Translations under genes and position numbers: made by a program | Shown: positions 1-64,000 of the stretch, one piece after another | Layout of the letters: each line of letters begins with the position of its first letter | Position numbering within the stretch: position 1 is the stretch's first letter | The notes under the pieces: generated by a model | Databases searched by the model: none | Told to the model about the DNA's origin: nothing | Seen by the model: only the letters and a program-made list of their open reading frames with translations | From: Ohtaekwangia koreensis | Lineage (GTDB): Bacteria; Bacteroidota; Bacteroidia; Cytophagales; Cyclobacteriaceae | Length of the DNA: 64,000 bases | Assembly (NCBI RefSeq): GCF_900167975.1 | Contig: NZ_FUZU01000005.1 | Span: 377,001-441,000, forward strand | Reading direction: 5' to 3'

Positions 1-1
1 A

Positions 2-1240
2 GCGCATCAGACGCCCAACACCATTGTATTGCTTGATATACGCCCTGATGGTGTAGCCGCAGAATTGCAGTTACCGTTAGGAGAGCTGGAGCTTGCCTTT
101 GGAAATGATGTGACTAAAAATCCGGAAACGCTGGTGGCAAGACTTGGCGCTCAACTGCAAGCATATTTAAAAGCCCATATAAATCCGCAAACAGCAGATG
201 GCCGCTTGTGGAATGTATCTATAGTATATATGAAGGTCGCCCCAGCAGAACAGACCTATAGCGGTCCATTCCAGGAGATAACGATACGCCTATGGATGCA
301 GCCACCCACGGGAGCCAGCAGCAGAAATTTTACATTGAACTATGATGTGATCATGCATCAGGTTGTGACGCATACAGCGTTGGTATCGATCCGTAATGAT
401 TGGGAGACTGGCATTACCGCAGAACATCAGGTTGAAGCTGGCGTGATTCGCGTTGACACCGGCAGTAACCAGATCTATCCATTAAAGGTCAACCTTGAGG
501 AGGGCAGTTGGTGGAATGGATTCAGCAACATGGTACGCCTGGGTATAGATCATATTGCAGCGGGCACAGATCATCTTTTATTTCTTCTGACTTTATTGTT
601 ACCTGCACCGCTATTGGCTACGAAAAAACGTTGGAGAAACTTCGGTGGCATCCGGTATAGCATTGCTCACCTGCTTCGGGTAGTCACTGCCTTTACAGTA
701 GGTCATTCTATCACACTGCTTGCCGGTGTTATCGGGTGGCTTCAGTTTCCGGGTCAACCAATAGAAATTCTGATAGCGTTTTCTATTCTCGTATCCGCGG
801 TACATGCCTTTTGTCCTATATTTCCGGGACGCGAAGTATATGTTGCTGCAGGATTTGGTTTGATACATGGTATGGCGTTCGCAGGTACACTGGTTAACCT
901 GAACCTCGCACCCGCATACATGACGCTGAGTATATTAGGCTTTAATATCGGTATAGAATTGATGCAGCTGTTTGTGATTATGCTCACCGTTCCGTGGCTC
1001 ATTCTGTTAAGCCGTACATCCTTATATTCTTCTTTCAGAATTACAGGAGCGATTGTGGCCGCTATAGCTGCCCTTGCGTGGATGACAGAGCGGATCCTGC
1101 AAAAAACAAATCCGTTAACAATGCTTGTTGAAAAGATAGCAGCGTATGCATCGTGGATTATTGTGGCACTCGCCTGCGCATCTATACTGAGTTACACTAT
1201 AGAGCAGCAAAAAAGAAGGAAAGTATACAACAGAGATTAA
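2..1240 (+). CDS. HupE/UreJ_2-family membrane protein, 5' end outside window
   Basis: Polytopic inner-membrane protein of the HupE/UreJ_2 family, whose members are proposed metal (nickel/cobalt) permease-like proteins. The reading frame is open to the first bases of the window and the residues before the first possible TTG (position 29) already fit the family pattern (HQTPN then VLLDI), so the true start lies upstream. The N-terminal ~170 visible residues are a soluble extracytoplasmic region. The membrane part begins near visible residue 180 with the His-rich signature GIDHIAAGTDHLLF, then GHSITL, IHGMAFAG and a GFNIGIELMQ segment, with about six to seven TM helices. Substrate cannot be read from sequence, and no nickel enzyme gene is near. 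Family call is confident; transport role is inferred. Confidence 0.85.
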   Translation, partial: AHQTPNTIVLLDIRPDGVAAELQLPLGELELAFGNDVTKNPETLVARLGAQLQAYLKAHINPQTADGRLWNVSIVYMKVAPAEQTYSGPFQEITIRLWMQPPTGASSRNFTLNYDVIMHQVVTHTALVSIRNDWETGITAEHQVEAGVIRVDTGSNQIYPLKVNLEEGSWWNGFSNMVRLGIDHIAAGTDHLLFLLTLLLPAPLLATKKRWRNFGGIRYSIAHLLRVVTAFTVGHSITLLAGVIGWLQFPGQPIEILIAFSILVSAVHAFCPIFPGREVYVAAGFGLIHGMAFAGTLVNLNLAPAYMTLSILGFNIGIELMQLFVIMLTVPWLILLSRTSLYSSFRITGAIVAAIAALAWMTERILQKTNPLTMLVEKIAAYASWIIVALACASILSYTIEQQKRRKVYNRD

Positions 1241-1287
1241 GCTTGTGTAAAAATAACTTAATCAAAAGATAATACTATAAAAACAGA

Positions 1288-1324
1288 ATAGCGCTGCTTC
1301 CTGTAAAACATTCAGCAACGCTAT
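1288..1324. terminator. Hairpin between convergent genes
   Basis: ATAGCGCTGC (1288-1297) pairs with GCAACGCTAT (1315-1324) with one mismatch and a 17-nt loop. It lies between the convergent HupE-like and YceI genes. A-rich sequence on the left gives a U-run for the minus-strand transcript, so it may serve the YceI side better than the HupE side. Confidence 0.45.
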
Positions 1325-1352
1325 CCTTTAGAACTTTAAGAACTATCTGAAA

Positions 1353-1922
1353 TTAGTCTTTAGCAAATTCAGTGTTAGCAGTAATAGTAACTTCATCGCT
1401 AACAACACCTGAAGGTGTACCAGCTCCGATACCGAAATCAGAACGCTTTATTGTACCAGTAACTTTGAAAGCACCGATAGTTTTCTTCGTGTAAGGATGA
1501 ACGGCAGTACCGTTAAAAACAGCTTCCAATGTAACTGGTTTAGTAACACCATGTAATGTCAGGTTACCAACTAATGTATAAGCGTTCTTACCTTTTTTCT
1601 TGAAAGATGTGCTTTTGAAAGTAAGCGTAGGAAATTTCTCTGCATCAAAGAAATCAGCGCCTTTCAAATGTCCATCACGTTGGTCGTTGTCTGTGTTAAT
1701 AGAGTTAACGTCTGCTGTTAATTCGATAACCGCATCGGAGAAATCTTCTTTAGAAGAAGTGATTTTCGCATCAAATGATTTGAAAGAACCATCTACTGTA
1801 GAGATCAACAAGTGGGTTACACCAAAGCCAAGTTTAGAGTGAGCTTTGTCTAATGACCATGATTGAGCAAAAGCTGAAACTGCAAATGCTAAAGCGATAA
1901 CGGATAAAGTAAGTTTTTTCAT
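1353..1922 (-). CDS. YceI-family periplasmic protein
   Basis: YceI proteins are small secreted lipocalin-fold proteins that bind isoprenoid-type lipids; their physiological role is often unclear. The 189-residue protein starts with a clean Sec signal peptide (MKKLTLSVIALAFAVSAFAQ), then shows the family core: WSLDKAHSKLGFGVTHL, the FDAEKFPTLTFKST strand pair, GNLTLHGVTKPVTLE, and IKRSDFGIG near the C-terminus. Length is normal for the family. It lies 61 bp downstream of the SDR gene on the same strand, so the two may be co-transcribed. It was the only Met start giving a signal peptide. Confidence 0.93.
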   Translation of the reverse strand: MKKLTLSVIALAFAVSAFAQSWSLDKAHSKLGFGVTHLLISTVDGSFKSFDAKITSSKEDFSDAVIELTADVNSINTDNDQRDGHLKGADFFDAEKFPTLTFKSTSFKKKGKNAYTLVGNLTLHGVTKPVTLEAVFNGTAVHPYTKKTIGAFKVTGTIKRSDFGIGAGTPSGVVSDEVTITANTEFAKD

Positions 1923-1983
1923 TTTGATAATTAAATTTTTAGTGAAACTGTTTTATTTATGGTTAATGTATAATGTGTGCTAG

Positions 1984-2853
1984 TTAATTGGAATATACAG
2001 TCTTCAAATAGTCTTTCAAAGGAGTTGACTTTCTTCCCAGCAATTTTTCCAGGGTTGTATCCATCATATCAAACTCTCCTTGCCTGATCGCTTCATTGAA
2101 TGCCCCAAACATACCAATATATTCTGAGGGAACACCCGCTTTGCTAAGTTCCTGGTGAAATACTTCCTGGGTAGGCGATACATATGCAATTTTCTTTCCA
2201 GTTATTTCACTGATACCATCAGCAACCTCCTGATATGAATACGAAGTGCTACCCGAAATATCGTAGCTCTTATTATCATGTCCTGAAGTGGTAAGTATGT
2301 TTGCAGCTGCTTCAGCCATATCAGCGCGTAACGTAAACGCTGCTCTTCCGGTTCCTGCCGGTTGAAATATAGTTCCGGTCTCCAATACTTTATCACCTAT
2401 AAACATCGGTAGAATGTCCATATAAAGTCCATGCTTTAAAATAGTATAGGTGATCCCGGAATCTTTCAAAAGCGCTTCCGTGTTAAGATGCGACTTGGCA
2501 ATGAAATAGATGGGTGAAGTCTCTGTTTCATTTTTCCGTTGAAAGCTCGTATATACTATATGTTTTACACCCGCTGTTTTAGCAGCAGCCACTACATTGG
2601 CTTGCTGTCCTAAACGATGTTGGACATCATTACCCGATACGAAAAAAAGTTTATCTATACCGGTAAACGCCTTTACGAGTGAAGCGACATCATTGTAGTC
2701 ACCTTCGCGTACATCAACACCTTGTGCTGCAAGGTCAGCTGCTTTTGCAACATCCCGTACCAGTACAGCAATGTTTGACGATGCTGTTTTCTGTAGTAAA
2801 TATTGGGCGGTTGCTCTTCCGAGATGGCCTGTGGCTCCTGTTATTAAAATCAT
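1984..2853 (-). CDS. NmrA-like SDR oxidoreductase (QorB/YtfG-type)
   Basis: Atypical short-chain dehydrogenase of the NmrA/TMR subgroup, resembling NADPH:quinone reductase QorB. The Rossmann motif GATGHLGRATAQ is at residues 5-16, and the usual catalytic Tyr-x3-Lys of classical SDRs is not evident, as expected for NmrA-like proteins. The remainder (FVSGNDVQHRLGQQANVVAAA, VKHIVYTSFQRK) follows the subgroup pattern over a normal 289 residues. It is divergent from an HxlR-type regulator, the arrangement seen for qorB/qorR, so quinone or electrophile detoxification under HxlR control is the best inference. Its promoter overlaps TGGATACT repeats. Confidence 0.85.
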   Translation of the reverse strand: MILITGATGHLGRATAQYLLQKTASSNIAVLVRDVAKAADLAAQGVDVREGDYNDVASLVKAFTGIDKLFFVSGNDVQHRLGQQANVVAAAKTAGVKHIVYTSFQRKNETETSPIYFIAKSHLNTEALLKDSGITYTILKHGLYMDILPMFIGDKVLETGTIFQPAGTGRAAFTLRADMAEAAANILTTSGHDNKSYDISGSTSYSYQEVADGISEITGKKIAYVSPTQEVFHQELSKAGVPSEYIGMFGAFNEAIRQGEFDMMDTTLEKLLGRKSTPLKDYLKTVYSN

Positions 2854-2897
2854 TGTGTAGGTTCTATATATAGTTAATCCCCTGCATTGTGGGGTAG

Positions 2898-2966
2898 TTG
2901 CAATCGTAAGGGTATTTAGTTACTTTTGGATACTCAAAGGTAAATGGATACTTAATGGATGTGCAA
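2898..2966. promoter_or_regulatory. Back-to-back promoters with candidate HxlR operator
   Basis: Plus strand: TTG (2898-2900), 20-nt spacer, TACTTTTG (2921-2928), matching the Bacteroidota TTG/TAnnTTTG promoter and pointing to the HxlR gene. Minus strand: TTG (2966-2964), 21-nt spacer, TACCTTTG (2942-2935), pointing to the SDR gene. A direct repeat TGGATACT sits at 2927-2934 and 2945-2952 (18-bp period), overlapping both -7 elements, so one bound regulator could shut both genes. Promoter match is direct; operator function is inferred. Confidence 0.6.
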
Positions 2967-3009
2967 TAAGGCACTGTAATAATACTCACTTACCTGGAGG
3001 TAACTATAG

Positions 3010-3414
3010 TTGGAAATCAATGCGTTGCGTATGAAAAAAAAGCTAGAGGATTATGACTTTTCCAAAGCTTGTCCGATACGAAACGTATTGGACCGCTTCG
3101 GTGACAAGTGGTCTATATTGGTAATACTTTTGTTGGGTGAACACAAAGGGCCTATGCGTTTTAATGAACTGGCACAAACGATAGGAGATATATCTCAAAA
3201 AATGCTCACCGTTACATTACGTACATTGGAGGCAGACGGAATGGTTCATCGAAAACATTATCCTGAGATTCCGCCCCGGGTAGAATATGAATTAACCGAG
3301 CTTGGTAAAGGCCTTTTACCACACATTAATGGACTGACGCAATGGGCATTAAAAAACTATGATGCAATTACAAAGTCCCGTAAAAAGTTTATTGCCAGAA
3401 AGCAGTTCGCGTAA
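3010..3414 (+). CDS. HxlR-family transcriptional regulator
   Basis: Winged-helix regulator of the HxlR family, which often senses quinones, aldehydes or other electrophiles through a conserved N-terminal Cys. Here that Cys lies in KACPIRNVLDRFGDKW (about residues 20-35). The winged helix follows (RFNELAQTIGDISQKMLTVTLRTLEADGMV, then EYELTELGKGL). A TTG start at 3010 is preceded by GGAGG at 2996-3000 with nine-base spacing. An ATG at 3031 would leave the core intact but has no such site, so I chose TTG with moderate certainty. It probably represses the divergent SDR gene and itself. Confidence 0.88.
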   Translation: MEINALRMKKKLEDYDFSKACPIRNVLDRFGDKWSILVILLLGEHKGPMRFNELAQTIGDISQKMLTVTLRTLEADGMVHRKHYPEIPPRVEYELTELGKGLLPHINGLTQWALKNYDAITKSRKKFIARKQFA

Positions 3415-3952
3415 ATAAACAGTCTCGCGTTCGTGAATGGGAGTAGTATTCCTCAAAACTCTATCACTTCAGTGTTGTATACCGCTAACGATGCCAAAGA
3501 AATCTGTAATAAAATATTTCCATATACTTTCAGAAAAAACTGCATACTCTTAATCTAATGAGTGTGGCAACATATTCATCATTCTTATATTGTAGTTGCA
3601 AAAATATTTGGGACACATCAAAAATTAACTATACTGACTTGCAAGATGTTGTAAATAGATTCTCGTATCACACGGCCACGGTAAACGTTAATCGACTTAC
3701 ACTTCTATACTATATCTCTAGAGAATAGCCTGCTATCGGGCAATCACACTGCGGCCTCAAATGAGAAACGTGTTATTAGATTCCTTTTTATAGGTGTATA
3801 TTTGACGCTTGGTCTATACGCTTTAAGGTGATGAATAAGGGCAAAGGTCTTGAGTACTCTGTCAATCTTTCATTTGAGGAAATAAAATTGCCACCCTTCC
3901 CGGTAGACTTCAGAATATCCGTTTTGTATAGCAACATTGAACGAAAACTCTG
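3415..3952. other. Intergenic region, 538 bp
   Basis: No convincing gene on either strand. A TATATTTG element at 3797-3804 fits the -7 consensus for the downstream CBS/PAS gene, but no clear -33 element precedes it at the right distance. The rest is AT-rich with many stops, and I see no hairpin, tRNA or repeat. Confidence 0.4.
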
Positions 3953-4960
3953 ATGAATATATCATTTTTTATCAAGCGTGATTTTCAAACAATACAAGCG
4001 TATGAAGGTATACGCGCTATAAAAGACAATTTGATTCAGCAAGCAGCCCTTGTTGTTCAGGATGAAGACCAAAATCACATCGGTATTCTAACTCCGCTGG
4101 ATATAGTACAACACCCGCATAACCTCGTGATAGATTGCATCACCACAAAACCAGTACTGTCGTTGCCCGGCACAGTAGACGAGGCGTTGCAGATCATGCA
4201 GTCAGAGCAATCGGAAGTGCTTCCTGTATACAAGGATGGGCAATTTGAAGGGCTTATATTTAAAAACGATCTCCTGGAATTTGTGAAAACGAAAAGAAGA
4301 GAACTGGAAAAAGAAGTTGCAGAGCAGGTAAAGGAGATTAAGGCTATACATGCCCAACTTGAAACTTCAAGACATATTCTGCAGGCTATATTTGATAGCA
4401 CGCAATCCTATATTTTATTGGTTGACCCGGAGTATCGAATTATTTTTTTTAATAGGCGTGCACAAGAGGGAAGCAGAGAGTTGTACGACAGAGAGATGAT
4501 GTTGGGCGATAGTATCCTGGAATATAAATCGGATGTTGATGAGATGGACTTGCGTAGCTTTGAAGAAAATTTTACAAAAGCCATTGCCACCGGCCACACC
4601 GTTGTAGAAGAACGTGAGATACTCTATCCCAACATGACTTCGTCCTGGCTTCGTTCAGAATATACGCCTGTATACGACCGTGGCACCCTTATTGGTGTAG
4701 CACTTCGAAGTGTGGATATAACCGACCGAAAACATTACGAGTTGCAAATAGAAATGCAAACCGAAGTGTTACAGGAAATCTCGTGGATTCAATCACATCA
4801 AACCCGGCAACCTGTCGCTACCATTCTTGGCTTAATTAATATACTGGAGAAATCTTCGCTAACGGAAGACAACCGGAAGATTGTTTCCCTGCTTGAAGAA
4901 ACTGCCCACAAACTTGATGACGTGATCCGTGAGACTGTGATCAAAGCTAATTCGCTATAG
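3953..4960 (+). CDS. CBS-pair / PAS protein with orphan DHp-like C-terminus
   Basis: Cytoplasmic signalling protein of 335 residues with no TM segment. Residues ~8-112 form two CBS motifs (adenine-nucleotide-sensing module: GILTPLDIVQH, then VLPVYKDGQFEGLIFKNDLL). Residues ~113-143 are a coiled-coil linker, ~144-262 a PAS/PAC domain ending GVALRSVDITDRK. The C-terminus (ISWIQSHQTRQPVATILGL, His at residue 282) looks like a histidine-kinase dimerisation helix, but the protein ends soon after and has no HATPase domain. It therefore cannot autophosphorylate alone and may be a kinase partner, phosphotransfer element or dimerised sensor. The signal is unknown, with no response regulator nearby. 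Confidence 0.82.
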   Translation: MNISFFIKRDFQTIQAYEGIRAIKDNLIQQAALVVQDEDQNHIGILTPLDIVQHPHNLVIDCITTKPVLSLPGTVDEALQIMQSEQSEVLPVYKDGQFEGLIFKNDLLEFVKTKRRELEKEVAEQVKEIKAIHAQLETSRHILQAIFDSTQSYILLVDPEYRIIFFNRRAQEGSRELYDREMMLGDSILEYKSDVDEMDLRSFEENFTKAIATGHTVVEEREILYPNMTSSWLRSEYTPVYDRGTLIGVALRSVDITDRKHYELQIEMQTEVLQEISWIQSHQTRQPVATILGLINILEKSSLTEDNRKIVSLLEETAHKLDDVIRETVIKANSL

Positions 4961-4978
4961 GGTATCATTAAGGTATAG

Positions 4979-5647
4979 TCAGGCGTACTTCCATTTGAAC
5001 CCCTTTGTGTGACGATGTATACCGCGCGCTACGAGTATGATTTCCTTCTCGCCACATCCTGTTATTTGTGCTGCTTCACGGATACTTTCGTATCGAGCCA
5101 ACAATTTACCTTTTGCTGAATATTGCTTTACAGGTTTACGTCTGCTATAACCACCATAATTTTTCCAGTCAGAGCGGTCAGCAATTTTTAAATACGAATC
5201 AGCGCGCTCGCGCTTAAATACGCGTTGACTCTTTTCACTTTTCGTAACGAGCTTTAGATTCTTCACAGCATTGTTATAGCCATCACCATCTTTATTGATC
5301 ACATACAACCCGTCTTTTTCGTAGTCAATATTTTTTACAAACGTGCTATAAATTATTCTCCGGGTGTTAAAATAGTATTGACGACCCTCGCGTGAAAGCG
5401 AAACACGGAGATCGACCATCGGCTCACCGGTTTTGACATTTTTGTTCTTCGCGATAGACTGACTCAGTATTCTCCCAGCGACAAATTGTTCTTTCAACCT
5501 TGGATGGGGTATAGTTCTATCGATAGACTTTACTCGTCCAAGGTTAGAAGCTTTATATAATCCTTCAAAACCGGGTATATCAAGCCATCGTTCACCAGAT
5601 ATATTTTTTAAGATTTTATTGCGGTAGGGGTATTCTTCAGGGCTCAT
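4979..5647 (-). CDS. NUMOD4/HNH homing-endonuclease-like protein
   Basis: Free-standing endonuclease of the NUMOD4-HNH type, normally found in introns, phages or as solitary mobile genes. The NUMOD4 motif (ERWLDIPGFEGLYKASNLGR) is near the N-terminus. The middle contains the HNH-like stretch VINKDGDGYNNAVKNLKLVT, where the first His of a classical HNH is replaced by NKDGDGYNN. The C-terminus is a NUMOD1-like helix (YESIREAAQITGCGEKEI). An upstream Met at 5683 extends the frame by 12 poorly conserved residues; I prefer the Met at 5647. It is convergent with, and only 18 bp from, the CBS/PAS gene, and no intron or intein host is visible. A selfish element is the likeliest identity. Confidence 0.78.
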   Translation of the reverse strand: MSPEEYPYRNKILKNISGERWLDIPGFEGLYKASNLGRVKSIDRTIPHPRLKEQFVAGRILSQSIAKNKNVKTGEPMVDLRVSLSREGRQYYFNTRRIIYSTFVKNIDYEKDGLYVINKDGDGYNNAVKNLKLVTKSEKSQRVFKRERADSYLKIADRSDWKNYGGYSRRKPVKQYSAKGKLLARYESIREAAQITGCGEKEIILVARGIHRHTKGFKWKYA

Positions 5648-5700
5648 ATATACAATGTTAATGACAATCCTATAGCAGCACAACAGCTACCGAAGCCATG

Positions 5701-5718
5701 CTCCGTAATCTTACGGAG
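5701..5718. promoter_or_regulatory. Perfect inverted repeat CTCCGTAA-TC-TTACGGAG
   Basis: Eight-base arms separated by two bases, upstream of the endonuclease gene on one side and the FN3 lipoprotein gene on the other. The tiny loop suits a dimeric-protein site better than an RNA hairpin. No regulator is assigned. Confidence 0.4.
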
Positions 5719-5763
5719 GTATCTCTCTGTAATCTTTTAAAAACCCATTACTCAAATTGAATG

Positions 5764-5771
5764 TACTTTTG
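5764..5771 (+). promoter_or_regulatory. Candidate -7 element of the receptor/Sia operon
   Basis: TACTTTTG matches TAnnTTTG about 105 bp before the FN3 lipoprotein start. The -33 region is not convincing. It is the best candidate for driving the five-gene unit from 5876 to 13006. Confidence 0.35.
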
Positions 5772-5875
5772 AGGCGTGGATAATTCTGCTTCAATTACTG
5801 TAGTTATGTACTGCAATTAGTAGTATAGCTCAGCAGAGGAGAAGAATGCAAGTATAAATGTTCCCGTAAATACAC

Positions 5876-7219
5876 ATGAAGAATATTTACCTTTATTTTA
5901 AGCGCTGGAAAGGTTGTTATAGAGCAATCATTTATATTTTTGCTATAGGCTGCAGTGTACCAGAGACTGACTTTATTAAGCCTATACCGGTGGCAATCGA
6001 AGCATCGGACATTCAATCGACTAGTTTTGTGGCGAATTGGAAGCCGGTATTAGGAAGCTCGGTATATATAGTAGATGTATCCATCGACCCGTTATTTTCA
6101 AGTTATGTTACAGGATATCAATCCAGAGAAATAGAAGGCAACGCTCTACAGGTTACAGGCCTTGCAGCGGAAGTTACATATTACTATAGGGTAAGAGGTC
6201 AAAAAGAGCACACGTTCTCTGATAACTCAAATGTCATTGCTGTTACAACAGCAGCACTCAATTCACCGGTGGCGAGTCAGCCAACAGCTACCCAAGTTTT
6301 TAATTTTACTGCAAACTGGACCGCCATTGAGGAAGCTGCCAGTTATCTGATAGAGGTTGCAACCGATCCTGATTTTAACAATATACTACCTGGATACAAT
6401 GCTTTAGAGGTGGTGGGCCTTTCACTTGAAGTCAAAGGACTTGACTATACGAAATCGTACTACTACAGAGTTAAATCAAAACGCCTTGAGAAAACATCGG
6501 GCTACTCAAACATTATCGCGGTGAAGCCTTGTGTCTCGGAGCAATGCAAGCTTTCAAAAATTACATACTCGTCCGATTTCATCATTACATTTTTATATGA
6601 AAATGGAGGGAGGTTATCAACTATAGACATAATGTACTATGGTGATCAGTATGACTACAACGTTGGGTATGCAGATAACGGACTTGCTGACACGGTGTTG
6701 TTTTTTATAAATGGGGAGATGTATGAGAAGCATGCACTGACTTACAACAGCAGTGGCAATCTTGCAACTGTTTATTTATACGATTATGATGACGTACAAT
6801 TCGCTGTAAAAGACTATATATATAATGAACTCCAGCAAATTGTTGGCTTCCGAAATTATAAAGACGAGTCAAGGACTTCATTCTATAAGTACCAGGATTA
6901 TGAAGTTGATGAAGCTGGTAATGTGGTGAAAATTCTTGACGAAAACGGTACACAGAAAGGGGAATTAAGATATGATGAACACTTCAATCCAAAGATGCTT
7001 ATACCTGAAGCATTGCGTCCCTATATCTGGGATTTTTTCTCGGGATTCGATGTGGTTCCTTATTCCCGTATCAACAATCCCATCTATGCGAAAGGAAATT
7101 TTCAGGCGGACTATGACGAAGAAGAGGTATTTATCTATGACCTCAACGAGTGCAATGTTGCGCTCGCCCGCAAAGGGTTTTATAAGTTGACCTATGAATT
7201 TACAGGCTGTGATTTTTAA
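5876..7219 (+). CDS. FN3-repeat surface lipoprotein
   Basis: Predicted lipoprotein of 447 residues: a basic N-terminus and hydrophobic stretch end in the lipobox AIGC (Cys26). Two fibronectin type III domains follow (about residues 40-125 and 130-218), each ending in a TYYYRV/SYYYRV-type strand. The C-terminal half (about 220-447) contains YD-like repeats (LTYNSSGNLATVYLYDYDD, YEVDEAGNVVKILDENG) of the kind found in surface repeat proteins. No enzymatic motif is seen. It precedes the TonB-dependent receptor by 13 bp and may be its surface partner or an adhesion protein feeding the downstream Sia module. That link is inferred from gene order only. Confidence 0.7.
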   Translation: MKNIYLYFKRWKGCYRAIIYIFAIGCSVPETDFIKPIPVAIEASDIQSTSFVANWKPVLGSSVYIVDVSIDPLFSSYVTGYQSREIEGNALQVTGLAAEVTYYYRVRGQKEHTFSDNSNVIAVTTAALNSPVASQPTATQVFNFTANWTAIEEAASYLIEVATDPDFNNILPGYNALEVVGLSLEVKGLDYTKSYYYRVKSKRLEKTSGYSNIIAVKPCVSEQCKLSKITYSSDFIITFLYENGGRLSTIDIMYYGDQYDYNVGYADNGLADTVLFFINGEMYEKHALTYNSSGNLATVYLYDYDDVQFAVKDYIYNELQQIVGFRNYKDESRTSFYKYQDYEVDEAGNVVKILDENGTQKGELRYDEHFNPKMLIPEALRPYIWDFFSGFDVVPYSRINNPIYAKGNFQADYDEEEVFIYDLNECNVALARKGFYKLTYEFTGCDF

Positions 7220-7232
7220 CAGTAAAAAAGCT

Positions 7233-9326
7233 ATGCAGTATAAATATTTAGCATTGTGTTTTATGTTATTATCAGGGTCACTATGGGCACAGACCACTGA
7301 AGATAATACGTCATCGGGTGATCCATACAAATTCACCGTTGACCAGGATATACTTAATTTAAAGTTTGAAGGAGATGCCACCGTCAACATTCAGGGCGCT
7401 TCAGGTAAGCAGGAGGATGTAAACAAAACTCCCTATACCGCTACTGTTCTTACCCGCGAGGAAATTGAAAATGCAGGAGCGTTAACCATACCAGAGGCTC
7501 TTCGTTTGGCACCCGGATTATTCGTGCAGCAAACTGTTAATGGTTTGTATGAAGTATATATACAAGGTACAGAAGCATTACCAACGGTCAGTAACCTAAG
7601 CGATGCAAGAAGCAAAATGGTATTGGTAATGATTGATAACATGCCGGTTAATAATTATTTTGACGCAGGCGTGTTGTGGGAGACTTTGCCGGTAAGTCTG
7701 AACGATGTTGAAAGGATCGAGATTGTACGAAGTCCGGCAAATGTATTTTTCGGACGCGATGCTGCGAGTGGTGTGATCAACATCATCACCAGAACTCCGG
7801 AGAGTAATAAGATCAGCGTACAAGGTTCAGCGCAACGGAGTTTTGCTCCGAATGCCGCCAAGACAACCTTTAGCAATGCATCTGTGAGCCTTGGTATACG
7901 AGACAAATTCTTTGTGAGACTCTCGGGCAATTACAATAGCACGAGACGCTTTCAGGATGAACTTTATGTTTTTGGTGTACAAAGGTACGTTCCGAGTGAT
8001 TCACTACTTTTCTACCGATCGACTGCAGACAAAACCAATCTCTATGGAAGTCTTGCACGACAAGATTACGCGGTCAATGCTTTTCTTCGTTTTGTTCCAA
8101 ATGAAAATGTAGAAGTGACCGCGGCATTGGCGAACCAAAATTCAGAAGCGCAGACTATATATGAGGGCTTTGAAGAATTTGCATTAAGCCGCAGAACCTC
8201 TGTAACAAACTTTGCGAATTTCAATGCGAGAATTTACAAACTGAATGTGCAGGCTTCCTATACGTTTGGTGATCAAAACCTGGCCACCGGGTATCCGGGT
8301 TACCAGTTCGATATTCATAAGTTGAATAGCAGAATATACTATACCATCAATATCAAGAACTTCCGGATTATGCCCGGAGCGAGTTATCAGGAAACAGGTT
8401 TTAACGATGAAGGATATCATTCAACCGATGCGGTATATCCCGATATTATTCATGGTAATAGAAAACTTTCAAATTATGGTTTCTTTTTGAAGGGTGGCGC
8501 ATCTTTCCTGGAAGATAAACTCGTAGTAGATGGCGGTGTTCGCAAGGATTTTTTCAGTTCTAACGACCAATCACTGTTGAGTTATCAGGGTGCAGTGGCT
8601 TACAATCCAATTGAGCGGATCTTGCTTCGCGCGGCATACGCCAAAGGAGGTACTGGTAATTTTGCCAGGGATATATTTGACGAAAGCATCAGCACCACGG
8701 TGCAAGGAGTTTCCATACAAAGAGTAATCAATCCTGCGCTTACAGGTTCAACCGTCCGGAATATAGAGGTGGGCACCCGCGTTCAGGCTACTGACAAGAT
8801 ACTGGTAAGTATAGATTACTTCATGACCCGCACAACGAACCTTATACAAGGTCTTTCTTCAACTGACTCAAGCGGTTCAAATACATATGAGCGGGTGAAC
8901 GCAACAACAGTATTAAAACGGAATGGAATTACGCCCAGTGTAACGGCTAACTTCTCGAGTAAATTCAAACTCCGCGCATTTGCTACGCTACAGCATACCA
9001 ACTTTCAGAGTGATACAACGGTGAATCATAATAACTATACACCAAAATACTTTGGCGGTATCACCGGAACTTTTCGGACATTACTCGAGAAGCTCACTGT
9101 TGGTGCAAGTGTATACCTGTACGATTCGTATACTATGAAAACAACACGAGGCGAAGTTGTTCTGCCTTCTAAAGTTATACCAAACCTGAAGGTATCTTAC
9201 AAATTCTGGCAAGAAAGTACGGTATATATCAATGCACGGAATTTCCTGAATGACCAGAGTAAAGAGTATATATTTTCAGACGATGTACCGGCCATGTACC
9301 TCGTAGGCGTTAACCTGAATTTTTAA
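7233..9326 (+). CDS. TonB-dependent outer-membrane receptor
   Basis: Outer-membrane beta-barrel with a TonB-gated plug. The start at 7233 gives a signal peptide (MQYKYLALCFMLLSGSLWAQ); a Met at 7194 would add 13 residues, overlap the upstream gene by 26 bp and spoil the signal, so I reject it. The plug domain spans about residues 45-175 (PYTATVLTREEIENAGALTI, then ERIEIVRSPANVFFGRDAAS and GVINIITR). The remaining ~520 residues are barrel, ending in aromatic VGVNLNF. At 697 residues it is shorter than SusC proteins and lacks the CarboxypepD_reg extension; no SusD follows. Its stop codon directly abuts the phosphatase ATG, suggesting translational coupling with the Sia-like genes. The ligand is unknown. 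Confidence 0.9.
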   Translation: MQYKYLALCFMLLSGSLWAQTTEDNTSSGDPYKFTVDQDILNLKFEGDATVNIQGASGKQEDVNKTPYTATVLTREEIENAGALTIPEALRLAPGLFVQQTVNGLYEVYIQGTEALPTVSNLSDARSKMVLVMIDNMPVNNYFDAGVLWETLPVSLNDVERIEIVRSPANVFFGRDAASGVINIITRTPESNKISVQGSAQRSFAPNAAKTTFSNASVSLGIRDKFFVRLSGNYNSTRRFQDELYVFGVQRYVPSDSLLFYRSTADKTNLYGSLARQDYAVNAFLRFVPNENVEVTAALANQNSEAQTIYEGFEEFALSRRTSVTNFANFNARIYKLNVQASYTFGDQNLATGYPGYQFDIHKLNSRIYYTINIKNFRIMPGASYQETGFNDEGYHSTDAVYPDIIHGNRKLSNYGFFLKGGASFLEDKLVVDGGVRKDFFSSNDQSLLSYQGAVAYNPIERILLRAAYAKGGTGNFARDIFDESISTTVQGVSIQRVINPALTGSTVRNIEVGTRVQATDKILVSIDYFMTRTTNLIQGLSSTDSSGSNTYERVNATTVLKRNGITPSVTANFSSKFKLRAFATLQHTNFQSDTTVNHNNYTPKYFGGITGTFRTLLEKLTVGASVYLYDSYTMKTTRGEVVLPSKVIPNLKVSYKFWQESTVYINARNFLNDQSKEYIFSDDVPAMYLVGVNLNF

Positions 9327-11933
9327 ATGATAGACTTTGATACCATGATTCAAGGAACGAAACGATGGGTTGCTTTTTATTTGCTGGTGTCATGCATTGC
9401 AACGAGCACAGTAACGTATGCGCAGGAGCATCAGTCTCAGGATTCTGTGAAGGTGAATACACTTATCTCACAGGCTGCAGCATTGTTAAAAGAACACGAA
9501 ACCGATAAGTCTATATCCATCGCGAAAGAAGGCCTGGCCGCGTCTAAAAAGAATTCATATCTGGCAGGAGAAGCTCGTAGTTATCAACTTCTTGGTGATG
9601 CCCACAGCGAGAAGAAAGAATATATCGAAGCTCTGAAATGCTATCTGTCATCGCTCAAGGCATTTGATATTTTGAAACAGGATCGTTCGATCATTAATGT
9701 ATATACTTCCATTGGAACCTTGTATCAGCAGCAAAATGCTCATGTACAGGCCATAAAATATTTCGACCTGGCTTTGAAAAAAGTAGAGGCGGGTAATTAT
9801 GATTTGAAATTGAATGCGATTCTTCTTGAAAACATTGCATACTCCTATGAACAGGTTGAAGATTATCAGCAAACGATTCAATATAAAATCCGGCTTTTGT
9901 CTGTCTATAACCAACAGGCAAACAGAGATAAGACTATAGCGACCTATAAAGAACTTTCTTCACTTTGCGAACAGACCAAGCAGTACAGGCTCGCGCAAAA
10001 GTATAACACAGAACTTGCATCCATCTATGAAAAGAGTAACGATGTAGGCGGCTTATCAACAACCTACAATAATATAGGGTTTATTTATAAGCGTACCGGT
10101 GATATGAAGTCATCGATGGATTACTTCAGCAAGGTTATCGAACTTGTAAATCGGCAACCTAAAAATCTAAGTGAAGGTGATAAAGCAATTCTACACGTTA
10201 ATATAGGTGTAGCCTATACAAACCTGAAATTATATACTCGCGCGAAGGAACACTATGCTGTTGCACTGAAAATCCGCGAACGGCAAAAGGATGAAATCGA
10301 GATTGCCAACACGGACAATTATATAGCATCGAGCTACTATGTGAGTGGAAATACTTCGCGCGCATTGAAAGCAGTGAATGACGCAATAAAATTAGGAGAG
10401 GCAAACAATGCAGAAGAAGTGCTAGTAACAAGTTACCAGATTCTGCATCTCATTCACGATAAAGACAACAACGCTGCCAAAGCCCAGGCCTATCTTGAAA
10501 AGCATAAAGCATTAAAAGACAAGCTTTCGAAAGAAGCGAAAGCGCGAAAACAGCAGATGCTGGAACGGCAGTTGGAGATTGAAAAGAATGAAGAAGAAAT
10601 TAAAACATTACTGGCAGAGCAGGAACGTGAAGTAGTAGAGTCTGAGCGCAAGGAGAGTAAATTAAAACTACAGGAGAATGAGATAAAGCTTAAAGCGAAA
10701 GAGCTTGCTATACTAAAGCGTGATCAGGAATTGAAAGCGATTGAGTATAAAAATCAGGAACTGGAAAAGGAACATGCTGAGCAGGCACTGGTGCTGGCAC
10801 AGCAACAGCTTGAAGCGGAGAAGCGCAATCGTGAGTTAGAGATGCTTGAAAAGGAAAAGGAAATTCAGGATCAGAAGTTGAAGCGAAAAGCATTGGAAGA
10901 TGAAAAGCAGAAGAAAACTATTCAGCTTCTCGAAGCAGATAAGAAACTGAAAGATGAGCAGTTAAAAAATAGTTACTGGATTTTCGGCTTGTTTGCTTTG
11001 GTGCTTGGCATTATCGCGATCAGTTGGATACAGAAACGTAAAGCAAACCGGTTACTGCAACGGCAGCAGCACGAGATACAAGAGAAGAATGAAGCACTGG
11101 TTCAAAACATGGAAGAGCTTCGTTCAACTCAGGAAGTATTGAGCGAGCAGAAAGATCAGCTTGAAGTACAACATCAAAAGATAACGCATAGCATTCGGTA
11201 TGCCCAGCGCATTCAGCATTCTATACTTCCTTCTGACGCGTTCATGAAGAAAGTATTCCCTGAACATTTTATTACCTATCTGCCGAAAGATATAGTGTCT
11301 GGTGATTTTTACTGGGCAGCAGAGAAAGGCAACGTGAAAATTCTTTCGGTGGTTGATTGTACAGGTCACGGAGTGCCCGGTGCCTTGATGTCGATTGTCG
11401 GAAGTAATACGCTAAGTGAGTTGGTAAATGAAAAGAACTTTACGGATCCTGCACAGATTCTCAACCAGCTACACGAGGGCGTTCGGCATAAACTGAGTCA
11501 GGAAGAAAGTCAGAACCACGATGGGATGGACCTTGGTATATGCACGCTAGAGCAAAACGACAACGGATCGATACGATTGAAATTTTCAGGTGCCAAGCAA
11601 ACCCTATATATTATTTCGAGTGGCGAGTTACTGGAGATAGAAGGTGATCGTAAATCTATAGGCGGTGCAAATTCCGGATCATCGCGTGATTTCTCCAGAC
11701 ATGAAGTCGATCTTCAAAAAGGAGATATACTATATCTGACAACAGACGGATTTACAGATCAGAATAGTCCTGACCGTGTCAGGTTTAACAAGAAGCGTCT
11801 GCGGGCGCTCATCGTGGACGTTTATCAACAAAGCTTGCAGGAACAAAGGCAGTCCTTTGAGGAAGCGTTAGCTACACACCAGCAAGGTGCCGAGCAGCGC
11901 GATGACATTACGTTGATCGGTATAAAGCTTTAA
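9327..11933 (+). CDS. TPR / coiled-coil / TM / SpoIIE-type PP2C phosphatase (SiaA-like role)
   Basis: Membrane-anchored Ser/Thr phosphatase. A Sec signal (to about residue 35, ending VTYAQ) is followed by periplasmic TPRs (about 40-400), a very long Lys/Glu-rich coiled coil (about 400-548), one TM helix (about 551-569), a short cytoplasmic coiled coil, and a SpoIIE/PP2C domain (about 640-868). Metal-binding acidic residues are present: SGDFYW, D677 in VVDCTGHGVPGALM, D807 in TTDGFTD and D859/D860 in QRDDITLIG. Next come SiaB- and SiaC-like genes, so by analogy with Pseudomonas SiaA it should dephosphorylate the SiaC-like protein. SiaA itself uses a HAMP-type sensor, so the sensing part here differs. 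An ATG at 9345 is an alternative start. Confidence 0.88.
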   Translation: MIDFDTMIQGTKRWVAFYLLVSCIATSTVTYAQEHQSQDSVKVNTLISQAAALLKEHETDKSISIAKEGLAASKKNSYLAGEARSYQLLGDAHSEKKEYIEALKCYLSSLKAFDILKQDRSIINVYTSIGTLYQQQNAHVQAIKYFDLALKKVEAGNYDLKLNAILLENIAYSYEQVEDYQQTIQYKIRLLSVYNQQANRDKTIATYKELSSLCEQTKQYRLAQKYNTELASIYEKSNDVGGLSTTYNNIGFIYKRTGDMKSSMDYFSKVIELVNRQPKNLSEGDKAILHVNIGVAYTNLKLYTRAKEHYAVALKIRERQKDEIEIANTDNYIASSYYVSGNTSRALKAVNDAIKLGEANNAEEVLVTSYQILHLIHDKDNNAAKAQAYLEKHKALKDKLSKEAKARKQQMLERQLEIEKNEEEIKTLLAEQEREVVESERKESKLKLQENEIKLKAKELAILKRDQELKAIEYKNQELEKEHAEQALVLAQQQLEAEKRNRELEMLEKEKEIQDQKLKRKALEDEKQKKTIQLLEADKKLKDEQLKNSYWIFGLFALVLGIIAISWIQKRKANRLLQRQQHEIQEKNEALVQNMEELRSTQEVLSEQKDQLEVQHQKITHSIRYAQRIQHSILPSDAFMKKVFPEHFITYLPKDIVSGDFYWAAEKGNVKILSVVDCTGHGVPGALMSIVGSNTLSELVNEKNFTDPAQILNQLHEGVRHKLSQEESQNHDGMDLGICTLEQNDNGSIRLKFSGAKQTLYIISSGELLEIEGDRKSIGGANSGSSRDFSRHEVDLQKGDILYLTTDGFTDQNSPDRVRFNKKRLRALIVDVYQQSLQEQRQSFEEALATHQQGAEQRDDITLIGIKL

Positions 11934-11955
11934 TGATTCACATTACTCGTAACAT

Positions 11956-12507
11956 ATGGAAGAACGGAAGAATAAAAGTCTAATTGATTTGTACAGCACT
12001 ATGAATGATCAGGACATAATTGTTTACTATAAAGGGCCATTTGATGATATCATTCTTTCGGAGATCGGTAACAAAATCAGACGGAAGGCATTTGATTCTC
12101 CTAAAGCCGGCAAGCGGTTGTTTGCTGTATTCATGGAGCTCGCCCAGAATGTTTCATTGTATTCATTCGAGAAAAACAGACTGGAGTCAGTCGATCGCTG
12201 GGGTGTTGGTACACTCGTGGTTTATGAAACCACCACGTCCTATATACTGATGTCTGGCAACATGGTAAAGAACGAAGTTCTTGAACAGATCGTGAAGAAG
12301 TGTGAGGAGATTAACGGCTTGGATCATGAGAGTCTTCGTGCGATGAAACGGAAGTACCGTAGTTCAGAGTTACCTGCCGATCATAAAGGAGGAAATATAG
12401 GATTGATCCAGGTAGCATTAAAGTCTGATGCACCGTTGGACATTGAAGCGAAGAGGATTGATGATCAACATTCATTCTTCACTATATCGGTGAGTATTTT
12501 TAAATAA
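11956..12507 (+). CDS. siaB: SiaB-family protein kinase (DUF6272)
   Basis: Cytoplasmic 183-residue protein with a degenerate GHKL/HATPase fold, as in SiaB. The N-box-like motif MELAQNVSLYS lies at about residues 60-70 (E61, N65), and a glycine-containing region (SGNMV, then KGGNIGLIQVA) follows. In Pseudomonas aeruginosa SiaB phosphorylates SiaC on a Thr and SiaA reverses it. The gene lies 22 bp after the PP2C phosphatase and 91 bp before the SiaC-like gene, the expected order A-B-C. Anti-sigma-factor kinases of the SpoIIAB type are more distant relatives and the main alternative description. Confidence 0.85.
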   Translation: MEERKNKSLIDLYSTMNDQDIIVYYKGPFDDIILSEIGNKIRRKAFDSPKAGKRLFAVFMELAQNVSLYSFEKNRLESVDRWGVGTLVVYETTTSYILMSGNMVKNEVLEQIVKKCEEINGLDHESLRAMKRKYRSSELPADHKGGNIGLIQVALKSDAPLDIEAKRIDDQHSFFTISVSIFK

Positions 12508-12598
12508 CAGGACATATATGTTACTCGGATATCCATTGTATAAACCGTTTAACAACATAAAATAGAAATTTTTATTCGAGGCAAAGACACCAATTATT

Positions 12599-13006
12599 AT
12601 GGAAGATTTAACAATAGCAGGATCAAGAGATATATATTTCTCACCATCCGTTAATCTTAAAGCTGCAACCGGTGTATGCAGTATTTCAGGCGAGTCGTAT
12701 TTGGAGGAACCGTATGAGTTTTATAAAAAGATCGCCACGTGGTTTACAGATTACATTAAGCAGGGCGGTAAATCGATCGTGTTAGATCTGAAATTGAGTT
12801 ATTTTAATACAAGCTCCTCACGCGCTATTCTGGAGACACTGCGTGTACTCAAGGATATCCATCACAGTGGCAACGAAGTGATAATAAACTGGTATTATCC
12901 CAATCCGGATGATGATGAAATATTGATGGAGGGAGAGGATTTTCAGGAGGAATGTGGAATCCCGATCAACATGATTGAGTATGAACTGCAGGACAGCGAG
13001 AGTTGA
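12599..13006 (+). CDS. siaC: SiaC-family regulatory phosphoprotein (DUF1987)
   Basis: Small SpoIIAA/STAS-like phosphoprotein of 135 residues. The core LSYFNTSSSRAIL carries T71 at the place of the phosphorylated Thr of Pseudomonas SiaC. The region DVT-like LDLKLSYF beforehand and EVIINWYYPNPDDDEILMEG afterwards are typical of DUF1987. In Pseudomonas, unphosphorylated SiaC binds and activates the diguanylate cyclase SiaD. No GGDEF gene exists in this window, so the downstream partner here is unknown. A strong terminator follows, making this the last gene of the operon. Confidence 0.88.
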   Translation: MEDLTIAGSRDIYFSPSVNLKAATGVCSISGESYLEEPYEFYKKIATWFTDYIKQGGKSIVLDLKLSYFNTSSSRAILETLRVLKDIHHSGNEVIINWYYPNPDDDEILMEGEDFQEECGIPINMIEYELQDSES

Positions 13007-13009
13007 TAA

Positions 13010-13047
13010 AAAAATGGTTCATGCCTTCTACAGCGTGAACCATTTTT
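13010..13047. terminator. Bidirectional intrinsic terminator after siaC
   Basis: AAAAATGGTTCA (13010-13021) pairs perfectly with TGAACCATTTTT (13036-13047) around a 14-nt loop. The A- and T-runs flank both sides, so it can end both the Sia operon and the convergent GH5 gene. Confidence 0.85.
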
Positions 13048-13061
13048 GTTTGTGATATATA

Positions 13062-15839
13062 CTACTTCACAATAAACTTGTTACTATAAATTTCGTTTTT
13101 CAAAGCAAGTTCGATTATATATAGTCCGGCAGGTAAATCATCCAGAGCAATGTGCTGAATTTTATCCTTCGTAAGCGGATCACAACATTTCACTAGCATA
13201 CCACCTACCGTTCTTACAGATAAACTGGTGCCTGCACTATATGCCAAGTCGGGAAGCTCAACATTCAAACGCTTATCCGCTGGGTTAGGGTATATCTTCA
13301 ATGAGCCTTGCTTTCTTTTTTCAGTACCGCTGATGATATCAGCACCAAGAAACCGAAACCAGTTTATATTAAACTCGGGCTGTACGATACGAACGCGCAA
13401 TGTTCCCTGACCCTGAGTCAACTTTAATTTACCAGTTACAGTTTTCCAAGTCTGCCATCCGCCCGTTACAGGTATATCTATGGCCGTGCTGTTCAGTAGG
13501 GCACCCGTTGCAGAAAGTTGCTGGAACTCCAGTCTGCCAGCCTGACTCATGCATGCTACTCTCGCCTCCAAAGGATATATACCATCCAGTGGTACACGAA
13601 TGCGATACTCAAGGTAATCGCCAACACTGGTATGACCAACGTTTTGACCGCCGCCCGTATCAGTAGTGTTTTCAAGTTCCATCCCTTTGTTTACCACGAA
13701 AGCCTCGGCTTCAATTTTTGTCGGTATAGCAAAGTGAAAGGGAAGATTACTTTTAACTGAAAGGTCGCTAAAGTCTTCCAGTATAGTTCCGTCCGTAGCC
13801 TTCACAACGTCTGCCTGGTAACTTACCGTGATCGTATTGTTATCGAATACATCTTGTCCCAGTGTAACGAATATACGGCTTGGATTTGCGACATCAAGTT
13901 GAACATTACTAATGGGAGTATCTATTCCGTTGACTTTGGCGGTAAAGCCGTTGGCACTTGCAAGCGTTGCTGCTTCCACTTTTTTATTTACGGTAATATA
14001 TACTGTTTTACCACTGGGTGCTGTTTCGGAGAAGAGCGCTTTGAATGGAATCTCATTTATCTTTTTACTGAGCACGAATTTCATATAGCCCACATTGGCT
14101 CCTCCTTTTTCGAAACGGAATTTGAGTTTATGGGTACCTTTATACAGCACAACGTTACTAAGGGTTTGATTCGCCCAGGTTTGAAACCCTCCGCTGGAGG
14201 CAAGCGTTACAGGATCAACTATATCTATACCATCTACAGATAATCTGATCTTTCCGGTGTTATCTAAAGTAGCATAGCGAAGTATAACATTGTATGCGGC
14301 ACTTGAGTCCACGCGTACAGTATATTGGAGCCACTCGCCATCCTTTGTCCATCCTATATTATATCCATTTGATGCCGCATCCGTATCAGAAGTTGGCTGA
14401 ATATCCACACCATCATTCCGGTAACTGAAACCGCTGTTCCAGGCACTATAGCTTCCCGTAGTCACCTGGTAATTTGCAGTGTCAGTATCCGCGTAAGCAA
14501 ATCCATTTCTACCCAAGTCAAAATCTGACGCATAAATTATACCCGGCACCTTGTTGTTCGCAAAGGGTATAGTCGTTTTGCTTGTAACCTGACGAAACAT
14601 CGCATCGATCACATCTTTGCGATATATAGTGTTACCGATTTTCAGGTTCTCGGTCAGTTGCATCAATGCATTTTTCGCGAAATCAACGGTAGGCTTTGTG
14701 CCACCATTCTTCCAATAGTTCAGCAAGGTGTTGTAGTCGTTATTTTTAACAACAGTCATGGGATTTACAATGGAGTTTACTTTTTTAAGTGGCCACCATG
14801 CCCATCCTATTTTATTTGCTTCCATTAAGGCAATGGCATTGGTAAACCACGTATTCGAGTTTTCACCCGATTCGCCTAGCCATACCGGTAGGTTATTTTG
14901 CTCGCGGATATTAACAGCAAACTGAACCGAGCCTTGGTCGTTATTATTCCAGTACTTGTGAAAACTCGCAGCCATGTTGGAGTCCCACTTGGGTAATATA
15001 CCGTTGTAGTTATTGGCCCAGCAATTTCCTTCAATGAAAATGATATGGTTCTTGTCCACTTCGCGAATCGCAGCCGTAATCGCTATATATAGCTGACGAA
15101 GCGGAACATTGGTTGTTTCATCACATCCATTTTGATTTGCTCCAGGCGTGAAATTCCAGTTGGGTTCATTGATCAAGTCATATCCACCGATCCAGGGTTC
15201 GTTCGCATAGCGCTCTGCTAATTTTTTCCACAGCGCGATCGTCTTTTGTTTATTTGCATCACTTTCCCAAAGCGATGGTTTTGTTGCGTCATAGTCAGAT
15301 ATAGCGGCATCGTGCCCCTGACCACCGGGCGCTGCGTGAAGATCGAGGATGAGGTATATTTTATTTTTCGCGCACCATTTCAAAAGATTATCCGTCATGG
15401 CAAATCCTTTTTCAATCCAGGTATTCTGTCCCGCTATAGGTTCATTCTCGATCGGTAACGTGAACAAGTTGTAATGCATTGGCAATCGCACGGAGTTGAA
15501 TCCCCACGAGGCGAGTGAATCAATATCACGCTCGGTGCAATGATTGGCCAGCCAAGCATCATAAAATTGATTGGTATTTGCCTCACCAACCAGCTCCCGA
15601 ATCTTCGCGCGAATCTGGTGCTGTGGATTTGCAAAACTGTTGGTTTCCAGCATGTATCCTTCCTGCAGCATCCAACCACCTAAACCCATGCCTCTCAAAA
15701 TCACTTCATTGCCGTCCTTATCCACAATTTGTTTACCACTTGCGTGGAGATATTGAGCGAAGGTGCTTTCAGTTAAAAAAGTCGCGCACGCGAAAAAAAA
15801 GAGAACAATTTGGATTTTCCCATGTAAAAATACCTTCAT
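13062..15839 (-). CDS. T9SS-secreted GH5 glucanase with two CBM6 domains
   Basis: Secreted glycoside hydrolase of 925 residues. After a signal peptide (to ...STFAQ) a GH5 (beta/alpha)8 domain spans about 30-375, with the acid/base E225 in DLINEPNW and nucleophile E323 in VWLGESGE. The pattern GMGLGGWMLQEGYML resembles exo-beta-1,3/1,6-glucanase-type GH5 members. A CBM6 (about 435-575), a SbsA/Ig-like linker domain (about 580-690), a second CBM6 (about 705-845, [20 protein letters not shown]) and a Por-type T9SS sorting tail (from SLKIYPNPAD, about 848-925) follow. It is divergent from regulator 1 and shares architecture with the GH5 at 27.8 kb. Beta-1,3(1,6)-glucan is the favoured substrate; cellulose or mixed-linkage glucan cannot be excluded. 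Confidence 0.9.
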   Translation of the reverse strand: MKVFLHGKIQIVLFFFACATFLTESTFAQYLHASGKQIVDKDGNEVILRGMGLGGWMLQEGYMLETNSFANPQHQIRAKIRELVGEANTNQFYDAWLANHCTERDIDSLASWGFNSVRLPMHYNLFTLPIENEPIAGQNTWIEKGFAMTDNLLKWCAKNKIYLILDLHAAPGGQGHDAAISDYDATKPSLWESDANKQKTIALWKKLAERYANEPWIGGYDLINEPNWNFTPGANQNGCDETTNVPLRQLYIAITAAIREVDKNHIIFIEGNCWANNYNGILPKWDSNMAASFHKYWNNNDQGSVQFAVNIREQNNLPVWLGESGENSNTWFTNAIALMEANKIGWAWWPLKKVNSIVNPMTVVKNNDYNTLLNYWKNGGTKPTVDFAKNALMQLTENLKIGNTIYRKDVIDAMFRQVTSKTTIPFANNKVPGIIYASDFDLGRNGFAYADTDTANYQVTTGSYSAWNSGFSYRNDGVDIQPTSDTDAASNGYNIGWTKDGEWLQYTVRVDSSAAYNVILRYATLDNTGKIRLSVDGIDIVDPVTLASSGGFQTWANQTLSNVVLYKGTHKLKFRFEKGGANVGYMKFVLSKKINEIPFKALFSETAPSGKTVYITVNKKVEAATLASANGFTAKVNGIDTPISNVQLDVANPSRIFVTLGQDVFDNNTITVSYQADVVKATDGTILEDFSDLSVKSNLPFHFAIPTKIEAEAFVVNKGMELENTTDTGGGQNVGHTSVGDYLEYRIRVPLDGIYPLEARVACMSQAGRLEFQQLSATGALLNSTAIDIPVTGGWQTWKTVTGKLKLTQGQGTLRVRIVQPEFNINWFRFLGADIISGTEKRKQGSLKIYPNPADKRLNVELPDLAYSAGTSLSVRTVGGMLVKCCDPLTKDKIQHIALDDLPAGLYIIELALKNEIYSNKFIVK

Positions 15840-15957
15840 ATCAGAGCGTTGTTGTTTAGTTTGTATAACAATCGTTTTCGGATTTCAAGTATATTAGTTA
15901 TGATGAGTTAAATTTTCAATGCGGATACATCTAAAATACATCAGCGCGTTCTGCGGC

Positions 15958-15976
15958 CTACGTCTTCAATACTTCA
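15958..15976 (-). promoter_or_regulatory. Candidate glucan-regulator operator, site D
   Basis: Minus strand reads TGAAGTATTGAAGACGTAG: two half-sites (TGAAGTAT and AGACGTAG) with an 11-bp period, 119 bp before the GH5 start. Three similar direct repeats lie before SusC 1, the second GH5 and SusC 2. This is the most divergent copy. It lies in sequence that would be coding only if regulator 1 began at its first ATG (15919), which favours the later start. Confidence 0.45.
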
Positions 15977-16113
15977 TGAATGGCAGAGCTGCTGAAAATC
16001 AGCCATTTACTTTTAACGGAAGGGAAGCCATGAAAAGTAAGTTGATGAGCATGTTCGCGTGTGTCCGGAGTTTGATAGACCTCATTTATATACGCATATT
16101 GTCTCTTCAGAAA

Positions 16114-19095
16114 ATGCCCACGCTCAGAATTTTATACACCAGAATTTTTTGTCTTGCCCTGATTATAGCAGGTAGCCACCAGGCATTGTGGAGCCAGTCG
16201 ACAGTACCCACACCGTTGGCAGGCGTGCGCGGAATGCCGCGGATCATTCATTATACTAAAAAGGAATTCAATTCTGACCCACAGTTCTGGGCCATGTGCC
16301 AGGATCTACAAGGTGTTTTATACTTTGGGAACAACGATGGTGTGATCATTTTTGATGGAGAGCGATGGCAGCGTGTTGCATTGCCCAACAATTCATCTGT
16401 AAGAAGTTTGCGGATGAATAAAAAAGGTGAAGTATATGCCGGAGGCTTTAACGAGCTGGGCACAATCAAACGGGATGAGTATGGTAAATACTATTATCAA
16501 TCTCTGCTGGATCTTCTCCGCCCGGAAGATCGTAATCTGGAAAACATCTGGCAGATCCATGAAGTGCAAGGGTATATGGTGTTCCGCAGTACGCGCATGC
16601 TGATCGCGATCGCCAATAATAAAGCGATAACATTGCCATCCGCAAATGCTTTTAAATATTGCAATGTTATCAATGACCAGCTTTACGTACAGGATAATGA
16701 AAGGATCAAACTGCTAGACCTGAGTTCCCTTGAATTTATAGACCTCATTCACCAGCGTGAAATAAACTCTGAAGAAATTGTTGCACTTCTTCCAGGTTTT
16801 AAAAAAGAGTCATTGGTGCTCATCACCAAGAAAGGAAGCGCATATACTATAGATCCGCTTACACGAAAGGTAACGTTCAGCAAACGTCTTATTCCGGAGA
16901 ACTCCAGCAACCTTGTGATCTGTGCTATTAAATCTACAAAGGGTACATATTACATGGGCACGCTCAGTACAAAAGTAATTTTATTAGATGCATCCGGTGA
17001 GCACGTAACGACCAGCGAAGCGTTTCAGAATTTACAAGACAACACAGTACTGAACTTATTCGAAAGTCGCGAAGGAAATATATGGGTGTTGCTGAACAAC
17101 GGTATAGATTGTATAGACGTGTCTTCACCCGTTACAATGCTATTTGATAATGCTGCCATCTTTGACGTACTGCCTGTAAAGAAGACGATGTATCTGGCAA
17201 CGAATCAAGGAGTTTTTGTATCGCGTGATGATGCCAATGAAAATAATTTTTCCCGTGCAAGCTTTAACAAGATTGATGGACTGGAAGGGCAGGCGTGGTC
17301 GTTGCAGTTCTTTAAAGAAACGATTCTATGCAGTCACGACAGGGGTATATTTACCATATCTAAAAATGGTGTTCATAAAATACCAGGCATCACCGGTATC
17401 TGGAAGATCATTGAAGTCAAAGGACGCCCAGATGATTTTCTGGTGTGTACCTATGAGGGGCTATATTTACTTCATTACGATGATAATGCAAAAGGATTTA
17501 TACTGCGTCATAAGATAGAGGGCTTCCAGGAATCAAGCCGTGATATTTTACAAAGCAACGAGACCGGTATATTTTGGGTTTGTCATGGTTATAAAGGAGT
17601 ATTCAGAATTAAGGTTGATGAAAGTCTCAGCCGCGTGGTGAGCCTTGAGCATTTTAAAGATCAGAATGGTTTGCCGTCACCGTTTAATATAAATGTATTT
17701 CGCTGGAAAGATGAAACAGTCTTCACGACCAACAAAGGTATATTTACTTTTAATGAAGATGCGAATCGTTTTGAGCCACATCGTTTACTTACAGAATTGT
17801 TTGGCACTGATCGCAATGTGCGGAAATTACTTCAGCGTGATGATAAAACCTGGTTTATTCATGATGATGAAGCCGGGTATTTTTTAACGGATTCACCTAA
17901 ACCTGTTTTGGAAAAAGGACTCTTCCTCAACCTGAAAGGTTCATTTAATCAGAGCATGGAATGCATTGTGCCGTTAAGTGCAGAGAATGTTTTCATGGGC
18001 ACCATCACAGGGCTATATGCTTTTGATCTCACCTATAACCCATCCAAAAGAACATCGGCTAACATGCTGATCATGAAAGTGACGGCACAACAAAAGGACA
18101 ATGAAGTGTTGGGTACGTTGGATGCTTCGCGCGAAGCACGACTTCAGCTTTCGAACAGTACCGGCAGCATTCGTTTTGATTTTGCAGCACCTGATTTCCA
18201 GGACAGGATGAATATACAGTATAGCTATAGGCTGGAAGCTGTGGATGAAAAATGGTCTGACTGGCAGGAAACTCCCTATAAGGAATTTACATACCTCCGT
18301 TCCGGCCGATATGCATTTCATGTTAAGGCGCGAAGCTTACTGGGAGAGAGTTCGCGTGAAGCGGTATACTATTTTGAGATCCTTCCTGCCTGGTATCAAA
18401 CTATATGGGCCTATATAGTATATAGTCTGGCAGCAGTGTTTATTGTAGTGACAATTGCCACGATGGTGAAGCGCAAGATCAACCTTGAGAAACAAAAAAC
18501 ACGTGACGAAGAAGAGAAGAAACGGAAGGTGCTGGAACTAGAAATACAACAGATCAAACTGAAGCAGGAGAAAGAACAGATCATTAAAGATAAAGAGCAA
18601 CTCGAAGAAGACGTTATTCACAAGAGTAAAGAGCTTGCTAATTATACCATGCTCCTGGTAAAAAAACGCGAGTTGCTTTCTGAAATGCTTGATGAGTTGA
18701 AAGGCTTGAAAGAATCTGTGCGCAGCGATGCATCGAAGCAAATTGTGCGTGACCTCATCAAGAAGATAAACGCTAACCTTCAGAATGAAGAACACATCCA
18801 GGTGTTCGAAGCAAACTTTGAGCGTGTACATCACGAATTCTTTGCGCAACTGAAATCGACATTCTCGGATCTTACGCAAAAAGAACTTCAGCTTTGCGCG
18901 TTTGTACGGATGAATCTGACCAACAAAGAAATTGCTTCCATCTTGAATATTTCCGTGCGCGGTGTTGAAACGGCACGGTACCGCCTGCGAAAAAGACTGG
19001 GCATGAGCCATGAACAGGATATGGCAGCCTTCCTCGAAAAACTATATTCATCCAGCGAGCGATCTCCAGCCGATGTTCCGGACGAAACCGTCTGA
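16114..19095 (+). CDS. Membrane one-component regulator 1: propeller, Y_Y_Y, TM, LuxR HTH
   Basis: Transmembrane transcription regulator without kinase or receiver domains. The Met at 16114 starts a good signal peptide (MPTLRILYTRIFCLALIIAG); a frame-opening ATG at 15919 adds 65 residues of non-signal sequence and is rejected. A periplasmic Reg_prop-type beta-propeller fills about residues 35-700 (e.g. EGNIWVLLNNGID), then the Y_Y_Y domain (about 702-745, YSYRLEAVDEKWSDW), one TM helix (about 765-786), a cytoplasmic coiled coil (about 790-850) and a C-terminal LuxR-type HTH (about 919-965, LTNKEIASILNISVRGVET). It is divergent from GH5 and just upstream of SusC 1, so it should sense the glucan breakdown product and activate this locus. 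A paralogue lies at 30.2 kb. Confidence 0.88.
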   Translation: MPTLRILYTRIFCLALIIAGSHQALWSQSTVPTPLAGVRGMPRIIHYTKKEFNSDPQFWAMCQDLQGVLYFGNNDGVIIFDGERWQRVALPNNSSVRSLRMNKKGEVYAGGFNELGTIKRDEYGKYYYQSLLDLLRPEDRNLENIWQIHEVQGYMVFRSTRMLIAIANNKAITLPSANAFKYCNVINDQLYVQDNERIKLLDLSSLEFIDLIHQREINSEEIVALLPGFKKESLVLITKKGSAYTIDPLTRKVTFSKRLIPENSSNLVICAIKSTKGTYYMGTLSTKVILLDASGEHVTTSEAFQNLQDNTVLNLFESREGNIWVLLNNGIDCIDVSSPVTMLFDNAAIFDVLPVKKTMYLATNQGVFVSRDDANENNFSRASFNKIDGLEGQAWSLQFFKETILCSHDRGIFTISKNGVHKIPGITGIWKIIEVKGRPDDFLVCTYEGLYLLHYDDNAKGFILRHKIEGFQESSRDILQSNETGIFWVCHGYKGVFRIKVDESLSRVVSLEHFKDQNGLPSPFNINVFRWKDETVFTTNKGIFTFNEDANRFEPHRLLTELFGTDRNVRKLLQRDDKTWFIHDDEAGYFLTDSPKPVLEKGLFLNLKGSFNQSMECIVPLSAENVFMGTITGLYAFDLTYNPSKRTSANMLIMKVTAQQKDNEVLGTLDASREARLQLSNSTGSIRFDFAAPDFQDRMNIQYSYRLEAVDEKWSDWQETPYKEFTYLRSGRYAFHVKARSLLGESSREAVYYFEILPAWYQTIWAYIVYSLAAVFIVVTIATMVKRKINLEKQKTRDEEEKKRKVLELEIQQIKLKQEKEQIIKDKEQLEEDVIHKSKELANYTMLLVKKRELLSEMLDELKGLKESVRSDASKQIVRDLIKKINANLQNEEHIQVFEANFERVHHEFFAQLKSTFSDLTQKELQLCAFVRMNLTNKEIASILNISVRGVETARYRLRKRLGMSHEQDMAAFLEKLYSSSERSPADVPDETV

Positions 19096-19269
19096 ATGAG
19101 CGGGTATGGGTTCCGTTGTGCAAACTCTCCGCAGATAGATTTACGACTCCCACTATACTATATACTCTGATCAGCAAAAAATTGTCATCGGCTTTCCGCC
19201 TTCGGCACCATTATTTCTTTCCGCCAGCCGATCAACTAACAAATTGAAAATCAATTCCTTTTCCAGTCG

Positions 19270-19288
19270 TGACGTAGTGCTGACGTGC
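19270..19288 (+). promoter_or_regulatory. Candidate glucan-regulator operator, site A
   Basis: Direct repeat TGACGTAG-TGC-TGACGTGC, 11-bp period, 158 bp before the SusC 1 start and about 65 bp before the candidate -7 element. It closely resembles site B before the second GH5. Confidence 0.55.
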
Positions 19289-19352
19289 TCACATTTTCGG
19301 GTGCAGTAATCGAACCGTAGTCGATTTTTTCATTCACGCATGGTTGTACATA

Positions 19353-19360
19353 TACTTTTG
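19353..19360 (+). promoter_or_regulatory. Candidate -7 element of SusC 1
   Basis: TACTTTTG matches TAnnTTTG. Only a T-run (19325-19330) stands where a -33 TTTG would be, compatible with a promoter that needs an activator. Confidence 0.45.
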
Positions 19361-19445
19361 GTTTAATCCGGAAACGATTTCTGTTTCACTGAAATAGCAA
19401 ACGTATTCGTGACACTTTAACCCAATTAACCTTAATGTTAAACCT

Positions 19446-22400
19446 ATGAGAGAATTTCTACAGAGTGGGAAGCAGATTAAATACTTCCTCATGCTGTGCT
19501 TCGTCATCGCTTGCAGTTATGCACACGCGCAGCAAGTGGTAAGCGGAACAGTAAAGGATGAAAAAACAGGTGAACTGCTGCCTGGTGTGAACGTGGTGTT
19601 GAAAGGAACCAGTACCGGAACCATTTCGGATGGTGACGGAAAATACTCATTGGAGGTTTCTTCTTCCGATGCTATACTGATCTTTTCATTTGTTGGATAT
19701 GCTAAAACAGAAGTGCCAGTAGCAGGAAGAAGTTCCATTGATATACTACTGGCTTCTGATGTATCTACACTAGATGAAGTAGTGGTAGTGGGATACGGAA
19801 CACAAAAGAAAAGTGTAGTGTCCGGATCGATCTCGAGTGTGAAAGCTTCAGACCTGGAGTCTATGCCGATCAACCGTATAGAGCAAGCGTTGCAGGGCCG
19901 GACTTCCGGACTAACCATCGCTGCCAATTCCGGGCAACCGGGTGAAGGCGCAACGGTACGCCTACGGGGTATAACTTCCTTCAACCGCGATGGTGGTGGA
20001 AACAATCAGCCGCTTTGGGTAGTAGATGGTGTGATCATCGACAATGGAGGTATAGGATATCTCAATCAATCCGATATAGAGTCTATTGAAGTGTTGAAAG
20101 ATGCCGCATCACAAGCTATATATGGTGCACGTGCGGCCGCCGGTGTTATACTGGTTACAACCAAAAAAGGAAAAGCCGGTACACTGAAGATGAATTACAA
20201 CGGATACTATGGTATATCTGAACCGGCCCGAAAACTTGACCTGCTGAATGCATCACAATACGCAACACTTCGTAACGAAGCTGCGGCTGCCAATGGCGAC
20301 CCGTTGCCGTATGCAAATCCTGAGTCGTATGGTGAAGGCACAGATTGGCAATCATTGATCTTCAACAAAAGTGCAAAACGTCAGAACCATGAGTTCAGCA
20401 TCAGCGGAGGAAATGAGAAGTCTACCTTCTATACTTCCTTCGGATACTTAAGCCAGGAAGGCATAGTAGCTACAGATATATCGAAGTATAAGCGTTTCAA
20501 TATTCGCCTGAACTCTACACATAAAGCGAAAAAATGGTTAACGATCGGACAAAATCTGGGCTATGCCTATAATAAGTCTATAGGGCTCGGTAATACCAAC
20601 AGTGAATTTGGTGGACCATTGAGTTCAGCAATTAATCTTGATCCTATCACTCCTGCTGTTATTACAGATCCTGCAGTAGCAAGTTTACCGCTATATGCGA
20701 ATAATCCTGTACGCAGAGATGAGAATGGAAATCCGTACGGCATTTCCACTACAGTTGGCCAGGAAATGACAAACCCGCTCGCCTATATTTCAAAACAATT
20801 AGGCAACTATGGCTGGGCACACAACATTATTGGTAACTTCTTTTTGGAAGCAGAACCTGTAACTGGATTGAAGTTCAGATCTACCGTAGGTGCAAAACTT
20901 GCCTTCTATGGTAATGAGTCATTCACACCGGAATATTTCCTGAACTCTTCAAACATTGTTTCGCAGAATTCATTCAGCAGAGAAAATAATACACGCCTCG
21001 ACTGGAACCTGGAGAATACAATTTCCTATACCAGATCCATTGGTGATCATAACGTGACGGCTCTTATAGGCCAAGGCGCATACCTGGATGATAATACGAA
21101 AATGACGCGCGTTACTTTTAATGGTATACCTGCTGATAATTTTGATGACGCTTCCTTTAACTATAAAGTGCCGGCAACGCAACGTACTTCCGATGCTTCC
21201 GAAGGACAAGACCATACCGTGAGCTCGTTGTTCGCGCGCGTGAACTATGACTATAAAGAAAAATACCTGGTGAGCGCATTGGTTCGCAGAGATGGATCAT
21301 CACGCTTTGGACAAAATTACCGCTTCGGTATATTTCCATCGTTCTCTCTGGGATGGGTCCCATCACTGGAGAATTTCTGGATCGAAAACAACGTAGTTAA
21401 TTTCCTGAAGATACGCGGTAGCTATGGCGTTGTAGGGAATGATAACATTGGCAACTTCTCTTTCCTCTCAACGATTGGCAGTGGAAGGAACTATACTATA
21501 GGAACATCAGGAAGTTACCTGAATGGTTTCAGTCCGAATGCACCGGCTAACCCGGATCTGCGTTGGGAAGAAACGACTTCTACCAACATCGGTTTCGAAG
21601 CAACGATCCTGGAAGATTTCACACTTACATTCGACTGGTATAAGAAGGCTACGAAAGATATACTTCAAAACCCACGCATACCTTTTTATGTGGGCGCTAT
21701 ATCCAACCCTGCAGCCAATGTTGCTGATATGGAGAACAGTGGTATAGAACTGGAATTAGGATGGCGTAAACAAGTTGGTGAAGTGAACCTTGGATTCAAT
21801 GGTAACTTCTCTTATCTCAAAAATAAAGTTACGTTTCTCGGCAATGGTATAGAATTCCTCACAGATGGTAATGCCGGTTTCCAGGGAAGTGCCTATAGTA
21901 TAACACGCACTGAAGTAGGTCATACCTATAATTCATTCTATGGATTCCAGACACAAGGTATATTCCAGACACAAGAAGAAATAGAAGCGTATGTTGGTCC
22001 AAAAGGGAAAATTCAGCCCAACGCTCGTCCGGGTGATTTCAGATGGGAAGATATAAATGGTGATGGCGTGATCAATGAGAATGACCGCAAGTTCCTTGGC
22101 AACCCGATGCCTAAATATACTTTCGGATTTACATTGAGTGCTGCCTATAAAGGATTTGATGTTGTATTGTTTGCTCAAGGTGTTGCAGGCAACAAGATCT
22201 TCCAGGGACTAAGACGTTTTGGTATTCCAAGTTCCAACTGGCAGACAGAAGCTCTGGGCAGATGGACAGGTCCTGGGACATCGAATACATATCCTCGGCT
22301 CATAACCAATGATCCGAACAATAACCTGAACAATCCTTCTGATTTCTATTTGAAGAATGGAAATTATTTCCGCATCAAAACACTGCAGATCGGCTATACT

Positions 22401-22589
22401 TTACCGAAGGCTCTGGTTGCCAAGGCAGGTCTTGAGAAAACAAGAATATATGTGATGAGCGAGAACCTCGCAACGTTTACCAAGTATAACGGCTACGACC
22501 CGGAAATTGGTGGAGGCACCATGAGTATAGATCGTGGTATATATCCGCAAGCACGTTCCTTTATGGTGGGTTTAACGGTTGGATTTTAA
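19446..22589 (+). CDS. SusC/RagA-type TonB-linked outer-membrane transporter 1
   Basis: Outer-membrane oligosaccharide importer, TonB-dependent, 1047 residues (typical). Signal peptide to about residue 28 (YAHAQ), CarboxypepD_reg domain at about 31-110 (SGTVKDEKTGELLPGVNVVL), the SusC signature DEVVVVGYGTQ before the plug, the plug at about 120-235 (IEVLKDAASQAIYGARAA), then a 22-strand-type barrel ending FMVGLTVGF. SusD follows after 3 bp, and a PKD lipoprotein after that, forming the uptake core of a glucan locus. Site A and a TAnnTTTG element precede it. Substrate is inferred from neighbouring GH5 and GH3 enzymes. Confidence 0.96.
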   Translation: MREFLQSGKQIKYFLMLCFVIACSYAHAQQVVSGTVKDEKTGELLPGVNVVLKGTSTGTISDGDGKYSLEVSSSDAILIFSFVGYAKTEVPVAGRSSIDILLASDVSTLDEVVVVGYGTQKKSVVSGSISSVKASDLESMPINRIEQALQGRTSGLTIAANSGQPGEGATVRLRGITSFNRDGGGNNQPLWVVDGVIIDNGGIGYLNQSDIESIEVLKDAASQAIYGARAAAGVILVTTKKGKAGTLKMNYNGYYGISEPARKLDLLNASQYATLRNEAAAANGDPLPYANPESYGEGTDWQSLIFNKSAKRQNHEFSISGGNEKSTFYTSFGYLSQEGIVATDISKYKRFNIRLNSTHKAKKWLTIGQNLGYAYNKSIGLGNTNSEFGGPLSSAINLDPITPAVITDPAVASLPLYANNPVRRDENGNPYGISTTVGQEMTNPLAYISKQLGNYGWAHNIIGNFFLEAEPVTGLKFRSTVGAKLAFYGNESFTPEYFLNSSNIVSQNSFSRENNTRLDWNLENTISYTRSIGDHNVTALIGQGAYLDDNTKMTRVTFNGIPADNFDDASFNYKVPATQRTSDASEGQDHTVSSLFARVNYDYKEKYLVSALVRRDGSSRFGQNYRFGIFPSFSLGWVPSLENFWIENNVVNFLKIRGSYGVVGNDNIGNFSFLSTIGSGRNYTIGTSGSYLNGFSPNAPANPDLRWEETTSTNIGFEATILEDFTLTFDWYKKATKDILQNPRIPFYVGAISNPAANVADMENSGIELELGWRKQVGEVNLGFNGNFSYLKNKVTFLGNGIEFLTDGNAGFQGSAYSITRTEVGHTYNSFYGFQTQGIFQTQEEIEAYVGPKGKIQPNARPGDFRWEDINGDGVINENDRKFLGNPMPKYTFGFTLSAAYKGFDVVLFAQGVAGNKIFQGLRRFGIPSSNWQTEALGRWTGPGTSNTYPRLITNDPNNNLNNPSDFYLKNGNYFRIKTLQIGYTLPKALVAKAGLEKTRIYVMSENLATFTKYNGYDPEIGGGTMSIDRGIYPQARSFMVGLTVGF

Positions 22590-22592
22590 ACG

Positions 22593-24143
22593 ATGAAGAA
22601 AAGTATGAAAAGATATATAAAGTATATGGCTGTTATCGCAGTAGCGCTGCAGCCGCTGACATCTTGTAATGATTTTTTGGAAGTAAAGCCCAAAGGTCTT
22701 GACCTCGAAGCAAACTATTATCAAAACCAGCAGCAGGCATTCAATGGTCTGATAGCGGTATACGATGTAGTGGGCTGGCAAGGTGGTAACCTGACTACGA
22801 AAGTTGGTGCTACATCAGCGGCATCCGATGATCACTTGGGTGGAGGTGAAGGAACCGGTGATAAAACATTTACGTCATGGTCTGACTATACGCTTACTCC
22901 AGCGGTTGGTCCTCAGGAAGATCTTTGGAAAAAAGGGTTTTCGGGAATCTTCAGAGCAAATACACTGCTTCAGAAGCTGCCGGATGTACCGATGGACGAA
23001 AGCCTGAAGAAGAGGTATACTGCTGAAGCACTTGTGTTACGCGCTCATTTTTACTTCGATCTGGTTCGTTTGTTTAAAAATATACCACTCTCTACCAAAA
23101 CGATTACGCCTGATGAAATGTATAGTGTAGTACAGGCTGCACCGGAAGAAGTATATGCACAAATTGAACTCGATCTGAAAGCTGCTATTGACGAACCGAA
23201 TCTTCCAAACACCGTTCCGGCAGCAACCGAAGGAGGCCGTATTACAAAAGGCATAGCGCATGCGCTGCTTGGTAAAGTATATGTATACGAGCAGAAGTGG
23301 GCGGAAGCCGCAGCAGAACTTCGCGAAGTTAACGGCGCTACTCCCGGACAGGTAAACCCAACGTATGGCTATAACCTCGTTGCTAATTTTGGCGATCTCT
23401 GGAAATCAACAAGCGATGTTAAGTTTAATAGTGAATCAATTTTCGAAGTAGGCTATACCAGTACATCGGCTGGTGGTTGGGGTTGCATTGCCTGTACAGA
23501 AGGTAATATCCTGAACATCATGGCAGGACCAAGAGGATATACTACTAAAACTGCGAACGCGCCAGACTATATTTCAGGCTGGAGTTATTTCCCGGTAACA
23601 CAAAGTTTATTTGATGCTATTCATTATGATCCACGCTATAAATATACTATAGCAAACCTCGATAGCCTCAAGCAATATGGTATAGCTGACTATACTCCTG
23701 GTGCGCAGAATACAGGTTACTTCCTCGAAAAATTTGCAGGAAGAAAATCAAATACACCAGTGGGTGCAGCGGGTGCGCCAGAATTGAACTACCCACAGAA
23801 TATGTATGAGATCCGATTAGCAGATACATACTTATTGGAAGCCGAAGCACTGGTACGGGGTGGTGGTGATCTCGACAGAGCCGGGCAACTTTTGAATGCA
23901 GTTCGTGCGCGTGTAGGACTCGCTGCTGTTCCTGCAACACTTGAGAATATAAAAACAGAGAGACGCCTAGAGCTTGCAGGTGAAGGACATCGCTGGTTTG
24001 ACCTGGTGCGTTGGGGTGATGCTCCTGCTGCTTTGGGTGACCGCGGATTTGTTGCAGGTAAACATGAGATCTTGCCAATTCCATTAAACGAATTGAACAA
24101 TACGAAACTGGAACAAAGCAAAGAGTACGGTGGCACCAAATAA
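22593..24143 (+). CDS. SusD/RagB-family nutrient-binding lipoprotein 1
   Basis: Surface lipoprotein that caps the SusC barrel and binds glycan. Lipobox LTSC with Cys25, then NDFLEVKPKG. The SusD fold shows the usual landmarks: EALVLRAHFYFDLVRLF (TPR-like helix), ITKGIAHALLGKVYVYEQKW, and the C-terminal IKTERRLELAGEGHRWFDLVRWGD. Length 516 is normal. A Met four codons downstream is an equally plausible start. It lies 3 bp after SusC 1 and 17 bp before the PKD lipoprotein, so the three are one transcript. Confidence 0.96.
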   Translation: MKKSMKRYIKYMAVIAVALQPLTSCNDFLEVKPKGLDLEANYYQNQQQAFNGLIAVYDVVGWQGGNLTTKVGATSAASDDHLGGGEGTGDKTFTSWSDYTLTPAVGPQEDLWKKGFSGIFRANTLLQKLPDVPMDESLKKRYTAEALVLRAHFYFDLVRLFKNIPLSTKTITPDEMYSVVQAAPEEVYAQIELDLKAAIDEPNLPNTVPAATEGGRITKGIAHALLGKVYVYEQKWAEAAAELREVNGATPGQVNPTYGYNLVANFGDLWKSTSDVKFNSESIFEVGYTSTSAGGWGCIACTEGNILNIMAGPRGYTTKTANAPDYISGWSYFPVTQSLFDAIHYDPRYKYTIANLDSLKQYGIADYTPGAQNTGYFLEKFAGRKSNTPVGAAGAPELNYPQNMYEIRLADTYLLEAEALVRGGGDLDRAGQLLNAVRARVGLAAVPATLENIKTERRLELAGEGHRWFDLVRWGDAPAALGDRGFVAGKHEILPIPLNELNNTKLEQSKEYGGTK

Positions 24144-24160
24144 AATCAAAAAAGACAAGT

Positions 24161-25033
24161 ATGAAATTCACGAATAATAAAATGAAGGTATACTCGCTAT
24201 GGTTCAGTATAGTAACGATAGCAGTATTGACAGCATGCCAGCCTGAGGAATTTGAAGATGGCAACGGCTTAAGCGACCCAGGTGTTTCGGCTTCTTTTAC
24301 GATTACACCGGTAGAAGGTAGAAACAACACCTATGTATTCAAGGCAGATCAAACTGATTTGATTGGTGTGCAATGGGACAAAGGTGATGGCGTTGGTTTT
24401 CCAAAAACATTGGGCAAGGCTATAGATACTGTTTTTTATCCGGATGCAGGTATATATAGTATAGCATTGAAAGCTTTCGGAAGAGGGGGAATCTCAGCGG
24501 TTTCTACGCAATCATTCACGGTAGATACGTCCGACCCTGCGGCAGGAAACCTGGTAGTAGGTGGTAAGATGAATGAAGGTGATGAAAGTAAATGGACCTT
24601 TGTAACCTATAATCCCGCAGTTACCTTTGGTATCATGGATGGTAAAATGATTGCCAGCGGTGGAAGCGGTGGCCATGCCGGTATATATCAGACGCTTGAA
24701 GTAGAAGGTGGTAAAAAGTATAAAGTAGATATGAACGTATCCGGAAGCGGTGCTACGGATGTGTGGTTTGAAGTATATGTAGGTACTGCTGCCCCGGTAG
24801 ACGGAAAGGATTACAACGATGGCGGTACACGCCTGGGACTAAATACCTGGGCGGGATGTGGTAAGACTGCATTCAGTGGTAAACTATCATCGCTGTCATG
24901 TGCCGGAACCGGTGGAGGTGTAGTATCATTCCCTGAAAGTGGAACGGTGTATCTTTTCATACGAACAGGTGGTTCCAATTTAGGTACTACTGGTATATCT
25001 ATTGATAACATAGAATTCCGCGGAACAAAGTAA
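24161..25033 (+). CDS. PKD-domain surface glycan-binding lipoprotein (SGBP-like) 1
   Basis: Lipoprotein of 290 residues with lipobox LTAC (Cys26) and an acidic PEEFED stretch after it, typical for surface export in Bacteroidota. A PKD-like domain occupies about residues 40-125 (YSIALKAFGRGG), and the C-terminal ~160 residues form a jelly-roll-like, glycine-rich domain with aromatic residues (YQTLEVEGGKKYKVDMNVSG). No catalytic motif is seen. Position after SusD is where SGBP-B proteins occur, so carbohydrate capture is the inferred role. Its last codons form one arm of a hairpin that includes the stop codon. Confidence 0.78.
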   Translation: MKFTNNKMKVYSLWFSIVTIAVLTACQPEEFEDGNGLSDPGVSASFTITPVEGRNNTYVFKADQTDLIGVQWDKGDGVGFPKTLGKAIDTVFYPDAGIYSIALKAFGRGGISAVSTQSFTVDTSDPAAGNLVVGGKMNEGDESKWTFVTYNPAVTFGIMDGKMIASGGSGGHAGIYQTLEVEGGKKYKVDMNVSGSGATDVWFEVYVGTAAPVDGKDYNDGGTRLGLNTWAGCGKTAFSGKLSSLSCAGTGGGVVSFPESGTVYLFIRTGGSNLGTTGISIDNIEFRGTK

Positions 25034-25069
25034 AAATCAGTTCCGCGAAACAAAGAGATTTTGCGGAAC
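25019..25069 (+). promoter_or_regulatory. Alternating GCGGAAC / GTTCCGC arms at the end of the SGBP gene
   Basis: CGCGGAAC (25019-25026) can pair with GTTCCGCG (25040-25047), placing the stop codon (25031-25033) in the loop. A second GCGGAAC (25063-25069) can pair with the same middle arm instead. The two folds exclude each other, and a terminator follows at 25099. This could be a read-through switch ahead of GH3, or just a small duplication. Confidence 0.4.
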
Positions 25070-25098
25070 AAAATAACTTCGGTTCCCTTTGCAATTAC

Positions 25099-25125
25099 AA
25101 GCTGCCAGTGTATCATTGGCAGCTT
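25099..25125 (+). terminator. Intrinsic terminator/attenuator between SGBP 1 and GH3
   Basis: AAGCTGCCA (25099-25107) pairs perfectly with TGGCAGCTT (25117-25125) around a 9-nt loop, followed by only a short T-run (GTTTC). It separates the transport genes from GH3, and the weak tail suggests partial read-through. Confidence 0.7.
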
Positions 25126-25185
25126 GTTTCAATTAATAGCTGATCGTAATCCTGACAAGCCTATAAAACTTAACCTGTATAGTAT

Positions 25186-27504
25186 ATGAAAAAAATTATG
25201 GGCACCTGTTGCCTTTCTGTAGTGTTGATCTTTTTATTCCAGGCACAAGCACCTGTTAGACCTGTTCCTATAGATGAAAAGGTGGAAGCGCTGTTAGCGA
25301 AAATGACCCTGGAAGAAAAAGTTGGACAAATGGCACAGGTCACGCTTGATGTCATCACAAAAGGTAAAAATGAATACGTAAGTGATGAGCCACTGCAACT
25401 GGACATGGCGCTCGTAAGAAAAGCACTCGTTGACTATAAACTTGGTTCGGTTCTTAACACCGCCAACAACCGCGCCCGTACTGTAGAGAAATGGCATGAG
25501 ATCATCAGCCAGCTACAGGAAGTCGCAACGAAGGAAACGCGTTTGAAGATTCCGGTGATTTACGGTATAGATGCTATTCATGGAACAACCTATACTGCGG
25601 GCGCTACATTCTTTCCACAGCAGATTGCGCAAGCTGCAACTTGGAATCGCGCGCTGGTAAAACGCGGTGCGGAAATTTGTGCCTATGAAACAAGAGCATC
25701 TTCTATACCCTGGAATTTTTCGCCTGTACTTGACTTGGGGCGTGATGCACGCTTCCCGCGTTTGTGGGAAACCTTCGGTGAAGATGTATACCTTACTTCT
25801 GAACTTGGCAAGCAGATGGTAGATGGATATGAAGGCGAAGGTAATGAAGTAAAAAATCCATACCGTGTAGCGTCTACCATAAAACACTTTCTGGGATACC
25901 AGGTTACGCAGTCTGGCAAAGACAGAACGCCTGCTTTTATACCAGAGCTTGAACTTCGCGAAAGACATATACCTGCCTTTAAAGCTGCGATCGATGCAGG
26001 GGCACGGTCAGTAATGATCAACTCCGGTTTGATCAACGGTATACCTGTACATGCTGACTATACTATCTTGACTAAACTCTTGAAAGAAGAACTTGGTTTC
26101 AAAGGTGTAGCCGTTACAGATTGGAAAGATATAGATAACCTGTATGAACGTGATAAAGTAGCTTCATCTCCGAAGGAAGCTGTGAAGCTTGCAATCAATG
26201 CCGGTATAGATATGTCGATGATCCCCTATAATTTTAAATTCTGTGATTACCTGATTGCATTGGTAAAAGAAGGTGAAGTGCCAATGAGTCGTATCGATGA
26301 TGCTGTGCGCAGGATATTAACCCTGAAGTTCGAACTTGGATTGTTTGAAACACCGGTGACAAACTATAAAGATTATCCGGAGTTTGGGAGCAAAGCTTTT
26401 GAACAATCTGCCTATCAAGCAGCTTCCGAAGCAATAACACTTCTCAAGAATAACAATAGCGTTTTGCCGTTACAGAAAAATGCTAAAATATTGGTCACCG
26501 GACCGAATGCAAATTCAATGCGCGCACTGAATGGTGGCTGGTCTTATTCTTGGCAGGGTGAAAGGGTAAATGAGTTTGCCGGAAAGTATAACACCATTCT
26601 CGAAGCGCTTCAACAAAAAGGTGGTAAAGACAACATCACCTTTGTACAAGGTGTAGCCTATAAAGACGATGGTAAATATTGGGAAGAGAAGGATGTAGAT
26701 ATAGAGGCTGCAGTGAAAGCTGCTGCTAAAGTTGACTATATTATTCTTTGTGCTGGTGAGAATTCATATACCGAGAAGCCAGGGGATCTTCATGATCTCA
26801 CACTTTCTGAAAATCAGTTAGCCTTGGCAAAAGCTTTAATCAAAACAGGCAAGCCCGTTATACTGGTTTTGAACGAAGGCCGCCCGCGCTTGATCAGTTC
26901 TATTGAAAAAGAATTACAAGGCGTTATCCAGTCATACCTGCCTGGAAACTTTGGCGGTGATGCTATAGCGGATGTACTATATGGTAATGTGAATCCAAGT
27001 GGTAAACTTCCCTATACTTATCCGATGTATGCGAATACATTGGTTACCTATGACCACAAGCCATCGGAAGAACAAAATAAAATGCAAGGTGTATATGATT
27101 ATGAATCCGACTTTGCGGTTCAATATCCTTTCGGCTTTGGCTTAAGTTATACTACATTTCAATACAGTGATCTTCAACTTAGCAAGACAACATTATCGCC
27201 TGCTGAAAAAGTTACTATTTCGCTAACGGTAAAGAATACCGGAGCACGTGAAGGTAAAGAAGTGGTACAGCTTTTTATTTCCGATCTCTATGCCTCGGTA
27301 ACACCGGATGTAAAACGACTTCGTGGCTTTGAAAAGATTTCATTGAAGTCTGGTGAATCAAAAAAGGTATCCTTTACAATTGCGGCTCGAGATATAGCGT
27401 TTGTCGCAAAAGATCTGCGATGGACCGTTGAGAAAGGTGACTACGAAGTAAATGTTGGTACATTAAAAAGTAAATTTACATTAAGCGAAGGCAAAACGTT
27501 TTAA
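25186..27504 (+). CDS. GH3 beta-glucosidase
   Basis: Glycoside hydrolase family 3 exo-enzyme of 772 residues, releasing glucose from beta-gluco-oligosaccharides. Signal peptide to about residue 22 (FQAQA) suggests a periplasmic location. The N-terminal barrel has MTLEEKVGQMAQVT, the substrate-binding segment IPVIYGIDAIHG, and the nucleophile D312 in VAVTDWKDIDN. The alpha/beta sandwich follows (SEAITLLKNNNSVLPLQ), then an FN3-like C-terminal domain with YPFGFGLSYTTF. Full length and no disrupted motif. It stands downstream of an attenuator-like terminator after the SusCD-SGBP genes and ends at its own strong terminator. Glucan locus context supports beta-glucosidase over beta-xylosidase. Confidence 0.93.
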   Translation: MKKIMGTCCLSVVLIFLFQAQAPVRPVPIDEKVEALLAKMTLEEKVGQMAQVTLDVITKGKNEYVSDEPLQLDMALVRKALVDYKLGSVLNTANNRARTVEKWHEIISQLQEVATKETRLKIPVIYGIDAIHGTTYTAGATFFPQQIAQAATWNRALVKRGAEICAYETRASSIPWNFSPVLDLGRDARFPRLWETFGEDVYLTSELGKQMVDGYEGEGNEVKNPYRVASTIKHFLGYQVTQSGKDRTPAFIPELELRERHIPAFKAAIDAGARSVMINSGLINGIPVHADYTILTKLLKEELGFKGVAVTDWKDIDNLYERDKVASSPKEAVKLAINAGIDMSMIPYNFKFCDYLIALVKEGEVPMSRIDDAVRRILTLKFELGLFETPVTNYKDYPEFGSKAFEQSAYQAASEAITLLKNNNSVLPLQKNAKILVTGPNANSMRALNGGWSYSWQGERVNEFAGKYNTILEALQQKGGKDNITFVQGVAYKDDGKYWEEKDVDIEAAVKAAAKVDYIILCAGENSYTEKPGDLHDLTLSENQLALAKALIKTGKPVILVLNEGRPRLISSIEKELQGVIQSYLPGNFGGDAIADVLYGNVNPSGKLPYTYPMYANTLVTYDHKPSEEQNKMQGVYDYESDFAVQYPFGFGLSYTTFQYSDLQLSKTTLSPAEKVTISLTVKNTGAREGKEVVQLFISDLYASVTPDVKRLRGFEKISLKSGESKKVSFTIAARDIAFVAKDLRWTVEKGDYEVNVGTLKSKFTLSEGKTF

Positions 27505-27548
27505 TGACGAAACGCCTTTCAGTAGTATCTTATTTTATGTTTGTTATA

Positions 27549-27577
27549 AAGAAGCCGTTTCATCGAAACGGCTTCTT
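27549..27577 (+). terminator. Strong intrinsic terminator after GH3
   Basis: AAGAAGCCGTTT (27549-27560) pairs perfectly with AAACGGCTTCTT (27566-27577) with a 5-nt loop. It sits 45 bp after the GH3 stop and isolates GH3 from the following GH5. Confidence 0.88.
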
Positions 27578-27665
27578 CATTTCCAGGAGTTTATATCTCT
27601 ATATATACTTTCAGGATGAATCCCTCATCATTCAAAGTCTTGATCCTCAATTGAAAAATCTATGC

Positions 27666-27684
27666 TGACGTAGTGAGGACGTAT
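27666..27684 (+). promoter_or_regulatory. Candidate glucan-regulator operator, site B
   Basis: Direct repeat TGACGTAG-TGA-GGACGTAT, 11-bp period, 137 bp before the GH5 start. The first half-site is identical to that of site A, so the second GH5 is probably co-regulated with SusC 1 even though it has its own transcript. Confidence 0.55.
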
Positions 27685-27756
27685 GTCGGAAACGTATTGT
27701 AGAGGCTGAAGTGTATTCGCTTTTGCAGAGTTGGTTGGAGGTTGTTGGTATTTTCA

Positions 27757-27793
27757 TGTAAACGTTTGAATTGATACAAAAATGACGTTTACA
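27757..27793. promoter_or_regulatory. Inverted repeat TGTAAACGT ... ACGTTTACA
   Basis: Nine-base perfect arms (27757-27765, 27785-27793) with a 19-base spacer, ending 27 bp before the GH5 start. It could be an operator for a second regulator or a hairpin in the 5' untranslated leader. Confidence 0.4.
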
Positions 27794-27820
27794 CACTTTT
27801 TCATTAAACCCAAATAAACC

Positions 27821-30175
27821 ATGATGCTACAAGTTTTACTGAGGAGAACATTGTTTCTGTTATTGCTGCTGGGCCTTGTACAGGCGAACGCTCAAAGCCG
27901 TCTTCGGGCGGATGGAACACGTATTGTAAATGCTTCCAACCAGGAAGTAATTTTAAAAGGAGTTGGATTGGGAGGATGGCTTTTGCAAGAAGGCTATATG
28001 TTAAATCCGAATAGCGGAGGAACACAAGGATCGTTTAAGAAAAGACTTTACGATCAGGGCCAAACTGAAGCACAGGTAGAAGCTTTCTATCAAAGTTGGC
28101 GTGATAACTTTATTACCCAAGCTGATATTAACTGGATCGCTGATCAGGGATTCAATTGCGTGCGTATCCCTATGCACTACGATTTATTTTTAACGGCTGC
28201 ACAGCGAACAGCACGAAACAACGTGATTCGAAATTCCGGAAACTATACAAACTATATAAATTCATTGACCACGTGGTATAATAACAATCAGCTTTTCGTT
28301 GATCCTAACCTGGAAGGATTCAGAACGCTTGAAAACTGCTTGAACTGGTGTGCTGCACGCGGCATGTATGTCATTGTAGACTTGCACGCTGCTCCTGGAG
28401 CACAGGGAACAGATTCAAATATATCGGATGCTCTTGTCGGTAATGATCTCTGGAACAGAACAATTTTTCAGGACATGACCGTTCGGCTGTGGGAAAAGAT
28501 TGTGTCCCGGTATATAAATAACAACACAGTTGCTTTTTGGGACTTGATCAACGAGCCGAATAACGTTCCTCAAAATCAAAGTATACATGCACTTACGAAT
28601 CGTCTTATCAATGCTATACGTGCTTTAGGTGATACACATTTAATTATGGTGGAAGGAAATGGCTGGGGAAATAATTATGATTACCTGGAGCCCTATACGT
28701 TCACGAACAACTCTAACTTGGTATACAACGCGCACCGCTACTGGATTGCGGAAGGAGATGACTATATCCGTGATGGAAATCCCAACCAGATTAACCGACT
28801 TATAAATCTGACTGAATTCCGAACGCGACATAATGTACCCGTATGGGTTGGTGAGACCGGAGAGAACTCGGATGAATGGCTCCGGCAAAATGTAGACAAG
28901 TTAAATGCAAATGGTATAGGTTGGGCTCACTGGACATACAAGCGAACAAGTTCTTCTGCGAATGCAGCACTACGAAGAATTGTAGGGCCTCCTTATCTCA
29001 CCGATGGTGTATCGGCGATGAGTGGTGTATTGAATAATATAAAGTTTGCAAACACCGTAGTGAATTCCGGGCCGTTAGCGGCTGTTGATCCGAGGCGCGG
29101 AAGTTCTTCATCCTGCTCGGGTAATTATACTTCTGTACCGGCAACCATTCAGGCAGAAGGATATTGTTCAATGAGTGGTATACAAACCGAGACCACTACC
29201 GATACAGGCGGTGGCCAAAATATAGGGTATACCGATGCTGGTGATTGGCTGGGTTTTCGGATTAATGTGCCGACAGCGGGTACCTATACCGTTGAGTATC
29301 GTGTGGCGAGCCAGAGTGGCGGTGGTGCTATACGTCTCGAACAGTTTGGCGGCACTGCCGTGTATGGAACAATCAATGTGCCGGCCACAGGCGGCTGGCA
29401 AACCTGGCAGACTATATCGCATACTGTTCAACTGCCGGCTGGATCGCAAGAGGTAGGTATAGCAATTACTGCCGGAGGATTTAACCTCAACTGGTTTCGG
29501 GTAACGGGCAATAGTACATCTGCACCTATAGGACAAACCATCTGGCTTCGCGGCATCAACAACCTCTATGTGAGCGGAGAGAACGGAACAACAGCAATGA
29601 ACTGCAATCGTCCATCGCCTGGAACCTGGGAACAATTTACTGTAGTGGATGCTGGTGCGGGTAAGATTGCGTTGCGCAGCATGAGTAAATATGTTTCATC
29701 CGAGAATGGAGTTGCTGCCATTACGTGTAGTCGTACCACCATAGGTGATTGGGAGAAATTTGACTGGGTGGTAAATCCTGATGGTAAAGTATCCTTTCGG
29801 GGAAATAATGGAAGATATATATCTTCTGAAAACGGTGCAGCTGCCATGACGTGTTCGCGAACCACTATATCAGGATGGGAGGCCTTTAGTTATGGTACCG
29901 GTTCAGGTGCACGTTCAGCTGCTCCGGAAACTGATACATCGGCACCGGCCGCGGAAACAGATGGTCTTGATATATATCCGAATCCATCGTCGGGTATATT
30001 TACCATACGCGTTTCGAAGCCAGGTACAATAAGTATTATCACAACATCCGGAAAGACCATTCTGAAGTCGGAGGTGAAGGATGTACTGCCTGTAAATAAA
30101 CTTTCATCCGGAATATATATTGTACGAATGAAAACCAACACGCGGATTGTAACGAAGAAAATTGTGGTGGAGTAA
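27821..30175 (+). CDS. T9SS-secreted GH5 with CBM6 and fascin-like domain
   Basis: Secreted 784-residue enzyme. Signal peptide to about residue 25 (VQANAQ); GH5 barrel about 28-420, with acid/base E245 in WDLINEPNN and nucleophile E345 in [14 protein letters not shown]6 domain (about 440-565, [20 protein letters not shown]) follows, then a fascin-like beta-trefoil stretch (about 573-697) built of three repeats beginning SGENG, SSENG and SSENG, each ending in W-E-x-F, and a T9SS sorting tail (from [10 protein letters not shown], about 716). Its catalytic domain resembles the GH5 at 13.1 kb ([23 protein letters not shown]), so the two look like paralogues with different binding modules. Beta-1,3(1,6)-glucan is the inferred target. 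Confidence 0.9.
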
Positions 30176-30200
30176 AACGTCAGTTATACCAGTAATTCAA

Positions 30201-30231
30201 AAAAGTGTCAGGTAGAGTGCCTGACACTTTT
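30201..30231. terminator. Bidirectional terminator between GH5 and regulator 2
   Basis: AAAAGTGTCAGG (30201-30212) pairs with CCTGACACTTTT (30220-30231) around a 7-nt loop. It lies between two convergent genes with A/T tails on both sides. Confidence 0.85.
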
Positions 30232-30244
30232 AATTTTGCGGACG

Positions 30245-33178
30245 TTAAAAGTTTAGAATAAAATCCTGGAGATTTTTATTTCGATCGAGCTGTATCTTTT
30301 TCCGTAACCTATACCGACTGATTTCCACGCCACGAACGGAGATGTTAAGCAACTGCGCTATTTCCTTCGAGGATAAGTTCATGCGCAAATAGGCACTTAG
30401 TTTTATTTCCTGCGGACTTAAGGTAGGAAACGCTGCTTTAAAGCGATTCGTAAAATCACCATGAACGCGATCGAAGTGAAATTGAAAATGTTCCCAGTCA
30501 GCATCTGCAGAAATATTCTGCTCAATGTTGCGAGTGATTTGTGTCAGTTCTTTTTTTACATCTTCATTTCCGTTTTTCTTGAGTATATGCGCAAGCTGGT
30601 TTTTGATTCCGGTTATAAATTCATTCTTGTTCAGCAGATGCATAGTGGATGTGGCCAGTTCGTTATTCATGTGTTGAAGTTCCGATTCCAGCTTTTCATT
30701 TTGAAGCCGCGTTATTTCTTCATGCGACTGCTGCGAAAGCTTTTCCAACGCGGTATCTTTTTGGTTTAGTTCTTCCTGCTGCTTTTGCTCCAATAGTTTT
30801 TGCTCCCGCTGATATTTGCGGTCCAGTAAATTGAAGCCTGTAAACAGAAGCGCAATGATGGAAATGCCATACACCGAATATGCCCAGACGGAACGATACC
30901 AGGGTGGAAGTATAGTAAATGTGTACGTTGCTTCACGACTGATCTCGCCATTTACATTGCGGGCGTGTACATGGAATATATAGTTGCCTTCTTTTAGATT
31001 GGTATATTCCTTCAATGTTTTGGTATTCCATTCCGACCAATCTTTTTCGTAGTTCTCCAGGTAGTATTGATACGTGAGATCTGCGTTTCCTTCATAAGAT
31101 GTAGCCGCAAATGTAAAATGCATAGAGTTACTTTTGTAAGGTAACTCCGGTTGATATTCCAGCTGTTGTTCTCCGGTGATGGAATCATGCACGCTATAAT
31201 TTCCAAAAAACAGGGTAGAGTCACCGTTGTACGTGGTGCCCACTTTCCGAATCAGCGTCTGGAAGATCAGGGTGCGGTCTGCTTTCATCGTGGGATCATA
31301 GTGAATGAAACCATCCTTGGCTCCGAAGAGCACTTCGTTATTCTGAAGAATAGCTATACTGACCAAGTCATCATTAAGATACTTTCTGATCTTGTTGAAG
31401 ACATTTTCTTCCAATATATATTCTCCCAATGAATTCTTCCGGAACACACCAATGTGATTTTTACTGATGAAATATATATTCCCCATGGCGTCTTCCCGTA
31501 TAAACCAAACCTGATCCGTTTTACCGAGGCGTGTCGAAAAGAAATCATCCGGTATAAATCGATCAGCTTTCGGATCATATTTGTAAACACCACTGGAACT
31601 GGTAAAGAGTAATTCATTCCGCACTTTAAAAACGTTGATCAGTAAATTTGAAGGGAATCCTTTATCCTCGCCATAAAATTTAACACCGGTGATGCTGTCG
31701 AGAGTCGTGCTCAATTTAATTTTATAGGCGCCTTTATAGCCATGCGTAACCCACAGATCGCCAGATGGATCTTGCGCCATAACCCGCGAGGACTCTTCGA
31801 AGCCGCGCAATTTTTTTCGGAACTTCCATTGGCCGTTTACCATATCATATACTTGCAATCCCGCATATACACCTTCGATCAATGTAGCAGGATGATCCTT
31901 CAAAGGATGGAAGATCCAGGAGCCTGGTTCGTAGGAGAGATGCGCCGCACCAGGCTCTTGCAGACGAAGCGCACCATTGTGATGACCGATCAGTAAATTA
32001 TTTGCATACTCACCGATGTGATATACCTGGCCCCGTGTATTGTCGATCAGTTTAAAATCTGACTTTCCATTCTTCTCACGCATATATACTCCGGTATTCG
32101 TACCGAGATATAGCTTGGCGTTGTGCAGGTAAGCGGTATACCCTGATCCGGGCAGACCGATCTGTTTGTTAATGAATGTGAAGGGAGAACCTAACTCAAC
32201 ATACGCTAGCCCGTTGTTTTGTCCTACCCATAAATTGTTGAGATCATCTTCGTATACGCTAAGTACGGTGGTAGTCTCTATACCGCGGCCGCTGGTGAAC
32301 TGTGTGAGTATAGCGCCATCCGGATCCAGTATCAGTAATCCGTTGTTCTGCGTACCTACAGCAAAGTTCCCGTTTCGTAACCGGATCACACAGTTTACGA
32401 TCGATCCCTTGAGGAAAGCCTGCAAGTCTTCCCGCCAAGGCTGAGATATACCTTCACTATATTTATAGATACCTTCCTGGAAAGTTGCAATCAGTAAATG
32501 ATTGTCATGAAGCGGTAATACGGCAGCAATACTCTTTCCTTTATAAAAATCACCGCCTTTTATAAAACGTATATCCTTGCCTTCCAAAACTCCCAGCCCA
32601 ACCGAAGGTTGGTTAACATAGAGTTGACGATTAACCAAAAACGAATGGTCGATGGCGTTTGAAGGCTGGATGATCGTGAACGTATGTTGATCGTACACAT
32701 ATATATTAGTGAACGTACAGAAATACACTTTGTCGTTGTCAATGTAGACGCTCCAGGTCTCATCAAAATTCCTGAATTTCTTTTCAAGACTATCGGCCAG
32801 TGATATGTAGGTGAGCTGACCGCGGTCGTTCGGAAAGAAATAACCGAAGTCACCTTGGCCACCAGCATAAATCCGTCCGCGGCTATCAATGGCCACACTC
32901 CGGACCTTCGTTCCGTTTTTAACGCCGTACACTTGCCATTGGTCTCCGTCAAATTCCAGCAACCCAAAATTGTTGGCGATGTAAACCAGCCCTTGCCGGT
33001 TTTGCGCGATGTCCCAGTTCTGAATGCCGGCTTTGTATTCTATGGGCTGGAAATTTCGCGTAAAGGGAAGTCCGGAAAGTGAGGACTGTGCAAACACCTG
33101 CATGGCCGGAAGAAGCAGAATCCCGGCAAGGAAAATTGAAGTGAGCCAGCGCATCCGGAAAGGTGAGGTCCTGTTCAT
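30245..33178 (-). CDS. Membrane one-component regulator 2: propeller, Y_Y_Y, TM, LuxR HTH
   Basis: Paralogue of regulator 1 with the same order of parts. The start at 33178 (MNRTSPFRMRWLTSIFLAG...) yields a signal peptide ending VFAQ; an ATG at 33223 adds 15 unneeded residues. Beta-propeller about 30-690 (e.g. NNLWVGQNNGLAYVE), Y_Y_Y about 700-745 (YLENYEKDWSEWN), TM about 760-783, coiled coil, and LuxR HTH about 926-972 (LSSKEIAQLLNISVRGVEI). No kinase or receiver. It is divergent from SusC 2, with the direct repeats of site C between them, so it most likely controls locus 2 and possibly itself. Its recognition helix differs from that of regulator 1 at only a few positions. Confidence 0.88.
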   Translation of the reverse strand: MNRTSPFRMRWLTSIFLAGILLLPAMQVFAQSSLSGLPFTRNFQPIEYKAGIQNWDIAQNRQGLVYIANNFGLLEFDGDQWQVYGVKNGTKVRSVAIDSRGRIYAGGQGDFGYFFPNDRGQLTYISLADSLEKKFRNFDETWSVYIDNDKVYFCTFTNIYVYDQHTFTIIQPSNAIDHSFLVNRQLYVNQPSVGLGVLEGKDIRFIKGGDFYKGKSIAAVLPLHDNHLLIATFQEGIYKYSEGISQPWREDLQAFLKGSIVNCVIRLRNGNFAVGTQNNGLLILDPDGAILTQFTSGRGIETTTVLSVYEDDLNNLWVGQNNGLAYVELGSPFTFINKQIGLPGSGYTAYLHNAKLYLGTNTGVYMREKNGKSDFKLIDNTRGQVYHIGEYANNLLIGHHNGALRLQEPGAAHLSYEPGSWIFHPLKDHPATLIEGVYAGLQVYDMVNGQWKFRKKLRGFEESSRVMAQDPSGDLWVTHGYKGAYKIKLSTTLDSITGVKFYGEDKGFPSNLLINVFKVRNELLFTSSSGVYKYDPKADRFIPDDFFSTRLGKTDQVWFIREDAMGNIYFISKNHIGVFRKNSLGEYILEENVFNKIRKYLNDDLVSIAILQNNEVLFGAKDGFIHYDPTMKADRTLIFQTLIRKVGTTYNGDSTLFFGNYSVHDSITGEQQLEYQPELPYKSNSMHFTFAATSYEGNADLTYQYYLENYEKDWSEWNTKTLKEYTNLKEGNYIFHVHARNVNGEISREATYTFTILPPWYRSVWAYSVYGISIIALLFTGFNLLDRKYQREQKLLEQKQQEELNQKDTALEKLSQQSHEEITRLQNEKLESELQHMNNELATSTMHLLNKNEFITGIKNQLAHILKKNGNEDVKKELTQITRNIEQNISADADWEHFQFHFDRVHGDFTNRFKAAFPTLSPQEIKLSAYLRMNLSSKEIAQLLNISVRGVEISRYRLRKKIQLDRNKNLQDFILNF

Positions 33179-33262
33179 GATGAGGTTAAGGAGCATTGAT
33201 GTTGTGTCAAATCTAATTACCAAATCGTTTGAAATCCACTGAAATTAATGTTTCTGCTTTGT

Positions 33263-33304
33263 TGATGTAGTTTTGATGTAGCCTTAACGGCCCACCTGAT
33301 GTAG
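33263..33304 (+). promoter_or_regulatory. Candidate glucan-regulator operator, site C (three copies)
   Basis: TGATGTAG occurs at 33263-33270, 33274-33281 (11-bp period) and 33297-33304 (23 bp further), between regulator 2 and SusC 2. Sites A and B have TGACGTAG, so a C-to-T change in the half-site separates the two loci. Confidence 0.6.
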
Positions 33305-33429
33305 TATTGTTGGGGTCAGAATATTGAATTCCGCATCGATCCTTGCAAAGTTTGTCACAGCACTCAAACGTTTTCGGTTTGAATCTATCCGCAAACAAGT
33401 GCACTACTTAACCAAATTATTTTTAACGC

Positions 33430-36400
33430 ATGAAAACAAAACTACTGGCGCTCTTAATGACGCTGTCACTGGTCGGATACGGCCAAAGCCTCTTAAAAGG
33501 GCGCGTGACAGATGAAAATGATCAGGCACTCCCAGGCGTGAACGTCCTTATTAAAGGAACATCGCAGGGAACAGTGACGGATGCAAATGGTGAATACTCT
33601 TTAAATAGTGTAACTCCTGATGCCATTGTGGTACTCAGCTTTATTGGATATACGCCTCAGGAAGTTGCTGTAGGCGGAAGGACTACGGTCGATATCAAGC
33701 TTGTGCCGGATACCAAAACCTTGGAAGAAGTTGTTGTGATTGGATATGGAACAACCACCGTGAAAGAGCTCACGGGATCCGTATCCGTTGTAAATGGTGA
33801 GCAACTTACTGCGCTGAACCCCGTGCGCATAGATCAGGCGTTGCAAGGTCAGGCGGCCGGTGTTCAGATTTCTTCGGCTTCCGGTTCTCCGGGAGGTGCG
33901 TTGAACATCCGCATCCGCGGGCTCTCAACGAATGGTGATAACAATCCACTGATACTGGTGGATGGTGTTCCGTATTCTTCCGATGGATTAAATGCATTGA
34001 ATCCATCTGATGTTGAATCGATCAACGTATTGAAAGATGCTTCAGCCGGTATATATGGTGTACGCGCAGCGAACGGTGTGATCATTGTAACGACCAAGCA
34101 AGGAAGAAAAAACACAAAGCCAAGCCTTGAGTTTAGCGGATACTATGGTGTTCAACAAACAACAAAAAAACTCAACCTACTTACGGCTCGTGAGTTTGCT
34201 ATATTAAAAAACGAAGCGTTTGCAGCCGGTGGACAAGCACCTCCTTTTTTAAATGCTAATGTTGGTAATGGTACTGATTGGCAAGATGAAGTATTTCAAA
34301 ATGCTCCGATCCAGAACTATAATTTGAATTTAAATGGTGGTTCTGAAAAAAGTACATACTCCATAGGTGGTTCATTTCTGAATCAGGAAGGCATAGTAGG
34401 CGGTACAAAGGCAGGCTATAGACGCTACAATGCGCGGTTGAATTTTACTACAGAGCTTGCTCCCAAAGTAACGTTGCAAAGCGTTATGCTCTATACAAAT
34501 GAGAGGAGAAAGACGCTTGCTGAGAATGGTATATCTTCCGTTCTGTTCAATACTATAAATGCTTCTCCGGTAGCAACACCGTATACCAGTTCTGGCGATT
34601 ATGCATTCCTCGAAGACGTTGCTGAAGTGATTAACCCGTTGGCACAGATCTCCAACACCTTTAATGAGTCGAACGTAAACAAGATCGTAGGAAAAGAAGA
34701 GCTTACCTATAAGATCAACAATAATTTTGAACTATCAGGTCGTGCAGGATATAACTATGCGATTGTAGACGATAAGACGTTTAGCCCGCTGGTATATTAC
34801 GGATCAGGCAAAGCACAGAATACAGCGTTGAACGCAGCCCTCGATCCACGCACTACTGAAATCGCCACGGGTGTAAGTATACCTATATATAATAACGTTA
34901 CAGAAACACGCACCTCATATTTTAACTATAACCTGGAAGCGTTCCTCAATTATAACAGAACATTCCAGGAATTTCACAAAGTGAAAGCTACACTTGGTGC
35001 ATCGGTATTCGCGGATGTAAACAAGAGCCTTACCGGTACAGGATATAATGTGCCCTATAATTCAAATGACTTCGCAGATATATCTGCAACAGATGGTACC
35101 AATTTATTGAACAGTACATCTTCGTGGCAGAATGAAAGCAGACTGCAATCATATTTCGCTCGTGCTGAATACGGATATGGAAGTAAATATCTTTTATCAG
35201 CGCTTATCCGCAGAGACGGTTCTTCAAACTTCGGTAAGAATAATCGCTTTGGTTATTTCCCGGCAGTATCTGCAGCGTGGGTAGTATCAGAAGAATCATT
35301 CTTCAATACCGGCCTCATCGAATTTATGAAAGTGAGAGCGAGCTACGGTGTTTCCGGTAACGACAAGATCGGCTTGTTCCGCTATAGAGCATTGCTTGGA
35401 GGCGAAGGTGTATATCCATTCAATAACCAACTCGTGAATGGTGTAGCCATTGGTACATTGGGTAACCAGGATCTGAAATGGGAAACTACAAAGCAAACCA
35501 ACTTTGGTATAGATCTGAATTTACTGAATGGTAAAGTAGAGATCACTACGGACTACTATATAAAGAAAACAAACGACCTGCTGTTCCAGCCAGATATATC
35601 TGCTATATCAGGAGCGTATGGTGCAGGAAGCAGCCCGCCATGGGTTAACGGTGGTGATGTTCAGAACTCAGGCTTCGAGTTTTTAATCAACTACAACGAT
35701 GTTATAGGAGACGACTTCCGCTTTAACATCGGTTACAACCTTACTACTATACGCAACAAGGTAACGGCGTTGCCTGCAGGTGTTGACTTCTATGAATTTG
35801 GTGCTTTCGGTGTGGGCGGTGGAACGGCTACACGTATGCAGGTAGGATACCCAATGGGATATTTCTTCGGCTATAAAACAGATGGCGTATACCAATCAGC
35901 GCAGGAAGTTACGGAACGTGGGATAACACAAGCCGGTGCGCAAGCCGGTGATCTTCGCTTTGTTGATAATGATAATAGTGGAACAATCAACTTCAGCAAT
36001 GATAGCGATAAGACTATAATTGGTTCTCCGATTCCGGATGTGATCATGGGAATAAATGTGGGCATGAGCTTCAAGGGAATAGATTTCTCGGCCACACTAT
36101 ATGCATCTATTGGCAATGATATACTTCGTAACTACGAGCGTCAACAGCCTTTGGCAAATTTACTGTCCTATAAAATGGAGCGTTGGACAGGCCCGGGTTC
36201 CACCAATGAAAACCCACGGTTGACAACAGCTGCCAACAACAACGGTGTAATCTCCGATTACTTTGTTGAAGACGGGTCATTCGCAAGAATCAAGAATATA
36301 CAATTGGGCTATACCTTGCCGGGTACATTAACCGATAAAATAGGTGCGCGTAAGCTGCGTGTATATGTAGCCGTAAACAACCTGGCAACCTTTACGAAGT

Positions 36401-36513
36401 ATAGAGGATACGATCCGGATTTCTCAACATCCAGTCCAGTCGTTTCGGGTATAGACTATGGTTTCTATCCACAGGCAAAAACGTTTATGGCAGGTTTAAA
36501 TCTTAATTTCTAA
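33430..36513 (+). CDS. SusC/RagA-type TonB-linked outer-membrane transporter 2
   Basis: TonB-dependent oligosaccharide importer, 1027 residues. Short signal peptide (MKTKLLALLMTLSLVGYGQ), CarboxypepD_reg about 22-100 (GRVTDENDQALPGVNVLIKG), SusC signature EEVVVIGYGTTT, plug about 110-225 (INVLKDASAGIYGVRAAN), barrel ending FMAGLNLNF. SusD begins 3 bp later. It heads locus 2, whose enzymes are GH16 endo-beta-1,3-glucanases, so longer laminarin-type oligosaccharides are the probable cargo. Three TGATGTAG repeats lie upstream. Confidence 0.96.
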   Translation: MKTKLLALLMTLSLVGYGQSLLKGRVTDENDQALPGVNVLIKGTSQGTVTDANGEYSLNSVTPDAIVVLSFIGYTPQEVAVGGRTTVDIKLVPDTKTLEEVVVIGYGTTTVKELTGSVSVVNGEQLTALNPVRIDQALQGQAAGVQISSASGSPGGALNIRIRGLSTNGDNNPLILVDGVPYSSDGLNALNPSDVESINVLKDASAGIYGVRAANGVIIVTTKQGRKNTKPSLEFSGYYGVQQTTKKLNLLTAREFAILKNEAFAAGGQAPPFLNANVGNGTDWQDEVFQNAPIQNYNLNLNGGSEKSTYSIGGSFLNQEGIVGGTKAGYRRYNARLNFTTELAPKVTLQSVMLYTNERRKTLAENGISSVLFNTINASPVATPYTSSGDYAFLEDVAEVINPLAQISNTFNESNVNKIVGKEELTYKINNNFELSGRAGYNYAIVDDKTFSPLVYYGSGKAQNTALNAALDPRTTEIATGVSIPIYNNVTETRTSYFNYNLEAFLNYNRTFQEFHKVKATLGASVFADVNKSLTGTGYNVPYNSNDFADISATDGTNLLNSTSSWQNESRLQSYFARAEYGYGSKYLLSALIRRDGSSNFGKNNRFGYFPAVSAAWVVSEESFFNTGLIEFMKVRASYGVSGNDKIGLFRYRALLGGEGVYPFNNQLVNGVAIGTLGNQDLKWETTKQTNFGIDLNLLNGKVEITTDYYIKKTNDLLFQPDISAISGAYGAGSSPPWVNGGDVQNSGFEFLINYNDVIGDDFRFNIGYNLTTIRNKVTALPAGVDFYEFGAFGVGGGTATRMQVGYPMGYFFGYKTDGVYQSAQEVTERGITQAGAQAGDLRFVDNDNSGTINFSNDSDKTIIGSPIPDVIMGINVGMSFKGIDFSATLYASIGNDILRNYERQQPLANLLSYKMERWTGPGSTNENPRLTTAANNNGVISDYFVEDGSFARIKNIQLGYTLPGTLTDKIGARKLRVYVAVNNLATFTKYRGYDPDFSTSSPVVSGIDYGFYPQAKTFMAGLNLNF

Positions 36514-36516
36514 ACC

Positions 36517-37995
36517 ATGAAGAATTTCTTTAAAACATCAATATTAATTGCAGCGATTACCTCGATGTCGTTGAGCTGCGATAACTATGTAGACATTGAT
36601 CCTGAGTATTCAATCGATGCAGATAACTTCTTTAAGAGTGCCAGCGATTATGAACGCGCCCTTACCGGTGCATACGACCTGATGCAGACATCCTATCTTG
36701 ATATCTGGATCGGCGAGATCGCTTCAGATAATTCTATAGCAGGTGGTGAAAGTGTTACGGATAGCGAAGGACTTCACCAAATCGATGCGATGACACACGG
36801 TGGTGTAAGCAACGAGTTACGAAGCATTTTCCGTTGGATGTATACCGGTATCACACGCGTAAACTATATCTACGAGAATAAAGACAAACTGGAATTTGAA
36901 GGTAAAGAAAGAATTCTGGCAGAAGCTGCATTTCTTCGCGCGTATTATTACTTTGAACTTGTAAAATTCTTTGGCGATGTACCGTTGATCATCGACAAGC
37001 GACTTTCATCAAGTGAAATTGCTTCACAGCAACGTACACCTGCAGCAGAAGTATATGCACAGATTGAAAAAGATCTGACCGCTGCGGCTGAGACACTTGC
37101 GTGGACAACTACTGTAAAAGGAAGAATCACGAAAGGTGCAGCTTTGGCATTACTCGGAAAAGTATATCTATACCAGAATAAATTCACAGAATCAGCAGAA
37201 GTATTGGATCGCGTGATCAACGAAGGTCCTTATGAATTGTTCAGTGATTTCAGCACACTTTTCAGAGTCGTGAATGAAGGCAATAGCGAAACAGTATTCG
37301 ATATTGAATATGTAGGTATAGAAGGCGGAGGGTATGGATGCTTTGTTTGCCTCGAAGGTTTTGCGGCCGTGGGTTTTCATGGAATCCGTGGATACGAAGG
37401 CCCTATATACCGTGATGGTAACAGCTATAATTTACCGACACAGGATTTGGTAAATGAATTTGAAACAGGTGATCCAAGACTCGCAGCTTCGATCCTGGAT
37501 ATAGAGGCTTTTAAAAATAGTCAGGAAGATCCTGCTTCCGTAAAATATGTTATTGGTGGTGGTGGTCATACCGGCTTCTATAATAATAAATATATCAAGC
37601 GTGCCGATGAGCTAGGTGCTGGTGATGATGATCTTACCAGTCCAGTGAATCATAAGGTGATTCGCTATGCAGACGTATTGCTGATGGCGGCAGAAGCACA
37701 CAACCGTAAAGCATCTCCCAACGATGCGTTGGCCAGACAATATCTGAATGAAGTAAGAGACCGTGTTGATATGGATCCGGTAAATCTTTCAGGCGCAGCA
37801 TTGACGCAAGCTATATATCATGAGCGCAGAGTTGAGTTTGCAGGCGAAGGCCTTCACTTCTTTGACCTCGTGCGCACAGGCAGAGCAGCGACTGAGATTC
37901 AGGGATTTCAGACGGGTAAGAATGAGTTGTTCCCGCTTCCACAAGACGAGATTGACTTGGCCGGAGCAGGATGGATTCAAAATGATGGTTATTAA
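36517..37995 (+). CDS. SusD/RagB-family nutrient-binding lipoprotein 2
   Basis: Surface glycan-binding partner of SusC 2, 492 residues. Lipobox SLSC with Cys21 followed by DNYVDIDPEY. Family landmarks: ILAEAAFLRAYYYFELVKFF, ITKGAALALLGKVYLYQNKF, YADVLLMAAEAHNRK, and the C-terminal HERRVEFAGEGLHFFDLVRTG. Full length. It is 3 bp after SusC 2 and 23 bp before the PKD lipoprotein, so it belongs to one operon. Confidence 0.96.
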   Translation: MKNFFKTSILIAAITSMSLSCDNYVDIDPEYSIDADNFFKSASDYERALTGAYDLMQTSYLDIWIGEIASDNSIAGGESVTDSEGLHQIDAMTHGGVSNELRSIFRWMYTGITRVNYIYENKDKLEFEGKERILAEAAFLRAYYYFELVKFFGDVPLIIDKRLSSSEIASQQRTPAAEVYAQIEKDLTAAAETLAWTTTVKGRITKGAALALLGKVYLYQNKFTESAEVLDRVINEGPYELFSDFSTLFRVVNEGNSETVFDIEYVGIEGGGYGCFVCLEGFAAVGFHGIRGYEGPIYRDGNSYNLPTQDLVNEFETGDPRLAASILDIEAFKNSQEDPASVKYVIGGGGHTGFYNNKYIKRADELGAGDDDLTSPVNHKVIRYADVLLMAAEAHNRKASPNDALARQYLNEVRDRVDMDPVNLSGAALTQAIYHERRVEFAGEGLHFFDLVRTGRAATEIQGFQTGKNELFPLPQDEIDLAGAGWIQNDGY

Positions 37996-38018
37996 TACAG
38001 ACCTTTGAAAATATAGTT

Positions 38019-39440
38019 ATGAAGAAATTAATATATAACATTCTGTGGATACTGAGTATACAAGTATTCCTGTTTGCCTGTAAGGAAGACGATGCCGAGC
38101 TCGGGCAGGTACCGACCGAAGCGGATGCAGCCTTCACATTTTCACCCAGCACTGAAAATGACAACATCTTAAATTTCACAGCTACATCTTCTGCTTTTTT
38201 AAAGAAGTGGGACTTTGGCAATGGTACAACGGCTCAAGGTGATAACGTAAAAGGTACTTTTCCAGTGAAAGGTACGTATGATGTTACACTTACAGTGTAT
38301 ACGGCCGGTGGGAGTATATCTTATTCCCAAACTGTAGACATTGCGGAAACAGACCCAACATTATTGGATATACCGGTATATAATATGTTAACGGGTGGCA
38401 ATAGTGCTCCGGGCGGAAAGACATGGGTAGTGGACGCCCTCAAAGCGGCACACCTTGGATTAGGTCCCGTTGAGTCTAGCGCCCCGGATTGGTATAAGGC
38501 CGGTGCTAATGAAAAGGAGGGTGCGGGTTTGTATGATGATAAATATACTTTCAAGCTTGCAGCTTTCTCCTATACGCAAACTACAAATGGCGATGTATTC
38601 ATCAATACACAACAGGCCAGTAATTTTCCAGGTTCATACGCGAATAAAGGTGATTTCACTGCTCCGTTCACGGCACCAACGGATTTGACATGGTCAGTTT
38701 CTGAAACGAATGGAAAACAATTCCTGAATATCTCTACCGGAGGATTCATTGGTTATTATACAGGAACAACAACATATGAAATCCTGGTCATTGAAGAGAA
38801 CCAACTTTTCCTTCGCTATACGGATGCTGCGAATGCCGCTTTTGCATGGTATCTTCGCCTGATACCGGAGGGGTATACCGAACCTGTTGATCCACCAGAG
38901 TATAAAATCGAAGATATATATCAGAATTTTGATGGCACCGGCAACTTTACCTTTGTGAACAATGGTAATGGATCGATCGTAACGTACGATAACCCCGCGC
39001 CTGTACCCATTAACGAATCTGCAAAAGTTGGAAAGTATACGAAGGCCAATGGGCCCGAGGGTGAATACGCTAACGTACAAGTAGAGCTGGATTACAAAAT
39101 GGATATCCGTACACGGCATGTATTCAAATTGAAAGTGTTTATTCCAAGCTATAATGATTATACCACTACAGGAGGTGAATCATGGCAGACGTATAATACA
39201 CTGCAAAAACAAGTTTCTGTAAAATTACAGAACTCGGAACTGGGTGGGAACGCATATACAACGCAGGCAGAGGTGATTCAGAAAAACCTGCAAACCGATA
39301 AATGGCTTGAACTGACATTCGACTTCAGTGCATTTGCTGCACGCGAGGATTTCGATAAAGTAGTGGTACAGATTGGCGGAGAAGCAATCTTTACAGGTGG
39401 TATCTTCTTCATAGACGATTTCTCATTATTGCCAGAGTAA
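38019..39440 (+). CDS. PKD-domain surface glycan-binding lipoprotein (SGBP-like) 2
   Basis: Lipoprotein with lipobox LFAC (Cys21) and an acidic KEDDAE tail after it. A PKD domain at about 35-110 (KKWDFGNGTTAQG, GTYDVTLTVYTAGG) is followed by a middle domain (about 125-290) that begins GGKTWVVDALKAAH, a pattern common in glycan-binding proteins next to SusD, and a C-terminal jelly-roll-like domain (about 300-473, ending FFIDDFSLLPE). No catalytic residues recognised. It is larger than the locus 1 counterpart (473 vs 290 residues). Role in glucan capture is inferred from position. Confidence 0.8.
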   Translation: MKKLIYNILWILSIQVFLFACKEDDAELGQVPTEADAAFTFSPSTENDNILNFTATSSAFLKKWDFGNGTTAQGDNVKGTFPVKGTYDVTLTVYTAGGSISYSQTVDIAETDPTLLDIPVYNMLTGGNSAPGGKTWVVDALKAAHLGLGPVESSAPDWYKAGANEKEGAGLYDDKYTFKLAAFSYTQTTNGDVFINTQQASNFPGSYANKGDFTAPFTAPTDLTWSVSETNGKQFLNISTGGFIGYYTGTTTYEILVIEENQLFLRYTDAANAAFAWYLRLIPEGYTEPVDPPEYKIEDIYQNFDGTGNFTFVNNGNGSIVTYDNPAPVPINESAKVGKYTKANGPEGEYANVQVELDYKMDIRTRHVFKLKVFIPSYNDYTTTGGESWQTYNTLQKQVSVKLQNSELGGNAYTTQAEVIQKNLQTDKWLELTFDFSAFAAREDFDKVVVQIGGEAIFTGGIFFIDDFSLLPE

Positions 39441-39451
39441 GCTGGGTATAC

Positions 39452-39483
39452 TATCCTGGAGAATGAATTTGTTCTCCAGGATA
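39452..39483 (+). terminator. Intrinsic terminator/attenuator between SGBP 2 and GH16
   Basis: TATCCTGGAGAA (39452-39463) pairs perfectly with TTCTCCAGGATA (39472-39483), 8-nt loop, followed by TTTTT (39484-39488). It lies inside the locus 2 operon, only 27 bp before the GH16 start, leaving little room for a new promoter, so regulated or partial read-through is likely. Confidence 0.8.
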
Positions 39484-39509
39484 TTTTTAAACATTGAAAA
39501 GTAGATCAA

Positions 39510-40631
39510 ATGATAAAAAGACTGAAAGCATCATTCACATATATACTCATCGCTATGGTGGTATGTATGGGGTGTGGAGGAGATAATGAAGATCAGCAGT
39601 TAACATTGCCATCGAATCTTCAGGTGAGTGTTACCGTAAGTGACAACGGCTCAGGGCTTGTATCGGTTGCTGCATCGGCCACTAATGTTAACTTTTATAC
39701 TATATATTTCGGTGAAAGTACTTCGGAAACACCTTTGAAAGTGACCGATGGTAAAGCAACGCATACCTATGCATCATCCGGAACGTACACAGTGTTGGTT
39801 CAGGCACACGTTACAAACTCAGATTTTGTTTCACAGACGAAGCAGGTGACTGTTGTCGTTGGATCGAATAGTGGTGAGGTTATCATTCCCACTACAGGTT
39901 ATAGCACACCGGAAACCTATAATGGTATGACCCTGGTATGGCGAGATGAGTTTGACGGAGCAACGCTCAATACAACGGACTGGACACACGAAATCGGAAA
40001 CGGCACGAACGGTTGGGGAAATAATGAATTGCAATACTATCGCCCCGAAAATACTACCGTAAAAGATGGTCATCTGATTATCACGGCCAAGAAGGAATCG
40101 TTTCAAGGCAGTAACTATACATCGTCACGCATTATCACAAATGGAAAGAAAACATTCAAGTATGGCAGAGTGGACATTCGTGCAGCCTTGCCAAAAGGAC
40201 AAGGTATATGGCCTGCACTGTGGATGTTAGGCGAGAATATAAATACGGTAAGCTGGCCGAAGTGCGGTGAGATTGATATTATGGAATTGGTAGGTGGCAC
40301 AGGTAAAGATAATACAGTATATGGTACAGTCCATTGGGATGAAGGTGGCAACCATGCTGATTATGGTAAATCCTATAAATTGAGCAGTGGAATTTTTAAC
40401 GATCAATTTCATGTATTCTCAATTGTCTGGACAGCTTCAAAAATTACCTGGTATGTAGATGATGTACAATTCAATGTTATCGATACCACACCAGCAGGAC
40501 TAAGTGAGTTTCAAGAGAAATTCTTCTTTATCTTTAATGTAGCTGTAGGAGGAAAATGGCCCGGAAATCCGGATGCGTCCACATCTTTTCCTCAACACAT
40601 GGTTGTAGACTATATCCGGATATTTCAATAG
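39510..40631 (+). CDS. GH16 endo-beta-1,3-glucanase (laminarinase-like) lipoprotein with PKD-like domain
   Basis: Glycoside hydrolase family 16 enzyme, 373 residues. Lipobox MGC (Cys22) followed by acidic GGDNED, suggesting surface display. A PKD-like domain lies at about 30-118 (ASSGTYTVLVQAHV). The GH16 beta-jelly-roll starts near 135 (LVWRDEFDGATLNTTDW) and carries the catalytic signature GEIDIME: nucleophile E254, D256 and acid/base E259. The extra Met in EIDIME is the laminarinase-type pattern. The gene follows SGBP 2 across a terminator. Endo-cleavage of beta-1,3-glucan at the cell surface is the expected role. Confidence 0.93.
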   Translation: MIKRLKASFTYILIAMVVCMGCGGDNEDQQLTLPSNLQVSVTVSDNGSGLVSVAASATNVNFYTIYFGESTSETPLKVTDGKATHTYASSGTYTVLVQAHVTNSDFVSQTKQVTVVVGSNSGEVIIPTTGYSTPETYNGMTLVWRDEFDGATLNTTDWTHEIGNGTNGWGNNELQYYRPENTTVKDGHLIITAKKESFQGSNYTSSRIITNGKKTFKYGRVDIRAALPKGQGIWPALWMLGENINTVSWPKCGEIDIMELVGGTGKDNTVYGTVHWDEGGNHADYGKSYKLSSGIFNDQFHVFSIVWTASKITWYVDDVQFNVIDTTPAGLSEFQEKFFFIFNVAVGGKWPGNPDASTSFPQHMVVDYIRIFQ

Positions 40632-40653
40632 CCGGATCAAATAAAAACTATAT

Positions 40654-40691
40654 GTCTTTATCCGATTGCCTATATAGGTATAAGTAAAGAC
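40654..40691 (+). repeat. Nested inverted repeats between the two GH16 genes
   Basis: GTCTTTA (40654-40660) and TAAAGAC (40685-40691) enclose the palindrome CCTATATAGG (40669-40678). Could be a weak hairpin or processing site between the two GH16 cistrons; no T-run follows. Confidence 0.3.
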
Positions 40692-40710
40692 TCATTTTAA
40701 CCATAATACT

Positions 40711-41490
40711 ATGCGTTTGATTTTAACCTTATCAGTTTGCCTGCTGCTATTAGTGTCAGCAAGTAAAAGCAGACGGAAACTTGTCTGGAGTGATGAGTTC
40801 GAATATACCGGTGCCCCGGATACAACTAAATGGTCCTATGATATAGGTGACAAAGATGGCTGGGGAAATAATGAGCAACAATACTATACGAAAGAATCTA
40901 AGAACGTACGCGTAGAAAACGGGCAGCTCATCCTTGAAGCGCATCGTGATTCTTTAGGAAATAAACCCTATACATCTTCACGCATTATTTCAAAGAAAAA
41001 AGGTGATTGGAAGTATGCTCGCATTGAGGTAAAAGCGAAGTTACCAAAAGGTAAAGGAACCTGGCCCGCTATATGGATGCTGTCTACCGATTGGAAATAT
41101 GGTGGATGGCCGGCAAGCGGAGAAGTCGATATCATGGAGCATGTAGGATATGACCCTGGCGTTATCCATGGTACAATTCATACGGAAGCCTATAATCACA
41201 TTAAACAAACGCAGAAGGAAGGCAAGATTACTATACCAGATGCACAGGATGCGTTTCATGTATATGCCGTTGATTGGAGTGAGAATAAAATGGATTTTCT
41301 CATAGACAATAGAGTATATCATTCCGTGCCCCGCAATCCGAAGGATGACTACAAAGGATGGCCATTCGATCAACCCTTTTACCTCATCATGAATATTGCA
41401 GTTGGTGGAAACTGGGGTGGAAAAGAAGGTATAGATCCAAACATCTGGCCGCAGCGCATGGTGGTAGATTATGTGCGTGTTTATCAGTAG
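40711..41490 (+). CDS. GH16 endo-beta-1,3-glucanase, single domain
   Basis: Compact GH16 enzyme of 259 residues with a Sec signal peptide (about residues 1-18) and no lipobox Cys at the cleavage site, so periplasmic or secreted rather than lipid-anchored. The catalytic signature GEVDIME holds nucleophile E138, D140 and acid/base E143. Aromatic motifs WKYGGWPASGE and FYLIMNIAVGGNWGG match laminarinases. It is 79 bp after the first GH16 and likely in the same operon. The pair suggests surface cleavage followed by trimming inside the periplasm, which is inference. Confidence 0.92.
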   Translation: MRLILTLSVCLLLLVSASKSRRKLVWSDEFEYTGAPDTTKWSYDIGDKDGWGNNEQQYYTKESKNVRVENGQLILEAHRDSLGNKPYTSSRIISKKKGDWKYARIEVKAKLPKGKGTWPAIWMLSTDWKYGGWPASGEVDIMEHVGYDPGVIHGTIHTEAYNHIKQTQKEGKITIPDAQDAFHVYAVDWSENKMDFLIDNRVYHSVPRNPKDDYKGWPFDQPFYLIMNIAVGGNWGGKEGIDPNIWPQRMVVDYVRVYQ

Positions 41491-41503
41491 CGCGTTACGT
41501 ACT

Positions 41504-41536
41504 TTGAGCTACGAGCTGTGAGTTACGGATTACGAA
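41504..41536. repeat. Degenerate TACG-rich repeat
   Basis: Short imperfect copies of G(A/T)(G/T)TACG-like words (GAGCTACGAG, GAGTTACGG, GATTACGAA) follow one another after the second GH16. Purpose unknown; possibly a local slippage tract. Confidence 0.25.
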
Positions 41537-41621
41537 TTCTCTGTACCTAATTAGGATAGACTTTTGGACATAGGAGCGAGGTTCACGAGCTATACATATA
41601 GGTATATAGATTACTAATCAG

Positions 41622-41641
41622 CAGGCAGGAGAAGCTGCCTG
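41622..41641. terminator. Hairpin between convergent GH16 and SDR genes
   Basis: CAGGCAG (41622-41628) pairs with CTGCCTG (41635-41641) with a 6-nt loop. There is no long T-run on either side, so termination efficiency is uncertain. Confidence 0.45.
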
Positions 41642-41684
41642 TAAATTCACAGCTCAAAGCTTATGATTTAAAAAGCTATAGATC

Positions 41685-42434
41685 TTAAAACCCAATTGAA
41701 TTTCCTCCATCCACCGGTATCACCGTGCCGGTAATAAATGCAGATGCATCGGAGGCGAGGAAGAATGCAGTGTTTGCTATATCTTCAGGTATACCGAGTT
41801 TGCCCATGGGGGTTCGCTTTAATACACGATCTTTTCTTTCCGGATCGTTGTTGAGTGCTGTGGCCGACATCTTTGTCGCTATAAAACCGGGTGCTATACA
41901 ATTGACGCGAATGCCTGCCGGTGAAAGTTCAACAGCCATGGCGCGCGTCATTCCTTCTATAGCACTTTTGGATGCTGTATAGGCAATCACTTTGGGTATA
42001 CCGTACTGCGATGCCATTGAACTGATGTTGATAATAGAGCCATGAGATTGTGTTGACATGATTTTCGCGACTTCACGGCTTATTGCAAATACACCCAACA
42101 CATTGGTTTGAAGTATATTTTGGAATTCTTCATCCGTAACGTCTATCAAATCTTTTTTTAGATTGATTCCGGCATTGTTCACCAATACATCAATAGTTCC
42201 ATACGTCTCCTGTATATACTTTACTTTTTGCGGAATCAGTGAAAGATCGTTCATATCGAAAGGTAGCGGTATACATAGGTCTCCAAGCTCTTTTGCTGCA
42301 TGATTTAACTTATCTTCATTGCGTCCGGTGATGATGGTGCGAATGTTTTGCTGAACAAATTTAAGGGCAATCGCTAGGCCAAGACCAGAGCCCCCGCCCG
42401 TTACGATAGCAATTTTAGCTGTAGTTGTGTTCAT
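41685..42434 (-). CDS. Classical SDR oxidoreductase, probable fructuronate (mannonate) reductase
   Basis: Short-chain dehydrogenase of 249 residues with all classical motifs: TGGGSGLGLAIA (cofactor binding), NNAG, catalytic Ser in INISSMASQYG, YTASKSA (Tyr-x3-Lys), and the C-terminal FITGTVIPVDGGNS. Sequence alone does not give the substrate. It is the third gene of the LacI-GH67-SDR unit beside uxuA, and the glucuronate pathway needs a fructuronate-to-mannonate reductase that is otherwise absent here, so that is the inferred role. A generic sugar or gluconate 5-dehydrogenase is the alternative. Confidence 0.82.
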   Translation of the reverse strand: MNTTTAKIAIVTGGGSGLGLAIALKFVQQNIRTIITGRNEDKLNHAAKELGDLCIPLPFDMNDLSLIPQKVKYIQETYGTIDVLVNNAGINLKKDLIDVTDEEFQNILQTNVLGVFAISREVAKIMSTQSHGSIINISSMASQYGIPKVIAYTASKSAIEGMTRAMAVELSPAGIRVNCIAPGFIATKMSATALNNDPERKDRVLKRTPMGKLGIPEDIANTAFFLASDASAFITGTVIPVDGGNSIGF

Positions 42435-42465
42435 GAATGTTATTGGGATGTATGAATAACCACCT

Positions 42466-44643
42466 CTACCACTTCGGTTTTATACCCGGTGCAAATGGAA
42501 ATTCAAGGCTTTGATAATAATCTAGTGATTGATCCGGTTTGGGTAACCCGGTAGGTATATCTCTTTTAGAGAAAGTCTGAAAGTATAGTACACACGCATT
42601 CCGCCACCAGATTGCTTCCTGGTATTGGATGGCAAGCAGTGCTTTAACCTGCTGATATCTTTCTTCATCGATATGATTATGTATAGAATCCCATTGTTGT
42701 TGTATCCACTGCACAGAATCTGCACCGGCATAATAATGATGGCAGAGTTCATCCCACAACGTTCTTCCTGATTTCATACGATGATTCCACCCGACATGAT
42801 TGAACCACAATAGATATTCTTCAGGACAATCAGCCGGTGTGCTATATATCTTTTGCACTTCGGGTGTATATTGTAGTAACGCCTTGCTGCCAGTAGCTGT
42901 ACGGTTGAATCCTATACCGAGACTGTCTGCCTGGTGGTAATATACCGATGTCCAATCCGCGCGTGGCTTGTCTTTGATCCATGGCCCCGGGCCGTAGTGA
43001 TGATTCCATCCCATAATGTGATGTAACCCCAAGGGTGTCATATAGCGTACTGTTACTTCGCGTGAAGCGAGCATAACATTTTTCAATGTGCTGACTACAT
43101 TTTCGTTATTGGAAAACGTAGCGCGGATCCATTCTTCAGCAATGGTTTCAGAAGACAGCGATGGGTTCCACGCTAATCTTCCTAAGGCATACCAGTTTGC
43201 TTGTGCAAAAGGATGGCCCGTCCAGTTACGATCATTGCCAATGTTAGCAACTCCGGCTATACCCGTGAGCGTATGATTTTCAAGGGAACCGTCAATTACA
43301 CGTGAGACTGTCGAGCCTTTGCCTTTCGCATAGGTATCAGCATCGAGACATTCTTTAAACAGCGGAGCAAGATATACCAGGTGCGTTGCAAAGCCGAGAT
43401 ACTCTTGTGTAAGTTGAAACTCCATCATGAGCGGAGTTTTCGGCATAGCGCCAAAGAGTGGATGAAAAGGTTCGCGGGGTTGAAAATCAATAGGGCCGTT
43501 CTTTACTTGTACCAATACATTTTTTTCAAAAGTGCCGTCCAATGGTTTGAATTCGTTGTAAGCTTGCTTTGCACGGTCTTCCGGAACTTCATTGCTATAT
43601 ACAAAAGCGCGCCACATAACGATACCGTTGTGAGGTGCAAGTGCCTTGGCCAGAACATTCGCACCATCCGCATGATTGCGATCATAATTCTGTGGACCAG
43701 GCTGTCCTTCTGAGTTGGCCTTTACCAGGAAACCACCAAAGTCCGGTATATAGGTATATATTTCATCAACCTTCTTTTTCCACCATGCCTGTACGGCACT
43801 GTCCAATGGATCAGCCGTGGTGAGCCCACCGATTTCTACCGGTGCGCTAAACCGCGCTGTCAGGTATACTTTAATGCCGTACGGCCGGAATACATTTGCG
43901 AGGGCTGCTACTTTTTTCAGATAGGGCACTGTTAAAACTTGTGCATTTGCATTCACGTTTGTAAGTACAGTACCATTTATACCAATGGATGCATTGGCGC
44001 GCGCATACGCTATATACCGAGGATCAATATAGTCAGGGAGCTTATGCCAATCCCACAAAGAAAAACCAGCATAACCGCGCTCAACCGTTCGGTCGAGATT
44101 GTCCCAATGATTCAGGAGGCGATGACCGATAGCCGGTTTACTTACAACGGATAGTTTTTCAATAGACTGTTGTGTTTGGAGCAGCCGTATAAAATGAAAT
44201 GTACCATATAATACACCTATATCATGGTTGGCTGCGATCACGGTACAAGGCTTATTCTTTATAACAACGCTAAAAATTACGAAGCCTTCCTTACCCAAAG
44301 CTTTTAGTTTTTCAGATATACCCAGCGATGAAATGATGGACGAAGAGGAAGCGGTTCCCAAAACTATAGCGCCCGGCTGAATAGTTTTAGTAACCGGGAT
44401 TGTTGTTTGCAGAAGTCCCTGTAAAGCCAGTTGAAGTTCCTTTTGAGCGATCACAAATGTCGCTGATTCTTTTTCCAGTAACACTGAAGTAGCAAGCGAT
44501 TGATATTTTTTTGCAACCGCTACTGTTGTGATCTTATCGTACCGCATCCAAAGCCGATAACCATCTTCGCTATATACAACGGAAGCGCTGGTGCAAAACA
44601 GTGCTATCAGGAACACGCGAAGGAAATATCGGGTAAAAATCAT
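42466..44643 (-). CDS. GH67 alpha-glucuronidase
   Basis: Removes (4-O-methyl-)glucuronic acid from the non-reducing end of xylo-oligosaccharides. The Met at 44643 begins a signal peptide (MIFTRYFLRVFLIALFCTSA); an earlier ATG at 44703 would overlap the LacI gene by 35 bp and is rejected. The protein is about 725 residues, normal for GH67. It has DGYRLWMRYD at the mature N-terminus, FLVKANSEGQPGPQ with the conserved E312, VLVQVKNGPIDFQPREP and GWNHHYGPGPW. It lies 25 bp after the LacI gene and 31 bp before the SDR gene. Location is predicted periplasmic. Together with GH115 it gives the locus both known alpha-glucuronidase types. Confidence 0.93.
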   Translation of the reverse strand: MIFTRYFLRVFLIALFCTSASVVYSEDGYRLWMRYDKITTVAVAKKYQSLATSVLLEKESATFVIAQKELQLALQGLLQTTIPVTKTIQPGAIVLGTASSSSIISSLGISEKLKALGKEGFVIFSVVIKNKPCTVIAANHDIGVLYGTFHFIRLLQTQQSIEKLSVVSKPAIGHRLLNHWDNLDRTVERGYAGFSLWDWHKLPDYIDPRYIAYARANASIGINGTVLTNVNANAQVLTVPYLKKVAALANVFRPYGIKVYLTARFSAPVEIGGLTTADPLDSAVQAWWKKKVDEIYTYIPDFGGFLVKANSEGQPGPQNYDRNHADGANVLAKALAPHNGIVMWRAFVYSNEVPEDRAKQAYNEFKPLDGTFEKNVLVQVKNGPIDFQPREPFHPLFGAMPKTPLMMEFQLTQEYLGFATHLVYLAPLFKECLDADTYAKGKGSTVSRVIDGSLENHTLTGIAGVANIGNDRNWTGHPFAQANWYALGRLAWNPSLSSETIAEEWIRATFSNNENVVSTLKNVMLASREVTVRYMTPLGLHHIMGWNHHYGPGPWIKDKPRADWTSVYYHQADSLGIGFNRTATGSKALLQYTPEVQKIYSTPADCPEEYLLWFNHVGWNHRMKSGRTLWDELCHHYYAGADSVQWIQQQWDSIHNHIDEERYQQVKALLAIQYQEAIWWRNACVLYFQTFSKRDIPTGLPKPDQSLDYYQSLEFPFAPGIKPKW

Positions 44644-44668
44644 ATTATATAGAGGGGCTTTAAATGTA

Positions 44669-45703
44669 TTACGAATCGGCTCCTTTTCGTTGAGACGACT
44701 CACGTACGATCAGGTTATGATGAAGCACAATCGTATTGAGACTTGTGCCTTCTTTTGTATCCAGTTTCCGGATCAGCGTAGCAGCGGCAAGTTCGCCCAT
44801 TTCCTGTCCGGGGTAATTCATTGTGGTGAGATTCGGCTCGATCACCTTCGATAAAGGATCGTTGTTGAATCCGGCAACGGTAATTTGTTCCGGTATTTTT
44901 ATACCAGCCTGCTTCAGTGTACGAATGCAGCTTACGGCAGTTGTATCGTTGGCAGCAAATATACCATCCGGTAGTTCGTCCATCTCTAGTATACGTTGCG
45001 TTGCTTCAGCGCCAGCCTGCTCGCTCAGGTTGCAGAAGAAAATGAGTTTCTCGTCATATAGTATACCATGATCTGCCAATGCATCGCGATAGCCTCTCAA
45101 CCGGTCAGCGTATACATTTCGTTTGATGCTTGCAGTAATGTGCGCGATGCGTTTACTTCCTTGCCGGATGAGGTGACTGGTAATTTCATATCCCGCTTTA
45201 TAGTTGTCGATTACAATGCTGGTACATTGTGGATGATCGAAAACACGATCAAAGAAAATGAGCGGTATACCTTTATTCAGGAACAGATCGAAGTGATCTA
45301 TATTTTCTGAATCGTACGCAAGCGAAACAAGTAAACCGTCAACGCGACTATTATATAGAGTCTTGATGTTGGCAAGCTCTTTTTCTTTTGACTCTGTTGA
45401 TTGACTGATGATCAAATTGTATCCCGCAGCGTTCGCCACCTTTTCCATACCCGCGATCACGGCCGACATAAAATAACTGTTCAATCTGGGTACAATCACA
45501 CCAATCGTATTACTTCTGCTTCGTCTGAGATTACTGGCAAAAAGATTTTGCTGATAACCCATCTCCTTGGCCTTATCAAAAATTCTTTTGCGCGTATCCT
45601 TCCGTATAGTCGGATGATCTTTTAATCCGCGGCTTATCGTAGCGGGCGAGAGGTCCAGCGCCTCAGCTATATCATATATAGTTATTTCCTTTTGAGTACT
45701 CAT
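44669..45703 (-). CDS. LacI-family transcriptional regulator of xylan/uronate genes
   Basis: LacI-type repressor, 344 residues. N-terminal HTH (about 7-55: ITIYDIAEALDLSPATISRG, then hinge-helix NLRRSRSNTIGVIVP) and a periplasmic-binding-protein-like effector domain (about 62-340: VDGLLVSL, GIPLIFFDRV, DGIFAANDTTAV). It heads the GH67-SDR operon and is divergent from GH115-GH10-uxuA. Two CGATT/CGGTTG-type half-palindromes occur between the two operons. An aldonate, uronate or KDG-type effector is plausible but not shown by sequence. Confidence 0.92.
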   Translation of the reverse strand: MSTQKEITIYDIAEALDLSPATISRGLKDHPTIRKDTRKRIFDKAKEMGYQQNLFASNLRRSRSNTIGVIVPRLNSYFMSAVIAGMEKVANAAGYNLIISQSTESKEKELANIKTLYNSRVDGLLVSLAYDSENIDHFDLFLNKGIPLIFFDRVFDHPQCTSIVIDNYKAGYEITSHLIRQGSKRIAHITASIKRNVYADRLRGYRDALADHGILYDEKLIFFCNLSEQAGAEATQRILEMDELPDGIFAANDTTAVSCIRTLKQAGIKIPEQITVAGFNNDPLSKVIEPNLTTMNYPGQEMGELAAATLIRKLDTKEGTSLNTIVLHHNLIVRESSQRKGADS

Positions 45704-45798
45704 GAGGTTTTAAGCAGACTATTTTGAAGAGCGCAAATTATAATTACTAATTGGTTCAAACTCATTCTCATAACCTAAACATCCGGACTTACTAATTA

Positions 45799-45873
45799 AA
45801 TCGGTTGCACTGCAATTATCTGCATTATTAATTTAAAATGCATGTTCTTTAAATAAATATTTGCAATCGGTTG
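45799..45873. promoter_or_regulatory. Two candidate LacI operators (AATCGGTTG)
   Basis: AATCGGTTG occurs at 45799-45807 and 45865-45873. The second is set in GCAATCGGTTGT, a near-palindrome (CAATCGGTTG against CAACCGATTG), as expected for LacI-family sites. The copies are 66 bp apart, roughly six helical turns, compatible with looping. They lie 96 and 162 bp upstream of the LacI start and before the GH115 operon. Confidence 0.45.
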
Positions 45874-45999
45874 TATTTTTTAATTCAATCTCACACCTTA
45901 GTCATAACATTGATGATTTCCAGGCGGCTACATTCTTTTGAGGGATAATTCGAATGGTTAAGGCAGTTTCATTGCTGGATAAACATTAACCGGGCAAGT

Positions 46000-46314
46000 T
46001 GTTAAGCTTGCAAACTATACATTCACCTTTACGCATGACTATATATTGGGTTGCCACAGTCAAAAGATGAACAGTGGTCATTTATGGGAGGTCTGATCAT
46101 ACAAACTGCGGCAATGGAATTGTTGTGACGTTTACGTCCAATCTCACCGATGCACCTTTAGCTGGTATAGCATATATTGATGAAGGAAAGTATATGATGG
46201 ACAATGGACACCTGGCAGAAGAATGAATGGTGATCAAAGTCATCAGGGGCGACACTTGCGCTTTGCGGTAGGCGAGTGTGGAATTCAGAAATTAAAGTTA
46301 TATGCGTATAAGTA
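46000..46314 (+). pseudogene. Frameshifted 3' remnant of a GH35/DUF5597 beta-galactosidase
   Basis: Translating in shifting frames recovers the C-terminal end of a DUF5597-type GH35 protein: YTFTFTHDYILG, then GGLIIQTAA, then GIVVTFTSN..LAGIAYIDEGKY, then GRRMNGDQSHQGRHLRFAV and GECGIQKLKLYAYK with stop at 46312-46314. These pieces match the remembered family pattern in order but need at least three frame changes and carry stops between them. The catalytic barrel is missing. The last bases overlap the first codons of the GH115 gene. A former GH35 gene probably stood here and decayed or was cut by rearrangement. Family identity is from memory of the domain pattern, not from a search. Confidence 0.65.
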
Positions 46315-49196
46315 AGACTTTAAGGTTGAAAGGTATATACCTCGTCTATATGATCCTCCTGTTGTCAGGCGGAAGTGTCGTGTCAGTATATACCGTAAAC
46401 GCGCAGGCATCCTATATCACCACAAAAAAGACGGCAAAGAATTTTGTCCTGGCCTTTTCTGGAAAGACGGCACCGGTATATGTAAGTGATTCTGATTATC
46501 CTGGTGTTATTCGTGCCGTGCGCAATCTTCAGGTTGATATAAAGAACGTTTCTGGTGCGAACGTAACGCTACTTGACGATAAAGCGCCATCGGCCAAGGA
46601 GATTGTCATCATCGGAACAATCGGGAAGAGTATCTTAATTGATAAACTCATAAGCACACAGAAATTGAATGTTGCAGCTATAGCTGGCAAATGGGAAACG
46701 TTTCTTATCCAGGTTGTAGAGAAACCAATGAAAGGTGTAGATCAGGCATTGGTTATAGCGGGAAGCGACAAGCGTGGCACGATCTTCGGCATTTATGATT
46801 TATCAAAGCAGATCGGTGTATCACCCTGGCATTGGTGGGCGGACGTTCCTCCCAGAAGGAGTAGCAGTCTGTATGTTTTACCAGGGCGATATATACAAGG
46901 CGAACCACCAGTAAAATATAGAGGTATATTTCTCAATGATGAAGAACCTGCATTGGGCCGCTGGGCGGTGGAGAAGTATGGCGGCTTTAACCATGTCTTC
47001 TATGAAAAGGTTTTTGAGTTGATTTTGCGGATGAAAGGCAATTATCTCTGGCCTGCGATGTGGTGGGCAAGTTTCAATAGTGATGATCCGCTTAATCCTA
47101 TACTCGCAGACGAATATGGAATCGTGATGGGCACAACGCATCATGAACCGATGATGCGTGCACATGCAGAATGGAGGAAGAGCGGAACCGGCCCTTGGAA
47201 TTATGAAAAGAATGAAGCTGTACTGCAGCAATTTTGGAAAGAAGGTATTCAACGGATGGCCTCCCGGGAAAGTATTATATCGCTCGGTATGCGTGGTGAT
47301 GGTGATATGGCGATGAGTGACGATACAAATATAGCCTTGCTCGAAAAAATCGTAAAAGACCAGCGCGCTATAATTCAGTCGGTAACCGGCAAGGAACCAA
47401 CTGCTACACCACAGCTATGGGCACTCTATAAAGAAGTGCAGGACTACTACGATAAAGGCATGCGCGTGCCGGATGATGTAACGTTACTCTTGTGTGATGA
47501 TAATTGGGGCAACATCCGAAAGCTTCCCAAACCCGGAGACAAACCACGAGCAGGTGGATATGGTATATATTATCACTTTGATTATGTAGGCGGGCCTCGA
47601 AACTATAAATGGCTCAACACAAATCAGATTGAACGTACATGGGAACAAATGAATCTCGCATACCAGTATGGCGCCAATCAAATCTGGATTGTAAATGTTG
47701 GCGATATAAAACCTATGGAATTTCCGATCGAGTTCTTCCTGGACTATGCATGGAACCCAAAGCTATGGAACCAGGACAACCTGGATGCCTATGTATACTT
47801 ATGGGCAGAACGGCAATTCGGTAGCGAGCATGCTGCTGCTATAGCTTCCATTCTCACAGACTATACACGGTATAATGCACGCAGGAAACCGGAGTTGTTA
47901 TCACCAGAAACCTATAGCATCATTCATTACCGGGAGGCCGAGAGAGTGGTAGAAGAGTATAACAAGTTGTTGAAAGAAGCGGAACGTATCGATGAAGCAA
48001 TGCCTGCTGAGTATAAAGATGCTTTTTATCAGCTTGTATTGCACCCCGTAAAAGCATCAGCTGTTTTGAATGAGCTTTATGTAACAGTAGCGAAGAATCG
48101 CTGGTACGCAACACAAGGTCGCGCAGGGACCAACGGACTGGCTGAGCGCGCGAAGATATTGTATCAGCAGGATTCTGTATTGTCGCATTATTACAATAAG
48201 GAGATGGCAAGTGGTAAATGGAATCATATGATGGACCAGACGCACATCGGGTATACCGGGTGGCAACAACCTGAGAAGAACGTGATGCCAACAGTAAAAA
48301 CGATTACACTCCCGGTAGCAGCTTCCCTCGGCGTTGCTATAGATGGTTCAGATTCATGGTGGCCGCAGGAAAGGAAGCAAGCCGTTCTCCCGGTGTTTGA
48401 TGCGCTTCATCAGCAATTCTATTATATAGATATATTCAATCGTGGACAAACGTTTTTTGATTTTAAGATTCAGGCCACTGCACCCTATATAACGTTGAGT
48501 ACTAAAGGCGGTCGTGTCAATAATGAGCAGCGTGTATGGATTTTGGTGAATTGGAAAAATGTACCCCCCGGCAAGCACCAGGTTCCTATTACAATAACCG
48601 GTGCAAAAAGTAGTATCACGGTTATGGCCATCATTGACAATATAAAGCCAAAGATAACGCAGCCTAAAACTTTTGTTGAGAGTAACGGGTATATTTCTAT
48701 TGAAGCAGAGCACTATGCCCGCGCTATACCATCTCAGCGCGTACAATGGAAGACGATACCGAACCTGGGAAGAACGCTTTCAGCGGTAACAACTTTTCCG
48801 GTAACTGAAAAGTCCGAGCCGATCACCTCTTCAAGTCCTCGTCTGGAGTACGGAGTATATTTAGCAGACAGTGGCAGTGTAAATCTTAAAGTATACTTGT
48901 CACCAACCCTGAATTTTCACAATACCACCGGGCTTCGTTTTGGTGTCTCATTCGATGATGAAACTCCACAGATCATAAACCTTCATGAAGATAAGTCGCT
49001 CAAGGCGTGGGAGCAATGGGTAAGTGATAACGTGATCGTAAAAGTATCGAGACATAGCTTGCAACGACAAGGTTACCACACACTGAAGTTCTGGCGCATC
49101 GACCCGGGAGTAGTGTTACAAAAAATCGTCATCGAAACAAAAGAGACTAAACCCAGTTATCTGGGGCCACCGGAAAGTTACTACTTGAAAAAATAG
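46302..49196 (+). CDS. GH115 xylan alpha-1,2-glucuronidase
   Basis: Large 964-residue enzyme that removes (4-O-methyl-)glucuronate from internal positions of polymeric xylan, complementing GH67, which acts only at chain ends. Signal peptide to about residue 35 (YTVNAQ). GH115 landmarks: VIAGSDKRGTIFGIYDLS, SPWHWWADVPPR, RGIFLNDEEPALGRW, MKGNYLWPAMWW, YYHFDYVGGPRNYKW, and a C-terminal domain after about residue 800 (GYISIEAEHYA). The first ATG at 46302 lies within the tail of the GH35 remnant; a Met 16 codons on (MILLLSGG) is an alternative start. GH10 follows after 34 bp, so they form an operon. Confidence 0.93.
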   Translation: MRISKTLRLKGIYLVYMILLLSGGSVVSVYTVNAQASYITTKKTAKNFVLAFSGKTAPVYVSDSDYPGVIRAVRNLQVDIKNVSGANVTLLDDKAPSAKEIVIIGTIGKSILIDKLISTQKLNVAAIAGKWETFLIQVVEKPMKGVDQALVIAGSDKRGTIFGIYDLSKQIGVSPWHWWADVPPRRSSSLYVLPGRYIQGEPPVKYRGIFLNDEEPALGRWAVEKYGGFNHVFYEKVFELILRMKGNYLWPAMWWASFNSDDPLNPILADEYGIVMGTTHHEPMMRAHAEWRKSGTGPWNYEKNEAVLQQFWKEGIQRMASRESIISLGMRGDGDMAMSDDTNIALLEKIVKDQRAIIQSVTGKEPTATPQLWALYKEVQDYYDKGMRVPDDVTLLLCDDNWGNIRKLPKPGDKPRAGGYGIYYHFDYVGGPRNYKWLNTNQIERTWEQMNLAYQYGANQIWIVNVGDIKPMEFPIEFFLDYAWNPKLWNQDNLDAYVYLWAERQFGSEHAAAIASILTDYTRYNARRKPELLSPETYSIIHYREAERVVEEYNKLLKEAERIDEAMPAEYKDAFYQLVLHPVKASAVLNELYVTVAKNRWYATQGRAGTNGLAERAKILYQQDSVLSHYYNKEMASGKWNHMMDQTHIGYTGWQQPEKNVMPTVKTITLPVAASLGVAIDGSDSWWPQERKQAVLPVFDALHQQFYYIDIFNRGQTFFDFKIQATAPYITLSTKGGRVNNEQRVWILVNWKNVPPGKHQVPITITGAKSSITVMAIIDNIKPKITQPKTFVESNGYISIEAEHYARAIPSQRVQWKTIPNLGRTLSAVTTFPVTEKSEPITSSSPRLEYGVYLADSGSVNLKVYLSPTLNFHNTTGLRFGVSFDDETPQIINLHEDKSLKAWEQWVSDNVIVKVSRHSLQRQGYHTLKFWRIDPGVVLQKIVIETKETKPSYLGPPESYYLKK

Positions 49197-49230
49197 AATA
49201 GCAAAAAAGTAAAAAAACTCTAACTATATC

Positions 49231-50325
49231 ATGAAACAATCAATTACATTAACACAGATATACCTTACTGCGATCTTTATACTTATAGCATTAGGAAGTA
49301 AAGTACACGGGCAACAAGCGGAGACTAAAGGTTTAAAGGATTACTATAAAAATTACTTTCCCATTGGCGTGGCAGTATCTCCGCGGGCGTTGAAAAGTGT
49401 GGAAGCAGAGTTGATTATTCAGCAATTCAACAGTATGACTCCGGAGAATGCGATGAAGATGGGGCCGATACATCCGGAAGAGAATCGGTACTTCTGGGAT
49501 GACGCTGATCAGATCGTAAACTTTGCGCAACAACACGGTATAAAGGTTCGGGGTCATGCGCTTTGCTGGCACGAACAAACTCCTCCATGGATCTTCACCG
49601 ATGCCAAAGGTGATACCGTTACAAAAGAGGTTTTGCTGAGTCGGCTGAAAGATCATATCACTGCGGTAGTAACGCGCTATAAAGGTAAAGTATATGCATG
49701 GGATGTTGTGAACGAGGCGATAGCCGATGAACCTTCCAGATTGCTGCGCAACTCACCATGGTATAAGATCTGCGGTGTGGATTTTATCATCAAGGCTTTC
49801 GAATATGCTCACGCGGCAGATCCGGATGCCAAACTGTTTTACAATGACTATAACACCGAGCGATCTGAAAAAAGAGAGCGTATATATACCCTTTTGAAGA
49901 AACTGGTGGATGCTAATGTACCCATTCACGGCATCGGGCTCCAGGGCCATTGGTCAATCTTCGAACCTACTGAAAAAGAGCTTCGTGAAACCCTGGACAA
50001 GTATTCGTCCTTGAAACTGGATATACAGATCACTGAACTGGATGTGTCGCTATACAAGTGGGAAAAATTTAAACGTCAACGGAGACAGGGTGAGACGGAT
50101 GTTTTTACGTCTGAGCTAGAGAACAAGCAGATGGGGCACTATAAAATGATTTTCAAGGTTTTCCGGGACTATAAGAACGTAATCACCGGCATCACATTCT
50201 GGAATATATCAGACAGACGTAGCTGGCTCGATGAGTATCCCGTGGCAGGAAGAAAAAACTACCCACTGCTCTTCGATCAGAACTTAAAGCCGAAGAAGGC
50301 ATACTGGGAAGTGGTTAAGTTTTGA
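49231..50325 (+). CDS. GH10 endo-1,4-beta-xylanase
   Basis: Cleaves the beta-1,4-xylan backbone. 364 residues: signal peptide to about 27 (KVHGQ), then a single GH10 barrel, full length, without binding modules or T9SS tail. Catalytic residues: acid/base E162 in WDVVNEAI and nucleophile E269 in QITELDVS. Supporting motifs are TPENAMKMGPI, RGHALCWHEQTPPW, LFYNDYNTE and GITFWNISDRRSW. It sits between GH115 and uxuA, so a secreted or periplasmic step before uronate catabolism is the inferred role. Confidence 0.96.
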   Translation: MKQSITLTQIYLTAIFILIALGSKVHGQQAETKGLKDYYKNYFPIGVAVSPRALKSVEAELIIQQFNSMTPENAMKMGPIHPEENRYFWDDADQIVNFAQQHGIKVRGHALCWHEQTPPWIFTDAKGDTVTKEVLLSRLKDHITAVVTRYKGKVYAWDVVNEAIADEPSRLLRNSPWYKICGVDFIIKAFEYAHAADPDAKLFYNDYNTERSEKRERIYTLLKKLVDANVPIHGIGLQGHWSIFEPTEKELRETLDKYSSLKLDIQITELDVSLYKWEKFKRQRRQGETDVFTSELENKQMGHYKMIFKVFRDYKNVITGITFWNISDRRSWLDEYPVAGRKNYPLLFDQNLKPKKAYWEVVKF

Positions 50326-50481
50326 TTGTGTAAATCTTCGGTCGAAATATGTTTTGCGTAAATATACTTTCACATATGGAGCGTTGCCAGTAGCTTGCAG
50401 CCAACAATACGTGAGATGGCAGGCCGGAAAGAACGGCTCGTAAAAGTCTGTAACGAACTTTAAATATAAAGCAGAATACAC

Positions 50482-51657
50482 ATGGCAATGGAACAAACAA
50501 TGCGCTGGTATGGTCCGAATGATGCGGTAAGTTTATCGGATCTTTTGCAGGCTGGATGCACCGGTGTAGTAACGGCTTTACATCATATACCTGTAGGGGA
50601 TGTATGGACCGTGGAAGAGATTGAGAAAAGGAAAGCTGCTATTGAAAAAGCAGGCATGACGTGGACGGTAATAGAAAGTTTACCGGTACATGAAGACATC
50701 AAAAGGCAAAGTGGAAATTATAAACTATACATTGAGAACTATAAACAGAGTTTAGTAAATGTAGGCCGCTGCGGGTTAAAAGTTGTTACCTATAACTTTA
50801 TGCCAATCCTCGACTGGATGCGTACCGATATAACATACTCCATGCCCGATGGTAGCAAGGCGCTTTACTTTGAGAAGTCAGCGTTTGTGGCGTTTGATCT
50901 ATACTTGTTGAAAAGACCCAACGCAGAGAAGGACTATACAGCTGAGGAAATTTCGCTGGCAAAAAAACGACTGGACAGCATGTCGGAAGAAGAACGCAAA
51001 CGTCTTTTTCATAATGCAACGTTAGGGCTACCGGGCAGTGATGAGCCTTTTACAGCACCGGAAATTCTTTCCGCCTTGAAAGGATATGAAGGTATAGATG
51101 CAAAGAAACTTAAGGAACATTTGTTCTATTTTCTAAACGCGGTTGTACCTACCGCTGAGGCAGCGGGAGTAAACCTGGCGATCCATCCGGACGATCCTCC
51201 ATATTCTATATTAGGATTGCCAAGAATCATGAGCACAGAGAAGGATGCAACGGAGCTATTGACAGCAGTGCCGTCTCCTGCAAACGGACTTTGTTTCTGC
51301 ACTGGTTCGTATGGAGCTCGAGCTGATAATGATTTGTCTGGTATGGTTAAGCGGTTAGGTGACAGAATCCACTTTTTACATTTGCGTAGTACGAAGCGTG
51401 ACTATAAAGGAGATTTCTACGAAGCAAACCATCTTGAAGGTGATGCCGATATGTATAGTGTGGTAAGAGAAATTGTATTGCTGATGAAACGCAGAGGTAT
51501 ATCTTTACCGATGCGCCCTGATCATGGTCACCAGATGCTGGACGACCTGAATAAGAAAACCTATCCAGGCTACTCTGCTATAGGACGCTTACGCGGATTG
51601 GCGGAATTGCGCGGGCTGGAATTGGGGATTTCACGTGTGCTTGCTGATAACAACTAA
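50482..51657 (+). CDS. uxuA: Mannonate dehydratase UxuA
   Basis: Cytoplasmic Fe/Mn-dependent enzyme converting D-mannonate to 2-keto-3-deoxygluconate in glucuronate breakdown. The 391-residue protein matches UxuA over its length: [117 protein letters not shown]. Start may be the Met at 50488, which aligns better with known N-termini. It is the metabolic endpoint of the GH67/GH115/GH10 set, 156 bp after GH10. Glucuronate isomerase, KDG kinase and aldolase are not in the window. Confidence 0.97.
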
Positions 51658-51687
51658 ACATCATCTCTGTAGCATCCCTGATAGAAA

Positions 51688-52047
51688 ATGGAATTACAAA
51701 AATTCAAAGTCCTCTATAAGAAATTTACTTCTCCTAAGTTGGACAGATCTCTCTGGCAGACCCAGGCGTATGCGGACTATTGTGATGCGATCGGCAATAA
51801 CGAAGTGATCGCAGATTGGTATTTGAAGCAGCAAATAAAAAAATCAAAAGTTAAAGTCGGTAAACACTGCTGCACGAAAATGACTTACTATTTAACCTTC
51901 GATAAAAAAACAAAAGATGTTAATCCTGACGCAGTGATCAGGTTTAATAAGAAGTCAAAAGATTATGGAATTCCTGTTCATGATGGCGGACAATCGTATA
52001 TAGGTATTGAACACTGTCCATGGTGCGGAAAGCGACTGGCGAAATAG
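51688..52047 (+). CDS. Small Zn-ribbon-like protein (DUF6980-like)
   Basis: 119-residue cytoplasmic protein with CC near residue 61-62 (KHCCTKM) and CPWCGKRL at the C-terminus, arranged like a zinc ribbon. The spacing and the stretch IRFNKKSKDYGIPVHDGGQSYIGIEHCPWC resemble the DUF6980 family, which I recall rather than can verify. Function unknown. It is 30 bp after uxuA on the same strand and ends at a strong terminator, so it is probably co-transcribed with the xylan genes although nothing ties it to sugar metabolism. Confidence 0.65.
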   Translation: MELQKFKVLYKKFTSPKLDRSLWQTQAYADYCDAIGNNEVIADWYLKQQIKKSKVKVGKHCCTKMTYYLTFDKKTKDVNPDAVIRFNKKSKDYGIPVHDGGQSYIGIEHCPWCGKRLAK

Positions 52048-52130
52048 CGATATCGAAAGAATGTATAGGTGATCTGATAGACATGGTTACTTTCGATAAT
52101 TAGCCCCTTGATATAAAAACATTTAAATAA

Positions 52131-52158
52131 AAAAAGACTGCTTTGATGCAGTCTTTTT
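52131..52158. terminator. Bidirectional terminator after the xylan operon
   Basis: AAAAAGACTGC (52131-52141) pairs with GCAGTCTTTTT (52148-52158), loop TTTGAT. It separates the uxuA-side operon from the convergent STAS-like gene. Confidence 0.87.
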
Positions 52159-52175
52159 ATTGAGATAATGTAGTT

Positions 52176-52595
52176 CTATATACTACTACTCATTGCCATT
52201 GTTACAGATTCAAGCCATTTCATGGCAGTATCCTGATCGTTAAAATGGTCATAGTTCATAACCTCAGATTCTAAAGTATAGGAGTGTGCCTCCTGCATTG
52301 ACATCTTTCCAAAGAGATCGTCAGGTACTATAAATGCAGTTGCCCGGATTCCACTTTTGATCACTCCAGGAAACCATACCGCTTTAATATACTCCTCTCC
52401 GCCCTCTGGGTAAACGCGCATATCACGAAGGTTAATCAGGCATTTTTTTAGTTTATAGTGTTGGATCAATTTAATTTCATATTCCACAGCTTCGACAAGT
52501 TCATCGTAAGACACAAAACCTTTGAACGTTACTTCCAGACAAGCAGCTTGAGCGTTGTGAATGATTTTTACATAGTCGCGAATAAAGTCAATCAT
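52176..52595 (-). CDS. STAS/SpoIIAA-like small protein of unknown role
   Basis: 139-residue soluble protein, no signal or TM. The alternating pattern CLEVTFKGFVSYDELVEAVEYEI, then LKKCLINLRDMRVYPEGGEEYIK and FIVPDDLFGK resembles SpoIIAA-like (STAS-superfamily) proteins common in Bacteroidota, but no phosphorylatable Ser/Thr motif is obvious. Monocistronic between two terminators. Function is not recognised; the fold assignment is tentative. Confidence 0.55.
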   Translation of the reverse strand: MIDFIRDYVKIIHNAQAACLEVTFKGFVSYDELVEAVEYEIKLIQHYKLKKCLINLRDMRVYPEGGEEYIKAVWFPGVIKSGIRATAFIVPDDLFGKMSMQEAHSYTLESEVMNYDHFNDQDTAMKWLESVTMAMSSSI

Positions 52596-52834
52596 AGGTA
52601 TCTTTAATTTTTAATTTATCCCCTAAAACTACGATCAGTTATTTAATATTAAATCCATGAAACCACGGAATGGAGTCTCCGTATTTTTACTGAATAGATC
52701 AAGATTTTTTTGACCCATTTTCTTGTCATTGTGGTGCCGAATATATTGTCGATATAAGTCTTTAAATATATCCTGAGTGGTATATATTGGAATCTACAGG
52801 CCCATAGCACGTATACTATAATAATAGCAAAAAA

Positions 52835-52865
52835 ATACCGCAGCCAACAAAGTCAGCTGCGGTAT
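52835..52865 (-). terminator. Terminator of the third SusCD operon
   Basis: ATACCGCAGC (52835-52844) pairs with GCTGCGGTAT (52856-52865) around an 11-nt loop. On the minus strand it is followed by a T-run (plus-strand A-run 52829-52834), correctly placed 22 bp after the SusD stop. Confidence 0.85.
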
Positions 52866-52887
52866 AGTGTTACACTATAATTTTAAA

Positions 52888-54582
52888 TTAATATCCTTGA
52901 TTCTGTATCAGGTATCCAGGAGCATTTGATGCTGCATCGATAGCCGTCTGAGGAATTGGGAAAATTCTTTTTTGTGGGTTCGTGTCTGTTTTCTCTGTCC
53001 ATGTACCTTCATATTTTCCGAAGCGGATCATATCTGTACGGCGCACCATTTCCCAATAGAGTTCAAAGCCGCGTTCGCGGAAAAGAATATCGAGGTTCAT
53101 ATCTCCCAGGGGAGGTGCAGGTGTTACCGCTACGCCATTGCTTGAAGTACGTGCAGCACGCACTGTGTTAACATCTATCAAAGCATTGGACACATCGTTG
53201 TTCTTGCGCAACTTTGCTTCGGCACGCATCAGGTATATATCTGCCAGACGAAGGATGGAAATGTCGGCATCACCGATCTTGCGACCGTCCGTTGTCTTTT
53301 TGCAGAATTCATATTTTTCAACGCGATAGCCTTTATCATAATCGCGGCCATCGGCAGAGTAATCCACAAACTCTTTAAAGTCAACGGCTAAGTCTGCACG
53401 GCTACGGGTTACGTTGTAAAGTTTATCGATCTTGTAATTGCCATTTTCACATTTTACAAAAGCACCGTTTACTTTAACTAAACCATATTGCTGTCCACGT
53501 AAAATGCCGCGATCAATTTTATAGGCATCGGCGGAGATACAGCCTACAGTTGGATCTAGGTTCTTCTGATAGAACCGTGGATCTATATCTGCAGGATCGG
53601 TAGCACCGTAAGCATCCGTCCAGGAGTGATAGAAGTCAGGGGTGATAGCAGGACCATCTGTACCATTGGCGCTGGGCGCATTCGCTAAAGGGAACATATC
53701 GCCAGAGATAGAGAAGTATGCCAGACGATTGTGGCTTCCGGGTAGATCAAAACGTTGATCAAGTGCAAAGATTAATTCTTTATTAGTATGGTTGTCATTG
53801 CCGAATACAGCGAAATAGTCAGTTGACAATGTATACTGCCCGGAGTTGATGATCTTATCACAATATAGTATAGCTTGATCCATATCATCGGATGTAAAGC
53901 TGAAGTTTGCTGCGTAGCGATCACGATATACAGCAGAATTCAAATATAGCCGAGCGAGGAGTCCCCAGGCGGCAGCTTTCGTCAATCGGCCAGGTCCTGC
54001 AGTTGTAGATAGCAGAGGCTCCGCTGCCAGCAATTCACTTTTTATATACTCGACTGCTTCTGAGCCACGCAAGATAGTAGAGATTGCTTTAGGATCTTCC
54101 TTCACGAAGATCAAACCAAATAAATCAAGGGATACCATGGAATAGAATGCTCTCATACCACGAGCTTCGGCTAAGTATACATTCTTCACTTCATCTTGTA
54201 TTTCAGGAAGAGAATTCAATGCCGTAAGTGATCTTGAAATGGCTCTGTTTAGAGTATTAAATGTGGTGGCGATGTTTGGGTCCGTAGCACCATGCGTATG
54301 TTGATGCATGCCTACATAAATTCCATTATCACCCCAATCTTTACCACCTCGAAATGGAAGTATAGCTTCGTCAGTAGAAATTTCCTGAAGTGTAAAGTAT
54401 GTGGTGTGCAGTAACAAATCGAACATAGGCGCGTATACCGGAGCTATAATTCCATCGGCTACTTGCTTATCCGTCAAACCTGTAGAAGAAGTTTCGTCCA
54501 ATATTTCTTCTTCAAGATCGGTACATCCCTCAATAATGATAAAGCCAAGGAATAGTAGTAATATATATAGTTTTCTTTTCAT
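52888..54582 (-). CDS. SusD/RagB-family nutrient-binding lipoprotein 3
   Basis: Surface lipoprotein of 564 residues, lipobox IIEGC with Cys20 and acidic TDLEEE after it. SusD landmarks: YLAEARGMRAFYSMVSLDLFG, LTKAAAWGLLARLYLNSAV, SILRLADIYLMRAEAKLRK, and the C-terminal RERGFELYWEMVRRTDMIRFG. It belongs to the branch with the WEMVRRTD ending, different from SusD 1 and 2. It follows SusC 3 by 12 bp. No enzyme genes are attached, so the substrate is unknown; xylan fragments are a guess from the neighbouring locus. Confidence 0.95.
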   Translation of the reverse strand: MKRKLYILLLFLGFIIIEGCTDLEEEILDETSSTGLTDKQVADGIIAPVYAPMFDLLLHTTYFTLQEISTDEAILPFRGGKDWGDNGIYVGMHQHTHGATDPNIATTFNTLNRAISRSLTALNSLPEIQDEVKNVYLAEARGMRAFYSMVSLDLFGLIFVKEDPKAISTILRGSEAVEYIKSELLAAEPLLSTTAGPGRLTKAAAWGLLARLYLNSAVYRDRYAANFSFTSDDMDQAILYCDKIINSGQYTLSTDYFAVFGNDNHTNKELIFALDQRFDLPGSHNRLAYFSISGDMFPLANAPSANGTDGPAITPDFYHSWTDAYGATDPADIDPRFYQKNLDPTVGCISADAYKIDRGILRGQQYGLVKVNGAFVKCENGNYKIDKLYNVTRSRADLAVDFKEFVDYSADGRDYDKGYRVEKYEFCKKTTDGRKIGDADISILRLADIYLMRAEAKLRKNNDVSNALIDVNTVRAARTSSNGVAVTPAPPLGDMNLDILFRERGFELYWEMVRRTDMIRFGKYEGTWTEKTDTNPQKRIFPIPQTAIDAASNAPGYLIQNQGY

Positions 54583-54594
54583 GGATCAATTCTG

Positions 54595-57500
54595 TTAAAA
54601 TGTAACATTCAGTCCGAACAACACAGTTTTTGCTTTCGGATAGCTCAGGTAATCAATCCCCAGGGATGTTACCCCAGAAGATGAACTAGTAAAGGTAGAC
54701 CGGTCGGTATTAACCTCCGGATCGTAGCCGGTATATTTGGTGATCACGAACAGATTCTGCCCGGTAACCGATATCCGTACTTTGGATATCCAACGATCTA
54801 TACCCAGCTTCGATGTGCTGATGCTATAGCCGAGGGAGAGGTTGTTCAATCGCAGGAATGCACCATTTTCAAGGTATCGTGATGATACCGGTTTTTCATT
54901 GGCTACGCTTTCGTTTGGATATTTCACAGCTTCCGGTGAGGTGTTCACACCATTGGCGATGTTATTCTTAATGAAGTTAGAGTTCGCGGTATTGTTAAAT
55001 ATCTTGTTACCCGAAACACCATTGAAGTTTGCTGTTAAATCAAAACCTTTAAAGGAACTTCCCAGGTTGAAGTTATACATCGTTGTTGGTAAAGCACTTC
55101 CTAATTTTACACGGTCAGCATCCGTAGTATTTCCATCGCCATTAAGGTCTGTATAGGTCGCTATACCGGCTTCATTAATGCCAAGGAACTCGCGCATGAA
55201 GAACGTTCCAATAGGCTGTCCGTTGATATAGCCGTTAACAGTCGTACCGGTAATGCCTGATCCTTCCGCAGTACCCGAGGTAATTACAGAATAAGGTGAG
55301 CCGGTAACTTTGTTATGGATAAACGTTACGTTACCACCTATAGATGCAGTAAAGCCACTCGTAGCTCTATACTCATAGTTCAAGGCTACTTCAACGCCTG
55401 AGTTTTTAATCTTCATGTCCTCCACGTTTCTATAGGTTGTTTGAGCCGGTTGAATGGGATCAGTCGGATATACTACCAACAGAATATGGCTGGATACTTT
55501 ATTAAAGTAATCAACCGATCCACTCAATGCTCCGCCCAGGAAACCAAAGTCAACGCCTACGTTTGTCTGTGAAGAAACTTCCCATTGAAGATCAGGATTA
55601 GCCAATCTGACAAAAGTGGTTCCCGCAGGATATACACTGGTTCCGTCCAGCGGGTATGTTGCCCCTGCAGTAACTTGTGATGTGAATAATGCTTTGGTAT
55701 ATTTTGAAGGTATCTCCTGATTTCCGGTTCGTCCCCAACCTGCGCGTAATTTTAAATTACTCACCGGAAGACTCTTCATGAATTCTTCTTCTGAAATTCT
55801 CCATCCCAACGAGAAAGAAGGAAACGTTCCGTATTTATTATTGGCTCCGAATTTAGATGAACCATCGGCACGCACAGTAGCAGTAAGGAGGTATTTATCT
55901 TTCAGTGAATAGTTAATTCTTCCGAAGAAAGATTGTAGTTCATTTTTCGTTGCAGAACCCGTAGGCCTGTTGTTAGTCAACGTCAAATCTTGTCCGAGCC
56001 CTGGATTATAGCGTGGATCAATGTCTGATATTGCAAATTTATTAATGCTATAGGAACGTTCCTGAATGAAAAATTTCTGATACGACTGTCCTGCCAAGGC
56101 AGATATAGTATGGCTGCCTTTCGTTATAGTATAGGTAAGATAGTTCTCAATCAGACTGTTATTATTGTGATTATAGGTGGTCTGCAGATAGCCATCCTGT
56201 GCAGGCTCCAGACTAGGGAACGATACCTGGTCGCGAACCGCATTTGAATTATCGATACCGAAATTTAATTTATATACCAGTCCCTTAACAATCTCCAGGG
56301 AAGGCGATATATTTCCTACGATACGGTTAATCGTAGTGACATCTTCCCATAACTGTAGTGAGCGTAATGGATTGGTACCACTGCCCGGATACTTGTATGG
56401 TGCCCCCGTTTCATCATAGGCTGGAAGTGTAGGGTTCGCTGTAAGCGCTCCACCCAGAATAGTAATGGATGAACCATTATTACCGGATGAAGGAGGGCGA
56501 GTATTCGTAGTGCTGGCAGCACTCAGGTTAAGATCGACTGACAAGCGGTCATTCAAAAACTTTTGCGTTACATTGATACGGCCGTTGTAGCGTTTCATGT
56601 TGCTGTTCTTAATGATACCTTCCTGGTTTTGCATACCCAACGAAGCATAGTAAGAAAGTTTTTCAGCTCCGCCACTCAATGAAAGGTTGTGATTTTTTGT
56701 AAGTGCAGTGCGGCTGATTTCTTTTTGCCAGTCAGTATTAGCACCACCGTCTACCAGTGTTCCGCCAAGAGATGTTACTTGTTCGCGGTATGCATCAGCA
56801 GAGAATACATCGATCGGACGAGCCATCTTGGATATACCTATACTTCCGGAGTATGTAAGGTTTGAGCTTCCGGATTTACCACGCTTCGTTGTAATCAATA
56901 CAACACCATTTGCACCACGGGATCCGTAGATCGCGGTAGCAGATGCATCTTTCAAAACATCGATAGACTCTATATCTTGAGGGTTGATAAAATTCAACGG
57001 GTTAGTAGTTCCACCGGTGCTTGAGTTGTCAAGAGGAAGTCCATCAACCACAAACAATGGTGTGCTACCGGTGCGAACACCACCCGGTCCACGAATCGTG
57101 ATGGATTGTGTACCACCGGGTTCACCACTGGCAGAAGTAACATTTACACCAGCTACTTTTCCTTGTACAAGTTGCTCCGGAGAGTTCATGATACCGCGGT
57201 TGAAGTCTTCGCTTTTTACAGACACCATAGCACCGGTAACATCGCGTTTCTCCTGTGTTCCATAACCAACAACGATTACTTCAGAAAGTGTAGAAGCATC
57301 GGATAGCATGGTCACATTTACCTCAGACTGTGTGCCTACTACTATACTTTGCGATTCCATACCCACAAAGCTGAAGGTAAGAACAGACTGTCCTGAAGAC
57401 ACTTGCAGAGTATAGCGACCTTCCGAGTCACTCACTGCACCATTGGTAGTTCCTTTTTCCAATACGTTCACACCCGGAAGGGCTGATCCGGTATCGTCAA

Positions 57501-57669
57501 CTATTTTTCCTGATACTGTAACGGCCTGAATAGACGCTATGGAAGGTGTTGCCATAACATGTTGTGATACAGGCCCGGCCAGGAGGATACATAAGAGTGA
57601 AACGAAAAATCTTTTATACCCGGAGGGCAAAAGATTGTTCCGCAGATAAACAAGATAGATTTTTAGCAT
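54595..57669 (-). CDS. SusC/RagA-type TonB-linked outer-membrane transporter 3
   Basis: TonB-dependent importer, 1024 residues. Signal sequence with a long basic N-region (about 1-41, ending MATPS), CarboxypepD_reg about 50-130 (SGKIVDDTGSALPGVNVLEKG), signature SEVIVVGYGTQEKRDVTGA, plug to about 245 (IDVLKDASATAIYGSRGANG), barrel ending TVLFGLNVTF. Intact. It forms an operon with SusD 3, ended by the terminator at 52835. No dedicated regulator lies beside it, unlike pairs 1 and 2. Confidence 0.95.
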   Translation of the reverse strand: MLKIYLVYLRNNLLPSGYKRFFVSLLCILLAGPVSQHVMATPSIASIQAVTVSGKIVDDTGSALPGVNVLEKGTTNGAVSDSEGRYTLQVSSGQSVLTFSFVGMESQSIVVGTQSEVNVTMLSDASTLSEVIVVGYGTQEKRDVTGAMVSVKSEDFNRGIMNSPEQLVQGKVAGVNVTSASGEPGGTQSITIRGPGGVRTGSTPLFVVDGLPLDNSSTGGTTNPLNFINPQDIESIDVLKDASATAIYGSRGANGVVLITTKRGKSGSSNLTYSGSIGISKMARPIDVFSADAYREQVTSLGGTLVDGGANTDWQKEISRTALTKNHNLSLSGGAEKLSYYASLGMQNQEGIIKNSNMKRYNGRINVTQKFLNDRLSVDLNLSAASTTNTRPPSSGNNGSSITILGGALTANPTLPAYDETGAPYKYPGSGTNPLRSLQLWEDVTTINRIVGNISPSLEIVKGLVYKLNFGIDNSNAVRDQVSFPSLEPAQDGYLQTTYNHNNNSLIENYLTYTITKGSHTISALAGQSYQKFFIQERSYSINKFAISDIDPRYNPGLGQDLTLTNNRPTGSATKNELQSFFGRINYSLKDKYLLTATVRADGSSKFGANNKYGTFPSFSLGWRISEEEFMKSLPVSNLKLRAGWGRTGNQEIPSKYTKALFTSQVTAGATYPLDGTSVYPAGTTFVRLANPDLQWEVSSQTNVGVDFGFLGGALSGSVDYFNKVSSHILLVVYPTDPIQPAQTTYRNVEDMKIKNSGVEVALNYEYRATSGFTASIGGNVTFIHNKVTGSPYSVITSGTAEGSGITGTTVNGYINGQPIGTFFMREFLGINEAGIATYTDLNGDGNTTDADRVKLGSALPTTMYNFNLGSSFKGFDLTANFNGVSGNKIFNNTANSNFIKNNIANGVNTSPEAVKYPNESVANEKPVSSRYLENGAFLRLNNLSLGYSISTSKLGIDRWISKVRISVTGQNLFVITKYTGYDPEVNTDRSTFTSSSSGVTSLGIDYLSYPKAKTVLFGLNVTF

Positions 57670-58440
57670 AGGCGTTTTTAGTTATTGATATGTATAAATA
57701 GATGGTTAGGTTCTTTGCGGGGTCTGAGGCTCCTGAAATTTTGCGCCAAATAAGTACTTCTAATCGGTGTATCCCGGATTTTATTGTTACCGTTCTATTA
57801 AGCTTCAAACTATACCCGATATGCCGCATGCAAGCATACCCGGTGTTCTTTAAATATATATACATCTGCCGGGCGGTATATATTAAACATGATTTATAGC
57901 ATTAATTTACTATACCATTCTTCATTGGTATCGATTCCGCAAAAGAAATCAGAAGGTGAATTACCCAATATTACGTCACAACACCCCTCACGATCACAGA
58001 CTGTGTTTTGCGTGCACACGGTATAGTGCTTACAATAAAAAATATTTGTACAAGTATAGGAGGACAAGTAATCAGCCTCCCGGGTAACATTTAGTTAAAG
58101 TTAAGGAAATATTGGGTTTATACTTTATCGATATAGAACTTTTCTTGCGCGAAGACGAAGTATAGTCTGTTGATAAATATCATTATCCGCGAATGCGCAA
58201 TCAAAAAAAATGGAATCGTAAATCTGTCATGATGAACTATAGCCGCGGGAACCGTCCCGGGACGACACGGAAACCAACGGTATAGTTTCGCAATAATACC
58301 ATCGCATATAAATGTGAATCTGTATATACTTGAAAATCACGATATTTATTTTCAGATGCGATAGACTGGCTGGCCGTTGGGTGTGAACACATCTGCACAT
58401 TGTCTCTTTAAAACACACGGATCACGACTAACCGATCATC
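57670..58440. other. Intergenic region, 771 bp, between SusC 3 and DUF418
   Basis: No supportable gene. It must contain the SusC 3 promoter (minus) and probably the DUF418 promoter (plus), but I find no clean TAnnTTTG/-33 pair. It holds a direct repeat ACAAGTA (58050-58056, 58064-58070) and a GC-rich palindrome (58253-58264). A lone TGACGTAA on the minus strand near 57975 lacks a partner half-site. Confidence 0.4.
58253..58264. promoter_or_regulatory. Perfect 12-bp palindrome CGTCCCGGGACG
   Basis: Self-complementary GC-rich word in an AT-rich spacer, 177 bp before the DUF418 start. Possibly a dimer-binding site; no regulator can be assigned. Confidence 0.3.
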
Positions 58441-59763
58441 ATGACTATACCTACTACCGCATCTTTGAACGGAGCACCTGTAAGCCAATCGGAACGGATC
58501 ATTGTGCTTGACAGTCTTCGTGGTATTGCTATACTCGGCATCTTGCTGATGAACATTCCTTTCTTTGCATTACCTGGCCCGGTAGGATACGATCCTTCTG
58601 TTCTCAATGAATCAGGTATTAACTATTACTGGTGGTATATCGTCACGTGGTTCTTTGATGGTACACAGCGGGCATTGTTTTCGATGTTGTTTGGTGCAGG
58701 CATTATACTGTTTGTTGGCCGGCAAGAGGACAGAACCACAGGACTTCAACCTGCCGATTATTTTTTCAGACGTCAGCTTTGGCTGATGGTCTTCTCCTTG
58801 TTTGATGTTTTTATTTTGTTGTGGAATGGTGATATCCTATTCGATTATGCTTGTTATGGAATGATGTTGTTTACATTCCGACAGCTTTCACCACGCAAAT
58901 TAATGATCGGTGCTGCTATTTGCCTGGCGTTAATGTTGGTTCGCGAGAATAGAGATTTCTATCAGCGGAAAAGTATGATCTCCGAGGGTGAAGCGGTTGC
59001 CGCTATAGATACTACGAAGACGAAACTTACCCTGGAACAAAAAGATGCGTTGGAGGAAATGGTTGCCTTTAAAAAAAGAACTTCACCCGAAGGTAAACTC
59101 AAGCGGGCTGACGAAGTGAAAAGAAAAATACAGGGTGACTACGCTAGTGTATATGAGGAACGGACCAGTAGTTACCTCGACAGCCTCATACACTACATGT
59201 ATTTCCAGGCGTGGGATGTATTCATTTGTTTCCTGTTGGGGATGGCGTTCTTTAAAACCGGTATACTCATGGGCAAAGCTTCTGTAAAGGTATATACCTG
59301 GATGGCGATTGTCGGGCTTGGTATAGGGCTTACACTTTCTTACTGGCGTATACAGACGCAAATTGAATATGCGTTTAACTGGTTTGAGTATACAAAGAAT
59401 GTACATGTTCAGTTTTACCAATTGGACCGGATAGCCCGGTCATTAGGCATACTCGGTCTGGTGATGTTGCTCTATAAATCAGGCGTATTCAACTGGTTCT
59501 TCAGGATGCTACAGCCTGTCGGGCAAATGGCGCTGACGAACTATCTGACGCAGTCGTTTATATGTTGCTTGATTTTTAATGGATTTGCTTTAGGATTGTA
59601 TGGTGAACTTCAGCGTTATGAAATATATACTATAGTCATTGCTATCTGGGTCTTTCAAATTATATTCTGTACATTCTGGATGCGTTACTTTTTATATGGC
59701 CCGGCAGAGTGGCTCTGGCGAAGCCTGACGTATTGGAAGAAACAACCCCTTGTGAAACTGTAA
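58441..59763 (+). CDS. DUF418-domain integral membrane protein
   Basis: 440-residue inner-membrane protein. The N-terminus after a short soluble tail has the characteristic RIIVLDSLRGIAILGILLMN, and the C-terminal DUF418 region (about 270-430) ends with GQMALTNYLTQSFIC and a WLWRSLTYWKK tail. About eight to ten hydrophobic segments, with a charged cytoplasmic or periplasmic loop in the middle (about 165-255). The fold relates to acyltransferase-3/YeiB-like proteins. Biochemical function is not established. It stands alone. Confidence 0.9.
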   Translation: MTIPTTASLNGAPVSQSERIIVLDSLRGIAILGILLMNIPFFALPGPVGYDPSVLNESGINYYWWYIVTWFFDGTQRALFSMLFGAGIILFVGRQEDRTTGLQPADYFFRRQLWLMVFSLFDVFILLWNGDILFDYACYGMMLFTFRQLSPRKLMIGAAICLALMLVRENRDFYQRKSMISEGEAVAAIDTTKTKLTLEQKDALEEMVAFKKRTSPEGKLKRADEVKRKIQGDYASVYEERTSSYLDSLIHYMYFQAWDVFICFLLGMAFFKTGILMGKASVKVYTWMAIVGLGIGLTLSYWRIQTQIEYAFNWFEYTKNVHVQFYQLDRIARSLGILGLVMLLYKSGVFNWFFRMLQPVGQMALTNYLTQSFICCLIFNGFALGLYGELQRYEIYTIVIAIWVFQIIFCTFWMRYFLYGPAEWLWRSLTYWKKQPLVKL

Positions 59764-59937
59764 TGGCGAGCGATGCGTTGGAGTGATCAGATGGAGAAAT
59801 CAATGGATTCGCGACTGCTATATATAATGGCAAGGCGTTTAAGCGAAACGGTAGTATGGGATAAGGAATGAATACATTTTGGTACAGGTCAGGAAGTCAA
59901 TCTTACGTTGGTAACGGAAGTAATAAATAATTTTTTG

Positions 59938-60126
59938 ATGGATGACCATTTGAATTTTGTGTATAACCGTGGAAACTCCGGAAGCTACCAAACCAAAGCC
60001 ATCATGGGTGTAATTAAAGATTTGTTAGGAAAAGACACATTTCAACTATGGAATAGCTCAATGGATAAAGTTATCAAGTTCCAATCTATGGGAGTTCTGT
60101 TGCTTGGCAGAAGACAAAATATTTGA
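59938..60126 (+). CDS. Short hypothetical ORF
   Basis: About 62 residues from the ATG at 59938 (a TTG at 59908 would add ten). No signal, TM or known motif; contains KAIMGVIKDLLGKDTFQLWN. The frame continues open upstream to about 59870 with plausible coding character, so it may be the tail of a decayed gene rather than a real small protein. I do not recognise it. Confidence 0.3.
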   Translation: MDDHLNFVYNRGNSGSYQTKAIMGVIKDLLGKDTFQLWNSSMDKVIKFQSMGVLLLGRRQNI

Positions 60127-60317
60127 GTTTAAAGTCAACTATATTTGAGTGGACTCGTGAGTGTTTACGATATAGTATCGGAGCTCCCCACAAGTCCATC
60201 GGTAGATATCACGCTTCCGCATGTAGCACAATCTTATTTCCTTCCCTATCCAGGGCAAGCAAATAAATATGATCAAGATGGATCCGATACAAAAATTCTA
60301 TAGACGAATCCCCACAT

Positions 60318-60959
60318 ATGCACCGCAAAAAAACAGTCCTTAAAATCACAATGAACTCGTTTAGATATATATTCTTTTCCCTTTTAATATTCCTTTTTCT
60401 CGGTTTGAAGAATAGGCCAGGTCATGAAAAAATATTTTATGATACTGCAATTATCTACTTGAAGTCAAAATATCCGAAAGGTTATCTTCAGACTCTTCGG
60501 ACCGATTGTGAGAAGTTAACAAACCGAGTAAATGTCAAGAATTTTAAAGGCTTTCAAATAAGTAACACCACAATCGGTAATAGCTCAGGGCTTGTACTTT
60601 GTGATGTGATTAAAAGAATCTATAAATCAGATAGCTGCGGAGAGCTGTTGGCAGGAAATAGTTTTTTTGTTAAGAGGATACGTGACTCAGTAAATGTTCA
60701 AATTGACAGGCAGCTTGAGTTTGATAAAACTAATGATGCTCATTCGTATGTTAAGAGCATTGCTAGTACCAAGGAGATCGGTTTAGTGATATTTTTCTCA
60801 TCTGTATTTGAGAATACTTTATCCGCAGAGGAGAAAGAATTTTGTACTTCATATAATTTAGACAAGAATTGGCAGGGATCCTCAGATATATATCACTTTA
60901 TTTTTTATCCGAGCGGTGAAATAAAAGAGGTGTTTCAAGGCAAGAAGTTCTATAATTAG
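60318..60959 (+). CDS. Hypothetical protein with N-terminal membrane segment
   Basis: 213 residues. A Met at residue 12 (position 60351) directly precedes a hydrophobic stretch (FRYIFFSLLIFLFLGL), probably a signal peptide or anchor, so that Met may be the real start. The rest is soluble, Lys/Asn-rich, with three Cys, and no recognised domain. The gene is visibly more AT-rich than its neighbours (many ttt, aaa, att codons), unlike the glucan and xylan genes, which may mean recent acquisition. No functional prediction is justified. Confidence 0.55.
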   Translation: MHRKKTVLKITMNSFRYIFFSLLIFLFLGLKNRPGHEKIFYDTAIIYLKSKYPKGYLQTLRTDCEKLTNRVNVKNFKGFQISNTTIGNSSGLVLCDVIKRIYKSDSCGELLAGNSFFVKRIRDSVNVQIDRQLEFDKTNDAHSYVKSIASTKEIGLVIFFSSVFENTLSAEEKEFCTSYNLDKNWQGSSDIYHFIFYPSGEIKEVFQGKKFYN

Positions 60960-61272
60960 ATGTCTAGCTGGCCTGCGCCTGAGGCGTGTGATAAGATAAC
61001 CCTAGTGTAGGAGGTTTTTCATATTTCATATCTGCAGTCGATAACGCGGCTTAAAATTAAAGACCACAACGATTCCAGAAAGGAACAAAGTCAGCAAAGA
61101 AAGTTTATACTATTGGATTTCTTCCATGCACAAAGATATCCCCGACGGACAAATAATATTTTCCGTTAACGAGTTCGGAAGGCAAAGAATATAAAAGTGT
61201 TCAGTGGAATTTTTTTCATTACGTGCTTTTCATTAAGTTTAGATTAACAAAAGGTTATCACCACCTAAACTG
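60960..61272. other. Intergenic region, 313 bp, before the ECF sigma gene
   Basis: No gene seen. TAAGTTTA (61234-61241) is one base off the TAnnTTTG element and is preceded by a T-run at 61211-61217 at about the -33 distance, a plausible promoter for the sigma factor. Confidence 0.35.
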
Positions 61273-61824
61273 ATGATGATGCAGGAACACGCTGATGTCA
61301 GAAACCTTTTATTCCGTATCTCTTCTGGCGATCAGCTTGCTTTTCGTATCCTCTTCTGCGCGTACTCTCCTAAAGTATATAGTTTCGCGCTCCGGCTTAC
61401 ACGCTCCGATAGTATGGCGGAGGAAGTAGTGCAGGATATATTTTTGAAAATCTGGATCAACCGCGAATCAGCAGTAACCATTGAGCAGTTCTCGGCATAC
61501 CTGTTTACCATTACCCGGAATCATATTTTTAACCTGTTGAAGAAAGTCGCTACCGAAGCAACGGCTAAAAACCGTTTGAGTAAAGAGCTATCAGAAGCAC
61601 ATCGTGAAACCGAAGAGACTATATTATACCGCGAATCACAACAGATACTAAACCAGGTTGTGAGCAATCTGCCACCTCAACAAAAGCTGGTCTATAGTCT
61701 TTGTCACAACGAAGGACTTAAATACGAAGAAGTAGCGCAGCGTCTCAACATCTCACGCCTCACCGTAAAAACACATATGCAGCAGGCGCTCCGCACGATT
61801 AAATCTCACTTCACAGGGGAATAG
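61273..61824 (+). CDS. ECF RNA polymerase sigma-70 factor
   Basis: Extracytoplasmic-function sigma factor, 183 residues, of the FecI-like Bacteroidota group. Region 2 (about 25-95: FCAYSPKVYSFALRLTRSDS, AEEVVQDIFLKIWINRE) and region 4 (about 125-178: LPPQQKLVYSLCHNEGLKYE, AQRLNISRLTVKTHMQQALR) are complete. Three consecutive ATGs leave the exact start open by two codons. FecR and an STN-type SusC follow, so it is probably released by FecR when the SusC binds its ligand and then transcribes that transport operon. Confidence 0.95.
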   Translation: MMMQEHADVRNLLFRISSGDQLAFRILFCAYSPKVYSFALRLTRSDSMAEEVVQDIFLKIWINRESAVTIEQFSAYLFTITRNHIFNLLKKVATEATAKNRLSKELSEAHRETEETILYRESQQILNQVVSNLPPQQKLVYSLCHNEGLKYEEVAQRLNISRLTVKTHMQQALRTIKSHFTGE

Positions 61825-61848
61825 TACCAGTTCAACTACGAGCGAAAA

Positions 61849-61863
61849 TCGTATACTATACGA
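61849..61863. promoter_or_regulatory. Palindrome TCGTATA-C-TATACGA
   Basis: Seven-base perfect arms around one base, 25 bp after the sigma gene and before fecR. It could be a protein site; TATA-type words are common throughout the window, so chance is a real alternative. Confidence 0.25.
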
Positions 61864-61981
61864 GTTAGATTGACTACTAAAGGCCGGAACCTAACGCCAC
61901 GATCCGTTCGTAAAAAAAAATATTTTCACCGGCACTACTCCTTTCCGCTCTTTCAATTGTCATACTATAAACCAGCATGCT

Positions 61982-62983
61982 ATGGACAGTGCCCGTTTGA
62001 CCTATCTTTTTCACCGTTATATAAATCAGACCTGTACGGAGGATGAGCGAAATGAATTTTTGCTGTTGATCAGTCAGCCTGACTATGAAGTCCAGGTAAA
62101 AGATCTTATGAAAAATCTCTGGAATACAGTTCCGCAAGAAGAGGGAATTCCGCTGATGCGGACTGAAAAAATGTTGGAAGAGATCTGGAGTGCTGGTGAA
62201 CAAAAAACTTTGGACAGCAGAAGGTTTGTTTTTCCTGCCTGGAGTAAGGTAGCAGCGATGCTGACGCTGATGGTATGCAGTGCAGTTATAGGGTACTATA
62301 TATTACGTCCGGAGGATACGAAGGCTCTTGCCGCACAGTCTTCTGCTCCGGCAGAGCACCAGATTATCAAGCTTCCTGATGGAAGTATAGTAGTGCTTAA
62401 TGCGGGCAGTACACTTCAATTTCCGGAATCTTTTAAAGGCAAGCTCAACCGTGAAGTTACACTTACGGGCGAAGGATATTTTGATATCATCCATGATCTC
62501 TCTCAACCCTTCATTGTACATACAGGTAATTTGAGTACAACGGTGCTGGGTACAGCCTTTAATATTAAAGCATATCCGCAGGCAAATGATATAACGGTAA
62601 CGGTAACACGTGGTAAAGTAAAAGTGAGCGATGAAAAGAAAGTGATCGGTATCATCACACCAGATCAGCAGATAAAATTCGATAAACTTCAGCAAAAGTC
62701 ACAGCAACAACAGGTGGATAGTCGTGTAGCCATAGCGTGGTCTGACAACGATATTTTCTTTGATGACAACACCCTCGCAGATGTAGCCCTGGCGTTGGAG
62801 CAACGCTTTCATATAGCGATAGCTTTTGATAATGAAGCGATTAAGGCTTGCCGCTTTACAGCAACGTTTGTGCGCGGTGAAGACCTGAACCAGATACTAA
62901 CGGTGATCTGTGAATTCAACGGTTCGCATTTTACCCGTGATGCAGCAGGCAACATTCTTATACAGGGAGGAGCCGGATGCTGA
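61982..62983 (+). CDS. FecR-family anti-sigma factor
   Basis: Inner-membrane regulator of 333 residues. Cytoplasmic anti-sigma part about 1-85 (YLFHRYINQTCTEDERNEF), one TM about 88-108 (VAAMLTLMVCSAVIGYYIL), periplasmic FecR domain about 118-215 (HQIIKLPDGSIVVLNAGSTL, LTGEGYFDI, VLGTAFNIKAY), and DUF4974 at about 255-330 (DNTLADVALALEQRF). It should hold the upstream ECF sigma factor inactive and receive a signal from the STN domain of the SusC that follows. The gap of 157 bp to the sigma gene is larger than usual. Confidence 0.95.
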   Translation: MDSARLTYLFHRYINQTCTEDERNEFLLLISQPDYEVQVKDLMKNLWNTVPQEEGIPLMRTEKMLEEIWSAGEQKTLDSRRFVFPAWSKVAAMLTLMVCSAVIGYYILRPEDTKALAAQSSAPAEHQIIKLPDGSIVVLNAGSTLQFPESFKGKLNREVTLTGEGYFDIIHDLSQPFIVHTGNLSTTVLGTAFNIKAYPQANDITVTVTRGKVKVSDEKKVIGIITPDQQIKFDKLQQKSQQQQVDSRVAIAWSDNDIFFDDNTLADVALALEQRFHIAIAFDNEAIKACRFTATFVRGEDLNQILTVICEFNGSHFTRDAAGNILIQGGAGC

Positions 62984-63033
62984 TATATCAAGATATATAG
63001 ATTACCTAAACGGATAGACCAAAACCCAAACCT

Positions 63034-63060
63034 ATGAAAAGACTATACGCTGAGACCTGA
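63034..63060 (+). other. Eight-codon leader ORF
   Basis: ATG AAA AGA CTA TAC GCT GAG ACC TGA follows AAAACCCAAACCT, a context typical of SusC start sites in these bacteria, but stops at once. A hairpin comes next and the true SusC start is 123 bp further on. Either a leader peptide or a relic start. Confidence 0.3.
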
Positions 63061-63090
63061 AGCATCCCGAAGACTCCCCGCCAAGGGCAG

Positions 63091-63111
63091 GGAGCTTCTT
63101 CAGAAAGCTCC
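63091..63111 (+). promoter_or_regulatory. Hairpin in the SusC 4 leader
   Basis: GGAGCTT (63091-63097) pairs with AAGCTCC (63105-63111), loop CTTCAGA. No T-run follows, so an RNA leader structure is likelier than a terminator. Confidence 0.4.
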
Positions 63112-63182
63112 TGTTGCACGACTGGCATCGGCAGCAGGTGTGTTTTAAATAATTCCTCAATCACTTAAAACATATCAAAAAT

Positions 63183-64000
63183 ATGAATTTTTCTGTGTCT
63201 CATGCAGAAGGGAGGCCGTGTTTTATCCATACGGCAAACCTTGCATGGCTGATCCATCAACCATTTATTCGTCAGCTTATGCGCATTAGTTTGCTTCTGA
63301 TGGCTTTTTCACTTACGTGTCTCACGATGCTTCTGGCCACGCCAGGCAAAGGGCAAGGCGCGGAGACCACGCAGGTTACACTGGAACTCAACGATGAAAC
63401 GTTGGTGTCTGCGCTTAAAAAAATTGAACTCAAAACTCCGTTCCGTTTTGTATACCGGAACAAGGAAATTAAATCGGCCGATCATCTTTCATTACCCGAG
63501 GGTACACGCAGCGTATCGGAGACACTCGATCTTTTACTCGCAAACAAGTCTCTTACATTTCGTCAGATCAATAATAACATTTTGATTGAGCGCAAAGAAG
63601 ATATAGCGGTCCAAAGCGAGCTGGCAAGTGAAAGCGGTGCACCTATACAACAAAGTGTTACAGGCAAAGCAACATCTGCTGAAGATGGAAGCCCGTTACC
63701 GGGTGTAAGCGTATTGATTAAAGGAACACAAACCGGAACGGTGACCGATGTGCAGGGTAATTATTCCTTATCGACAACCGGAAGCGATGCTATACTGGTA
63801 TTCTCGTTTATAGGGTATAAATCTACGGAAGTGGCAGTCGAAGGAAGAAGTACGGTAGACGTATCGTTGCAAACCGATGTCACGCAACTCACCGAGGTAG
63901 TGGTTACATCCTTTGGTATAGAGCAGGAAAAAAGATCTGTTGGTTTTTCTGCACAAGCGGTAAAAGGAGAGAATTTGATTCAAACACGTCAGCCCAATGT
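63183..64000 (+). CDS. SusC-type TonB receptor with STN signalling domain, 3' end outside window
   Basis: First 272 residues of a transducer-type SusC. Start at 63183 gives a long N-region before the hydrophobic signal; a Met at residue 33 (63279, MRISLLLMAFSLTCL) is an alternative. An STN domain (about 62-125: LELNDETLVSALKKIELKTP, FRFVYRNKEI) precedes CarboxypepD_reg (about 150-235: GKATSAEDGSPLPGVSVLIK) and the beginning of the plug (TEVVVTSFGIEQEKRSVGF). The STN domain contacts FecR in the periplasm, completing an ECF sigma/FecR/receptor set. The TSFGIEQEKR junction is a known variant of the SusC signature. The frame is open to the window edge, and a SusD gene is expected beyond it. Confidence 0.95.
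   Translation, partial: MNFSVSHAEGRPCFIHTANLAWLIHQPFIRQLMRISLLLMAFSLTCLTMLLATPGKGQGAETTQVTLELNDETLVSALKKIELKTPFRFVYRNKEIKSADHLSLPEGTRSVSETLDLLLANKSLTFRQINNNILIERKEDIAVQSELASESGAPIQQSVTGKATSAEDGSPLPGVSVLIKGTQTGTVTDVQGNYSLSTTGSDAILVFSFIGYKSTEVAVEGRSTVDVSLQTDVTQLTEVVVTSFGIEQEKRSVGFSAQAVKGENLIQTRQPN

Follow-up and report, generated by a model that had tools for sequence, protein, structure and literature searches.

A tandem repeat with an 11-bp period as predicted operator of two propeller-Y_Y_Y-LuxR regulators at a glucan locus of Ohtaekwangia koreensis

The DNA analysed here, called the window, is a 64-kb stretch of the Ohtaekwangia koreensis genome. It encodes two paralogous regulators, R1 and R2 (29-30% identity), whose genes adjoin SusC/SusD and glycan genes (Table 1). 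Reg_prop and Y_Y_Y domains score above the Pfam cut-off in both proteins. The GerE domain reaches 28.6 bits in R1, above the cut-off of 23.5, and 22.6 bits in R2, slightly under it. Pfam (E <= 0.001) detected no histidine kinase, receiver or AraC HTH domain in either regulator. The model of the R2 HTH has a mean pLDDT of 91.5, and about 60 residues superpose on the DNA-binding domains of DosR, VraR, LiaR and NarL; these Foldseek matches are weak, with no E-value below 0.03. A sequence search with the R2 C-terminus against solved structures yielded no match. The domain order fits a periplasmic sensor, a membrane span, seen by eye only, and a cytoplasmic HTH. Among 148 genomes of the family, 91 contain an R2 match (E <= 1e-90); some of the propeller proteins behind this figure align only in parts other than the HTH.

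Table 1. Regulators, predicted targets, candidate operators and palindromes in the window
Feature	Position	Strand	Remarks
GH5a (site D target)	13062..15839	-	GH5 with CBM6/CBM35 and T9SS tail; domain search
Palindrome downstream of D	15870..15877	.	LacI-like; AATCGTTT/AAACGATT; offset 99
Operator D, second doublet	15925..15943	-	TGATGTAT-TTT-AGATGTAT; offset +33; 11/12
Operator D (candidate)	15958..15976	-	TGAAGTAT-TGA-AGACGTAG; between GH5a and R1
R1 sensor-regulator	16030..19095	+	propeller, Y_Y_Y, LuxR-type HTH; frame called from 15919
R1 LuxR (GerE) HTH	18871..19029	+	recognition stretch SVRGVETARYRLRKR
Operator A (candidate)	19270..19288	+	TGACGTAG-TGC-TGACGTGC; upstream of SusC1; centre base C, R1-type
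Operator A, second doublet	19302..19320	+	degenerate, weak; offset +32; 8/12
Palindrome downstream of A	19372..19379	.	LacI-like; AAACGATT; offset 102
SusC1, SusD1, 290-aa protein, GH3 (site A targets)	19446..27504	+	operon inferred
Operator B (candidate)	27666..27684	+	TGACGTAG-TGA-GGACGTAT; upstream of GH5/CBM6 gene
Palindrome downstream of B	27760..27767	.	LacI-like; AAACGTTT; offset 94
GH5 (site B target)	27821..30175	+	CBM6 and T9SS tail; domain search
R2 sensor-regulator	30245..33223	-	paralogous propeller, Y_Y_Y, LuxR-type HTH
R2 LuxR (GerE) HTH	30284..30424	-	recognition stretch SVRGVEISRYRLRKK
Operator C (candidate)	33263..33281	+	TGATGTAG-TTT-TGATGTAG; between R2 and SusC2
Operator C, second doublet	33297..33315	+	half-degenerate; offset +34; 9/12; half-site 33297-33304 TGATGTAG perfect
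Palindrome downstream of C	33366..33373	.	LacI-like; AAACGTTT; offset 103
SusC2, SusD2, PKD protein, two GH16 (site C targets)	33430..41490	+	operon inferred

A sequence-only reading of this DNA had proposed that four promoters share two half-sites with an exact 11-bp period about 120-160 bp before SusC or GH5 starts, with a third half-site copy at site C. All four sites and the third copy were found where it had placed them, each has the 11-bp period, and the distances from site end to called gene start amount to 158 bp (A), 137 bp (B), 149 bp (C) and 119 bp (D). Site C is kept in R2 orthologues, named relatives among them. Around site B, a clear second doublet was looked for and not found. 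Site D is accompanied by a second doublet 33 bp from the first, which the earlier reading had not listed. The R1 frame as called overlaps site D. The true R1 start lies probably at 16030 or later, because matches in relatives begin at about residues 45-112 and a signal-peptide-like stretch is located further in. Therefore, site D is probably intergenic.

With at most one mismatch, the motif TGANGTAN5GANGTA has nine matches in the window compared to a mean of 1.23 and a maximum of four in 100 dinucleotide shuffles. Four of the eight exact matches in the 7.24-Mb genome fall into the window (nominal binomial 4e-7; two of the four come from one promoter, D). Site A deviates by one mismatch and is not among them. 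Outside the window there are four exact matches, two of them within coding sequence (L172, L175). The two intergenic ones, unlinked to the window, precede a GH16 gene (L173) and a GH18-GH16 pair (L174). Genome-wide with one mismatch, the motif is not enriched (140 matches vs 182 for the reversed pattern). The signal thus comes from where and in what context the motif occurs, not from raw counts. The latter comparison is what would be expected if AT-rich intergenic DNA yielded such repeats by accident; against the position, orientation, spacing, conservation and shuffle controls, an origin by chance or composition bias has a negligible probability.

The enrichment check suggested along with the four sites was run at homologous regulator loci, and the proposal passed it. 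In the intergenic DNA of 75 loci, the 6-mer repeated in most loci at periods of 7-45 is TGATGT with a period of 11 (32 loci). When overlapping words are set aside, it recurs at 33 (17 loci) and 44 (10 loci). At periods of 46-95, no repeated word was present in more than three of the 75 loci. GANGTA pairs were counted in 81 stretches: 45 intergenic pairs have a period of 11 versus 0-4 at periods of 6-10 and 12-21, with secondary peaks at 22/23 bp (10, 7) and 33/34 bp (17, 10). The peaks at 22/23, 33/34 and 44 bp speak for helical phasing and back the idea that the head-to-tail half-sites would lie on one DNA face. A doublet of at least 11/12 was found in 59 of the 75 promoters beside propeller-Y_Y_Y-LuxR regulators but in only 0.4% of 1,500 shuffles, and all 59 point away from the regulator and toward the target. 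The doublet was found at 47 of 53 adjacent SusC promoters but at only 2 of 462 distant unrelated genes. Since related genomes are not independent, P values are nominal. In 16 of the 75 promoters, among them R2-like loci with a GH5 neighbour (L165, L166, L168), a doublet of 11/12 is missing. In named relatives, a 12/12 doublet precedes the R2 homologue in 9 of 14 loci; two further loci have hardly any upstream DNA, and some of these genomes are identical with those behind the 75 promoters. Chryseolinea serpens and C. lacunae both have R2 together with a perfect doublet. Doublet and called gene start are separated by 17 to 377 bp (median 101), as determined with a simple gene caller that misplaced some starts.

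Second doublets (at least 9/12) were surveyed in 60 promoters and are located most often at +33 (11 promoters), followed by -33 (6) as well as +34 and +36 (4 each). In many cases the predicted operator consists of several 11-bp doublets arrayed 33-34 bp apart. Of the originally proposed single half-site pair per site, the pair itself holds, and two doublets often take the place of one. Not every relative of the module has the operator, as no doublet of at least 11/12 is present at any of 13 loci of other R1 relatives from the same genome (10 long propeller proteins and three shorter ones whose C-terminal module is similar: L042, L043, L045). Among regulator-upstream stretches from other families of the class, 7 of 40 contain an exact doublet, and 33 do not.

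Across the 148 genomes, TGATGTAN4TGATGTA occurs at 95 places in 62 genomes. It was found in 54 of the 91 genomes with an R2 match compared to 8 of the 57 without. Of the 53 places away from R2-type loci, 35 are intergenic, although intergenic DNA makes up 12% of those loci; 18 fall in coding sequence. The genes behind these off-locus sites encode largely carbohydrate-active or T9SS proteins. A reversed-pattern control (23 places, a hand sum, vs 95) was dropped as a measure of chance level: it is contaminated, because the reversed pattern ATGTAGTN4ATGTAGT is contained in the operator TGATGTAGTATTGATGTAGT, and 22 of its 23 places share their genome with the forward pattern.

A natural test of whether HTH module and operator move together is provided by xylulokinases fused to the same HTH module. 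The operator is present upstream of the fusion gene itself in 7 of 7 cases, four of which were found via the motif, and in 0 of 23 cases upstream of xylulokinase-like genes without the module. This domain swap supports assigning the predicted operator to the HTH module. The two regulators might also be mere neighbours of a repeat bound by some different regulator of glucan PULs, and the second conserved element in these promoters, a palindrome (see below), does suggest more than one factor. Yet the repeat tracks the HTH module and not the substrate, it is far commoner in genomes with an R2 match, and R1 and R2 loci diverge in its centre base; an alternative factor is thus quite improbable. We consider it highly likely that R1 and R2, which would act as one-protein membrane sensor-regulators, use the repeats as their operators. 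The earlier proposal that they are binding sites of the two LuxR-HTH proteins is supported by conservation and by the xylulokinase fusions.

The two regulators seem to differ in the half-site they prefer. Centre base T is found at 4 of 20 R1 half-sites vs 89 of 100 R2 half-sites: R2 loci have the flavour GATGTA, R1 loci mostly GAMGTA. R1 would accordingly favour GACGTA/GAAGTA and R2 GATGTA, which would yield separable beta-glucan regulons. In the xylulokinase fusions, whose recognition stretch (VET-R/K) is R1-like, C occupies all 14 half-sites, a count to be read with the four fusions picked from TGACGTA pairs in mind. It could be argued that R1 and R2 read one operator without discrimination and that drift accounts for C/A in one and T in the other, since their recognition stretches are similar (VET-A vs VEI-S/A) and GATGTA is used at some R1 loci as well (L108, second doublet of D). 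In view of the skewed centre base and the fusions, we regard this as rather unlikely. An operator common to both regulators, as initially proposed, stands with respect to the 11-bp doublet; equal sharing probably does not, as the centre base differs by paralogue.

A mechanism can be outlined for R1 and R2 as readers of the repeats. The periplasmic propeller and the Y_Y_Y domain would sense a beta-glucan oligosaccharide, and a long cytoplasmic coiled coil would relay the signal to the NarL/LuxR-type HTH, which is predicted to bind DNA, each HTH reading one TGANGTAG half-site. Two head-to-tail half-sites 11 bp apart constitute a doublet. Together with a second doublet 33-34 bp away, up to four half-sites would be exposed on the same face of the DNA, where two membrane-tethered dimers could bind. 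Located upstream of the target and pointing toward it, the site would recruit RNA polymerase. Activation by such recruitment is most likely; here we infer from orientation and upstream position alone, because no consistent Bacteroidota -33/-7 core promoter (TAnnTTTG) was found at a fixed distance and the distance to the start is variable.

All four window promoters contain a LacI-like AAACGWTT palindrome 94-103 bp downstream of the doublet. It is also present in part of the relatives, there usually between doublet and start, and in 4 of 45 off-locus sites. Such a palindrome about 100 bp beyond the doublet fits a LacI-type repressor, which would add a second input. The LacI gene of the window (44669-45703) was considered as a source of its reader and rejected, as BLAST found no relative of it in the other stretches. 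Alternatively, the doublet itself might be a repressor or silencer site, with the membrane regulator keeping the promoter off until glucan is sensed. That 27 of 60 promoters have the doublet less than 95 bp ahead of the called start (minimum 17 bp) would suit this, but the uniform orientation toward the target in 59 of 59 strong cases and the palindrome between doublet and start fit an upstream activator with a separate repressor better, and we judge a silencer unlikely.

In many environmental Bacteroidota, propeller-Y_Y_Y-LuxR proteins are encoded next to glucan loci. Once the site is defined, it becomes possible to predict their regulons from sequence, unlinked genes for secreted enzymes included. 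The cases studied here point to a single circuit serving laminarin-type glucans and perhaps those of fungal walls. Going further, we lean slightly towards a portable cassette of about 150 residues in Bacteroidota, composed of coiled coil and LuxR HTH, that has its own code, tandem TGANGTAG at 11 bp. It would have been fused to beta-glucan propeller sensors and to a cytosolic xylulokinase that is its own transcription factor, the centre base sorting sub-regulons and the downstream palindrome serving as second input. If true, a whole family of PUL circuits could be decoded from sequence.

Inverted sites are frequent in the NarL/FixJ/LuxR class; the R1/R2 sites are direct repeats at 11 bp. The PhoB pho box resembles them in its head-to-tail half-sites and 11-bp period, but is read by an OmpR-type winged HTH and has another consensus. 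NarL/FixJ/LuxR-type proteins such as DosR, VraR, LiaR and NarL share with R1 and R2 the GerE domain and the HTH fold of the R2 model (weak E-values). In R1 and R2, by contrast, the HTH is fused to a propeller sensor and a receiver is lacking. In the open-access literature searched, no operator for the propeller-Y_Y_Y-LuxR class was found, in agreement with the sequence-only reading. In the accessible parts of three related papers, XylRA (PMC12125979) and CgrA (PMC5698469) are AraC-type, and LuxR is mentioned solely as the gene that opens laminarin PULs (PMC13188888). MilO, a LuxR-family activator from Streptoverticillium, has a LuxR HTH that acts on footprinted tandem direct repeats upstream of the promoter; according to the accessible text, it differs by three 11-bp repeats with 2-bp spacers (13-bp period), another consensus and an unrelated sensor (PMC11784345). 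The nearest systems are the SusR-like and HTCS regulators of Bacteroides, as far as the available portion of their description goes (Ravcheev et al., 2013; PMC3878776). HTCS carry a histidine kinase, a receiver and an AraC HTH, all of which R1 and R2 lack by Pfam. The SusR-like DNA-binding domain is described there as without significant similarity to known ones, whereas R1 and R2 have a Pfam GerE HTH. SusR-like repeats are 67 or 77 bp apart in contrast to the 11-bp doublets, often 33-34 bp apart, of R1/R2; at the 75 loci, repeated words peak at 11, 33, 44 and 22 bp, and in the range of 46-95 bp, which includes the SusR-like spacing, none is shared by more than three loci. Like R1 and R2, HTCS have a propeller-type periplasmic sensor (COG3292 in that paper) and tandem direct repeats in helix phase, in their case 21 bp on average. 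SusR-like proteins are, as predicted for R1 and R2, membrane-bound one-protein regulators of a SusC/SusD PUL with a predicted direct-repeat operator on one DNA face (Ravcheev et al., 2013).

Four candidate operators, sites A to D, had been placed in promoters of the window by the sequence-only reading, each as two GAnGTA-like halves with an 11-bp period. All four were recovered. Nine TGANGTAN5GANGTA matches with at most one mismatch occur in the window, compared with 1.23 on average and never more than 4 in shuffled sequences (n=100). The two LuxR-type regulators of the window, R1 and R2, are 29-30% identical to each other. Pfam gives no kinase, receiver or AraC domain in either protein, and the GerE score of R2 (22.6 bits) is slightly below the cut-off of 23.5. 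Judged by its enzyme families, this neighbourhood appears to be dedicated to a beta-glucan, the exact substrate being putative. The GH67-GH10 region (see table) would, by enzyme family, be a separate locus of the glucuronoxylan type.

Positions of regulators, target genes and further elements (L numbers, fetched DNA stretches; G numbers, genomes of the same family; all other coordinates refer to the window)
Feature	Position	Strand	Description
R1	16030?-19095		Reg_prop, Y_Y_Y, GerE (Pfam)
R2	30245-33223	minus	Reg_prop, Y_Y_Y, GerE (Pfam)
Site A target			SusC-SusD-290aa-GH3 series
Site B target			GH5/CBM6 enzyme
Site C target			SusC-SusD-PKD-GH16-GH16 series
Site D target			GH5/CBM6/CBM35 enzyme
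Site D, further doublet	15943-15925	minus	33 bp on, quality equal to first
Palindromes	15870, 19372, 27760, 33366		4/4 promoters, offsets 94-103
GH67, LacI regulator, GH115, GH10	42466-50322		genes adjoining one another
GH16 gene	L173:9739-12512		own genome, unlinked; T9SS; R2-type halves, palindrome
GH18-GH16 pair	L174:6240-9635		own genome, unlinked; R1-type halves
Four strong half-sites	L211:5009-5060, L247:4993-5044, L129:4008-4060		offsets 0, 11, 33/34, 44/45
Fusions	L259-L265		G036, G072, G112, G124, G068, G002, G007; coiled coil and LuxR HTH on FGGY kinase

R1 and R2 served as queries against 148 genomes of the family, and stretches of up to 20 kb were fetched around 74 homologues. With the window, these make up the 75 loci used for word counts, promoter scores and counts by gene; six more stretches from the own genome enter only the count of GANGTA pairs (81 stretches). 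Site, spacing and orientation are conserved at these loci and co-occur with the regulators. Among six-letter words of more than two kinds of letters repeated in intergenic DNA, TGATGT at period 11 is the most widespread (32 loci). Overlapping words aside, it is followed by TGATGT at periods 33 (17 loci) and 44 (10); period 22 is found in 6 loci among the matches listed, and at periods 46-95 no word is repeated in more than three of the 75 loci. GANGTA pairs occur 45 times in intergenic DNA at period 11 versus 0-4 times at periods 6-10 and 12-21, with further peaks at 22/23 (10, 7) and 33/34 (17, 10).

Doublets, i.e. two head-to-tail half-sites, were scored as matches out of 12. Upstream of the regulators, 59 of 75 stretches reach at least 11/12 (strong doublets) versus 0.4% of 1,500 shuffles, and 16 stay below; L128, a short stretch, was excluded. 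Each of the 59 is oriented toward the neighbour gene, with the regulator behind it. Counted by gene at the same loci, a doublet precedes 47 of 53 adjacent SusC genes versus 2 of 13 distant ones, 5 of 7 adjacent GH5a genes, and 4 of 84 adjacent and 2 of 462 distant unrelated genes. The regulators' own upstream stretches carry it in 58 of 76 cases, never in the regulator's direction. Hence, the repeat is enriched upstream of homologous loci and rare in shuffled and unrelated DNA, the two points on which the proposal could have failed. In 9 of 14 loci from named records, among them Chryseolinea lacunae, Chryseolinea serpens, Parachryseolinea silvisoli and Dawidia soli, a 12/12 doublet is directed away from the R2 homologue; five lack it, two of these with almost no upstream DNA, and some of the records appear to repeat genomes already among the 75 loci. 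Three R2-like regulators with a GH5 neighbour (L165, L166, L168; 35-37% identical to R2) have no doublet upstream (best 8/12). This clade may use another operator.

Of 395 genomes taken from the class, 57 encode an R2-type protein at E <= 1e-120. Outside the family, about 1 kb upstream of 40 R2-type places (in one case only 130 bp) was inspected. Seven stretches contain a TGANGTA doublet of period 11 without mismatch and 33 do not; every other period is found at most three times. Both halves read TGATGTA in six of these (families f4, f5, f7, f37 with two, f64), and the one from f53 is TGAAGTA/TGATGTA. In f13 (L312, L317, L318), the halves have drifted to TGTAGTAG or TGTTGTAG and the 11-bp period is kept: here, spacing is better conserved than letters. 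No 11/12 doublet was seen upstream of the f42 and f55 homologues, whose operator or operator layout may be different.

Alignment on the strong doublet yielded the consensus TGATGTAG-TAT-TGATGTAG for 50 R2-type promoters and TGAAGTAG-Tat-TGAcGTAg for 10 R1-type promoters. The centre base of the half-site is T in 89 of 100 R2 and 4 of 20 R1 half-sites (the rest 8 A, 8 C). The recognition stretch of R2 proteins is mostly RG-V/I-E-I-S/A-RYRLRK (one row VETA), that of R1 proteins RG-V/I-E-T-A-RYR. A second, weaker doublet (at least 9/12) is located in the 60 promoters mostly at +33 (11), -33 (6), +34 (4) and +36 (4, in part the same letters read in a shifted register). At these frequencies, many promoters have one strong doublet only. 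At R1 loci, the second doublet tends toward GGTGTA-N5-GTGTA. Three stretches contain four strong half-sites (see table).

Some TGACGTA doublets directly precede FGGY kinase genes (best match xylulokinase) to which the same C-terminal module is fused. Seven full-length fusions were found in the 148 genomes. Their recognition stretch is RG-V/I-E-T-R/K-RYR, and the centre base is C in 14/14 half-sites. All seven carry a doublet that reads in the direction of the fusion gene and starts between 20 and 106 bp ahead of the kinase match. Its score is 11 or 12 of 12 in six of them and 10 in L265, where the halves are TGGCGTA. None of 23 xylulokinase-like genes without the module has a doublet in its direction within 1.5 kb; one control, L277, has a single 10/12 match on the opposite strand, 766 bp off. 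Since four fusions were found via the motif and two of the other three (L262, L263) share one genus, independent confirmations number two. In G072, a TGACGTA doublet precedes a GH43 gene ~10 kb from the fusion (L252), as expected for a pentose regulon. The fusion is apparently a sugar kinase also acting as its own, putative, transcription factor. A literature search gave no report of a xylulokinase-LuxR fusion.

The own genome contains eight exact matches, four of them in the window. With one mismatch allowed, no excess is visible (140 versus 182 for the reversed pattern), so that the signal is carried by context and not by count. Two of the outside matches are in coding sequence (L172, L175). 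The other two are intergenic and stand before genes whose products all bear T9SS tails: a GH16 protein at L173 and, at L174, a GH18 and then a GH16 protein. These genes are putative unlinked members of the regulon, and chitinase plus glucanase at L174 hints at the fungal cell wall.

In the 148 genomes, TGATGTAN4TGATGTA occurs at 95 places in 62 genomes; the reversed-pattern control (23 places) overlaps the operator itself and provides no clean chance level. A place is present in 54 of 91 genomes with an R2 match (E <= 1e-90) versus 8 of 57 without. Sorted by hand, 42 places belong to R2-type loci and 53 do not. Of the latter, 35 are intergenic according to a simple gene caller, intergenic DNA being 12% of the sequence, and the 18 coding ones are read as background. 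Thirty downstream genes were scanned: 29 behind intergenic places and that of L209, whose site is inside a 152-aa frame judged spurious. Among the matches listed (25 of 41 families), they encode T9SS tails (12), CBM35 (11), GH16 (6), CBM6 (5), CBM4_9 (4), GH3, SusE and sugar transporters (2 each), and GH5, GH30, GH64, GH81 and a putative glucoamylase (one each). One photolyase-like, one OmpA and one sulfatase gene downstream of sites are outside the glucan theme.

A LacI-like palindrome, AAACGWTT, is present within 200 bp downstream of the doublet in 25 of 60 promoters (intergenic background 0.37 per kb). Counted from the doublet start, its offset is +103/+104 in 10 of the 25 (L119-L122 and L127-L131 included), +70, i.e. 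104 minus 34, in four (L125, L126, L135, L136) and +145 to +148 in another four (L142, L143, L144, L148), where it may lie partly beyond the SusC start. Among the 45 intergenic sites off these loci, it is found at just 4, one of them the GH16 promoter of L173 (+101). The palindrome suggests an additional, putative LacI-type repressor.

In a structure model, the cytoplasmic part of R2 (203 residues, mean pLDDT 91.5) comprises one long helix from the membrane side and, after it, a bundle of helices with a NarL/LuxR-type HTH at its end. The nearest single domains are DosR, VraR, LiaR and NarL, none with a Foldseek E below 0.03. We propose that periplasmic glucan binding would alter the coiled coil, which would seat two HTHs head to tail on one doublet. 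Bound upstream of the promoter, these would activate transcription, and a LacI-type repressor at the palindrome might provide an extra input. In 60 promoters, the distance between doublet and called start ranges from 17 to 377 bp (median 101; 95-160 bp in 26 promoters, shorter in 27, longer in 7), and with this spread, distance alone is no proof of activation.

The sequence-only reading knew of no published operator for this regulator class, and none was found in the open-access literature, which was mostly what the search covered. Ravcheev et al. (2013, PMC3878776) predicted direct repeats both for SusR-like regulators, at a distance of 67 or 77 bp, and for AraC-type HTCS, at 21 bp on average; the DNA-binding domain of the SusR-like regulators is described there as lacking significant similarity to any other known domain. 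R1 and R2 resemble HTCS in the propeller sensor and SusR in uniting sensor and regulator in one protein, but the HTH is of the LuxR type and the doublet has an 11-bp period. That a LuxR-family HTH is able to bind tandem direct repeats is described for MilO (PMC11784345).
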